Positions 1 to 64,000 of a stretch of 64,000 nucleotides of DNA are shown one piece after another. Position numbers and translations under genes: made by a program. The DNA is from Membranipora membranacea (taxonomy: Eukaryota > Bryozoa > Gymnolaemata > Cheilostomatida > Membraniporidae): contig OU612073.1 in assembly GCA_914767715.1 (NCBI GenBank), forward strand, positions 7,070,001 to 7,134,000. The letters run 5' to 3'. Under the pieces are notes generated by a model. It saw only the letters and a list, made by a program, of their open reading frames with translations. It was not told the DNA's origin and made no database searches. How positions within the stretch are numbered: the stretch's first letter is position 1; each line of letters opens with the position of its first letter.

Positions 1-1756
1 TCTTATTAAACAGTATTTGACAACTCCTGAGATGTGCATTAAATATATTATCATATTTATAATCAGGGATTTAGGAAACACCTTATTTTAATAATCTTAA
101 AATTTTATTAATACTGTGTGATATTATGGGATACCTTTCTTTGTAACATAAAAACTATTCGAAACAAACAAAATAACAAGGCATTGATTGTCATGATAAG
201 AGACTACAGTATCAGTTTGTTACTTCTCAATCTCATCTGATTTTTTTTTTTTAATGCATTTATTGATATTAATTGTTATCTTAACGGCGTTTTTGCTGAG
301 TATGTCATATATATGCTATGATGAGTACAACTGATGAACATCAATAATCCTGCTGCAAAGAGCAGCAGGTTTTGTGATTTAGTCACAATTGGTAGCTGAA
401 TTTCATGTATTCGGAAATATTTTGAGAGTCTAAGCAAAGTTGAATTATCACGGGTATATATATTACCGATTATAAACACATTATTATCATCTTTAATATT
501 ATTACATCGGATACTTATTTATATACATATACACCTATATATTTTTTTCATTGTTAATCTACAATCGCGTTTTTTAAATTTTTTAATTAAATGACAGAAA
601 TCTTTATGTATCTTCTTATACAAGACTTGCAGGTTTTTTTTGGGGGGGAGGATCATGAATCTCGGCTTAAAATCGATGTTGTATTTATTACAAAATTGGC
701 ACTGTGATAATAGGATTGAATGTAGCCATCAATGGTATTTTAAAATTGTCATCTCTAATGACAGCGAGAAAGATAAGGATAAAGCGGATTTCTGTTTCCA
801 TTTTTCGTTATGCTTGATTTGACCATTGGAATGCCTCAATATTAGCAGCGCATCCAAAAATCTATGAGCGTGCACTCATGTTATGCAGCTGTAATCACGA
901 ACGCATATTGGTTATACTCATTTCATTTCCCGTTGGCTGGCTGAGATCATGAATTGTGTCATGCAAAAAACTCCACTGACATTATATATCATAGTTTGTT
1001 TCCTGCTGAACTTATGGACTAGGTGGCAACAACGTCAATCGAGTATTAACCTAATCCCTGATTTCAAGTTACTTACCTTAATTTTTTGCAGGCGTTGTAA
1101 TCTTTGATTTGAAGGTCCTTTTGTTTCCATATCACGCAGGAATTCACGTTGTGGTAGGGCTGCAAAAAATACTCATCTTAATCGAGTTAAAATGGCGTAG
1201 CTCTGTTTCCTCCTTGGTTGATATGCGCTCATAAATTGTTTTTCGGTTTTTACCTTAGTGTCAATAATTATGTATTTGCTATCAATCAATTATTCTTTTG
1301 ACGTTTGTAAAAGGCAAAAAACTGCTTTGAGTCACCTGTTCAACCATTGGTTGAATGAAAGCAGATTATCTGTGATTAATTCCTTTTACCTCAATCACTT
1401 CTGTGCCTGACGTATATGCTACAAAGCCTCTTGTAAAGAAGCTTGACCCAACCAATACAATAGTCCTGTAACCAATCATTTAAATAATCCTGCATAAAAT
1501 GAATCTTGCCAAAACCACCTGATTTGAAAGGCGTAAGGCGCAACTGCTCATAGATTGCCATTAACCACCTCGATTTTGCGTTGTTCTATCATATATCATA
1601 TATTATTTTAGAAAATGATTTTACAAAAAATAGAATTCACTGCATGTATAGAAAAGTTGTTGTTATCAGGTTTCCATGGGAAAAATATAACCATTGACTA
1701 TAAAACTAATATCTCTACCAAAGTAAGCGATAGCGGTGCACGTTTTACGGTTAATC
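1..1756 (+). repeat. 3' flank repeat of unit A
   Basis: No gene is supported here. The stretch from the left edge to the stop-codon region of receptor A is repeated beside receptor D (about 28318-30120, same orientation). Parts recur inverted at about 7420-8455, 16731-17830, 19010-19990 and 38000-38690, and direct at 37015-37990. Shared landmarks are the start ending in ttgacaactcctgag, the aagagcagcaggtttggtg block, the atgaattgtgtcatgcaaaaaactcc-like block, and a gcaggtgatgtaatctttg block. Homology continues without a break into the tail exon, so this is part of the duplicated unit as well as a dispersed repeat. The short open frames inside it are not conserved between copies. Confidence 0.7.
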
Positions 1757-2389
1757 CTACTGGTTGATGTCAGCATAATCATCACAACTATTCTTGTGCA
1801 CCTCAACTTGGGCCACGGTTTGCTGTTGAGGATAAAAGACTTTAAGATGTCTTCGTCCCCTACAAGGCATAGGTGGTGTACTAGGTATTGAATGTACTCT
1901 CTGTCGAGAGAAATCTATTTGTGTTGAATCTTGCTGTATGTGTATACCCCTTTTACTTAATTTATGGGATATAGATTTCATCAAATTAGGCGAGGGACAC
2001 CTAAAGCTATTACTTGATAAGGATTCAGTGGCTGAGTTGTTGCTGAGGTCCTCTTCTTGCTGCAGCGCACCTTTAGCCTCTGTTTCACACTGGGTGTTAT
2101 TTTGGTTGACACTAACAATGCTCAACATATCATGCTCGTCTATTTTACTGTAATCATTGTATGGATCAGTAGCTTCTATCGACTCCTAATCGTGAGCAGG
2201 GTCTATGTGATTATCACCAGTCGGGTTATCTGTGGTACTCGCTGATTCTGAAAGATGAGAAAAAGAAACATAGTCAGCAACAAAATCCAGAGAACATTAG
2301 TATCAATTGTATGATTGGGCAAGTGAGTGAAGCAGTGGGCTATATTTTATTGCATTCAATAATTACCAACTCCAAAACCTGCAAATCCA

Positions 2390-2606
2390 CACGTTGTAGT
2401 GACAAGTGCGTCATCACAACTGACAACCACTTGATCCTCTTGACAATGTCACCACTAATGCATATTAATGACTACGGTTTGGATTTCTAATCACTAAATT
2501 CAGACTCGTATATAAAACTTAGAAGCAAGGAATGAGATAGCTCAGTATAAGACTGGCAACCATTCAACAGCCAAACTTTCCGCTATACCTGGTTATTCTG
2601 CATATA
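2390..2606 (+). promoter_or_regulatory. Promoter of nested secreted gene A
   Basis: A block shared by all four nested genes precedes the start codon. It has a CRE/ATF-like gtgcgtcatcac (2406-2417), accacttgatcctc, an octamer/homeobox-like atgcatattaatga (2458-2471), and a TATA box tatataaa at 2509-2516, 98 bp before the ATG. It lies in the receptor A intron on the opposite strand. The factor names are inferred from motif shape only. Confidence 0.55.
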
Positions 2607-3320
2607 ATGAGGACAGTCACTGGCATACTATTGATGCTCATTTTACAAATCGCTCTCTACTATGGACATCCTTTTGAATCATGGAATCTACGGAAATGCG
2701 AGCATGATAATAAAATAACCGGTAAGTAAGCTTGTGATTGTTGAATTATTTTTTTAAAACTGAATAATTACGTATATATGTGATGTTGCACCTGCCATGA
2801 TTTGGGCAGCTAATGCAAGGTAAGATGTTGTTGCTGTTATTGTTAAATTATCATAATTATAAAAGAAAACAATAATACTACAATTAATGTTTTTGTGCTT
2901 CTTTAGTCTACTGCTTAAGTTATGCTCCAGCTAACAACTGGTCAAATTTTATAAGGAAGCTTGCCTAAGTTTAATAAAGATCAATACAAGATGTAAAAGC
3001 CTCAAGTTTTTTTGCAGATTGAAATTCGCCTCAGTGGTTTCAACAGTATCGCGCTTTATCTATTTTCAGAAATATACAGGCTCAGGCTATTAAAAACAAT
3101 AGGCGGCCCCCGCTGTGATGATGCATGTGACCTTTTCAATGTCAATGGAAAACAAATCCCTGCGTTCCTTAGCTGGGAGGATGATATATGCAGTTGTGAG
3201 CTCTGTCCTGAGGACTTCATGGGTCCAGATGAAATGAAACTCTTTTTACACTACACAGGCTGTAAGACATTGAGAGACTTGCAGAAAGACACACCATATG
3301 GACAATACTACTGCCTATAA
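2607..3320 (+). CDS. Nested small secreted 8-cysteine protein, copy A
   Basis: Two exons, 2607-2721 and 3070-3320, joined by a GTAAGT...CAG intron in phase 1, encode 121 residues. The product opens MRTVTGILLMLILQIALYYG, a clear signal peptide, then has one cysteine in exon 1 and seven in exon 2 (CDDAC, CSCELC, TGC and the near-terminal YYC). It ends YYCL. I do not recognise the family. Size, secretion signal and even cysteine number suggest a disulphide-bonded extracellular ligand or effector. The gene lies wholly inside the intron before the tail exon of receptor A, on the opposite strand. The 251-nt second exon is the same length in all four copies. Function is unknown; a partner role for the host receptor is inference. 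Confidence 0.85.
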
Positions 3321-6300
3321 ATCTGACAATGTTGTCCTTATAAAATTTGACAATTGATTATCAAAAATTAATTTGGTTGATGGCTGAAGATTATGTCTTA
3401 CAGATGCACTCTTTTCTATACATCTAATTGTAATTATTAGTAGATTAATTGTAACTTAGTATTAAGAAATCATTATTAGTTATAGATCTTTTATTGCCCA
3501 TTGTGTTTTCCAGTTTTGGCTGTGGAAGGGTAAATGACCACTTTCAATAATGATAACAAAACAATTTTTCGTATTTTGCTCTCCGATATGTTAATAATGT
3601 CTTTTTGAAAAACTCCTCGCATTCTCTCATCACATAGTAGATAGGCTCGCTAGTCAAATAATAAACTGAATGAATTTTGTATCATCACATACACATACCT
3701 GGTCCAATGCTCGTATTTGAGAGTTTATTGCAAACCCTGGTGACTACAGTTACACCTCTTAGCCTGCAAAAAAAGAGGCAAGAAACAAGGATTATGTGAA
3801 GCTCACTGGTTTAAGTTTCAGCCATTGCATCTTTTATTGATCACACGGGAATTGGTGAAATCACAACCAAGGCTCAAATTAGTCCCCCTGGTTATGATAA
3901 AACAGAGGGTGGGCTGCCCCTAAAGAGGGACGCAAGTTGCCCGGAGTCCTCATACTGAGAGTGTGATACATCCTAGTAAACTAGAATGCATCCTAGAGGT
4001 GAGGCCATGGTGGACCTCCTAATCGTAAGTTTGCAGCAAGCTGCCAGAAACTGAAACAGGCACTAATCAGCCATTGGTAGTGACACTTTGATCTTAGCCA
4101 ATAGGCTCAAATTAGTCTGAGACCTTGCCTCTGGCTGTTACGGGCTAACATCCCTACTGGCAAGGATATGAATACCAATAATAAATTACCCATATGCCTA
4201 ATCATCTTCAACAATGAGGCTGGGCTCATCTTATTTTTTTAATCAGAAACAGACCAACACAATGCTGCCATAACTATCAGCTTGGAGCAATATCTTATTG
4301 ACGCGCCGCTAACAAAAGCAAAGTCATCCTCCATTGTACAAAGGACATAATTCTTACTTCATGATTTAATCCTCAAGGAAAAGCCGGGGTTATGTCAATT
4401 TAACTGCAGCAGTATAATTTATTTTTAAATCTTACTTCCCTGTGAAGTAGAAATAGCAGAGTAAAAGTATTATGACTAGTGATAAGCTCAATGTCACTCC
4501 AAGTACTATAATAATAACGATCTGACTGTGAGTAAATCCATTGGAATCTATAAAAAAATGTTGATAATTATGATTTGTGAAACCTCAAACGGTAGATATT
4601 GTTATTTTAGATTGATAATGATTGGACATTTAATTTTGTTATTTAATCCATTGTGCTATTTCCCATCTATGAAGAACTACCCTGTTTGATGTCTGTCATC
4701 CTCACTAGTTGAAGTGTTTTTCTTTTTAACACATACCAGAGATGGGTTCCATTTTAAATCTTGGCATTTGAATAGGTCAGACTCAAGGTCGTACCCAGGA
4801 CTGCAAGAGGCGTAGTATTCCATGGACTCGAACGATCCAACATGGCTCAGTTTGTCAAGATTGGCTATGCTACTGTCACACCACTCCACTGTAAAAATTC
4901 ATTAGAGCAATAATTATATTGGTGCATCATTTGGATTTGCATTTATTTGTTTAATTCAACGATGGGTTATAATATTTAAATGCAAATGCAGTAGCAGAGA
5001 TAGTCGAGGCATGCGGGGGGGGGGGGGGCGGGATGGGGGTGGTTTTGTTTTTAACCAGTTTTATTGCTTTCAAAACTTCTAATTGACCTACTATTATATC
5101 GTATGCGGACCAGTTCACCATGATCCTCGACTCTATCCATTCTGCTGTACAGCATAATTGGGGCATCACCTGGAAATGGATGTGGAATTCCCTTGATAGA
5201 TCTATCTGAGTTGTATAGCTGGCGAACACGCTGATTCTGAGTCTGATTCTGAGGTTGGGTCCTCATGCTGAATTTTTTTTGTACCAGATGTTGGCATGTC
5301 AACAAACTCTAGATCCATGTTGACGATTGCAGTTAAAGGTAATCCACTGATTGTTTTATATAGGGCATCAGATTGATTTCCACGCTCATGCCGTCCTTTC
5401 AAGTTGGAAAAGTCTGTTATATACCCCTGAGGATGTACACTAGCATCAATTGAGCTGTCGAACTGCTGGCTCAACATAACAAACACAGGATAAACTGTAA
5501 AAAAAGTGTTCAATAATCTACACATGCTCAATACAAGAAAAAAGTATTTGCAGGAGGAACAGAATGCAATAAAAATTTAATATTGAATTCCACCTCAGCT
5601 AGCCAACAAAAGTGGCACCTGATTTTGGAACATACTCTAACTAGCTTAACTAAAGTCTAGCTAATATTTTCGATCCTCTAGGACACATACAGACCTGCTC
5701 ACAGATCAAAGTACACAAAAGATGTCATTCCATGCAGCTGTATTAATTCTAAACTTGCACTCATGCGTCGCAATATTTACTACACAGATTTTTGCATATT
5801 GTATCAACGTTGATACAATTAACAAAATGGGCGAATAATAATGTATTTCAAGTGGAGTTTTTACTGTTGTACCATGTAGAGGGAAACAACAAACCCATAA
5901 CTACAGTTTTTGTCTTGGGTAATAAGATAACATAACCCTGAGATGTTGCCACAAGTCCTACCTTTAAATGTGATGTTAAACCACGGCATGTGATTATCAA
6001 CTTGAAGAGTCAGCACAAGTTCTTTGACGAAATGTTCCTTCTGCTCAGAGCAAATCTCACTTTCTTGGTCAGTTGTGATGACCTTATGGCGCAAGCATGT
6101 CCGACTTTCACCATGATGATTGAACACTATGAAACTGTTTTTGCTCCGCCCTCTAATTAGAACCTTGCAAACCTGACCAGCATTGGTCCTGTAGTCGCCA
6201 TTGCCAGAAACTCCTCCCAGTGTCATTCCCTCTTCCACTGTGTCCAGACCCTCCAATGTGATGATTTGTGCATCATCAGACGAGGTGCCACAAAACTCTG

Positions 6301-6703
6301 CTGTGTTTTTCCTGTATGTGGCACCTGGCAATGATAATTTTAATCTTTGCACAGGGGGTTACAATAAAACAGAAAAAGGACAATGAGTTAATTTGCTGGC
6401 CTCACCCCTTCAGAAGGTTTTTGATTGAATTTAAATTAAATTGAATTTATTTTCCAATTCTACTAAAAAATATAACATATTGTCATCTTCTCGATAGGAT
6501 CATATGGATCATCAACGTTGTGAAAGAATGCAAAAAAGCAGACCCTAACAATTTAGCGATACATGATTAATGTGTTTTGACTTATTTATCTGTACTATTG
6601 AACCATGACAATTAATAGAGTTACGACCTACGTACCTTGAGCTGAGAGTAATCCGTTAAGAGCTATCATTATTACGAGGATTCTTGTGTTGCCTCCAATC
6701 ACC

Positions 6704-7389
6704 CTGAAATAATCGTTCAAAATTTATTTAGGTTTTTTCAAAAGAATGAACAAGCAAAACACGGAATGAAAACGACAGTTTTCTAGCAAATAGTCTGCCT
6801 TTCTTCTCTCTAACATGAGTCAAGACTGGCTAGTATCAATTAATATCTTCAATAAACAAGCTTGGAGACTGGTCGGTTGCATTTCATGCACATCTAATAA
6901 TTATCTGATTAAAAGATATAGCTATAGACAACTCTGAAATGATAAAATTTAGTAAAACGTAGTACATTAGTTAAGGTTATGATACCAGCGTTGTCCGACT
7001 TTGACATTTGATATATCGTTGGAAAGCTAATAGAACACTGATTCTTATAATATTGGTTCTGTCATGACGTCATGTCATGGCGTTGTGCTTTATTGATAAA
7101 AGGCAGGATAATCGTCTTTGAGGAGGACTTTTTAGGATGATGTGGTGCAGATACTATGGTTCATATCATACTGCATAATGTTTACAAGAAGCCTCTGAAG
7201 CATCCATGAGCGGCAAGTTCTGGATCCTGTGGCATTAAGCACCAGAGGAAAATCCATCTTTTTATCAAATTTTTTTTTTCGAATTCCTCACATACGAAGC
7301 CGCTTTGATGAAGCATAGTGCAAACAGGACATGCATACAGAATATGTCACTGCATATCAGTTTTCCCCGAATTGTGCACCTCATATTTT
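6704..7389. other. Region 5' of receptor A, homology break
   Basis: Homology to the unit B upstream region runs from the signal exon to about 6965, then stops. The next 420 bp have no counterpart upstream of B, C or D that I can see. They include a cgttggaaagcta motif similar to one near 27760 and a palindromic tgacgtcatgtcatg. The first coding exon and promoter of receptor A therefore seem to be missing. No gene is supported. Confidence 0.5.
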
Positions 7390-8455
7390 ATTTTTTATCG
7401 TCCAGATCAGCTTTTATTATCAGAGAACATGTCTTGCGTCAGTTTGAAATGGAAACTGCAGTGGAATTTTTTTCATGACACAATTCATGATCACAGCCAG
7501 CCAACGGGAAATGAGATGATTATAACCAATATGCATCTGTGATTACAGCTGCATAGCATTAGTGCAATCTCATAGATTTTTGGATGTGCTGATAATATTG
7601 AGGCATTCCAATGGTCAAATCAAGCAAAATGAAAAATGGAAACAGAAATCCGCTTTATCCTTATCTTTCTCGCTGTCATTAGAGATGACAATTTTAAAAT
7701 ACCATTGATGGCTACATGCAATTCTATTATCACAGTGCCAATTATGTAATAAATACAACATCGATTTTAAGCCAAGATTCATGATCCCCTCCCCCCAAAA
7801 AAACCCCGCAAGTCTTGTATAAGAACATACATAAAGATTTCTGTCATTTAATTAAAAAATTTTAAAAAAGCGACTGTAGATTAACAATAAAAAATATATA
7901 TTCGTGCATATGTATATAAATCAGAATCGAGTGTGATAATATTAGGATGATAATAATGTGTTCATAATCGGTAATATATACTTGTGATAATTTAACTTTG
8001 CTTAGACTCTCAAAATATTTCCGAATACATGAAATCCAGCTATCAATTGTGACTAAATCACCAAACCTGCTGCTCATTGCAGCAGGATTATTGATGTTCA
8101 TCAGTTGTACTCATCATAGCATATATTTGACATACTCAGCAAAAACGCCGTTAAGATGACAATTAATACCAATAAATGCATTTAAAAATAAAAATATCAG
8201 ATGAGATTGAAAAGTAACAAACTGATACTGTAGTCTCTCATCATGACAATCAATGCCTTGTTATTTTGTTTGTTTCGAATAGTGTTTATGTTACAAAGAA
8301 AGGTATGCCATAATATCACACAGAATTAATAAAATATTAAGATTATTAAAAAAAGGTGTTGTCCTAAATCCCTGATTATAAATATCATAATAATTTATAT
8401 TTAATGCACATCTCAGGAGTTGTCAAATACTGTTTAATAAGAGGACAACTCTTTC
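7390..8455 (-). repeat. Inverted copy of the unit flank repeat
   Basis: This is the reverse complement of about 1-980: it ends in ctcaggagttgtcaaatactgtttaataaga, the mirror of the window's first bases. It includes the conserved poly-A/C and cagcaggattattgatg blocks. Its left edge (gatcagcttttattatcagagaacatgtc) matches the region near 9820 and 36060. The 79-residue minus-strand open frame at 7862-8101 is repeat sequence and is not called. Confidence 0.7.
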
Positions 8456-10639
8456 AAGTAACATTACAAAAAATCAAATGTGTTTGATCAGGTGTCTATT
8501 TGAAGTTTTTTGCCATTAATAAAACAGTTAAAAATAAGGCTTAATAATGATTGGTATAAAATACATAAATACCAAAACAAAGGTGAAACCAAAGTATGAT
8601 TACATGAGTATAGATAAACATAAAATTAAATTGTCATAAAGATTTTTGAGCCCAAAGTTTTCCCACGTAGTAAGGTTGAAAAAAAGAGCAATATTTATTA
8701 TAGGTTAAGCCAAGTTGAACATAGTTTCAAGTATGAGCACAATGGACTTGACAATGAAGCACCCACCGCCCCTCCATCTTCCACTTCATAACTTGCCCTA
8801 TTTTACTGCTTAATTTGACCTCGCACAAGGTGATTATTGACTGCGGCCTCTCCAAAACCACTATTCCTGTTTGATATGGGAACAAAAGGATCCTGATACG
8901 GGAACAAAAGGATCTTTAAACCAAAGATTTCATCACCTGCAAAAAAACAAAAGAACGCGCTTTAAAATCAAGAATTAGGATTATTACTCGATACTCTATT
9001 GAGGTTGTTGCCGCCTAAGCCCATAGTTCAGCAGGAAACAAAAAATAAATATACACTGTCAGTGAAGTGCTTTTCTTGCAATCCAGATCTCAGCCAGCCA
9101 ATAAGAAACAAGAAAGGTCCGTGATCATGGTTGCATAATACCATACACTGTTGGTTGCTCCTCTAATATCGAGTAATAGAAGATCATAACGTCCAGAAAG
9201 ACATATAGAATTCTGCTCTACCTGAATTTGGTATCATTTTTATTTACTTTTAATTCTTTTTTAGCTTTCATTGCACTAAATTAATATACTAAGATGGTTA
9301 TTGAAAAATATAGTTGGTTATAAAAGGCAAAGGGACAACCAGATAGCCAGTTAAAGGCTAGTGTGAAGGCTGCCCACCTCCAGTTTTCCTCCCCTACCAC
9401 ACGATCCCACCGACAAGCAGCAGGGGCAGCACGCCAATCCGATGCCGGCCTAGATCGCCGCCCACAGCCGTCCCGCAAGATTACAAAGGACGATTGTATA
9501 AAAAACCTTTTTAGTTGCTCAGATTCCTTGCAAATCTACCTGGTCCACACGGTAGAGCCGCTAGATGCCAGGCACATAGTTTCCACAAGATAGTAGCTTC
9601 ACATATCAATCATACATCAATGATATTTCAACCTGGAATCTGTGTTTTTGAGATAGAGATGGTATTATGCTCTTCAAATGGAACCACCAATAAGATCGAC
9701 CACAGTGTGTAGAAAGAGCTTACAGTTTCTACAAGCAAGCAGGCGAGCGGACAAGCGTTTAAACGGGCAAGCAAGCAGGCGGGTGGGCGGGCAGGCAAGC
9801 CAGCAAGCAAGCAAGACATATTCTCTGATAATAAAAGCTGATCTGGGCAATGAAAAGTAAAAACCTGGCATATTACACGATACTGTAAACAATTAAACAT
9901 GTGTCAGATGATTTTCCTTGGTCTCTCTCGGAAGATAAGGTAGAGTTATGAGGTAATTTGTCTCTAACCCATTCATTCTTATTCTATTATATTTAGTTGT
10001 GGCTTTTCTTCACCATGAGTCATAAAAAGTAGTCATCAATCATTTACAAGAAAAACTGTCAGTTTTGCCCTAATCCAGCCCAATCTTGTTTCTGTTTGTA
10101 ATTTCATAGGTTAAAGACTTCACAGTTCAATAATACTAATAAATAATTATAGATCTAAAGTATTATGTGTGCAAATACAAAACTGCCTCCCAAGTATGTG
10201 GGTCTCTTGAAAGGGTCACTTTGTTTAAGATGCAAGAGGTATTTTTCTGGACCTACTGCCAGCACGTGGCTGTTTGCAAGCTTTATAAGGATGATCAACA
10301 ACGTAGAATAGACATTAAACCTTCGCACACCCAGTCAGGCAAAAAATAGCGCAAAAACAAAAACTGGGCTTGATTTGCCTTTGTTTTATAAGATAAGTTT
10401 AGGGGTAGAAATATAACAATGAACGGCTTATTGCGGAAAAATTGCAAAAGAGAATTTAAACCTAACCCATTATGGCACAGGTGGGATTAGAGCTGTAATC
10501 TGATGTATATTAGGGAGAAAACTTACTGCCTTGTTTTGTAATGTGTAAAAAAAGATAAAATTGTCACTTTTTAATGTAAATTATGCTTTGTAGTTAAAGG
10601 CTAAACAATGATTACTGTGTATGAACTTACATTGAGTCG
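8456..10639 (+). repeat. Long 5' flank of unit B, duplicated before unit C
   Basis: This is directly repeated at about 19985-22300, upstream of receptor C, with high identity and small indels. It holds a GC-rich segment (9360-9480) rich in ccgcccacagccgtcccgc, a short GCAA-type simple repeat (9725-9810), and an inverted copy of the catcacctgcaaaaaa block. Part (9820 onward) is also found inverted upstream of unit D (about 35080-36090). Open frames such as 9363-9593 exist in both copies but have no recognisable domain, so they are left uncalled. Confidence 0.65.
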
Positions 10640-10771
10640 AAAATTTGATGAATAAATATTCAGTTCCACCTATACAGCTGTGTTGGCAGGTTGGACTTTT
10701 TGAATTGCTGGGGGATTATTCATCGTTGAATATATTCTTATGCGCTCAATTCGTCTGTTGAATACACACCT
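10640..10771 (+). promoter_or_regulatory. Probable promoter/5' UTR of receptor B
   Basis: The 130 bp before the receptor B start (cctatacagctgtgttgg through cacacct) are nearly identical before the unit C copy, where the ATG itself has become ATA. Conservation and position suggest the proximal promoter or leader. No clear TATA box was identified. Confidence 0.35.
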
Positions 10772-11969
10772 ATGAGGTCAATCATGTAAGTATTATTAAC
10801 TACGTTATGCTAAAATTTTATCATTTCGGAGTTGTCCTCAGCCATACCTTCGAATCAGATCATTATTAGGTGCGCTTGACAAGCGACTGACCAAGTTTCT
10901 TCATTGTCTTTACTTATGTAAGGTAGAGGAAAAGGCAGAGCATTTGCTAGAAAAGAATGGTTTTCATTCCGTGTGTTGCTTGTTCATTCTTTTGAGAAGA
11001 CCAATTAATAATTTTGATGATTATTTCAGGGCGATTGGAGGCACCACAAGAATTCTCGTGATAATGATAGCTCTCAACGGATTACTCTCTGCTCAAGGTA
11101 TGTAAGTCCTAGCTCAATTGTGATGGTTGCGCAGAGTAGAGATAAATGAGTCAAAACACAAACATCTATCGCTTAATTACTACGAATTGTTTCTTTGCTT
11201 TCTTTCATAGCGTTGATAAACATTGATGCTTCATTCACCCTGTACTATCGAAAAAGAAAAATTTCTTTTTTCTAACGGAATCGGAAAATAAATTTACACA
11301 AAAACATCCAGCAGACAAGCGGCCGGCAAATTAAACCAATTTCTTCCTTGCGTATCATTGTAACCACCCTGTGCATATATTAAATATATGATTTTAAGGT
11401 GAAATGCACAGCAGGCACACAGCGATGTTTTGCGGCTCCTCAGCTCATGATACAGAAACTATCACGCTGGAGGATCTGGACACAGTAGAAGAGGGAATGA
11501 TACTGGGAGGAATTTCTGACAGAAGCGACTACAGAGCCAATGCTGGTCGGGTTTGCAAGGTTCTAATTAGAGGGCGGAGCAAAAACAGTCTCATGGTGTT
11601 CAATCATCATGGAGAAAGTCAGGCATGCTTGCGCCATAAGGTCATCACAACTGACCAAGAAAGTGGGTTTTGCACAGAGCAAAAGGAACATTTCGTTGAA
11701 GAACTTGTGCTGACTTTTCATGTTGGTACCTGTATGCCGAAGTTTAACATCACTTTTAAAGGTAGGATTTGAAGTGTCATCCTAGTTTGCCAGTGTTTGA
11801 GTTGCCCCCCTCTACTGACATGCCGAAGGCATAAAGGCTTTTTATCACTTTAGAAAGACCGAAGCAAAATGTAATCTGGCAGCTAGTTTTGCAGTAGGTA
11901 TCCGATATTATAACACTGAAAAATTCGTAGCACTTTTGTGTAAACATTAAATATAGTGTTAGAAATTCC

Positions 11970-12595
11970 TCCCCCTTCCCATCTATGAGGTATCAAAGCC
12001 TAGTGGTGAACCAGCCTAATAAACCTCCACTTCTATCTACTTTAGAAAACGATAAAAGGTTTAAGAATTAAGTTACCTATTTACCATGTCTCTGTCATTG
12101 GAAATATATTTATTTTTGACTTCTGTGAAGAAAACAGCAATTTAAACCACTGCTGCCACACTGCCAAATGTGCGCTTATAGAATTCTGGTTAGCTCAAAA
12201 CTAATAAAATGATGCTGTAATCTCAGCATTGTCACCTAATGAGCAAATAATTTGCACAAATTGATTGTCAAAAATTAGGGTATGATATTAATTAGCTACC
12301 GACACCCCCCCCCCCCCCCCCCCCGTGTCACCGTCATTACTAGTGCAAACTGTACACGTCATAAGCTGGTGCGTACATTTCAGGCCCTGATTTTGAAGAT
12401 CAGTTTGTGCAAATCTTTTGTCCGTTAGGTGACAATAATGAGATTTAAGTCTCAATTAATTATCTTGGAGCTATGCAGAATTCAATGACCACAAAATTGC
12501 ATGAGTGGCAGCAGTAGTTTAAAGTATTTGTAAGTAGTAACTTATTGGCCTGGCGCACCACTGGGCTTTGATATCTCATAGATATTAAAGGGGGA
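11970..12595. mobile_element. Foldback MITE-like element in receptor B intron
   Basis: Left tcccccttcccatctatgag and right ctcatagatattaaaggggga are inverted copies, and pairing continues inward for well over 100 bp (caaagcctagtggtg with caccactgggctttg; accactgctgccac with gtggcagcagtagt; ttgtcacctaatg with gttaggtgacaa). The centre holds a long poly-C run (12304-12324). No transposase is present. It is not visible in the matching introns of A, C or D. Confidence 0.7.
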
Positions 12596-13683
12596 CAATT
12601 CCAACCCTATAAATAATTCTTATCTGGAAGTTTTTTGAACTTTGTCAGTGTAAAAATATTGCATAACTACCGCAGAACAAGCTGCCAGACTGTATATGGT
12701 TTTGGATCTGCTGTAGCTTTTAATAATATTATGAATATCATAATGTCTAATGTTACTTCTACTTGGTATCAATAACAAAATTAAAATGGCTTTTTTATTG
12801 TTAAAATCAAAACACTATTGTGCAATGTTATGCAATCAGCCTTTGATGGGCTTGAAATAGAAAAAAAATGATAACAAAACCTTGCAGTTCAGAAGATATA
12901 CATATAGATTGGCATTAATCTGGATGATTTGAATTCTCAGCAGAACCTTGTATGTTACTGCATGTACATAATTATTTTTTTTTTCTTCTCAGTTTATCCC
13001 GTGTTTGTTATGTTGAGCTATCAGTTAGACAGCTCAATAGATGCTAGTGTACATCCTCAGGGGTATATAACTGACCTATCAAACTTGAGAGAGCGGCATG
13101 AGCGTGGAGATCACTCTGATGCCCTATATATATCAATCAGTGGATTACCTTTAACTGCAACTGTCTACATGGATCTGGAGTTTGTTGATATGCCAACATC
13201 TGGCACAAAAAAATTTAGCATAAAGACCCAACCTCAGAATCAACGTGTTAATCAGATATACAACTCAGAAAGGTCTATCAAAGGTATTCCACAACAGTTT
13301 CAAGGTGATGCGCCAATTTTGCTGTACAGCGAAATGGAGTTGCTGATTACGGTGAACTTGTCCGCATCCGATATTTTGGTAGGTCAATAAGATGTTAGTA
13401 TTGTTAGAGTGAACAAAACTAACAATTTGTAACAGGTCCGTTATTAAGTAGCACTCATCTCCAAAAGTCTGGTTTTGTGCTTTATGATGCTCAAACCGCA
13501 AAGAACGGAACAACCGGCTTGAAATAAATGTATCAGCCTTATTAAAACAATGCATGCATGATCAACAGGTATAATTGATACTCTGATATATTATTACAGT
13601 GGAATGGTGTGACAGTAGCATAGCCAATCTTGACAAACTGAGCCCTGTTGGATCGTTTGAGTCCATGGAATACTACGCCTCTT

Positions 13684-13764
13684 GCAGCCCTGGGTTTGAC
13701 CTTAAGTCTGACCTTGAGTCTGACCTTGAGTCTGACCTTGAGTCTGACCTTGAGTCTGACCTAT
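13684..13764 (+). repeat. 12-bp in-frame minisatellite in sushi exon (DLES)n
   Basis: The unit gaccttgagtct is repeated about five to six times after the third-position GF of the sushi domain, encoding DLES repeats between the second and third cysteines. Copy A has a single unit at this place. The sushi exon is 255 nt here and 207 nt in A, a difference of exactly four units, so the frame is kept. Confidence 0.9.
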
Positions 13765-15290
13765 TCAAATGCCAAAATTTGAAATGGAACCCATCATTGG
13801 AATGTATTAAAAAGAAGAACACTACAACGAATGAGGATGACAGACATCAAACAGGTGAGTTCTTCATGGATGATTAATCAACAAATTTAATTTCCAATAA
13901 TTTTCGATCAAAACTCCCAGTCACAGTCTCCAAGAAGTGCTTGTTCTTTGTATTGCACTTCTTGGACACTGTGACACCATAATGCAGAAAATGGGGGTTA
14001 CCTTTCCTTATTGGGGCACTTTTCCAGTTCCACCATCAATAATTCATGCCAAGTAGAGCATTGAAGTTTTCTTTTCATTTCATTTCTTCTCCATTTTTCA
14101 CAGTTGACTGTCTGACTATTACATTCATTTGGTCTTTGGCTAATTTTTAGATAACCATATTAAATTTCAAATCATTATCAATCCAAAATAAAACAGTCTA
14201 AGATTTGAGGTTTAAAAAATCATAATTATTAATGTTTGTTTTCTATTTAGGCACATATGGTTACACACACAATCATATCATCATCATTGTAACTCTAGGA
14301 GTGACGCTGAGCTTATCACTAGTCATAATACTCTTATTCAGCTATTTCTACTTCACAGGGAGGTAAGTACTATAAATACATTACGTTGTCGCTGTAAATG
14401 GGACATGATATTGAGCTTTGCTGGAGGATCAAATCATAAAACAAGAGTTATGTCCCTTTTGAACAATGGAGGATGACTCCACTTTTGTAATCATCATTGG
14501 CATTGAACCTTCTCAAAGCTCCCATTTTCCTTCCAAAGACAAATTAGAAATCTGATAGTTATAGCAAAATTATGTGAGTCTGTTTCTGATTCAAAGAAGT
14601 CCAACTTCATTGTTGAAGAGAATTAGGTGTATTGCTCATTCATTATTGGTATTTATGTTCTTGCCAGCAGGGTCTCAGACTAATTTGAACCCTTGTTTTG
14701 ATTTTATCCAGTCTTTTGTTATCAATAAAGGATGCAACGTCCGAAACTTGAACCAGTGAGCTTCCCCTAATCCTTGTCTCATGGTGAAAATTTTACAGGT
14801 TAAGAGGAGTAATCTTAGTCACCAGGGTTTGCCATGAACTCTCGAATACAGGCACTGCACAAGGTATGTGTATGTTATGATCAAACTTCATTAAATTATT
14901 ATTTGACTAGCAGGCCTATCTATCATGTGATCAGAGATTGCAAAGCATAATTAACAGCATAGAAGCTGTGAAACGATTTGACTTTATTATCCTCATTGAA
15001 AATGTTTGTATATCTTTGCATAGCCACAACAACAACAAAATTGTTCAAAAATTCAGAGATCAAAGTTCAAAATGAATAAAAGATCTATTTTTTGATCTTC
15101 ATAAAAAGTATTTATTTACCCTTGCATAGCCACAAAGATAAAATACAATCATTAAAATATCTACTATAACTTTAAAATGATTACTATTAGCAATATTGAC
15201 TATAAGAAGTTTAGATGATAGTGTTTCTGTATCTGTACAGCCATCAACCAATCGATTGGTGTAAATTTGATGAGAACAACATTGTCAGAT

Positions 15291-15898
15291 TTATAGGCAG
15301 TAGTATTGCCCATATGACGTGTCTCTTTGCAAGTCTCGTAACGTATTACAGCCTGTGTAGTGTAAAAGGAGTTTCATTTCTTTGGGACCCATGAAGTCCT
15401 CAGGACAGAGCTCACAACTGCATATATCATCCTCCCTGCTAATGAACGCAGGGATTTGTTTTCCATTGACGTTGAACAGGTCACATGCTTTGCCACAACG
15501 GGGGCCACCTATTGTTTTCAACAGCCTGAGCCGGTATATTTCTGAAAATAGAAGTATGATATTGTTGAAACCTCTAAGGTCCATTAAAATACAATACAGC
15601 AAAAAAACTAACGGCTTTGACATCATGTATTGATCAATACCTAGTCAGAACCAGTTGGGATCTGAAGAAATAATTGGTGGACTGAACAAAGCATCAGATA
15701 ATACAGTGGTAGTAGCTAACCTTTTTTTTGTGGCTACTGAAAGAGAATTCAACAATCACAAGCTTACTTACCAGTTATTTTGTTATCTTCACATATCCGT
15801 GGATTCCATCCCATCCAAGTATATGATTCATAATTAATTCCGTAGTGAAGGCCAATTTGTAAAATTATCAAAAATAGTACCCCGATGACTGTCCTCAT
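15291..15898 (-). CDS. Nested small secreted 8-cysteine protein, copy B
   Basis: Exons 15898-15772 and 15541-15291 are joined in phase 1 and encode 125 residues. The product begins with MRTVIGVLFLIILQIGLHYG, a signal peptide, and keeps the family pattern CGKAC, CSCELC, TGC and final YYCL. It is closest to copy A (nearly the same from EIYRLRLLKTIGGPRC on), with substitutions concentrated around the first exon-2 cysteine pair and the CNTLRDLQRDT stretch. Exon 1 is 12 nt longer than in A, C and D. The gene lies in the last intron of receptor B on the opposite strand, between juxtamembrane and tail exons. The family is not recognised. The open frame and splice sites are intact. Confidence 0.85.
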
Positions 15899-16115
15899 TT
15901 TGTTGCAGTAAAACAAGGTGTATAGATGTAAACACCGCTGTGGAATGGTTCCCAGTTTTATTGTGAGCTCTCATTCCCTGCCTCTCAGTTTCATATCAGA
16001 ATCTGAATGTAATGATGGGGAATTCTAACCTTAATCATTAATATGCATTAGTGGTGACATTGTCAAGAGGATCAAGTGGTTGTCAGTTGTGATGACGCAC
16101 TTGTTGCTAGAAAAG
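15899..16115 (-). promoter_or_regulatory. Promoter of nested secreted gene B
   Basis: Reverse-strand copy of the conserved block: gatgacgcac (16091-16100), atcaagtggt, and the octamer-like ttaatatgcatta (16038-16050). The TATA position reads catatcag (tatgaaac on the gene strand), so the TATA box is weakened relative to copies A, C and D. Confidence 0.45.
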
Positions 16116-16730
16116 GTGATTTGCAGGATAATAGTTTGGAGTTAGAACAGCTGGTAATTATTGAATGCTATGTAGACCAATGTAAGACAATGCTTCCCTT
16201 GACTCAGTAGTTTAAAATGTTACCTATTTCCATTTCCAGAATCAACGAGTACTACAGATAACCCGACTGGTGATAATCGCATCGACCCTGCTTTAGATTA
16301 TGAGTCCATAGAAGCTACCGATCCATACAACGATTACAGTAAAATAGACGAGCATGATATGTTGAGTATTACGAGTTTCAACCAGAATAACACCCAGTGT
16401 GAAACAGAGGCTAAAGGTGCGCTGCCGCAAGAAGAGGACCTCAGGAACTACTCAGCCACTGAATCCTCATCAATAAATAGCTTCCGGTGTCCCTCACCAA
16501 GCTTGATGAAATCTATATCCCATAAATTAAGTAAAAGGGGTATACACATACAGCAAGATTCAACTCAAGTAGATTTCTCTCGACAGAGAATACATTCAAT
16601 ACCGAGTACACCACCTATGCCTTGTAGGGGACGAAGACATCTTAGAGTCTTCTATCCTCAACAGCAAACAGTGACTCAAGTTGAGGTGCACAAGAATAAC
16701 TGTGATGATTATGCTGACATCAACCATTAG

Positions 16731-17830
16731 GATTAACCATAAAACGTGCACCGCCATTGTTTACTTTTGTAGAGATATTAGTTTTAATGTCAATGATTAT
16801 ATTTTTCCTGATAACCACAACTTTTCTATACATGCGGTGAATTTTGTTTATTCGCCAAATCATTTTCTAAAATTATATATGATAGAACAACGCAAAATCG
16901 AGGTGGTTAATGGCAGTCTATGAGCTGTCGCTCCTTACGTCTTTCAAATCAGGTGGTTTCGGCGAGATACATTTTATGCAGGATTATTTAAATAATTGGT
17001 TACAGGACTATTGTATTGCTTGGGTCAAGCTTCTTTATAAGAGGCTTTGTAGCAAGTACGTCAGGCACAGGAGTGATTGAGGTAAAAAGAATTAATCGCA
17101 GATAATCTGCCTTCATTCAACCAATGGTTGAACAGGTGACTCAAAGCAGTTTTTTGCCTTGCTAAAATCGTCAAAAGAATAATTTATTGATGGCCATTAA
17201 TAGAAAATACATAATTGTCGAAACAAAGGTAATAACCGAAAAACAACTTATGAAGCGCAGATTACCAAAGGTAAAACAGGGTTACCCCTTGGATGAATAA
17301 GAAGATAAATTAACATGAAGATTTTTGAACCTTAGTTTTTTCTTTCAACATTTTTCACCCTAGGTAGTAATATTGAATATGAAATAAATGATAGTACAGG
17401 CAAGACCAAGTTAGACCTAGATCCAAGTATACGAACTGATCTATCATGGTATCACACTTAGCTGAACAACAAGATGCCTCACCCTCCCTCCATCTTTCAA
17501 TTCAGAACTTCGCTTCTCTACTGCTTAATTTGACCTTGATCAAGATGATTATTTGTTGCGGCCTCACCACCACATGAATTCCTGCTTGATAGGAGAACAA
17601 AAGAATATTAATATCAAAGATTACATCACCTGCAAAAAACTGAAATCAGGGATTAGGGTTAATACTTGATTGACGTTGTTGCCGCCTAAGCCCATAGTTC
17701 AGCAGGAAACAAGCAATAATATATACTGTCAGTGAAGTACTTTTATTCCAGACCATCATATCAGCCAACCAATCAGAAAATAGGAGAGACAGTACAATGA
17801 GGTCCTTGGTTTCAGCGGCATAATTGAAAA
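16731..17830 (-). repeat. 3' flank repeat of unit B
   Basis: This is the inverted counterpart of the A and D 3' flanks (ccataaaacgtgcaccg, accacctgatttgaaag reversed, catcacctgcaaaaaact, ccaatcagaaa). It contains no supported gene. Small open frames differ between copies. Confidence 0.65.
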
Positions 17831-19009
17831 ATCATAATAAGATAATAAAAATACTAGTCAATTCGCAATATGTATTTGCGGAGATATGACACTGTTCTAT
17901 AATCCTTTGTCCAGCCCGCCAACATAATAATAAGTATTCATGTATTTCTGTCTATGCCACAGACACGATGAGCGTAGGTGAATTTGCGCCTTGAAGCTGA
18001 AGCGCTTCATCAGTCATTCATACGACTTATCATTGGCCGTGTGATTGACCGGCTTTTGAAGGCGGAAATAAAAGGATCAAAAGTGTGTCACGTCCGCGTA
18101 ACTTAAATGGGAAAGTTTTCCGTCACAAGCATATCGTCTTTGAACACAACAACCAGGTTCACCTCAAATTCTATAAGGCAATACGAGGAAATATAACTGA
18201 GAGAAATGAGAACGATATAACTGAGAGAAATGAGAACGATAAGTTGATAGATATGCTACGATTGATCTCTCAGCAGTGAATACATCCCCTAAAAGGTGGC
18301 AGAGGTATTTACAGGTGGAGAATTTAGCTATTTTGTACAGACTCGAAATAAGAATAGTTCATGGTTAGCTTACATTTTCTCAACCTCATGTCTTAATATA
18401 AATTCCACCTTAGCAAGTAATACCTGGTGCTAGCTAAAATAAAGACACCTCCCGATTTGCCACACTAGGTGTAGCTTATATTTACAGGAGATGCAACATA
18501 CAGTGGTGCGCATACCACTGCACAACACATAGGTCTTCAGGTAGAGACCATGAGTCGAGTGCTGTTTTGAGGCCTTTCCATAGTCCAACCTCCTCATGGC
18601 CGGCCCCAGCAGGATAAAGCCACCCCTCTAGAATGGAATCATCAAGATCCCACAGTATGAAACTTACCAATTTTGAAATTGTTGGTAGCTAAAGTAGGAG
18701 CTGTAAATAACCTCGGGAATATCATATATAGAGGTAGAGAGAAGTTACGAGCCACATCACCTTCCGCTATCTGGATATTCTGAATCTCTGTCACTGTAAA
18801 ATAAAAGGTAAACTAAAACTTTTATAGCACAAACTACTGTGATTTGTGATATACTTTCTTTTGTGGATACTTAGATACACAATAAAACTACATGCAATAG
18901 CGGATAGATACTTTTGTTGTTGTCGCACATCGAATCATCATCTGCCAAGATGGCCAATTGTCTCACACAACAACTAGTTAGACTTGTTTATATTCAGCAT
19001 TACAGCAAG
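17831..19009. other. Intergenic segment between units B and C
   Basis: No gene is recognised. A plus-strand frame at 18085-18279 encodes a hydrophilic peptide holding a 24-bp direct duplication (two copies of ITERNEND, 18193-18240), but it has no homologous support. A gcgccttgaagctgaagcgcttcatc stretch forms a short inverted repeat near 17985-18013. The remainder is unique-looking sequence. Confidence 0.35.
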
Positions 19010-19180
19010 AAAGACCAGCTTGATTGAGAGCTCACTTATTTGTAGGTGGGAAAAAACTTTAAAAAAGTGATCGTAGATTGACAATGAAAAAAATTTAGGC
19101 GTCTGTACATAAATCAGTATTGAGTGTGATACTATTAAGAGGATAATGAGGTGTTCATATCGTTAATATATACCCGTGAT

Positions 19181-19468
19181 CATTGAATTCCATATCTGGA
19201 ATAGCATCATTAGCTTTCTTTTGCAAAACAAAGAGCTTGCAATAATAGCCAGTCCCTAGTAGCAATCTAGAAATGCCCTAATCATCGACACCGTATGGGG
19301 TATAATTACTGTGTGCAATTTTGTAAACAAGACTATTGCTCAGGCTAATTATTCATGCTACTAGGGACAGCCAATCAGATAACAGTCAGATGGGTCCCTG
19401 TGTTTAGTGTCCTAACCGTATAACGCAATGATACTATTTCCATTCTAAGAGAAGAATCTAATTCAGTG
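19181..19468. mobile_element. hAT-like MITE with 8-bp target duplication
   Basis: The 288-bp segment is flanked by perfect 8-bp repeats cccgtgat (19173-19180 and 19469-19476). Its ends are short inverted repeats, cattgaatt and aattcagtg. The uninterrupted copy near 7980 reads cttgtgataattt with a single target site. The 8-bp duplication is the hAT superfamily hallmark. It has no coding capacity. Confidence 0.7.
19252..19368. mobile_element. Small MITE nested in the hAT-like MITE
   Basis: This 117-bp element has termini gtccctagtagca and tgctactagggac (13-bp perfect inverted repeats), flanked by agcca on both sides (19247-19251 and 19369-19373). It sits inside the 19181-19468 element, so it inserted later. 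Confidence 0.65.
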
Positions 19469-19990
19469 CCCGTGATAAATTAACTTCGCTTTGAACTCTC
19501 AAAATATTTCCGAATACATGAAATTCAGCTGTCAATTGTGACCAAATCACCAAACCTGCTGCTCTTTGCATCAGGATTGTTAAAATTCAACATTTGCAAT
19601 AATCATAGCATATATTTGAAATACCCAGAAAATTAATATCAATAAACCTATTCGAAAATAAAAATAGCAGATGAGATTGAGAAGTAACAAACTGATGCTG
19701 TAGTCTCTCATCATCACAATCGATGCCTTGTTATTTTGTTTGTTATATATATAGATACATCTTTTGTTGCAACAACCATCATCCGAAGATGTGCTCCCTG
19801 ATGTGCAAAGAAATCTAAAAAAAAAAGTTATGTTACAACTTAAGGTTGTCATAATATCACACAATTTTAATTAAATTTTTTAGATTATTAAAACAAGGTG
19901 TTATCCCAGATCCCTGATTATAAAAAGGATAATATATCTCATGCAAATCTCAGGAGTTATCAAATAAGGTTTAATAAGTGGACAACTCTT

Positions 19991-22466
19991 TCAGTCAACA
20001 TTACAAAACAATCAAATGTTTTGACGGATGTCTATTTGAAGTTTTTTTGCCATTAATGAAATTGTTAAAATAGGATTGATAATGATTGTTATGAAATACA
20101 TAAATACCAAAACAAAGGTGAAACCAAAGTAAGATTCCATGAGTATAGATAAACATAAAGTTAAATTGAAGATTTTTTGAGCCCAAAATTTTTTGCCAAT
20201 CATTCTATCCCACGTAGTAAGGTTGAAAAAAAAACATTAGTTAGTATAGGTGAAGCCAAGTTGGACCAGGGAATTCCATTCTCTCTGGTTGGACATAGTT
20301 TCCAATATGAGCACAATGGACTTGACAATGAAGCACCTCCCCCCCCCCCCCCCCTCTATCTTCCATTTCATAACTTTAACCTTTTTTACTGCTTAATTTG
20401 ACCTCGCTCAAGGTGATTATTCACTGCAGCCTCACCACAACCACAATTCCAGCTTAAACAAAAGGATCTTTAAATGAAAGATTACGTCACCTGCAAAAAA
20501 AACAAGAAATCAAGGATTAGGATTAATACTCGATTGACGTTGTTACCGCTTGAGCCATTGTTTAGCCGGAAAAAAACAATAATATATACTGTTAGTTAAG
20601 TGCTTTTCTTGCAAACCATGATCTCAGCCAGCCATCAAAGAAACAAGAGAGGTCCGTTATCACAATTACATAATAACATAGACTGTTGGTTGTGAAATAC
20701 CAGATCATAACATCCAGAATGTCGGAACAGAAATCTGCTCTACCTGAATTTTATATCATTTTTAATTTTTTACTTTTTTTTAGCTTTATTGCACGAAATT
20801 AATATACTAAGATGGTTATTGAGAAAATATGGTTGGTTATAAAAGGCAAAGGGATAACCAGATAGCCAGTTAAAGGCTGGTGTGAAGGCTGCCCACCTCC
20901 AGCTTTCCTCACCTACCGCATGACCCCACCGACAAGCAGGGGAAGCATGCCAATCCGATGCCGGCCTAGATCGCCGCCCACAGCCGTCCCGCAAGATTAC
21001 AAAGGACGATTGCTAAAAAACTTTTTAGTTGCTCAGAGTCCTTGCAAATCTACCTGGTCCACACGGTAGAGCCGCTAGATGCCAGGCACATAGAACAATG
21101 GCACATAGTTTCCACAAGATAGTAGCTTCACATACCAATCATACATCAATGATATTTCAACCTGGAATCTGTGTTTTCTAGATAGAGATGGTATTATGTT
21201 CTTCAAATGGACCCACCAATAGGATCGACCACGGTGTGTAGAATGAGCTTGCAGTTTCTACAAGCAAGCAGGCAAGCGGGCAAGCGGGCAAGCGGACAAG
21301 CGCTCATGCGGGCAAGCAAGCAGGCGGGCGGGCAAGCAAGCATGCAAGCAAGCATGCAAGCAAGCATGCAAGCAAGCATGCAAGCAAGCATGCAAGCAAG
21401 CAGGCAAGCGGACAAGCGATCAAGCGGGCAAGCAAGCGGGGAGGCGGGCGGGCAAGCAAGACATAATCTCTGATAATAAAAGCTGATCTGGGTAATGAAA
21501 AGTAAAAACCTGGCATATTACCGCATACTGTGAACAATTAAACATGTGTCAGATGATTTTCCTTTGTCTCTCTCGGAAGATAAGAGAGAGTTATGAGGTA
21601 ATTTGTCTCTAACCCATTAATTCTTATTCTATTATATTTAATTGGGGCTTTTTTTCATTATGAGTCATGAAAAGTAGTCATTAATCATTTACAAGAAAAA
21701 CTGTCAGTTTTTGCCCTTATCCAGCCCAATCTTGTCTCTGTTTGTAATTTCATAGGCTAAAGACTTCGCAGTTCAATAATACTAAATCTAAAGTATTATG
21801 TTTGCAAGTACAAAACTGCCTCCTAAGTATTTGGGTCTCTTGAAAGGGTCACTTTGTTTAAGATGCAAGAGGTATTTTTATGGACCAACTGCCAGAACAT
21901 GGCTGTTTGCTTTATAAGGATAATCAACCATGCAGAATAGACATTAAACCTTTGCACACCCGGTCAGGCAAAAAATAGCGCAAAAAACTGGGCTTGATTT
22001 GCCTTTGTTTTATAAGATAAGTTTAGGGGTAGAAATATAACAATGAACAGCTTATTGCAGAAAAAATTGCAAAAGAGAATTTGAACCTAACCCATTATGG
22101 CACAGGTGGGATTAGAGCTGTAGTCTGATGTATATTAGGGAGAAAACTTACTGCCTTGTTTTGTAATGTGTAAAAAAAATAAAATTGTTCACTTTTCAAT
22201 GTAAATTATGCTTTGTAGTTAAAGTCTAAACAATGATTACTGTGTATGAACTTACATTGAGTCAAAAATTTGATGAATAAATATTCAGTTCCACCTATAC
22301 AGCTGTGTTGGCAGGTCGGACTTTTTTGAATTGCTGGGGGATTATTCATCATTGAATATATTTTTATGCGCTTAATTCGTCTGTTGATTACACACCTATA
22401 AGGTCAATCATGTGTTGCTTGATCATTCTTTTGAGAAGACCTTATTAATTTTGATGATTATATCAG
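19991..22466 (+). repeat. 5' flank of unit C, duplicate of 8456-11029
   Basis: This is a direct repeat of the unit B upstream region, including the GC-rich ccgcccacagccgtcccgc segment (20880-20995) and the block ending at the signal exon. Differences include a longer GCAA-type repeat. A deletion joins the first exon (now ATAAGG instead of ATGAGG, near 22399) directly to the end of intron 1, removing the GTAAGT donor. Confidence 0.7.
21245..21465 (+). repeat. Expanded GCAA/GCATGCAA simple repeat
   Basis: Tetramer-based caag/cggg units run for over 200 bp, with at least five perfect tandem gcaagcat octamers in the middle. The matching site upstream of unit B (9725-9810) is much shorter. Three reading frames are open through it (for example LACMLACM repeats), which is a consequence of the period and not evidence of coding. 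Confidence 0.9.
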
Positions 22467-24968
22467 GGCGATTGGAGGCACCACAAGAATTCTCGTAATA
22501 ATGATAGCTCTCAACGGATTACTCTCCGCTCAAGGTATGTAAGTCTCAACTCAATTGTGATGGTTGCAGAGTACAGATATATGAGTCAAAACACAAGCAT
22601 CTATCGCTCAATTCCTTAGGACTGTTTCATTGCATTATTTCACAATGTTGATAAATATTGATGCTTCATGCGACCCTGTACTATCGAAAAAGAACAATTT
22701 TGTTTTCAAACAAAATTGGACAATAAATTCAATCAAAAACCTCCAGCATAGGAGTGGCCGGCAAATTAAACAAATTCCTTCCTTGCATATCATCGTAACC
22801 ACCCTGTGTAAATATTAAATATATATCATGACTTTAAGGAGAAATACACAGCAGAAACACAGCGATGTTTTGCAGCTCCGCGGCGCATGATACAGAAATC
22901 ATCACGCTGGAGGATCTGGACACAGTAGAAGAGGGAATGATACTGGGAGGAGTTTCTGGCAGTGGCAACTACAGAACCAATGCTGGTCGGGTTTGCAAGG
23001 TTCTAATTAGAGGGCGGAGCAAAAACAGTCTCGTCGTGTTCAATCATCATGTAGAAAATGGTGCATGTTTGCTCAATAAGGTCAACACAACTGACCAAGA
23101 AAGTGAGGTTTGCTCTGAGCAGAAGGAACATTTCGTCAAAGAACTCTTCAAGTTGATACTCACATGCCGTGGTTTAACATCACATGTAAAGGTAGGATTT
23201 GGAGCATCATCGTAGCCCACATCATTGCTGTGGACATATATGACCTACGACAAAAGCGATCATTGTCGGTTTCGAGTCTTCTTCTACTTGATGCCAATTG
23301 CAACAATAGAAAGAAAAGGACTTAAATCAGCCATTATCGATAAATTAATTCTAACACTGATGTGCAATTCAATAGTTAGGCATAAGCAAGCAACATTAAC
23401 ATTAAACAACTTTGAAGTACTTCACGGAAGTACAGAACTATGGTAACAAGACCTTGCAGCAATGCATACAAGTTTAGAATTTAGAATGAGCGAGCGGGCG
23501 GGCACTGTATGTAAACTGCAATGTATATAATTATAATTATTTATTATCTTTTAGTTTATCCTGTGTTTGTGATGTTGATGCATCAGTTAAATAGCTCAAT
23601 TGATGATAGTGTACATCCTCAGGGGTATATAACAGATCTATCTAACTTGAGAGAGCAGTACGAGCATGGAAATCAAACTGATGACCTACGAATAACGATC
23701 AAGGGATTACCATTAACTGCAATTGTCAACATGAATCCGGAGTTCGTTGACATGCCTGAATCTGGTGAGAAAATGTTCAGCATACAGAACAAACTTCAGC
23801 AAACTCGAGATCAGCGATACAATGAACTATACTTCTCGGATAGGTCTATCAAGGGAATTCAGTATCAGTTTCTAGGTAATACCCCACTTTTGCTGCACAA
23901 CAAAATGAGTAGGGTCAAGGATTATGGTGAACTTATCCGCATAAGATATTATGGTAGGTCAATTTAAATTCTGTTTAGTTGCTACATGCTGCAATTCGTT
24001 GTAGGTGACTATTTTAATTTCGTTGCCCTCATTGTCTTTTTTTTTCATGACAGTTTGTGGTTGGGTTTTTCAGTAAAAAAAATCCCCAATAAATGTATAG
24101 CGATAATGCATAGGGAAATCTGATGCTCAGACCTAAACTCAAAGGACCCATCCATTGGTGTAAAAAGGAGATATCAGTTTCGGTGAAGTTTGAGCTTATT
24201 ATTGGACCTTTGCCGTAGAAAGCAAGGCATGTATGGAGTATGCTCAGCCAATAATTATTTTACTCTTAAATTACAGTAGAATGGTGTGGTAGTAGCATAG
24301 CCAATCTTGACAAGCTGAGCCCTGTTGGATCATCTGACTCCAAGGAATATAACGCCTCATGTAGTGCTGGGTTTGAGCTTTCCCACAGCAACCAATTCAA
24401 ATGCGAAAATTGGAAATGGAACCCAACACTGGAATGTCTTAAAAAGAAGAACTTATCAGCAATTGAGGATGACATACACAATACAGGTGCGCATAATATA
24501 CATTGATTGACAAATTTTATCTCCAATCATATCATGATTGCCATAAAAATAAGCAATAACTCTCTTTTATCAACTATTTAATTTTCGTCAACATTAATGA
24601 AAGTAAAAGGATCAATAAAATTCATATTGAATGTTTATAAATCTTCAAACATCAAATGAAGCTTTCTATTTTTTGTCTGTAATTTCAGTGCAAGGTCATA
24701 AATAACTCCTTGATTTCAGTGCATCGTCATAAATAAAAAGCAATTGACATTTTCTATTTAGGTTCAGATGTATTTACTCACAGTCAGATTATTATCATTG
24801 TTTTACTTGGAGTGACGTTGTGCTTATTATTAGTCATAATACTTTTATTCAGGTTAGTATGAATATTTCCTAATCGCCATAGAAAATGTAAGAAGCAAGA
24901 GGTTATGTCCTTTTTTTCACATTGGAGGACAACTTCTGTTGCAAAAGATGTGAGTTTTGACCACAATG

Positions 24969-25012
24969 TTAAACCAGGGAGAGTGGATGGGTATCCCACC
25001 CTCCCTGGTTAA
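24969..25012. mobile_element. Short TTAA-flanked hairpin
   Basis: The sequence runs ttaaaccagggagagtgg, a short centre, then ccaccctccctggttaa: an imperfect palindrome with TTAA at both ends, in the TM/juxtamembrane intron of receptor C. Unit B lacks it at the matching place. The size and TTAA ends suggest a minimal MITE or the fused termini of a piggyBac-like element. The accctccctgg motif recurs near 57410. Confidence 0.45.
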
Positions 25013-25660
25013 ACACAATGGCAGGTGACTCAGTCATCATCTGGAAAAAGATTGAACCTTCTGTGATTGACTGAGTGATAGTGCAAAGTCAGGTATTGAG
25101 GCTTTTATAAGTATTTCTCTGCATTCATAGAGGGAACAAACTTGTTCCAATGAATATTAATACCCATAAATTTGTCAGCTGGATTAATGGGCAAGCAAGT
25201 AGTAAACTCACTGGACCCCAGGGTACGATTGAATCCGAAAACTTGTGATCAATAAGAGATCTATTTTCTTTCAGGTTAAAAGGAGTGACTCGAGAGACAG
25301 AGGTCTGCAAAAAACTGCCAGAGCCCAATATTTCCCAAGGTATGTAATTTTCTTAATACAAATTATCGGAATAATAGTCGTCCCTCAGATCTGGAGGCTT
25401 CACTGAAATTGTAATGAGTGATCAAAATACAAAAATTAATTGATTAATTTCTTTGAAAAGAATCCATTTATTCCCTGCATACTTCTCAGTCACAATGACA
25501 ATTAATGATTATGTGAAAAAGAAATAGCAACTTTTTGCAATACAATAATTTATTAGTATTAGTATGACATAATCTACAACTATTAATGTTCATAAAATAA
25601 TATTGATAAAATAGTGCATTGTTAGCAAATATCAATTTAATGAGCAAATTATTGTCACAT

Positions 25661-26408
25661 TTAGAGGCAAAAGTAAGGTCCATACTGTGTGTTCTTCTGC
25701 AAGTCTTTTAACCACTTACAGCCTGTGTAGAGTTTGAACAGTTTCAATTCTTTTGGACCCTTGAAATCCTCTGGGCAGAGATCACAGCTGCATATACCAT
25801 CTACGTCGCTAAGGAATGCAGGGATTCTTTTACCGTTGACGTTGAAGCGGCCACATGCAGCGCGGCAATCGGAGCCAGTTATTGCCTTAAACGCCCTGAG
25901 CCTGTATTGTTCTGAAAATAGAAAATGTACATTTATAACGACTCATAGACCAAGTTAATCTTGGACTGACAGACAGGAGATTTGTGTTTGGGCCACTGAT
26001 GCTAGACGAATTCTTAAACACTCTCATTCGCTATATGGCATCGCATCTATGAACTTAACACAACCCTAGGACAAACGTTAATATTTGCTACAGTTTAGTT
26101 TAGCTAGTTTTGGAGTGTCTTAATATTTGTTAGGAGTAATTTTCATTAGCTAAGTAATTAGCTTATTTAAAGTAAAGAGTCCGACTAAATGAAAGTGAGC
26201 GATAAATTTTGCTGTTGAAGCATGTGCGAAATGGTGATTCTTTACCCTGCAAAAAATTTTGCGCCCTTAGGTTATATATTCAAGCTAACTTACCATCTAT
26301 TTGGTTATCCCATTCACATATCCTTGGATTCCATGTCAATAAAGTATATCCGTAGCAAAGCTCAATTTGTAAAATGAGCATAAATAGTACGCCGGTGACT
26401 GTCCTCAT
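25661..26408 (-). CDS. Nested small secreted 8-cysteine protein, copy C
   Basis: Exons 26408-26294 and 25911-25661 are joined in phase 1 and encode 121 residues. The product opens MRTVTGVLFMLILQIELCYG (signal peptide), then WNPRICEWDNQID. The second exon begins EQYRLRAFKAITGSDC and keeps CRAAC, CSCDLC, TGC and final YFCL. There is an extra cysteine in the predicted signal region, as in copy D. It is closer to copy D than to A or B. It lies on the opposite strand in the last intron of receptor C. The frame is intact although the host receptor is damaged. Function is unknown. Confidence 0.85.
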
Positions 26409-26620
26409 TTTGTTTCAGAATAACAAGGTGTATAGATGTACACACCGCTGTGGAATGGTTCCCAGTCTTATACTGAGCTATCTCATTCCTTGCTTTGTTT
26501 TATATATGAGTCTGAATGTAGTGATTGGGAATGCAAACCTTATTCATCAATATGTATTAGTGATGACATTGTCAAGAGGATCAAGTGGTTGTCAGTTGTG
26601 ATGACGCACTTGTTGATAGA
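26409..26620 (-). promoter_or_regulatory. Promoter of nested secreted gene C
   Basis: Reverse-strand copy of the conserved block: gatgacgcac (26600-26609), atcaagtgg, catattgatg-type octamer remnant near 26548, and a TATA box in ttttatatatgag (about 26499-26508), roughly 95 bp before the ATG. Confidence 0.5.
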
Positions 26621-27147
26621 AAAGAGGATTTGCAGAATAAAAATCTGGAGTCAGATCAGTTGGTAACTATTGAATGATATGCAGACCAATGAGGTATCCA
26701 ACCCATTAATTATCCCCAATGGCCACTTAAGACATTGCTTCCATGACTCAGTAGTTTAAAATGTTACCTTTTTCCATTTCCAGAATCAGCGAGTACTACA
26801 GATAACCCGACTGGTGATAATCGCGCCGACCCTGCTCACGATTATGAGTCAATAGAAGCTACCAAGCCATACAACGAGTACAGTAAAATAGACGAGCATG
26901 ATATGCTGAGCATTACCAGTTTCAACCAGAACAATGCCCATTGTGAAATGGAGGCTAAAGGTGCGCTGCAGCAAGAAGAGGACCTCAGGAACTACTCAGC
27001 CACTGAATCCTCATCAATAAATAGCTTCCGGTGTCCCTCACCAAACTTGATGAAATCTATATCCCATAAATTAAGTAAAAGGGGAATACACATACAGCAA
27101 GATTCAACTCAAGTAGATTTCTCTCGACAGAGAATACATTCAATACC

Positions 27148-28165
27148 CTGTAGAGCTGCCTTGCATTTGTCGCTGATGGTCTCGTTGGCAGACATTGCGA
27201 TATCAGTAGGGATACTACTGATTATCTGTTGGCATTTCCTGTGTGCACTATGGTTAATGAAAGCGGCTTCGTATATGATAACTTTCAAAAAAACTTTGTT
27301 TGGCCACAATAATGGTCTTTTGGACAGCATATTTGACGTTATACAAAAGTTGCGAAAATATTAGCTGTATTCGAGAGGCTACTGTTTTCGCAATATGCAA
27401 GCCAATTCCTTGAAAGTCAATGTGTATGACATTTGAAGTGTACTCTAAGAGAAAATCACAATTAATTTTGTTTCAAGCCTATGATCTGTTCTGAATTAAT
27501 GATTGAAATTTCACATATTTTCACGGCTTCACAAAAAATGAAGCATTGTATGGCGTGACGTAAAAAGTCAATTTAGACTAGTCATATATCAAAGAAAATC
27601 AAATTTTACGATGAACACAATCTCTATGTTTACATTCCACCTGTTTTGAAATTTTGTGCAATTAATTTGACACCCCCATCTGCATCTCATTTCCCCCCTA
27701 AAATGACACAACGTCATCGAATCAAGTTTTTGGTCAGGTATTCATTTTCAGTAGCTCGGCAGCTTTCCAACGGTATATGTTATGTTGATATTCGGATCGG
27801 TCTTTGACATTACCTTAATAGTATACATTGAACCGTTAGCGGAGCTGACTCTTAGAGAGGAACTTATGGCTGCTCTTGTCTTGTCTCTGCTTGTTTTATC
27901 CTTGACAAGGAGGCCAAGCCCTTTAATCTTAACAGGGAGGACTTTCTTGATGATTTTGTATCGAGCCGCATCTAGGTTGATAGTGATTTGCGGGGTTTTT
28001 GAGGTGCCCTTTATTTCTATGTCTGATTTTAATTGTTGTGCCCTACTGACCTTTTTTTTTAATCTATTTTTTTTAATAAATTTTTTTAATTTATTCAATT
28101 TAATTTAATTTAATTATTTATTTTAATTAATTTGAATTTTTTAATTAATTTTTTTTTTAATTTAT
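27148..28165. other. Foreign segment replacing the end of receptor C
   Basis: At about 27148 homology with tails A, B and D stops. For the next kilobase the sequence is unrelated to the other units, until flank-repeat homology resumes near 28318. A minus-strand frame at 28098-27748 encodes a lysine-rich 116-residue peptide (many KK, then a beta-like IKGLGLLVKDKTSRDKTR stretch), and another minus frame lies at 27330-27109. I recognise neither. The 28040-28165 part is almost pure A/T homopolymer runs, as at the end of an inserted retrocopy. This may be an insertion or a rearrangement junction. Confidence 0.45.
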
Positions 28166-30120
28166 TGTATGGGACAAAGGCGAATCAAGCCGCATTTTTT
28201 GCATTAATGTTTGCCCACTGGGGTGTGCTGAGTTTCAACATCTATTCTTCAGTTTATTATCAATATGATGCTTGCGATAAGCTTCGTTCACTCTCTTTGC
28301 AGCTACAACAAAGAGTCGTCCTCTTATTAAATAACACTTGACAACTCATTATATTTAAATGAGATATGTTTTCCTTTTTATCAGGGAGAGTGGTACATCT
28401 TTCAGCGCTCCTTGTATTTATAATCTGAGAGTTTGGCACAACTCACTGATTTAATAATCTTAAAATTTGATTGAAACTGTATAATATAATATAATTAGAT
28501 GCTATGATGTTTGCAACTGATGAACTTTAACTATGCTGCCGCAAAGAACAGCAGGTTTGGTGCTTTGGCCACAATTGATAACTGAACTTCAAGTATATAG
28601 AAATATTTTAAAATATCCAGAGCGTATAATTACTGATATGAACACCCTATCTTATCATTATCACACTCTTTACTAATACATATATTTCTTTTTTCAATCT
28701 ACAATCATTTTTTTAATGTATTGCATGCAGTGAGTGATCTTAATGTCCTTGTACATGACAAGCAGTTTGAGCCATGTGTTGTGACTTAAAATCAATGTTT
28801 ATATGTCAATGTCAATATTTATTTAAAAATCGAACTGCAATATATTTGCATACGTTCTACTTCTTGGTCTGATCTGAGCAAACCAAAGTTTTACATGCCA
28901 TCAAGTGTGTTTAAGGAATTGTCCTTTACAATGAAGGCAAGAAGAAGTTGAGGAAAAAGCAGATTTCTGCTTCGAATTTTAGTTCTGCTTGAAATGACCA
29001 TAATTGAATGCCTCAATATTAGCAACGCAAGCAAAAGTCTGTGGGCTCACACTCATGTTATACAGCTGTTAGCAAGGATGCATAGTTTTCATACCTCTCT
29101 TGTTTCTCATTGGCTGGCTGTGATCATGGATTGCATCATGGGAAGCACTCCACTGACAGTATATATCATTGTTTTGTTTCCTGCTGAACTTATGGACTAG
29201 GCGACAACAACGTCAATCGAGTATTAACCCTAATCCCTGATTTCACGTTAATTTTTTTTGCAGGTGATGTAATCTTTGTTATGCAGATCCTTCTGTTCCC
29301 GTACCAAGCAGGAATTCATGTGGTGGTGAGGATAGCAAGGGTAAGCTATGAATCCGAATATTTAAGATTGGGGGGGAGTGATTGATACCAGGAGAGATCA
29401 GTTCGCATACTTGGAACAATGATCCAATTTGGTTTTACCTATACTATCATTTATTCCATTTCCAATATAACTATGTGTGGTAAAATAATATTGAAAGAAA
29501 AACTAAGGTTTAAAAAGCTTTATGTTAATTATCTTCGTGTTCATCCAAGAAAAAACCCTATTTCTCCTTGGTTTATCTGCACTCATAAATTGTTTTCTGG
29601 GTTTTTACCTTTATTTGGATATTTATGTATTTGCTATCAATCAATTATTCTTTTGACGATTTTAACAGGGCATAAAAACTGCTTTGAGTCACCTGTGAAC
29701 TGTTGGTTGAATGAAGGCAGATTATCTGGGATTAATTCCTTTTACATCAATCACTTCCGTGCCTGACGTACTTGCTACAACTCCTCCTATGAAGAAGCAT
29801 GACCAAACCAATACAATAGTCCTGTAACCAATTATCAAAATAATCCTGCATAAAATGTATCTTGTCGAAACCACCTGATGTGAAAGGCGTAAGTAAGCGC
29901 CAGCTCATAGACTGCCATTAACCACCTCCATTTTGCCTTGTTCTTTCATATAACATAATATATAATTTTAGAAAATGATTTTACAATAAGATAAAATTCA
30001 CTGCATGTATAGGAAAGTTGTGGTTATCAGGTTTACATGAGAAAAATATAATCAATGACTTTATAACTAATATCTCTACCAAAGTAAGCAATTATAGCGG
30101 TGTACGTTTTATGGTTAATC
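28166..30120 (+). repeat. 3' flank repeat of unit D
   Basis: From about 28318 this matches window positions 1-1756 (ttattaaataacacttgacaact start, acagcaggtttgg, gaagcactccactgacagtatatatc, gcaggtgatgtaatctttg, accacctgatgtgaaagg). It runs without a break into the tail exon of receptor D. No gene is supported; the 115-residue frame at 29419-29766 is not kept in the other copies. Confidence 0.65.
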
Positions 30121-30769
30121 CTAATGGTTGATGTCAGCATAATCATCACAACTATTCTTGTGCACCTCATCTTGAGTCACTGTTTGCTGTTGAGGATAAA
30201 AGAATTTAAGATGTCTTCGTCCCCTACAAGGCATAGGTGGTGTACTGGGTATTGAATGTATTCTCTGTCGAGACAAATCTTCTTGAGTTAAATCTTGCTG
30301 TATGTGTATACCCCTTCTACTTAATTTATGGGATATAGATTTCATCAAGTTTGGTGAGGGACACCTAAAGCTATTTATTGATGAGGATTCAGTGGCTGAG
30401 TTGCTGCTGAGATCCTCTTCTTGCGGCAGCGCACCTTTAGCCTCTGTTCCACACTGGGTGTATTCTGGTTGACACTCACAATGCTCAACATATCATGCTC
30501 GTCTATTTTACTGTAATCGTTGTATGGATCGGAAGCTTCTATCGACTCATAATCGTGAGCAGGGTCGGCGCGATTGTCACCAGTCGAGCTATCTGTAGTA
30601 CTCGCTGATTCTGGAAATGGAAAAAGGTAAAATCTTAAACTTCTCAGTCAAGGGGAGCATTGTATTGACAGGCCATTGGGGATAATTAATGGCTAGGATG
30701 CCTCATTGGTCTACATAGCATTCAATAATTGACAGCTGTTCTAACTCCAAACTATTATCCTGCAAATCA

Positions 30770-30987
30770 CCCTTTCTAGCAACAAGTGCGTCATCACAAC
30801 TGACAACCACTTGATCCTCTTGACAATGTCATCACTAATGCATATTAATGACTAAGGTTAGAATTCCCAATAACCACAGTCAGGTTCTGATATAAAACTT
30901 AGAAGCAAGGAATGAGAGTTCACAATAAAACTGGGAACCATTCCACAGCGGTTTTTACACCTATACACATTGTAATACTGCAACGAA
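30770..30987 (+). promoter_or_regulatory. Promoter of nested secreted gene D
   Basis: Same block as copy A: gtgcgtcatcac (30786-30797), accacttgatcctc, atgcatattaatga (30838-30851) and TATA gatataaaac (30889-30898), 97 bp before the start codon. It is conserved although the surrounding receptor is a pseudogene. Confidence 0.55.
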
Positions 30988-31777
30988 ATGAGGAAAGTCA
31001 CCGGCGTACTATTTATGGTCTTTTTACAAATTCAGCTTTGCTATGGATATTCCTTTATTGGACCAAATCCACGGATATGCGAGTGGGATAACCAAATAAC
31101 AGGTAAGTTAATCTTATACTAATAACCTGGAGGTACGAAACGTTTGCAGGGGAAGAGATCACCAATCACCATTTCGCACATGCTCTCTGTAGCTCTCATC
31201 AGTGAAATCTATGGCTCCCCAACATTTATTCCTCCTCTTAATTTTAAATGAGCTTAAAACTTAGCTTGTGACAAGTAGTGCACTCCAAAACTAACTGAAC
31301 TATACTGTGGCTAATATCTATTTTTCTAGAGCTGTGTTATGTTCACACATGTTGCGAAATATAATGAATAATAAGAGTCTTTGAGAATGTTCTTGTTTGG
31401 GTGTGATCAAAAGTGAAAAGTTACTAGACTTTTTTTAGAGAAATTTAAAATCAGTGGCCTCAACGCCTATAAGCTCAAGATAAACTTGGAATGTGAGTTT
31501 AAAAAAATGTACTTCTTTTTTTTTAGAACAATACAGGCTCAGGGGGTTTAAAGCAGTAAGTAGCTCCAGCTGCAGTGAGGCATGTGACGTGTTCAACGTC
31601 AATGGTGGAATAATCCTGTCTTTCCTAAGCTACGTAGATGGTATATGCAGCTGTGATCTTTGCCCCGAGGACTTCATGGGTCCTGATGAAATGAAAATCT
31701 TTCTTCAATTCACAGGTTGTGAGAACTTGAAAGACTTGCAGAAAAACACACCGTTTGGACCTTACTTCTGCCTCTAA
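30988..31777 (+). CDS. Nested small secreted 8-cysteine protein, copy D
   Basis: Exons 30988-31102 and 31527-31777 are joined in phase 1 and encode 121 residues. It opens MRKVTGVLFMVFLQIQLCYG (signal peptide), then NPRICEWDNQIT. Exon 2 begins EQYRLRGFKAVSSSSC and keeps CSEAC, CSCDLC, TGC and final YFCL. The stretch between the first exon-2 cysteine pair and CSCDLC is the most divergent of the four (NGGIILSFLSYVDG). The host receptor D has at least six lesions, yet this frame, splice sites and promoter are intact, which argues for selection on the secreted gene alone. The family is not recognised. Confidence 0.85.
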
Positions 31778-34700
31778 ATATTTTGCTGGACAATTTTATT
31801 TGCTAACACTGCACTGATGGCCGTAGATTAAATCATACTAATTGCACTCTCTTGTTGACCGATTGACAGATTGTAGTTTATATTATGAAAAATTGACTCC
31901 TTTTTTCTCACAATCATAACTGTCATTGTGACTATGTAGTAGTAAATAGATTCTTTTCAATTAAAGTAATCATAAATAAAAGTTTGTTATGTGATCACTG
32001 TCCATTTTTTCGTAGGTACTTTGATGATAATTATGGTTGGTTACATGACTCCTTGCCATCTGAAGAACAACAATTTCTTCGCAATTTGCATAATTAAAAC
32101 ATACCTTGCGCAGTATTGGTCTCTAGCAGTTCATGGCAGGCCTTAGTCACTGGAATTACTCCTCTAAACCTGCAAGAAAATAATGAGACATGGTTCAAGG
32201 ACAGCTCTGCGGTTTGGTTGTCAGACATTGACATCTTATTAATCACATGTTTTTGGATTCAATCATACTCTGAGGTCCGATGAGTTTAATACCTGCTTTG
32301 GTTGTAATTGCCCATTTTTCCAGTGAAGAAATTCATGAATACCGATATTGACTAAAACAATCCCTCTGTGCATGCAGAAAATATTTTAAAAAGCTGTGTA
32401 TCAAGGCAAGTTTTGCAATATCACTCCAACCTCACGGAAGGATCAAACATGATCTTGAAAGTGACTGACTCACATGCCTTTGAAGGGAAGAGTAAGTGCA
32501 CAGCAAATTCCAGTATTAAAAGTAGAGTCGTCCTCCCATGAGCAAAAAGGACATAACTCTTAGTACTTGTTCATCCTACGATGAAAAGACAAAAATTCAT
32601 ACTCACCTCCCAGTCAAGAAGAAATAACTGAAGAGAAGTATTATGACTAATAATAAGCTCAACATCACTCCAAGTAATACAATGACTGTGAGTAAATCCA
32701 ACTGAATCTATAAACAAAACGCCAATTCTTGTTGTATAAGAATGCACTGAAATCGCAGACAGCACGATTCATTAGATAATTTTAGATTTATAAACATTTG
32801 GTATGAACATTAAACTTACATTTTGTTTCATGAATTATGGCAACAGAATATAGTACTTGGTGGGAAAAAGTTATCGCTGACTTTTCATGATTGGAGATAT
32901 TTTTTCATTTTGATATAAATGTGCTCACCTGTTTGTGTATGTCATCCTCGAGTGGTGATAAGGGCTTCATTTTAAGACATTCCAGAGTTGTGTTCCATTT
33001 CCCACTTTTGCATTTGAATTGGTTGCTGTGGTTTGAAAGCGCAAACCCAGCACTACATGTGGCATTATAATCCATTGAGTAAGATGATCCAACATGGATT
33101 AGCTTGTCAAGATTGGCTATGCTACTGTCACACCGTTCCACTGTAATTAAAGAGTGAATTCATTACTGGCTGAGCATAGACCATACATGTTTCAATTTAT
33201 ATGTCAAAGGTCCTGCATAATGTTTCTAAGCCAGTTGCTAGGTTCTTTGAGGTTTAACCATAAAAGAATGGAATCAGATTTTCTCTCACTTTCGTTATAC
33301 GTTTATTGGGGTATTTTTTAAACCCATAAGTGCAAAGTGAAATATCAAACACAAATGTCACCTACAATAAATTGTAGCTAGTGAACAAGCTTTTAAATTG
33401 ACCTACCAAAATATTTGATGCGGATAAGTTCATCATAATCCTCAACTCTTCTCATTCCGTTGTGCAGGTAAAGTGGGGTATTGCCTTTAAATTGAAGCGG
33501 AATTCCTTTGCTAGATCCATCTGAGAAGTATAGGTCATGGCTTCGCTGATCCCGAGGTTGTTGAAGTTTGTTCTTTATGAAAAACCTTTTCCTACAAGAT
33601 GCAGGCATATCAACAAATTCAAGATCCATGTTGACGGTTGCTGTCAATGGTAATCCCTTGATAGTTATCGCTAGGTCATCAGTTTGATTTCCACGCTCAT
33701 ACCGCTCTCTCAAGTTAGATAAGTCAGTTATATACCCCTGAGGGTGTACACTTGCATCTATTGAGCTGTTGAACTGCTGGCTCAACAAAGCAAACACGGG
33801 ATAGACTGAAAAATAATAAATTACTATGTACATGCAGTTAACATACAGAGCCCTGCTCCGAAATCTAATTACTCAAATCAATGCCTTTCCTTCTGTATTT
33901 ATTGCTAAACTTGCTGGTAATGTATTTCAAGCTTTGTGAATGAAAGAGCTGCTTGCTCCTACCAAGCTGTCGCATTGCACAACAGAGTTACAATTAATTT
34001 AACAATAACGGCTGAAAAGCAATTTTAGTCATTTTCTCTCAATTGTTGCAATTGGCATCAAAGTAGAACCCACAGTGAGCGTCTTCGTCATAGGTCATAC
34101 ATCCCTCCAAAAATAATGTGTGTTACAATTATGCTCCAAATCCTACCTTGAAATGTGATGTTAAACTATGGCATGTGAGTATCAACTTGAAGAGTCAGCT
34201 CAAGTTCTTTGATGAAATGTTCCTTCTGCTCAGTGCAAGAACCACTTTTTTGCTCAGTTGTCATGACCTTATGACGCAAGTATGCCTGACTTTCTCCATG
34301 ATGATTGTACACCATGAGACTGTTTTTGCTCTGCCCTATAATTAGAACCTTGCAAACCCGACCTGTAGTGGCTCTGTAGTCGCTGCTGTCAGAAACTCCT
34401 CCCAGTATCATTCCCTCTTCTACTGTGTCCAGATCCTCCAGGGTGTATAGTTTCTGTATCATGAGCTGCGGAGCCGCAAAACATCGCTGTGTGCCTGCTG
34501 TGTATTTCACCTTGAAATCATATATTTAATATTTGCACAGGGTGGTTACAATGATACGCAAGAAAGAAATTGGTTTAATTTGCTGGCCCCTCCTCTGCTG
34601 GATGTTTTTGTTTAAAATTATTTTCCGATTCCGTTTGAAAAAAGAAATTTGTTCTTTTCGATAGTACAGGGTGGATGAAGCATCAATATCAGCTGTGAAA

Positions 34701-34870
34701 GAAAGCCAAGAACAGTCCGTAGTAATTTAGCGACAGATGTTTGTGTTTTGACACATTTATCTGTACTCTTCAACCATCACAATTGAGTTAAGACCTACAT
34801 ACCTTGAGCAGAGAGTAATCCGTTGAGAGCTATCATTATTGCGAACACTCTTGTGGTGCCTCAAATCGTC

Positions 34871-36365
34871 CTGAAATAATCATCAAAATTAATTTGGTCT
34901 TCTCAAAAGCTTTTCTAGCACATGCTCTTCCTTTTCGCTCACTTCAATAAGTCAAAGACTGGCTAGTAGCGGTAAATATATACAATAAACATGCACCTAA
35001 ATATTATTTGATTCGAAGTCATAGCTGTATAGACAACTCCAAAATGATAAAATTTGAGCATAACATAGTTAATATTACTTACACGGTTGACAAAACAAGT
35101 CAGTATAAGTTCTCTCCCTATTACACATCGGATTAAAGCTCTAATCCCACTTGTGCCATAATGGGTTAGGTTTAAATTCTCTTTTGCAATTTTTTCTACA
35201 CTAAGCTGTTCATTGTTATATTTCTACACCTAAACTTAACGTACAAGACAAAGGCAAATCTAATCCAGTTTTTTGTGTTATATTTTGCTTGGCCGGGTGT
35301 GCTAAGGTTTAATGTCTTATCTACATGGTTGATTATAATCATGAAGCTTACCAGGTTCTGGCTGTTGGTTCACAAAAAAACCAATTGCATCTTCAGCAAA
35401 ATGAACCTGTCCAGAGACCCAAATATTTAGAACTCACGTTTCAGTTCAATAATTACATATTATGATACTTCAGGTCTACAAATCTATCAGTATTTTTGAG
35501 CAGCACAATCTGGAATCTACAAAATTACAAGAAGAAAAATTATCTATAATTTTCACCAAGAGTGATGAAGGCAAAAACTATGAAAACACCAGCACAAAAA
35601 AAAAGATGGGCCGGATTAAAGCAACAACTGATACTCTTTCCTATGTAGGCCCATAAAATACCTTTTGTGCCTATAACAAAAGTGTACCTTTCCAACGACC
35701 TAAATACTTGGGAGGGATTTTATACTAGCACACATAATACTTTAGATCTATAGATTTATTAGTATTATTGAACTGTGAAGTCTTTGACCTATGTAATTAC
35801 CAGCAGAAAAAAGATAAGGATGAGGGCAAAAACTGACAGTTTTTCCTATAGGTGATAAATGTCTATTTCTATGACTCATGGTGAACAAAGCTAACCATTC
35901 AACATATTATAAGAGTAAAAATTGATGGATTAAAGACAAATTACCTCATAACCCTCTCTTATCTGCCAAGAGAGACCAAGGAAATTCATCTGGATGATGA
36001 TCAATTGTTCGCTATATCGGGTAATACACCAGGGGTTTTTACTTTTTTTCATCCATATCAGCTTTTATTATCAGAGAACATGTCTTGCTTGTTTGCTTGC
36101 TTCAGTTCGCAGTGGACATTGTAAGCTCATTATACACACTATGGCCGATTGGGACATATCACCTCTATCTAGGGAACACAGTGAATCACACACTTCAAGT
36201 TAAAATACCACTGATGTATGATTGAGATGTGAAACCACTATCTTGTCTTGTGTATGGTGTGGGAAGCATCTTGTGTACCTTATGTATTATTACACCATGT
36301 ACTACCAGCTCATTGTATTGTACTCATACATGGAGCTATGTCTAACTTGGCTTTACCTATACTAA
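34871..36365 (-). repeat. 5' flank of unit D
   Basis: This is the inverted counterpart of the B upstream region (10770 back to about 9820), including aatgggttaggtttaaattctc, the agtatttgggtctct-like block, and the gcttttattatcagagaacatgtcttgcttg end. Divergence is higher than between B and C. A frame at 35462-35656 has no support. Confidence 0.55.
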
Positions 36366-36735
36366 CCACACAGATGGATGGTGCACAAGGAAATTCATGA
36401 AGTTTGTAGAATAGCGCAATTTCCTCAGCTATCTTTATCGCTACCATGAAAGCTATTATCACAAAAGCCTAAACTTTCATAAGACTGAAATAAAATTACG
36501 TCGTGGCAAGTCATGTGACCTACAGGGGGGCCATGAAAACAAGCAAATAAACAAAATCAAGAGGAACATTTTTTATCCAGCTATATCTCAGGAAGTGATG
36601 CGCATCCATCCTTAAAACTTACAATATATAGTAATTTAAGACATTGATGGATATAATGTGAAAGTAAGAATGTGATTGACCAATAAGCCCAGAAGTCATG
36701 AGTGGAAAACCATGGAGAGAAGCATGTGTGTACTA
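36366..36735 (+). repeat. Dispersed direct repeat, copy 1
   Basis: The block from cagatggatggtg through ggaagtgatgcgcatccatcc to ccatggagagaag recurs at 40841-41120 in the same orientation, just upstream of the caspase-like gene. It includes gacaagtcatgtgac-type and caagcaaataaacaa motifs. It is noncoding. Confidence 0.65.
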
Positions 36736-37014
36736 AGGTATTTCAATCTTACTACGTGGGACAGAATGATTGACAAAAAACTTTGGGCTCAATAATCTCC
36801 ATGATAATTTAACTGTTTATATTATACTCATGTAATCGTACTTAGGTTTCACTTTTGTTTTGGTATTTAAGTATTTGATAACAATCATCATTAACCTTTA
36901 TTTTAACGATTTAAGTAACTGCAAAACACTTCTAATAGACACCTGTTCAACCAGGGAGGATGGTTCAACCACATTTAATTATTTGTAATGGTTTTGTGAT
37001 TTGAAAGAGTTGTC

Positions 37015-38690
37015 CTCTTAATAAACAGTACTTGACAACTCCTGAGAATTACATGAGATGTGAAATCCTTTTTATAATCAGAGATTCAGGACAACACCTT
37101 GTTTTAATATTCTAAATTTTTTTATCAAAACTGTGTGATATTATGGCATACCTTACATTGTAACATAATAGCTATTCGAAACAAACGAAATAACAAGGCA
37201 TTGATTGTCTTGATGAGAGACTACAGCATTAGTTTGTTACTTCTCAATCTCATCTGTTATTTTTATTTAGGTTTATTGACATTAATTCTCATCTCAACCG
37301 ATGTTTTTCTGAGTATGTCAAATATATGCTATGATTGCAACTGATGAACTTTAATAATCCTGCTGCAAAGAGCAGCAGGTTTGGTGATTAAGTCACAATT
37401 GATAGCTGAATTTCATGTATTCGGAAATATTTTGAGAGTCGAAGCTTAGTTAAATTATCACGAGTATATATTGCCGATTATGAACACATTATTACCATCT
37501 TAATATTATCGCACTCGATACTGATTTATATACATATACAGAAATATATTTTTTTCATTGTCAATCTATTGTCGATAACTTTTTTGAATATTATATTTAA
37601 TAGAAATTTGGCACTGCGATAATAGATTTGCATGTAATCTGAGCAGAAAACAGTTTTATAAGTCATCAATAGCCGTGCATCCAAAATTCTATGGGCTCGC
37701 AATCATATTATGCAGTAGTCTAAGCCCCTAGACTTTTGCCCCCCCCCCCCTCTCACATTTCTCGTTGGCTGGCTGAGATGATAGATTGCATCATGGAAAG
37801 CACTTCACTGACAGAATGTATTATTGCCTGTTTCCTGCTGAACTTAGGGACTAGGTGGCAACAGCGTCAATCGAGTATCAATCTTAATCCTTGATTTCAA
37901 GCGACTTCCCTAAGTTTTCTTGCAGGTGATGTAATCTTTGATATTGAGATTCTTTTGTTCCCGTATCAGCAGGAAATCAAATTGTAATACTGCTGAACTT
38001 TACCTCAATCAAGATGATTATTTGTTGCAGCCTCACCGCCACATGAATTCTTGCTTGATAAGGGAACAAAAGGATCTTCATATCAAATATTACATCACCT
38101 GCAAAAAACTAAGGAAAGTGACTTGAAATCAGGGATTAGGTAAAATACTCCATCGGCGTTGTTAAGACCATAAGTAAAGCAGGAAACAAACAATAATATA
38201 TACTGCAAGTGGAGTGCTTTCCATGATGAAATCCATGATCTCAGCTAGCCAATGAGAAATGAGAGAAGTATAACAAATATGCGTCGGAGATCACAGCTGC
38301 ATAACATGAGTGCAAGCACATAGACTTTTGGTTGCACTGCCAATATGGCATTCAAATTGTCATATAACGCAAAACAGAAAATCGAAGCGATCATCCCCTT
38401 TTTCCTAAACTTTCTGTTGTCGTCATTAGACAGGACAATTCCTAAAATGCACTTGATGGCCTATAAAATGGTGTTGTGCTCAGACTTCGTACAATCTATT
38501 GCAGTGCCTGTTTTTCAATAAGTACATGTTTGATTTTTGCTTAGACTCACAGAATACTTCCAAGTCACTGAAATTCAGCTATCAGTTGTCCGAATCACCA
38601 AACCTGCTGCTCTTCGCAGGAACATTATTAAAGTTCATCTTTTGCAATCATCATAGCGTTTAATTGACATACTCGAGGGAAAAATGAATG
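37015..38690. repeat. Back-to-back inverted pair of flank repeats
   Basis: The part 37015-37990 matches window positions 1-1140. From about 37995 to 38690 the sequence is the inverted form of the same family (catcacctgcaaaaaact, caaacctgctgctcttcgc, cattattaaagttcatc). The two halves form an imperfect palindrome of about 1.7 kb with no receptor exons between them, suggesting that the repeat family moves or rearranges independently of the genes. Confidence 0.6.
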
Positions 38691-39998
38691 TACTAAAAAT
38701 TAAAACCCTAGCATACCAACATACCAGGTAGCTTGAAGGATTGAGCACAGCAGCATCACAAACAATGTCAAGGTCACGAATGTGTAGTCTTAGAGACACG
38801 GTTCTGGTCTTCGTCCATTTTACAATTTATTTCAAAAAGGCGCAAAGACCGTTTACCATGACCGCTCACAACGCAAACTCACTGCAGATGTTCGATGCAC
38901 CATATGATTGCAATGTGACAGCATTATGTGAGGTATGCAGGGCTTTTTTGAGATTGTTATATGAATAATGCCGTTTTAATGCAGTCTTCGTAGGGAAAGG
39001 CTAAGGCTTTGAGGTCAGCCAGGTTGTTGTGAGACTTGGGGGATAACCAAATAAAAAAGGCTAATACATTTTAAACCTTACCTTTTCTTCGATCTATGGA
39101 TAAACCTATTACATACATATGACTTCTTGTTAGACTTGTAGACTTGCTAGACTGCATGTTTGTTTTGCATGAAAGCTAAATTACGCAAAGGCAGCAAGAT
39201 TGAATACTGATGTCACTAATAGCCTCAGCACCACAACTAACACAAACCATAGTCTGAGTGTATACACAACTGATCTAAGTTATTGTGTAACTTCAGTTAC
39301 ACCTTTAACCTGCTCCAGTATCAAAGTATGGTGGATTGGAGCAGCTGATGAACATCCTGTAGATATAATTATTAATTACTGTCTGGTGTTGCTGCTGCTG
39401 GGTTCAAGATAGATGGTATGAAAAGTCACAGAGTATGAATTATGAATACAACCACTTATTTTTTTTATTTATTTACTTATTCGATCCATATTCATTTAGC
39501 CAGCCAAAAGCCGCTCTTTCTTGACCTTGCAGCTTTATTTAGCTGATATTTAGTATTATTCTCAGTGCGTCTTATTGTGACTTACTTACATCTTATTGTG
39601 ATTTACCTAAATTTATGTAGTAGTATATCAGCAAACTTAACAATGAAAAATGATTACATTCCGTGTATCAGGGTATCAGGTAGAGCAGCCATAAAAATTA
39701 GATCATACCACACTAATTATAGCATGTAGTGTCAGCGCTTCTCCTTAATATGTGACTCATATTTTTTAGTCTCATCTGGTAAATGTCTCAAATTCAATCA
39801 ATTACTTCAAGTCAATAAAAATTGAGATTGAAGAGGGTGAAAAATTCTAGACTGGATGAATATAAAGTGAGACGAGTGAAGGAATTTCATGCCCGATAAT
39901 AGTTCATAACCTCATGACTATAGTGCTATGTCGCATATTCGACCCACTTGGGGCCGAATACCCGAGCAGAACTGACACTACTGTTTCATTCATGTTTA
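38691..39998. other. Intergenic, no gene recognised
   Basis: A 75-residue plus frame (38741-38968) and a 70-residue one (39200-39412) exist, but show no recognisable domain, and nothing nearby supports them. No RNA gene was identified. Confidence 0.4.
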
Positions 39999-40052
39999 TT
40001 TTGTATGGAGTTAACTTCTTCCTGTTGAGGAAGAAGGCAACTCCATACAAAA
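39999..40052 (+). other. Strong 25-bp hairpin with 4-nt loop
   Basis: The arm ttttgtatggagttaacttc continued to ttcct (39999-40023) pairs with aggaagaaggcaactccata continued to caaaa (40028-40052) around a gttg loop, with two mismatches. It could be a foldback MITE remnant or a small-RNA hairpin; the 4-nt loop is short for a microRNA precursor. Confidence 0.6.
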
Positions 40053-40503
40053 AGTGTTTTGTTTACCTAATCAAATTTATCCACAACATTGTTCTTTAGA
40101 ATTTTGTTACAAGTAGGTATTAATTCAATTTACTAATGACTCATAGTTGAGATGCCTTTCGACATTAAAATAACATTTTATTTTGATTAATGGTGGAAAT
40201 AAGTTTAAACAGTCATCGTAAAAAATAAACCACGCTCTATCATACCTTCAAGGTTTCCTGTGTAAAAGGTCAGAATAGGTCAACTCCAAAACAGTAAGTC
40301 GTAGTACGCTCCAAAATAGTAATACTCTCCAAAATAATAATAATACCAAAATATTGCAGAGTAATATGCTGCTGAGGGCTCTCCAAAAAGAACTGCCCTG
40401 CCTTGATGTTCCCCCGGTTTTTATATGCACCGGGGTTCATCACGGCGGGTGAGCATGGCCAAACAACCGGAGGTAGCATTTGCCCATCCTCTTGAAAAGA
40501 GCG

Positions 40504-40735
40504 GAGATTGGATTTAGATTTTTTGTCTGATAAAAAGGTTTAGTTATACACATTATTTAAATGCTTGCGTTTGAACCCTCCAAAAAGACGGAGATTGGAT
40601 TTAGATTTTTTGTCTGATAAAAAGGTTTTAATTATACACATTATTTAAATGCTTGCGATTGAACCCTCCAAAAAGACGAAGATTGGATTTAGATTTTTTG
40701 TCTGATAAAAAGGTTTAATTATACACATTATTTTG
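40504..40735 (+). repeat. 87-bp tandem repeat, about 2.6 copies
   Basis: The unit begins gagattggatttagattttt and ends tgaaccctccaaaaagac. Copies start at 40504, 40591 and about 40679; the last is truncated after cacattattt. Differences between copies are single bases. Confidence 0.9.
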
Positions 40736-40840
40736 AAGTGGTTGACGCCGTTTGGTATCACCTGCTCCCATCCTCTTGGCTCCATTCTCTTTATCCGAAA
40801 TCTCCTGAGCTGTGAGAACTTGAGATCTCACAGCTACACA

Positions 40841-41120
40841 GATGGATGGTGTACATGGAAATTCATGAAGTTTGTAGAATAGCTCCAGATTAATTTCCTG
40901 TCTTTATTGCTGAAATAACGTTACGTTGTGACAAGTCATGTGACTTACGGGAGCAATCAAAACAAGCAAATAAACAATGTGGCTTTATCTCAGGAAGCTA
41001 TTAGCATCCATCCTCAAAACTTTACAATATGCAATTTGAGGCATTGATGGATATAATGTGAAAGTAATAAGGTCATTGACCAATTAGCCCGGAAGTTATG
41101 AGTGAAAAGCATGCAGAGAA
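40841..41120 (+). repeat. Dispersed direct repeat, copy 2
   Basis: This is the second copy of the 36366-36735 repeat, with internal deletions. It ends about 400 bp before the caspase-like gene and may overlap its upstream region. Confidence 0.6.
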
Positions 41121-41527
41121 GTGTGATGGTTCTAGCAATGAGCTAGTTCATTGGTTCTACAGTAATAATATTAGTCCTAATCAAACCGTTGTCTCTTGTC
41201 TCAGCCTTTAAACTATATAATAAAAAATTCAGTGATATTAAGTTATTGAGTGGACTCTATAGTTTGTGTTCATTCATATGTGATATGTGTTGAGTTGTGC
41301 TAATAATAACACAGAGTAAGGATAACTTACTCTGTGATAATAATAATTAAATAGACATCGAATTTTGCATATTCAATTTAGTGCCTACACCTGCACATTT
41401 AATATGTTTGTTTGGTATTTCCCAGTCAAAAAACCTTGTGGGGAAACCCAATTAGTGAGTCTGATTATAGAAGTACTAAATAGGTAGAGACCTATAAATA
41501 AGATCTTCACTTATATCTAGCACAGTT

Positions 41528-44094
41528 ATGGCAGCTGATGGACAGATTATGTATCCTATAACATTAGATAATGAGGATAGGCTGGTGTGTGATCTGAGAA
41601 AACTGGAGGTTTATCTGATAGAACTAAACTACAATCAGACTGATGTCTCCAGATTAGTATCAGAGTTATCTCAGCTACTGACTCAGAATAGTAGTAGTGT
41701 ATTAAGAGCAGCAGCAGAGAATAATAACACTGAGCTGGTCAAACTTATACTACAATCTGTAAATCCTGAGGAAAGACTACATTTCATACAGGAGCAGACT
41801 GAAGGAGCATATGGTCGTTGGACTATTGCACGCGACCACCATGAGTCATACAGACTAATACTACAGTCTATCAGCAGTGATGAGAGACTTCAGTTACTAC
41901 TGATGAAGGACAGCATCATTGGTCACACAATACTTCACTATCTAACAGCTAGGTATAATACAGAGATAGAAGAGATAGTAGATATGATATTACTATTAGA
42001 GCCTGTCAGTGAGGAGGAGCGTTACGTCTTACTCAGCGCACAGAATAATAAGATGATGACACCAGTACACTCTGCATGCATGTTTGGTCACACTAAAATA
42101 TTATATGTGATAATTAGACTTATCCCCACAGAGGAGACAAGGTATAACATTCTACAGAAACCTTGTAATAACGGATGGACACCTTTACATGTGTCAGCAT
42201 TGATGGGTCTTACACAACACATTAGGATTATCGCTAACTCTGTCAGTGCTGCTCAGCTGATCCAGTTACTAAGAATAACTGATGAGTATGGACACACACC
42301 TGTACAGGCGGCAGCAGCAAAGAATGAGCAGGCAGCAGTAGAGCTTCTACAGGAATATCAGTCTAAGGCTCTTATTGATATAGCTATACAAGAAACTGAT
42401 GAATCAGGTATCGTATAACACAAATGTTTGGTATTGGTAGTTTTGAGTTGGAATTTGCAAGGCAACAGCTTCAATATGATGCTATCGCCAGCAAAATACT
42501 AACATAACACTGCCATTTATTAAAATCCATCCTTATTACTAGTCGAACGTCCTTTAGTTAATCTATGCTCCTGTTACCTGACATAGGGATCAACTCTCAG
42601 TCTTTGGTTCTTAACTCTCTTGTCGCAAAAAAAGTAAACTTCATAGTGTGAAATGTAACAATTATGCTACTGCAGGGGGCTGATTTTTCAACATTTTTTG
42701 CAATTTTTTGGTTTAATAAAGAGGACAAGAAAGACTTCTTGTCCAGCTTTGTTTGTAGTGTCCTCACAACCACCCCACTAAGCTTTCCAGGACAATTTTG
42801 TAGCTAATAAACTTGCAAGTGCCATAAGTGCAAAGCTCTTTGAGAGCAATAATTTTTAACTTCATTCAGTACATTTCAGTTTATAAATTGATAGTCTGAT
42901 AATTTGCTGATGTGAATTAATTCAGCAATAGAAGAGTGTTTGTCGACCATATAATTTTCATGATCTCCAATTCAAATTTTCTCTGTCAACCAATGGCTTA
43001 CTAGTGTTGTGAGGTGTATGATAACCCTTGTGGACCTGATTTTGTAGTTCGGGAGCAAAATATACGACAGATAGAAGAAGAGGAACCCCTCACTGTCGGT
43101 CAGATTGAAGAGTTGTCCTCCTACAGCTCAAGATACATTCTCCCACACAATCAATCTAAAGTTAAGAGGTATGGGCTAGTTCTCTATAGCTCAGATGAGC
43201 GTCAAGGAGCAGAGGAAGAGGCAGACAACTTCAAGAACGCATTGGAGACAGCAGGATGTGAAGTCATCAAGTTGGAGTGGTCTAACACCTCAGAGCTCGG
43301 CAGCATGATAGACAGCTCTCTGACAGATATTGTTAGTAACTGTTCTCTGCTGATTGTGGCTGTGATGACTCATGGTTACAGAGGAGCACTGAGAGGAAGT
43401 GAAGGCTCTGAGATACCAATCAATGATATCCTGTTCCAGCTTGAATACACTTTACCCAAACAGCTTCCATTGGTGAGTGATGGAATAATTCATAAAGAAA
43501 AAGGCTTCTTACCTTGGATAAACCTGTAACTCTTTTATTAGAACTAGGATTTATTAAATATTAAGATTGTCTGCTGTGTTACACCCTCCCGAGTAAAGAA
43601 CTGATAACTCCTCTTCTTAATGCATTCATTGCCTAACATTGCTATTTGAATTTTATCAATTGTAAACCTTCTAATTATTCTGTATAATATTGCTGTTACA
43701 GGTTATGGTAGTGCAAGCCTGTCAGATATTCACAACACACGGAATAGTGCAGCCAGATGATTATGAATCGGATCCAGCTACTACCAGTCATGACACCAAC
43801 TCAAACGATAACAAACACATTGTGCTACGCAGACCACACACAGTGCTTCTATTGGCCACAGTGACAGGTGGACTGGCTATCCGTGGCGCATTTACAGGTG
43901 CCATTGCTGACCAAATCAGAGCAGCGGATGGCAAAACTGATATAAACACAATGTTTAAAAGAGCAGTAAATAGGATGAGAAGAGATGAACCAGCAAGTGC
44001 TGACCAGGTACCAGAACTAAGGGATACAACAGATAGAAGTCTGGTCCTCCCTCTTGTCAGCAATAATGCTGTCACTGCTAGCTCTACTCAGTAG
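41528..44094 (+). CDS. Ankyrin-repeat plus caspase-like protein
   Basis: Exon 1 (41528 to about 42407) encodes a helical N-terminus followed by several degenerate ankyrin repeats (MTPVHSACMFGHTKILYVI, GWTPLHVSALMG, GHTPVQAAAAKNEQAAVELL). The second part (about 43014-43472) is a caspase p20-like region: YGLVLYSSDERQGAEEEAD, then VAVMTHGYRG with the catalytic His. Exon 43702-44094 joins in phase 0 and carries VVQACQ with the catalytic Cys, then a p10-like region (LLLATVTGGLAIRGAFTGAI). Both catalytic residues are present; the usual QACRG reads QACQI. The role, probably proteolysis in cell death or immunity, is inferred from the family. The link between exon 1 (donor GTATCG, phase 1) and the p20 exon (entry phase 0) does not fit directly. 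Either a small exon is missed or these are two genes. Confidence 0.75.
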
Positions 44095-45864
44095 ACTTGG
44101 CTGCCTAGCAGTCAATAACCTGGGTGTATTTGTGATATACTCAAACATGTGGGCTAGGATCCAAGAACTTCAGTCGTAGTTGCCAAATTGCGGCCCATTT
44201 TGGAGCTTATATAAGCTGGAGACGTCCCACTGACTATTTTAAGCTTCATGGATGCTTTTAGAAACGGTGATAAAGCAGTATATTTCATCACAAAATTTCC
44301 ATTAATCGGCTAGTTTTCCATTGGTGTGACAGGAGTTATCTATTATCTTTGATTAACAAAATATTCTGTCATCGTTGTCGGAGTGAACATATCTTAACTC
44401 CTGACTGCTTTTCCTTGAGTAACTTATGACTTATGACTTATAAACACCTATTTAATTTCTTATGCATTATTTTTTTCAAAAAAATATACAAAAGAAAAGT
44501 GAAACCTTTCTACTTTATGACAAGAAAATAAACAAATGTTCTCGATACTGAATGATTGCTTATTATGAATAACATGATTTCTATGGTTACTTATTATTTT
44601 CCATACACGTTTATAATAACATACATCAAACCCAGTCAGGTTATCTTGTAAATTTGAAACTCTAACTGGAAGCTTGCCCAAGTCTAGTCAGTGATGAAAT
44701 GTTTGAGTTCACCCTTCTAATTATTCTCAGTTATATACAACTGCAGATCTTTGTCTGAATGGTGAGACCTCTGTTCTCCATGCAGTATGATGGAAGTGAC
44801 TAGCCTGTCTTGGCAAGCTTTGTTCGGTTGGGGGGGGGGGGGGTGAACAAAGCCAGGCTAGGCTAGGGAGTGGCCAACTCTCATGTCACTTTATCCTCGC
44901 AAAAACAAAAGCTGTAGTCTCAACATTACAGCCAATGCCTTGTTATTTCGTGAGCTCCAAATAGTTATTATATGACTAAAAAAGGTATGCTGTTGTGCTA
45001 AAAATGCGTCCGGTAAATGGCCATCGGCCACACATCTCTGAAAAAGGCCAATCCGATTGTGACAAATTTGGAGTGCCAACCAGGTGCCTATCGGGCAACC
45101 ACAGGATGCCATGCGGTTGACAAATAGGCATCCGGATGGGTTCTTACCGCAGCATCTGCAAAATTATTACACATGTTTTAATCAAATTTGAAGATTTTCA
45201 AAACGTGCCTTTCTCTGTTTAAAAAAAGGATAACATTTCTCGTACAGCTCTCAGGATTTGTCTAATGCTGTGTAGTAAGAGGACAACTCTTTCAAATAAC
45301 AATAAGATTACAAAAATTTATCCATTTGATCGAAATGACATGCAGTCTGAGACATGAGACTGTTTTCGCATCCCAGCATTGAATTGAATTTAAATTGATG
45401 GTGGATGAAATATCTGCATTGAATGTTATTATCTTAAAAAAAATAACACATGGGTTTCTCTTGCCGCGTAATTCTAGATCAAGCTTGATCCTTCCAAGGT
45501 GGCGGAGTGCTAATGAAAATTCAGAATTGTATCATGGCACTTTGATACACAGCTTTGGAAGAAATATACTTCCTCATCCACAGAGGGAACAAACTTGTTC
45601 GAACATAATACCGCTGGCTGCCAACAGTTAGATCTCATCATCCAAACATGGTGAAAGGCTCATCATATTTATTAAATAAATTTAGTATTACCCATCTGTC
45701 TCCCAAAGAGAATAATGGTTTTTTTCAGTCAATTTGGGTTTGACATTGCTCCATATCATCCTGGAAAGATGTTCTTCATAAAATGTTCAAAAATTCTAAT
45801 GATGGGGAAAAGGGACAAAAAGGTTAATATATAATCATATATATTAATATAATAATATATATAT

Positions 45865-45895
<31 letters not shown>

Positions 45896-46910
45896 GATTA
45901 ATCACAAACACAACAGAACTTTGCTCATACTGCACATCATAATGAGTGATGATCATAACAGAGACATTGTTTTCGATAGAACAAGCTACAACGTGGTTCT
46001 GACTACTACTCGCTTTACTGTCAGAATGTCCCTCTTTCTCAAATGCCTCTGGCTATGAAGAATATCTCCCTATGAAAATTGGAATGAAGGAAAATGACCT
46101 CATTTTTCTTAAATTAGGCCTTCCACGACATCTTTATCAGCGGCCCATATTTCTTTCTAGAATGCTTCGTACAATATTGCACTTTTGAACCTGGTCACAC
46201 AATGAGAGGTGTTTTAATCAACGTGCTGCTTGTCTTAGCCGATGGGAATGTATGAAAGCTGTTAAAAGAGGGGATGTGTTATTTCACAAATTTATACATT
46301 ATATTGAAATATCTCCACACCCCATACAAAAAAATTGGCACTGGACGGAGGTATTGAATAGTAGGCTGATTGTATTTGTAAACTATCACAAAGAGCTATG
46401 AACTTATTAATATCACTTATTACATTGGTATTATGCGCAGCAGACCATTCCCCACACATTTCTTGATAAGTCAAATACAGCCAACCAAACCTTACACCTT
46501 GGTCACCCATGCTCTTAACAAGCACTGGGAAATGATACATGTGAAACAAAGTGGTTGCCTAGCTACATTATGCTGAACTCAGCTGGGGGTCCTTAAGCCC
46601 CGCCTACTTAAGTAGGAATTCTTGTTTATTTTCATCTTCCCAGTGCTGCTCTGACTCCAAAGTTGGAAACAACATAACACTCTTTCACTTTCAATTCCGT
46701 CCAAAGGTTCATTATTTGTGATCACCCTTCATAAAGGAAGACATTTAATCGAAATTTCAATTGTTCAGTACATAGACACACCTGTTTCCGGTTGTCACAA
46801 GTAGCAAGTGTATGCACTTGTAAGGAAGGAATTTGGCTGATGCTGAAAGGTTTGGTGCATATCTACATTATCACCAGCTAGAGATAAGTGACTGACTGTA
46901 AGCTGCACTA
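44095..46910. other. Intergenic between caspase-like gene and rootletin
   Basis: No gene is recognised. It contains a poly-G run (44829-44842), a fragment of the flank-repeat family near 45240-45320 (ctctcaggatttgtctaatg, gaggacaactctttcaaa), and an (AT)n tract. A tgtttccggttgtc stretch at about 46784-46797 has an ETS-like CCGGAA core, about 115 bp before the rootletin start, and could belong to its promoter. Confidence 0.4.
45838..45896. repeat. (AT)n microsatellite
   Basis: An almost uninterrupted alternating tatata run with a few ataat and aaat breaks. Confidence 0.9.
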
Positions 46911-49900
46911 ATGAGTGGAGAAGAGCAACTTCTAGAGAAGGCTATTCAGGTATGCAACTTTTATAAAATGACACCAACAAAGGGTAACATTTTGTGGCTG
47001 TGTTCAATTCAGGTGTCCTGCAAGTGCTCTAGTATAGCTTATCTGTCATTGTGGTGTTAAGCAATTTTCTTTCGAAAAATAAAATGCCTTGCGAGGTGTT
47101 CTGTTGGTCCTTTTCCTGCTCATCAATTTTTTCAATGGGATTCTTTTAGGCAATACAGGCCAGGTATGCCTTATATGCTTGTTATATGAGTTGATTTATT
47201 GTGATCCAGTTTGATATTCCATGACAGTCAAGCTGGTTATGTAGATTTATGTGTATTCGAGTTTCAGATATCGCCATAAAATGCTGGTTGTTCTTGTTTT
47301 GTTTCTGATATGCATTGCTACCTGTCTAGATGGCAGACACTCTGTTGTTGTCGTAGCATATTGGCTGTCAGGTTTTTCGCAAGTCTTTCACTGTCAGGTC
47401 TTCCAGTTCGTAAAACCTCCTTTACCTTTTGGATAAATTATTTATTCAAATGTTGCTATTGGATTAGCTTGCCCAACCATCTAGCCAACTTTTGCTGATT
47501 TGAAGATGGATGCATTAATTTCTGTGAGAATTATGTTCTAAATTATCCGAAGGGAAATTATAATGCTTGCTTACTTGATACATGATAATATTGCAATTTC
47601 AGTCAGCCGGCAGAATTGCTATAATTGTGAGGCGGCTCAATGCCTTACCAATAATATTGATCGATACGTTTATATTCATTTTACTTTCCATCAGTCATAA
47701 AACGCCCCTCTTTTGTGATCTTCAACTTATCCAGTATGATAGGCTATCAAAAACAACCATCATACATTTTGTATTTGATTGAAGTGATAGAAGAAGAATG
47801 ACATAATGATAATTGAAATATGTTGTAATAACTATTTTGTTGTCGCTGCAGAATTCCAACTCAAGTCAACAGGCCAAAAATTGTGTAAGGGGATAGTCTT
47901 ACTAATCAATCTACAGGATCAAACTTATCCACATAACGGGCCTCTCCAGCCCCCTTCCCTAAAATGTTTCAATAACCAACGATGATATCATGCTATCATA
48001 GTGGGATTAACAATCAATATTGACTACAAAAGATATTTGTAATACCATACTTAGAGAGTTGAGATCAATTGTTTTAGCTTCCAATACTGAAGGATGGGCC
48101 TTCTGTTGTTATGTAATGGTTAATTGGCTGATATTATTCAGGGCTTTCTGGTCCCATAGCACTGGGGTTCTCTTCGCAGGTAGATTTATCTAATGATAAA
48201 TATAATAAAGTAATTGAGCGAGAATTGATTTCTCATGGGTTTGAGATTGGAAAATAGCGTCTCTTCGCTCATGATTGTGCTAATTTTATCATGTTGTTTG
48301 TTTTACTCTAAGTCTATCTGTGATGCTGTCCATTCCATTTAATCAATGTACTTGCACAACTTTTGAATAGACACCATAGCTAATTATTTTGGTGGTTGTA
48401 GCAAGAAGTGATAGGATATGGTTGTAGTTTGTGTAAGCAGTTGTAACATTCTTTGGTATAGCTTACCAACTTAGAATCTTTATCTATTTTGTTATGTAAC
48501 ATCTTAGAGGTCTGAAGCACTTGGAACATTTTAGTCAGACAACAGTGGGCGTATATATCAGTTTCAGCTAAAAAAAATATGCTACAGCTTAGAATTTTCC
48601 TAAAATTTAGAAGCGGTAACATTTATTAGTTTACCATGCAGGGACCTTGATACTGCACACAAGCAGCATATTAGGACCAAGCCATAGACTTAATACCCTG
48701 CATATTAAGTGTATTAATTCTTTTGACCCTCATACCCTCAAAGTATTGTGCCGAATGTAATTTATATTGGAGCTATGACGGTGAAACTTTGGATCGGACT
48801 AAATACAATGATTAGACTTATACAATGACCATTTCGTTTTGATATCAAATCCGATTTAATTAATACAATGCCGGTTGCACAGCGCACCGGTTTTTAGCGT
48901 GTCTATCAAAAGCTCATTGCAGAATTTTTCAATTTGTGTAGTATAAACCCAGTACGCTGATAATGGTGAATTTGGTCTGCGGCTCCTGAAAGTCTTTGAA
49001 TTCCCTTCGACCTTGATTGCAGCTAAAATTCTCTGTGACCAATTAATGAATTTAAGGCATCACGTCATGGTACCACTGACTTCTAAATAGTGCTGGATTG
49101 GATGATCGGTCCCAGAATTGGCCTAATTTGAATAGAAGGGAAAAACTGCATCTGTCCAAATACTATTGTGTTGGCAGCAAGCCATCATATCATTCTCACG
49201 GGCTTCTGGGTAATATCGTTGTGTATCGAATTTCACTCTGATGGAATCAATTTACTTTTGGGATCAGTTAGCCTATCCCTGATGTAGATAAGTAATTTCC
49301 CCAGTCTGGTTTTCTGTCAGTATTGAAATGTCTGAGAGATGATAGTCCGGAAAGTCACTAAGAGTCTGAAGCGTCTGTTGCTATGTCCAGATTGATTTGT
49401 ATTGGAAGCTTTGGCATCAGATATAAAATTAATACCAGTTGTCTAAGTATTGATGTGTTCATTGTCTCCCTCCGTCTATGCTGGTGATATCGGTATTTTA
49501 TCCTCACATATATTACATACTCTTCAAATAAATTACTGCTTTTGGAATAAAGCTCTTTTTTGCAAATATCTGATTATTGTTTGTGTATTGGAATAAGCTA
49601 TTACTTGAATTAATAGCATTTTGATGTAAAGACCAGCTTGATCAGTTTTCGATAGTTTGAATTGTCTATAATCTCTATGTTAAGTCAGCCTAAGGGTTTA
49701 GTTAAGTTGTTGAGAATAGTTTAATGCTCGGCACTCAAACGGATTTAAACTGCAATCGAAGTATGTGTGGCCTGTAGTTTTGTGTGCACAAGCGACCTGC
49801 TCTTGCTGCCGGCTTTTTTGCTGACTCGCCAAAATGTGCCTTTCCTTGGTAGCGTTGAATAAACATCATGCTTACAGCAGTTTATTTGGATAAAAAACAT

Positions 49901-52900
49901 CGCAGACATAATTTGAAATAATACTTCACACACCAGTTTGTTGCAAAAATGCAGATTAATTGTTAGAGTTTTAAAGCAGTTTAACAGGCGCAAAATGTTA
50001 TCCGCAGTGGTTAGTGAGGCATCTGAACGCCTTTATGTCCTCATAACAGCAAAGCAGGTGTCCTTCATAAAAATATGTTGAAAAAAGTACTTCCCTCTTT
50101 GTGGAACAAAATCACTGTCAATGATCTTTAGAATCAAGTGCATAACTTTACACTCGCCCGACAAGACAGGATGCATTAAGACAATAATGATGTTTTTTCA
50201 AACTCTTAACTTCAGTCTTTTCACTGACAATTTATTGTGAGCGATTGCTGCATTGCTGCAATATGACATGCTCTCCATTCCAAGCACATGCTCCGAGTAA
50301 TACTATCGTGCTTACTGCTCAAAAAACCTAGATAAAGAAAGAGAATTGCATTATGGGAACAATGTTGCAATAGAAGATAACTCAATGCAGGAAATGATAA
50401 ACATCAGCGTAGTAAATTCTGAAACATTATCTACCTAATTATTATTCTTTGCCTGCTGGGGCGAATCAAAATAAGTGATGGGTCATGACACAAATATTCA
50501 TCTGGAGGCAATATTCAAAAGTATGCATGCACTCAGCTGTGAAAGGCAACATTTGCCATATCTCATCAAATAAATAACTTTATTAGTTGGCAGTGCTAGT
50601 AGGTTAGGCGAAAGGTGTAAAAGTAGTAGACAATCAATTTTCTCACAATGAACAGCAGACATGCATTAACCACAGAGAGATCATGGAAACATATAAAGTC
50701 ATCTAGAGACATGTTTGAGGTCTGCGGACGCTGCCTGTGTAAGATTACCTGCAGCAATCATGAGGTGAACGTCTGTGCATGTTCTACATAATTAAAACCA
50801 ACCAAACCCATTCAGAACAGTGTGTGGTGTGTATTCAGTAAAGAGTATATAATAATTCTTTGGCATTCAGTCAGTCATGCTTCTCTCTCATACGTTATGA
50901 TGTTAGACAGTAGGCTATGGCATGGTTGATATGAAGTTGGTGATGGATAGCATGCAGAAGAACAATTATTCAATATTTTCAACTGAGAGTTAGTTAGATT
51001 TTTTGCAGACTAAAAATAGTTACATTGGATATTCTGGTGACAATTTCTTGCTGGATAAATGTAGGTTTTCACTTTATTTCTTTTCATGACTCCTCAGACA
51101 TTGCATAAGGTGACCAGATCACAATCTGATAAGAGTACGCGTTTCATTCCCTTTGGCAGTGACGTGACTAAGTTCTCCAATTATCCAGTGGATATTTCCG
51201 ATTTCAGTTGAACAGTTCCAGTTTACTCAGTATTGATTTTTTTGTCCGTGTCAATGCCCCACATCTTCTCCCTTGGGCCTTATTAGCTTGAATATACAGG
51301 TACTTGCGGTGTTTATGTTCTATAAGCTTGGGTGGCTATGGCGATTTGTTTTAGGTTTGAGCGGGGCTTACCTGACACCCTTCATTAGTCCAGTTTGTGT
51401 TCTCAGGCTATCAATGGTAGGACAAGGAAGCAGACCGAGAGCGTTCATTTCTATACACAGAATGGTGATAGAGAATTCCCTGCAGCCCATAGCCTGATTG
51501 ACACATCCAAATATTTGCATAGTGTTTTGATCCAGAACATTGTTACTCTAGATAGCAGCTAACTAGCATAGCGGAGATAGAGCACAGGATATTCAATCTC
51601 TGTCAGATAAGCTTGCTTTTTGAATTTGCTGCGTAGTCAAGCCGGCATTGTTGATTTGTTGAGCATTGACATCGGTAGTTCTGGTCAGTTGTTCTTGTTT
51701 GTTGGTACTGGGACTCTCTGAAGCTGACTGAACTGGACTGAAACCTAGAGGTAGGGGGGGCAGTAAAACTAGCTGACCTTGTCGTTGATATGAGTAGGAC
51801 TGATCGCTAACAACTTCCTCATATGAGCAGCTGCTGACCTTGTGAAAGGCTTTTCTCTCGTCCGTTGATCTTTACTACTCTGTCAGAGAGATAGATGATC
51901 TGTTAGTTAATTTCGAACAGTTTATAGCAAACATCAACCAATGCGGCTATTTTTTAGACCTTACCACAATGAACCACTAGCATGTTCCAACTGTGGGGAT
52001 TAGCCTCCTCTGATGTTATTGTCAGCATGATCACTGTGTTATTTTTACAAAAAGTTTTGAAGTCAGTCTGTGAAGTTTCTTAACTTCAGGACTGTTCTGC
52101 AAAACTCATTCTGATGTGCAATATTGGGTGTTATTATAACAAGCTTCTCTGTTGAATTCAAGTAACTTGAATGGGCTCATATTGATGTATTTTCTCTCGA
52201 CAGAAACTTGAAGATAACGTATTAAAAGGAGACGAAGAACTCACGGTACAATCAGAGGACGGCAAGGGAAGTGAGAAGGTGACGGCGAGGGTGAGGGACA
52301 TTGTCACCAAGAGCCTCTCAGATAACCCGGCAGAGGTAAGTCACTCTTTGCTCTTATTTTTATAATACATCTGATCGTCTTTGCTAAGACAGCTATGAGT
52401 TGAGATGTTTGTAGAGCATAGGTTGTATAGATTCTCAGGAAGTAGTGGAAGATTTTGGGCGGGGAGGGGGGGTAATCCATCAAACAGACTTGTGAGAGGT
52501 TTTCCACAGGCTACCACTATAGCTAAGCACTCAAACTATTAGGGGTGGGGTGAAAGTAGGAGGTGGAGTAGGAGGTTTGGGTTTGAATCTCTCTGCAATC
52601 TACTCACTTATGGGCTCAATTGATGTCCCAGGTGTGCTCCGACAGTCCTGTCTGCAAACTGAGAGCAACTTGGCGCCGAATATGGCACCTTTATTTCCCA
52701 GTCTTCGGACAGGGACAGAACATTTTAACCCATTTAAATATCTATAGAGGTAGTCTTGTTTCTATGAAAATAGTGGATGATTTGTAGGGGTGGGGGGGGG
52801 GGTGGGTAGTACATCGATCAGACTTGTGAATGGTTTGCCACAGGCTACCACTAAAGCTAAGCACTCAAAATATTATGGGGTGAAATACCAGACAAATTTT

Positions 52901-55900
52901 GGGAAAGTAGGCTATATTCCAAAATTTTAGCTTTCAAATGGGACTAGGCTATAAGTTGTTACCAAATGAGCTTTGCAGAACAATCCGGAAACTTCACAGA
53001 TTGAAAACTTTTTGTAAAAATAAACATCACATCACAGAGTATCCTTACTCTGTGATCACATGCTATCAATGTCAATAGCAGTGAATAATCAGTGTGAAAT
53101 GGCCACACTCTGTGTTTCACTTTGCACTCGAGAAATTGGCAGCATGTAGCGCATTTTGCTGACGCATACATACCCAATGACTTTCAACTGAGGAGCGTTG
53201 AAAAGCATGGAAAATGGCCTTCATGGTTCATATAATCACGTACTAACCCCAGCGAAGCTCAGACAAGGCAAGCTTTTAGAAAATCTCTTCTTATGTCGCA
53301 GGATTTTATTAATCGCGACACAATGGGTCAACGTATTGAACCCTAATATGATTGAGCTGCGATTTTTATCATGCGACATTGGCAATGTTCAAAGAACACC
53401 CAGCAAGCTGAGTACAGCCTGTTCCCTAACTACTCATAAGATTGTTGTGTATCAGTGTTCTAAGCTGTATTGTTTGCAAACAGATTTCGAAATTGAACTT
53501 TCATTACTCAGCTACGTTTGAGGTAGAATATCACAATAAATCTATTGTTGTGAGGTGTTTTATTTGGTTATTTTACGCTAAGTTGTCTGGGTGCAGTGTG
53601 TTGCATAAAAAGGAACCAAATTGGAAAGGAGAGTCTCAATGAATAACTATTTGTATGTAGTAAACAACCGGGTCAAATTTCAAAGCCTCTTGCTCCAAGC
53701 ACGTAATATAGAGTGGTGAAAAGTCAACTATACGTTACTGGATTATTTTGGACAACTTTCGCTTTTCTTTGAAGCTTGTGGGCTCAGACAATGAATTTAT
53801 GAGAACGAGATATGGGTATTTGCCTAACTTGGGAGCAATTTGTGTAGATATCAATACTTTATTGACCCCTGCACTGAATTATACTAGAAATTAAGGTTTC
53901 ACAATTGATGCCGGTGTTTGGGAATTGTCCCTGCACGAACTCAATTAGGAATTCATTACAGTATGAGAGACCAATGTTTTAATTGTCTAGTAAATAATAG
54001 GATTCGATATATAAATTTTAATTTGCTTATAAGATTTCACCGCTTTGAGCAACTTGAGTGCAATAACATTTTAGTTGCAAATAAAACCCAAGTTCTGTTG
54101 AATCGTGTTTGAAGGGCTTCCACTTTCATAGGATTTTCACAACTCTAGAAGATTGTCCTTTCTCTACTGAACCAATGTTTTGTCTCGTATCTCGGGACTA
54201 CGGCTTCTTATTTACTGGTTATAGATTGGTCCACTATACACAAACTCTCACTTGAGTATTATCAAGGTGCTTTACATGAAGAGATTAGGACATTTTTGAC
54301 AATCACAGTCTTGTAAGAAGTTTGTTAACCCGCCAGACCATTATTTTCTGATAAACTTGCACTAATGAAATTACCGGCACATGCTTTCGGTCCTGAAACA
54401 CCTCTTGTGGGGCTTACATCACTCACCTAGTACTTTCGGGTTGTTATTCTTTCCTACCCTACTCAAGAGTTGAACCGGTGCCAACTTCAGTCCTCTTGTC
54501 AATAACTACATTGAGTGTTATTCAAGGAGTTTAGATAACTTATAAAATTTTACCATGCACCATCATCTTATGTAGTGATGATATCGGGTAACAAAAAATC
54601 TCTTCCAGACAAACTATGATAACTCATCCATATTGGCCACATCTTCTCTGTTCTAAAATGTTTTTTTTTATCGGTTTGCTGCACCAAGAATGTGTCAGCT
54701 TAGCCGCGTGACAAGGCTAAAGTATCAGCTAGTGGTACATCAAACGATACCTGATTGGTTTATCAGTTTGAGAAAGCTGTAAAACCTTATGTCAACATTA
54801 TCTATCCAGAATTTCTGAAATTTAACTTACGCATTGCTTCCCTGTTACCAATAACTGGCTTTGATGACGAATCAATTTTATCTCTTTTCCTTTGACTGCA
54901 GGTTGCAATGTCGGCTCCGAGTAGCGGCACACTCATGGAGGAGAATCGGATGTTACAATCCGAGCTCAACCGTCTGGAGGATTTACTTAGTCAGTCCAGA
55001 GCAGAGAGAGATGAAATTGGCATCAAGTACAACGCTGTCAGTGAGCGGGTAAGATAACTCCCATTATTACTGCGATGGACGTGGGACCAGTGAATAAGTC
55101 AAGTTTGATCAAGTTTGCGTGCATTCTCGTTGCTTCCCTTCCCCTGGTCACGCCGCCTCTGGGGGGAGCAACTCCGAATGCAGGCAGATGAGCCAAACTT
55201 GGTCTAGACCCGTGGTTCCCAATAAGGTTAGATGATTTCCCCCTTTCCTTACCACCATGACCTCCATTCCCCCCCCCCTTCCCCACCTATTCCATCCCAA
55301 CTTGTTTTCATATATATCTTAGCGTGTTAGATCTTGTTCTACAATCTACATGGTTTCAAATAATCAAATATCACAGTTTTATAGTTTTTTGATGAAAACT
55401 TTGATTTTCTGAAAATGCAGCCAGCTGGGGGATTTTGAGGCATATCAGAAATTCCCCCCCTGAAAATTGAAAATTCCCCCCTTGGGGGGAATTCCCCCCC
55501 ATTTGGGAACCACTGGTCTAGACCAATGACTGCTGTATGGACGTGTGACCAAAAACTAAATCAAGTTTGATCCATCTTGAGTGCTTTCCAGTGGCTTCCC
55601 TTCCCGTGGTCCGTGTGCCTAGGATTACTAGATTTTGCTGAGTATGGATGTGAATGTGTTTGTGTTTCTGGCATATTGCATTTCTACTTCTACCATCACT
55701 GTACCTGTTGCAGGATTTAACCTCAAAGCTGCTGTTGAAACTTTCTAAAGTACATTGTTTCAGCGCTTAAGCACCACTACGATGTGTGGCAGCACCCCTT
55801 CAGGTCAAAACCTTTCTTGACTTTGTCCTTTCTGGGAGGTTTGCTTTTCATTCAAGTGTCACTTGGGCTAACAATATCTACCACTTACCGCATAACGCAA

Positions 55901-58900
55901 ATAATCAGTCCAACTAAGTCTTTGTCTGTCGCTGCTGCATTTGCTGAAAATTCTGATCTGTAGTCAATAAACAGGTTTAAGTCTAGGGATAGTTTTACCT
56001 TGAGGGATTTCTGCAGGCTTAATACACCTTAATTCCATATAATCGACTAGGATCTGTCAGAAAATGTTTTATTCACAAGTTTGAAACACTTTGAATATCA
56101 TGTGGGCTTAGCCTATTCAGAGGCCAACAATATGGGAACAAGCGCCTTGGGGTGATCGTTAGAGATTTTCTGCAAGACAGCCGCATGGGAATTTAAAAAG
56201 ACAAAAGAATTTTTCCAGAGATTACAAGTCTAGGTAGACGTACCCGAAAAGATGCATATATATTATATAAATATGGTGCAGGGAATAAGCGCACTGACTT
56301 TAAATTAAGTTTGATCGTAAAACCATCCTCCACCGCATGACTATAAATTGTGTGCCATGGTAGGCTATTTGATGCTCGAGTTGTAATCAGGACAGACAAC
56401 TCTCAAATAAAAAAATATTCTTACTTTTCAACAACCCAACTTTCTATGCATCTCATCGAATGTTTTCCTAATTCTTAGTAATGCATATCATTGTGATGGA
56501 ATATCATATATCACCATGTACATAGAGCCGCTTTCATCTTTTATGGTATGTTTGGATTTGCTGAGGATTGAAAAAAGTTATCAATAGTCTGCCAGACCGA
56601 TATTCTTTTTAATATTATTTGTGAAATGACACTTTATTGTTTAATATCATGCTTATAAAAATAGCGATTGGGTTCGAAACGTAAGAGTAACCAAAATCTC
56701 ATAACCCAAAGAAATTCCCAAACCACAATCGCTGACGCTGCTTATCATTGACTGTTTTATTATTTCTCCCTTTATTTCAATCAGGTATAAACCTTGCTTT
56801 CACAAGACCTGCTAAGTAATTAACGTTAAAACAACAAAATGTTGACATTTTCAATGTGATACAATGCCAAGTTTTGAAACTTCCCTCGATACATAGATTT
56901 AATATTTGGCAAACTATGGATATCAGTTTGGGGCTTAAAGATAATGCTGTCGGAAAAGGGCATTGAATGCTATGTTGATAAGTTCATTATAGTATTGGTT
57001 GATTGCATTGTGTACATGTGTCAAACCTGCTGTCGTATCTTAGCAATTTTGTTTATTGCAATTGATATACTTGTTGGATCAAGTGGCATATGTAATGACA
57101 TTTCAGATTGAGACAAACCCCACTGTGTACTGAAAATTGTAATACGCTGCCAACGACGGCAGCGTCAGAATTTGTTTTAATATTTGAGCTGATAAGAAGA
57201 TAAGGTCAATTGGTGCCAGTGTAACTTTGATGTCTGTTCCGTCTTATCAGCCTATCTATTGCAAAATAAAAAGCAAATGAGTTACAAATCATTGGCGCTG
57301 CAAAAGCAAAATAACTTCTTCCATCAAGCAAATTTACAGTAATGCATGCCCGGCATAATTAACGGCGAAAAGAATGAATTATCATCAGTCAGAGCAGGGA
57401 GGGTCCCACCCTCCCTGGTCAGAGACTGCCATCTTGGGAGCCTTGTTGGCCGTGTTCATCTTCTATTTGCGAAAATAATTATGAATAAGGAGCGCTTGCC
57501 GCAGTGACAGACATTGTGTGATTTCCCTCAGGGGTCAGTGACCTGCTGCCGGCTACTTCGGCATATAGGCATGCTGGGCGGCTCAATATGTAAGGCTCAA
57601 TATGTAATTGTCGTTTTGTCCTTGTCCAGCTGAGAGGGTACAAAGGCAGATAAATTAGTTATTAGACACATTCTGTCTCTAGTAATAAGGTATTCAGACC
57701 AAACAATAACAGCAGATTCTCTCAGGGAAATGACTGAAATTGAATTTTCGAATCTCATTAACGGGTTTATCAGAGAAATGTGCATGCTGCTGGGTTAGTA
57801 ATCACCATTTGAATAATCCTGTCGCTCTCGCTGACTCTCTTGGGACTCTCCCACTGCCTTGAGATATGAGATATAGTATCAACCTTCTGATGAGGAGGGA
57901 CCCATACCGCGCCCACTCCCCCCATCTCAAATCTAGTAGCAAATTATCCGGTTGACCCGTGTCAGCGTTGAAATAATGTCAAGGACTTTGAGCGGCAGAT
58001 CTAATGACACAATGCTACACTTTCATAATCTAGATTGGCCATGAGTAAATAACGTAGTGCTTTGTCAAACAACTTCTCACCGCAATGCAATGAAACATTA
58101 TTATTTCTCCTGTTGGACCAGAGATATTCAATCACTTTTCAGACGAGAATATGATATTCAATAAACAATACTAGAGAAAGTTTTAGATTTGCTCACTCAT
58201 TGTTCACCAGTATTGATGAGAAATACTCCAATAATTGATTTATGTCTGTAAGGTATTACATTTCTCTGCTGACTTATGGTATATTGTTATATTGTCCAAG
58301 GACGGCTGGGACGCCGGTAAACTGCACTTGAATTGAGGAAAGCTACGAGTCTACCAAGGTGTAAATCCTGGTGGAATTATAGGTGATTTGTCATAAATAT
58401 ATTTGGGTACCTTTCACTACACAATAATATCTATAAATAACAGCAAGGACGGTTTTTTCTAATGTACCATACTGTTCGGAATATGGTCTTGCATTGTGAA
58501 ACAGAGTGGACATGAATATTACATGACAGAAAAAAAAAGATCAATCGCCCCCATTATGAAAACTTAACTGCGTTTAACTAACAATATATATTCATAATAT
58601 GTAAAAACCAGAACTAGACAGATAAAGATATTTCGTTATTATAAAAAGTGAATCGAAGCCTAAAAAACATACTTCAGGTAAGGTGATATATGGGGCTACA
58701 GAAATATGTCACACTTTTTATCAAAAAAACAAGTTACTTTTGTGACACTCAAGGTTATGTTTTGTTGCTGGAACCACTTTTGAGATAAGATATTAAGTGC
58801 ACCTACTCTCACCCTTTGTACCCGGCCTAGGGCTGCTGTCTCCTAGGCAGCGCGTCGGGAAAATCTCCAAACACGTCTGGTTTGGTAACAATTGATAATC

Positions 58901-61900
58901 ATTTTCAAGTATTGCTCTTGTATTTCTGTTTTTATTAGTCTGATAAAACTGGAGTTTTAGAAAACTTTGAGGCCTTAATGAGACTGATAAGGTTTTATTC
59001 AAATAATCAAAATGCCGGCCGGCATTTTTCAATCAGATTTGCGTCATGGTCTAAGCGGTCATTTCTGGGATAATTAAACTATCGATATGAATGGTGAGCT
59101 TGTGTAACTCAAATTTCTGCTGCCTGCGTTGCGTCATAATACTCTCGACCAGGCTTTTCTCATATGAAAACACTTTGTTTGCTGTCAAAATGGTTGGGGG
59201 TTCTTGAAAAACACAACAAAACAACCAACGAACAGCATTCTGCTACCAAGTTTATGCAACCATAAACCCTTAGCTTTGGAGTTATCATTGCATTGTTTAT
59301 TCATGATAAACTATCAATAGAAATGTTACCTGTGCTTTGAATGCGGCCCTTTATTATTGGGCTATATAGGCGAAATTAATCACAATAGAAAGATTAGGCC
59401 AATGCTATGCAAACAATATACAAATCTCCCAGCAAGTGGCGTCCTTGGATGCAACAGCTCTATTATGCACCACTATAGTATTATATGTGAACGCTGCTGC
59501 TTGCTGCCGTGGTATTAGTGTGACAGACTAAGGGTGGCAGTGTACAAACAACAAGTGCTCATTAAAGCACCTGCAGGCAGCTGGGCTCAGAGGAGAAAGT
59601 GAACTTAGTAATCCACTTTTTTAAACAATACACGAGGCAGAAGGACATTGAATTATCTGCTACTGGACTACATTTAGGAAAAAAAGCTACTAAGATGAGC
59701 TTTACAGATAATTATCAGGATTTGAAGCCAAGCGGCGTCGGAGGTGTAAGTACAGAGAAATGTCAAAAATTTTCACACCAGTGTCTTAATGTATAGCGAT
59801 TGTTGGTTTGTAAAACTTGAACTCTATACTGATGATGGTTTGACCTGCTTATTCACAACTGTCGTGCGGCAGCACAGCGCTCCTATGCAAGCTCAGATTT
59901 CAATTCATTAGCTTTTGTTTTAGGTGTAAAAGCTTACGTAAAGTTGCAAAAGGCTTAACCTCGAAACTACCATCAATAATTCAAGCTTTTATACCCTACA
60001 CCAGGGTTTGGCATTGAATCATAAAACATTCATAAGGCTTCTAGGCGAATGCTCAGTTGTGATTTCTGCGATGACTTTGAGGGTTGCTAGTGCAGGTTGA
60101 AATTTGCTGCTGAAACGAGGCTTTTTCGAGGTCGGGGCGTCGTCGCGATTAGTTATCGGTGAGGTTGGCGCAAATTCAGGAACAGGTCACAGAAAGGCGC
60201 AGTCATGCAGGCAAATGGCGAAAAACTGCCGCAGGCATATCCTGGTATCGTTACTGAACGTAAACAGATGGTTGGTATACGGTTTCAATTTTAGATTAAA
60301 TTTGGATTGAAACTTTTTGATGTTGTTGTGCTAGATGGTCAAACGCACAGTTATTTATCAGTAGCTTGCTTTATGACACTCTTACGGAAGCGACACTTGA
60401 TAGTAACTCTCTGCTTGCTTCCATCTGATAGCAACTAATGATGTTTACTGTGTAGCAATATGCAAGGTTTGCCTGGCGCCAATATTTAAATTCTCCATAT
60501 CTTATCTATTTTCATCCTCCTTACTGTACCTAACAGTTGTATACAACCATTTACTTTTGGTTGTTTGACATATACACCAATGTTTCGATTGATATGTAAC
60601 CTCAAGGTAAATACGTAAGCTTCTGTGCAGAGCTAATGACTTGGCTAGACTGAGTTGAGAACGCATTTTCAAAGACTGAGCTGTGAAACAAATCAAATAT
60701 TGATGTTGCGTCAAAGCTAACTATAGATCAAATGGCTATCTATGAAGCTTTGCCAACCCTGCTTCCAATGTCATTTGGTTTACTCTTTTTTTTTCTGTTC
60801 CGCGCATACAACGTAGAAACATAGAAATTCACCAGATCTGTGTAAAAGTACACCGCTTTACAAAAGCGCATTGCGTTGCAGCTTGGCCAAACCCAGTTTT
60901 AAATGCTGTCGACATAAAACAAATTATATCCCCTTACAATAAATAACCAGAGACAAAAACCTTAGCCTTTTAAACATATTATTTCAAAGCAGCAGAATTT
61001 GATTGAAATGGCTTATGCAATGGACTTTGTAAAAGTTTTTGTTTCAATTCTCAATGGTATTCAATGTTGTCTATTGAACCTATTGAAAAAACCGGCACAC
61101 TCAATACCACACAGTCAGCACCGGTTCTTGTTAGCTAGGAGAATAAATCGGCAGCATAAATCGGCAGCGCTGACTTGTGGGACAAAGAATAAGTTCCTTC
61201 TAGGTCACATGTCTAGCTAATAAATGACTGCCATATCTCTTATTTCTAATATCAATCACTTCTCCCTGCTCCATTCTCATCGATATATATTATGTTTATG
61301 TTTTATGTTTACAGCTGGAGCAGGCACTGAAGCTATCAAGTGGTGAGATCAGCAGTGATGATGTTGGACAGAAATCTCTCGTCCAGCAGAACATTGAGCT
61401 GAGGAAGAAGCTGGATGAGGAGCATGCCAACTACAAGAGAAAGTTACAGGCATACCAAGACGGCCAACAGAGACAAGCCCAGCTCGTCCAAAAACTGCAG
61501 GCAAAGGTAGACTTTTCTTCTACCAGTCAATGTAATGAGTGAAGCAAAATTAGTACATTAAATATTCAATCAAACCCAAATTACTGCCTGGTTTTGTGGA
61601 TCCTTTTGAATAAATGCCATTGTTAGATATTTTAATTATGGCATTAGTGTTAGACTTTGGTATTATCACTTGGTTAGAGACACAATCCCCTCTCCTTTGT
61701 GCTATTGGGCCAAATTTGTTATCCTGGCCGCTATTGGGCCAAATTGTAATCCTGCAGAGCTTGTGTGATGACTTGGTTATATCCTGCATTATTATCTGCT
61801 TTATCTACTGCATTTGGTGTAATCTGCATGCAACAGGTCCTGCAATACAAGAAAAAATGTGGCGATATGGAATTCTCACTTCAACAAAAAGATGAACAAG

Positions 61901-63615
61901 TCAAACGAATGGTATGTCAACCATAAAGCCAAGCCATGTCTCGGCTAGGTCCCTGCTATTACCCCCATTAGCTGCTTTGTTAGCTCCTTGTAAATCTATG
62001 TTGTACCCCTGGGCGTATTACAGGTCTTACAATACAAGAAAAAATGCGGTGCACTTGAAGGCGAGGTGGAATCCCTCCGATCCCAGGCAGCGGTAAGAGT
62101 GTGGGAGGATAAATCCTATTTGAGAGGACAACTCTCTCTGTGGTGGTTAATTCTTAGTTGTACACCTCACCAACATGCACCATCACCCCTCTTGTCTGTC
62201 CGCTTTTTTTGAATTGCTAAACATGTTTGTTGTCTACCCTCGCTGTTGTAGCATAGAAGTGTTTTCAAAAGTCTTTTGGATTATATGGGAACTAAAAAGA
62301 TGATTTGTCGAGCTTTTTGTAACACAACCTTTAGAAGCACAGTGTTGTATTCTACTCCTTCTATCCCTCTCACTTAGACCTAACTGTATTTGATGTTAGC
62401 TTTGTTTATATGTGATCCTGAATTGCTAATCTTTTGGATTCCAATTAGTTTTTAAAACTGTGGACTCTCTCTTGTCAATCACAATTAAATACTAATTATG
62501 GTTGAATCAAGGGCAGTTAAGTTGTTATTGTGCTCAAGATCATACTCGGACAAAAGCTGGTTGATCACAACCGATGTTCATATTTCCCTCTCACGTCAAT
62601 GGCAGCTTTGCTCATTTTGCACCCGATATTGTGCTTTAGAGTGATGGCAGCGTTGAAGCGGAATCAGTTTAGTAGTTTCTTAGTTTTAGCACCCAGTATT
62701 TTTTATTGAAGTTTTAGATTAGATTACTCCTTTTGTGTTGAATTTATGTATCTAATTTAACAAGTTATTTAAAATCTAGACTTAGCCCCCTGAACAAAAG
62801 CCGGCTAGAGGGACGGCTTGCAACACCCGTGCTAATCCAGTTTGTTCCTCTGGTAATTTAACCTTTCTTGTTGTTAATACTAGTTCAAATAAAGACCAAC
62901 TCAGAGAGATTCTGTTAAATTGTTGAGTCCTAGAAATGAAATAACCAACTTGTGCAAATACTACATTCAAGCCGGCCACTTGACTCGGATCTTTGTACTT
63001 TATGCTTGTGTTTGCACCAATCCTGAAATGTTTTCCCTGATTACTTAAACCAAGGAGCTATTACTCCTTGCTTAAACTAATTACCAATTGCAATATTTTG
63101 ATATCCAGAAACGTTTCCAACAACATGAGAGGCTACTAAACAACCTGTTGCTAATGGCCCCAAAGCAAAATTTGGAATTATCTAAGTTTCATAAAACTTG
63201 AAGAATTTCAATCATTCAGTTTTATAGAAGCTAGATACACATAGCGCCTAGTCTGCTAGCGCTGCTTAGCCTTGTTGGTGCTGATGAGTTAAAGTTGTAA
63301 CAGGCAGAAAATACAATCTGCAGCACTAACAGTAGCAAAGCATTAGAGTTTTCAGAATTTCAGTAACGTTTAGTGGGAGTGAAAATGTCTGATCGCACAT
63401 TGAGTACTTTAGATGAAAATGAGAACAATTTGAAAGTATCGGACTTGGGAACTGAGTCCTCTGAACTGACATCTTATCTAGCCTGTGATTCATTACAGCT
63501 GAAGGACACCACCGACTCTCTACAGAACAGACTTGAGAACACTGAGGCTAAGTTGAGAGCTGTAGAACATGATCATTCTATGGATTTGGAGACTGCCCTC
63601 ATCAAACTCGAGGAG
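46911..63615 (+). CDS. Rootletin (ciliary rootlet coiled-coil protein), 5' part
   Basis: Seven coding exons, all phase 0 with GT-AG borders: 46911-46949 (MSGEEQLLEKAIQ), 52204-52335, 54902-55048, 61315-61506, 61837-61911, 62024-62092 and 63499-63615. Together they give 257 codons; the gene continues past the right edge. Diagnostic stretches match the rootletin N-terminus: KLED..VLKGDEELTV, ARVRDIVTKSLSDNP, LLSQSRAERDEIGIKYNAVS, LQAYQDGQQRQAQLVQKLQ, VLQYKKKCG and HDHSMDLETALIKLEE. The product is a long coiled-coil structural protein that polymerises into the striated rootlet at the base of cilia; here this would serve ciliated larval or choanocyte cells. The VLQYKKKCG exon is present twice. 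Introns reach 5-6 kb and hold several MITE-like repeats. The start is the first ATG of a short exon, with an upstream stop in frame (taa at 46899). Confidence 0.93.
52440..52880 (+). repeat. Direct repeat pair in rootletin intron 2
   Basis: Two copies of about 100 bp (about 52440-52550 and 52770-52880) share cagacttgtga, ccacaggctaccact and agctaagcactcaaa, each with a poly-G tract. The second is close to the first but has small indels. Both are noncoding. Confidence 0.7.
55065..55625 (+). repeat. Local duplication flanking a MITE
   Basis: A segment from ggacgtgggaccag through caagtttgatc to gcttcccttccc (about 55075-55150) recurs at about 55537-55610 (ggacgtgtgacc, caagtttgatcc, gcttcccttccc). 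The two copies lie on either side of the hAT-like element. Confidence 0.6.
55210..55515. mobile_element. hAT-like MITE in rootletin intron 3
   Basis: The 306-bp element has terminal inverted repeats ccgtggttcccaa and ttgggaaccactg, and a perfect 8-bp target duplication gtctagac (55202-55209 and 55516-55523). The cagtggttcccaa terminus is typical of hAT-derived non-autonomous elements, and the target has the central TA preferred by the Buster branch. The interior is rich in poly-C/G runs and has no coding capacity. Confidence 0.8.
57393..57421. repeat. Palindrome cagggagggt/accctccctg
   Basis: Perfect 10-bp arms flank a ccc centre, in a rootletin intron. The arm is the same motif as in the TTAA hairpin at 24969-25012, and a partial accagggagg occurs near 36951. 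This is probably a terminal-repeat footprint of one MITE family. Confidence 0.5.
59695..59745 (+). CDS. Candidate alternative first exon of rootletin
   Basis: An ATG opens 17 codons (MSFTDNYQDLKPSGVGG) that end exactly at a GTAAGT donor in phase 0, the phase needed to join the 61315 exon. No acceptor is needed if this is a transcription start. It would give a shorter rootletin isoform lacking the first three exons. The evidence is only the open frame, phase and donor. Confidence 0.35.
63385..63498 (+). CDS. Candidate internal start extending the 63499 rootletin exon
   Basis: An ATG at 63385 begins a 38-codon open, acidic, serine-rich stretch (MSDRTLSTLDENENN then LKVSDLGTESSELTS) that reads in frame straight into the 63499-63615 coding exon, with no splice. 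The exon also has a normal acceptor (cattacag). This layout suits an alternative promoter for a short isoform. An intronic open frame of 38 codons could arise by chance. Confidence 0.35.
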
Positions 63616-63642
63616 GTATGACCAGTTTTCATAGGAACGAAT

Positions 63643-63690
63643 TAGCCTTGTCACATGGCCACATTTTTTATGAGCCGCATGACAAGGCTA
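63643..63690. repeat. Imperfect palindrome in rootletin intron
   Basis: The arms tagccttgtcacatggc and gccgcatgacaaggcta pair around a short spacer. The motif agccgcgtgacaaggcta also occurs at 54702-54719, so it is probably a small repeat family. Confidence 0.55.
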
Positions 63691-64000
63691 GGACCAAATA
63701 TTCTAATTTTATTGCAGTTCTCATACATTGATTGAGATCATTCAGATCTGTAGCAGGCTTCATTTTCCTTACAATAACACAACTACATGACACGGAACAA
63801 CCTTAAACCTAGCATGGTTCGATTTTAGAAAACGTTCACCAAACTACCTCGATGCTAGTCACTTATATGAATTGATCCTATAGCTCTTGTAACATTCCAG
63901 TGTTGTTATTCAAACGGCTACCATGCATCGTTCGGTTCTAGCAAGCGTTCATCAAAACTTGCCAGTCGTTTTTGTGATTTGATCCCGTATCTCTTGTAAC

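Follow-up and report, generated by a model that had tools for sequence, protein, structure and literature searches.

Four duplicated copies of a small cysteine-rich gene nested antisense in a receptor-like gene of Membranipora membranacea, with damaged outer reading frames

Two nested genes have been multiplied as a unit in Membranipora membranacea; as they stand, the inner gene is open and the enclosing gene is broken in four different ways. The window (the whole stretch of DNA analysed, 64,000 nucleotides) holds four units: A (1757-6703, minus strand), B (11030-16730, plus), C (22467-27364, plus) and D (30121-34870, minus). Each comprises a seven-exon receptor-like gene model and an antisense two-exon open reading frame within the intron between a 65-nt juxtamembrane (JM) exon and the tail exon (4/4 gene models, Table 1). 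The explanation we favour, and judge somewhat likelier right than wrong, is a lineage-specific nested pair copied by duplication, in which the inner gene was kept working and the outer receptors are decaying or skipping exons. A gene for a small, cysteine-rich and probably secreted protein would sit on the opposite strand within the last intron of a gene for a single-pass receptor-like protein, and one ancestral unit would have given rise to four copies, some in direct and some in inverted orientation. The inner gene resembles a transcription unit of its own, with a product apparently maintained in working order. The outer receptor, seemingly long under purifying selection, now has reading-frame damage in every copy of the assembly; the receptor copies may be recent pseudogenes, or may yield shortened, exon-skipped or soluble products, a pattern suggestive of birth-and-death turnover. 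The nested position itself is most likely passive inheritance from one event, kept by duplication.

The JM exon has canonical splice sites in 4/4 units and is entered in phase 2 and left in phase 1. The tail exon has a canonical acceptor in all four, and its frame, which opens without an ATG, fits that of the JM exon. Every unit has a membrane-span (TM) exon upstream of the JM exon (A, 112; B, 112; C, 91; D, 101 nt), and the three ectodomain exons form one phase class (1-1). These gene models bear out the preliminary description, which had placed a secreted-protein gene antisense in the receptor intron between JM and tail exons and had reported agreeing phases. Of its exon-length classes, those of 65 nt (JM) and 251 nt (inner exon 2) recur in 4/4 units, but the 491-nt tail is found only in A and B; the tail of C becomes divergent beyond about codon 120 and reaches a stop only after 581 nt. 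Searches with six exon queries (tblastn) found four copies and no fifth within the window. Introns and flanks can be aligned between units and, because the introns align, we regard the units as duplicates that go back to one nesting event. The four enclosing genes described earlier are thus present, but as copies of one ancestral unit; four paralogous copies should not be counted as four observations. Rfam gave no matches at gathering scores.

Table 1. Positions of the receptor exons and inner genes in units A to D.
Unit	Feature	Position	Strand	Remarks
A	Signal-like exon	6636..6703	-	68 nt
A	First ectodomain exon	5962..6324	-	'CUB-like', 363 nt, open
A	Second ectodomain exon (dom2)	5092..5494	-	403 nt; +1 frameshift
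A	Sushi-like exon	4681..4888	-	Splice donor off by one base
A	Membrane-span exon	4436..4547	-	
A	JM exon	3699..3763	-	65 nt
A	Tail exon	1757..2247	-	491 nt; internal TAG
A	Inner gene	2607..3320	+	Open; exons 2607-2721, 3070-3320
B	Signal-like exon	11030..11097	+	
B	First ectodomain exon	11399..11761	+	Open
B	dom2 exon	12993..13378	+	-4 frameshift near end; another -12 in frame
B	Sushi-like exon	13600..13854	+	In-frame 12-nt repeat expansion
B	Membrane-span exon	14251..14362	+	
B	JM exon	14799..14863	+	65 nt
B	Tail exon	16240..16730	+	491 nt, open
B	Inner gene	15291..15898	-	Open; exons 15772-15898, 15291-15541
C	Signal-like exon	22467..22534	+	
C	First ectodomain exon	22839..23191	+	-10 frameshift
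C	dom2 exon	23555..23953	+	399 nt, open
C	Sushi-like exon	24277..24486	+	
C	Membrane-span exon	24762..24852	+	91 nt, earlier donor
C	JM exon	25275..25339	+	65 nt
C	Tail exon	26784..27364	+	Other sequence replaces end after about 27150
C	Inner gene	25661..26408	-	Open; exons 26294-26408, 25661-25911
D	Signal-like exon	34803..34870	-	Long frame with TGA upstream of its ATG
D	First ectodomain exon	34147..34510	-	+1 frameshift, TAG
D	dom2 exon	33407..33805	-	399 nt, open
D	Sushi-like exon	32929..33140	-	-1, offset by following exon
D	Membrane-span exon	32607..32707	-	-11; with preceding -1, frame regained
D	JM exon	32105..32169	-	65 nt
D	Tail exon	30121..30610	-	490 nt; -1 frameshift
D	Inner gene	30988..31777	+	Open; exons 30988-31102, 31527-31777

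The inner gene consists of an exon of 115 or 127 nt and one of 251 nt, joined at GT-AG sites, and is open in 4/4 units. Eight cysteines are invariant in all four copies of its protein, the start of which is hydrophobic in each (judged by eye). Its sequence suggests that the product is probably a small secreted cysteine-rich protein, which may act in extracellular defence or signalling. A TATA-like box was matched at -97/-98 in three units (A, C, D) but not in B, and an AATAAA or ATTAAA follows within 700 nt downstream in 4/4; the gene may well be transcribed independently. With about nine lesions, and the inner gene making up about 18% of the coding bases, the chance of its being lesion-free is about 0.17 by length (hand arithmetic), and the lack of inner-gene lesions is not significant by length alone. 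AF2 models had a pLDDT of 54 for inner exon 2 and of 32 for the first ectodomain exon, too poor for a fold search, and the latter was uninformative on a CUB fold. Sequence profiles against the PDB gave a best E of 0.14 for the inner protein and 0.77 for the first ectodomain exon, the matches listed being few and unrelated; the best listed for dom2, a nucleoside deoxyribosyltransferase (E 0.034), was likewise unrelated.

The receptors of the preliminary description were not confirmed: spliced as modelled, 0/4 receptors are open as far as the membrane span. The frames are interrupted by frameshifts (+1 in A, -4 in B, -10 in C, +1 in D) and by stops, and the lesions differ between copies. Sequencing error could account for the +1 of unit A, which sits in an A-run, but is an unlikely source of the -10, -11 and -4 changes or of the two substitution stops. 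No start exon encoding a long signal peptide turned up, and all that the receptor offers is an internal ATG followed by a short hydrophobic stretch; alignment and a scan for ATG plus a GT[AG]AG donor within 2.5 kb upstream gave five candidates, two of them in C and one each in A, B and D, which had no sequence in common. A poly-A signal within 700 nt past the receptor tail is present in B and D only. As to the proposed CUB-like/sushi/TM architecture, the TM exon stands in 4/4 units, but CUB had no match in Pfam or PDB sequences (both E up to 10) among the matches listed, and sushi (PF00084) stayed below the Pfam cut-off in 3/4 copies (E 0.0038 in C, 0.0069 in D and 0.048 in A; B had no match). 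Four cysteines of the sushi-like exon are invariant in 4/4, and in unit A a cEGF match outscored sushi.

Across the whole unit, 267 of 394 informative sites support the split AB|CD. Counts for AB|CD, AC|BD and AD|BC were 28/11/8 in dom2, 25/0/2 in the sushi exon, 2/0/1 in the TM exon, 9/4/0 in the JM exon and 24/0/5 in inner exon 2. The first ectodomain exon favours AC|BD (12 sites; AB|CD 1, AD|BC 0) and the tail exon AD|BC (7/10, few sites); inner exon 1 has six informative sites and no clear split. The breakpoints of exchange map to two places: the intron that separates the first ectodomain exon from dom2, and the vicinity of inner exon 1 (about 15750 in B, on few sites). Since dom2, sushi, TM and JM exons and inner exon 2 share the AB|CD history, that part of the pair travelled together; the re-sorting of the first ectodomain exon, and of the tail exon and inner exon 1 on a smaller number of sites, suggests that the layout did not block exchange. 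Inheritance of the pair as one locus, as suggested earlier, would fit the linked central block (dom2 to inner exon 2) but less well the re-sorted tail side and first ectodomain exon. The two inner exons taken together gave dN/dS of 0.25-0.50, and the bootstrap upper bound stayed below 1 in 6/6 pairs; for inner exon 1 alone the interval includes 1 in 5/6 pairs. Receptor dom2-JM gave 0.29-0.50, again with upper bounds below 1 in 6/6 pairs; sushi-TM-JM in the C-D pair gave 0.95 (0.52-2.08), no sign of constraint in that pair. No excess of amino-acid over silent change was found between unit pairs (dN/dS).

Counting against the favoured explanation, the ratios below 1 together with the open exons indicate a receptor that worked until recently, and B, C and D would each regain a membrane protein if a single exon were skipped. 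The length arithmetic on lesions, the dN/dS interval of inner exon 1 and the receptor-tail poly-A signals in B and D only also count against it. We think it unlikely, though worth weighing, that splicing is modular, damaged ectodomain modules being skipped so that each copy's functional receptor has a different module set. Computed from the internal ATG, B would make 439 aa once dom2 is omitted, keeping the membrane span and the whole tail; once the first ectodomain exon is omitted, C would make 459 aa and D 348 aa, both with the span, but the tail end is altered in C and the tail truncated in D. In D the -1 of the sushi exon is made good by the -11 of the TM exon, as expected if the TM frame mattered. 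However, A regains a span only when two exons, dom2 and sushi, are both left out, and its frame then ends short of the tail motif, and such a rescue on paper is possible for any gene with symmetrical exons. There is very little to commend the view that the models are wrong, the tail exon coming from another transcript and the inner gene merely lying between two genes. The missing receptor start exon would fit it, but the JM exon with its canonical sites and compatible phases and the tail exon with its canonical acceptor and ATG-less opening, in 4/4 units, argue against it.

The preliminary description had suggested a recognition cassette, with the inner protein as ligand of the receptor and nesting as the means of keeping matching partners together; we consider this improbable. 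In Ciona self-sterility, v-Themis, the gene of the small partner, runs in the opposite direction within an intron of s-Themis, which encodes the large membrane protein; the Themis pairs use the first intron, with a C-terminal PKD channel in s-Themis, polymorphic alleles and genetic proof (PMC7018956). On that account the likeness is a small-partner gene antisense in an intron of a membrane-protein gene, and it favours the cassette; our units, known from gene models, differ in using the last intron and in their tandem paralogues, orphan protein families and broken outer genes. The AB|CD preference in dom2, sushi, TM, JM and inner exon 2 also fits, although physical linkage alone would suffice, and so does the lack of a sign of constraint on sushi-TM-JM in the C-D pair. 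Against the cassette stand the 0/4 open receptor models, the re-sorting of parts of both genes (on few sites at inner exon 1), the lack of amino-acid excess and the lack of a homologue of the pair (among 7997 candidates scored for the receptor). Open inner genes beside damaged outer ones do not amount to evidence of a functioning ligand and receptor. In Brassicaceae, the S-locus receptor kinase gene SRK lies beside the linked gene SCR for a small 8-cysteine secreted protein. The units resemble it in linking a receptor-like gene to a gene for a small, here probably secreted, 8-cysteine protein, but the S-locus genes are side by side, not nested, and the receptor is a plant kinase; having eight cysteines in common does not indicate kinship. 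It is equally doubtful that the inner protein is an 8-cysteine ligand of dom2-sushi in one linked block, with specificity classes A/B and C/D, ITAM-like tail signalling and modules swapped or dropped via symmetrical exons, the broken frames being one haplotype's retired or exon-skipping copies. A true cassette would be another animal nested antisense receptor-partner locus beside Themis, and a candidate for unknown self/non-self recognition molecules.

Against a set of 5.8 billion proteins, the composite receptor had no homologue (E up to 10) among 7997 candidates scored, and the inner protein no candidate with three words in common. The neighbouring ankyrin-caspase gene, used as a control, found one relative (P0001) among 7995 scored candidates, with 45% identity over half of the query; because related DNA is thus only thinly present, the pair's absence is weak evidence. 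Also weak is its absence from titles and abstract openings among the matches listed in the open PMC literature; the main text of a sponge-graft paper (PMC5450542) contains neither 'CUB' nor 'sushi'. Nesting as such is common, which supports the favoured explanation and speaks against the cassette: according to one source, 5-10% of genes is typical, lower counts being blamed on annotation, with 3358/43,615 in A. queenslandica, 2432/19,578 in A. vastus and 12.4% in a glass sponge (PMC10282587). Like ordinary intron-nested animal genes as presented there, the units have one gene within another gene's intron; they differ in having been duplicated whole to four copies, with mosaic exchange.

All four units lie within the first 35 kb of the window. 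Units A and D are read from the minus strand, B and C from the plus strand, and tblastn against the window turned up no further copy. Each receptor model has seven exons, whose splice sites were read by eye and then checked by script. The 65-nt juxtamembrane (JM) exon is entered in phase 2 and left in phase 1 in every unit, and the frame of the tail exon is compatible with it in all four. The intron between them holds a two-exon open reading frame on the opposite strand, encoding 121 residues in A, C and D and 125 in B, with eight cysteines invariant across the four copies. The nested layout given in the preliminary description is borne out and was a good reading. A TATA-like box lies 97-98 nt upstream of the inner ATG in A, C and D, with none matched in B. 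The 700 nt downstream of the inner gene contain poly-A signals in every unit, whereas over this distance beyond the receptor tail they were seen only in B and D. Comparison of the inner protein with Pfam, a protein set and PDB sequences yielded nothing notable.

Since the introns are common to A-D, the units are copies of one unit, and what had been counted as four nestings is one event. Nested genes typically account for 5-10% of all genes, and a glass sponge has 12.4% (PMC10282587); a single such event therefore calls for no special cause. PMC7018956 places v-Themis antisense within an s-Themis intron, in agreement with the preliminary description. That inner protein and receptor form a ligand-receptor pair is an idea of low probability. 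The 394 informative sites split 267 AB|CD, 65 AC|BD and 62 AD|BC; sites with the same split are clustered along the unit (254 of 393 adjacent pairs agree, matched in 0 of 2000 shuffles, neighbouring sites not being independent). The stretch favouring AB|CD extends from the intron preceding the second ectodomain exon (dom2) to about B 15750, beyond inner exon 2 and reaching inner exon 1. A matched pair would require linkage of this kind, but simple physical linkage explains the block too. In the same order of pairings, splits are 1, 12 and 0 in the first ectodomain exon, 2, 1 and 7 in the tail (10 sites only) and 2, 1 and 3 in inner exon 1 (6 sites only). Exchange between copies has therefore broken the receptor between the first ectodomain exon and dom2, with a second cut probable near inner exon 1.

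Receptor exons, tail motif sites and receptor lesions (lesions from alignments)
Feature	Unit	Window coordinates	Length or change
Signal-like exon	A-D		68 nt
First ectodomain exon	A-D		363-nt class
Second ectodomain exon (dom2)	A-D		399-nt class
Sushi-like exon	A-D		207-255 nt
Membrane-span exon	A-D		91-112 nt
JM exon	A-D		65 nt
Tail exon	A-D		491-nt class
ITAM-like motif site, tail exon	A	2141-2188
ITAM-like motif site, tail exon	B	16299-16346
ITAM-like motif site, tail exon	C	26843-26890
ITAM-like motif site, tail exon	D	30504-30551
Receptor lesions	A		+1 in dom2; TAG in tail; sushi-exon donor moved
Receptor lesion	B		-4 at dom2 end
Receptor lesions	C		-10 in first ectodomain exon; tail end replaced
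Receptor lesions	D		+1 and TAG in first ectodomain exon; -1 in tail

The receptor claim needs correction, as none of the four models, spliced as they stand, reaches the membrane span. Changes that keep the frame also occur: a further -12 in dom2 and a 12-nt repeat expansion in the sushi-like exon of B (5.5 copies in frame, 13697-13762), and -1 (sushi exon) and -11 (membrane-span exon) in D, which cancel out. The signal-like exon of D has a TGA 5' of an internal ATG. Because the ectodomain exons are of one phase class, units B, C and D would each regain a predicted membrane protein by a single computed exon skip; unit A would take two skips and then meet an early stop in the tail. The replaced tail end of C spans 27150-27364, where 27225-27293 resembles 7273-7341 (81%) and is perhaps a mobile or repeated element.

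With codons containing gaps or stops removed beforehand, the inner gene has a pairwise dN/dS of 0.25-0.50 and the receptor from dom2 to JM one of 0.29-0.50, with bootstrap upper bounds below 1 in all six pairs for each; both genes were thus coding in the past. The interval spans 1 in five of six pairs for inner exon 1 alone, in all six for the first ectodomain exon (0.55-0.81) and in three (BC, BD, CD) for the tail (0.24-0.67); sushi-TM-JM gives 0.95 (0.52-2.08) for C vs D. These results are compatible with the receptor having recently lost constraint.

The CUB label found no match in Pfam or PDB sequences, and AF2 of the first ectodomain exon was uninformative for CUB; sushi persists as a sub-threshold match in three of the four copies, absent in B. 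In B, C and D the tail carries an ITAM-like motif, YESI-x8-YSKI (YxxI-x8-YxxI); in A, TAG replaces its first tyrosine codon. When the B tail was shuffled 20,000 times, this pattern, spotted after the fact, was matched in 274 cases.

An inverted repeat of ~980 nt (93% identical, 1-978 and 7459-8442) lies on both sides of unit A, with diverged pieces between the other units, and an array of short CAAGCAAGCAGG-type repeats (21261-21460) lies upstream of C. Further along, 41528-44094 (+) encodes ankyrin repeats followed by caspase p20/p10-like open reading frames (Pfam Ank_2, Peptidase_C14); in P0001, the sole relative found, the caspase-like part, judged by eye, precedes the ankyrin part. Two open reading frames at 61228-63621 (+) have Rootletin matches under the Pfam cut-off.
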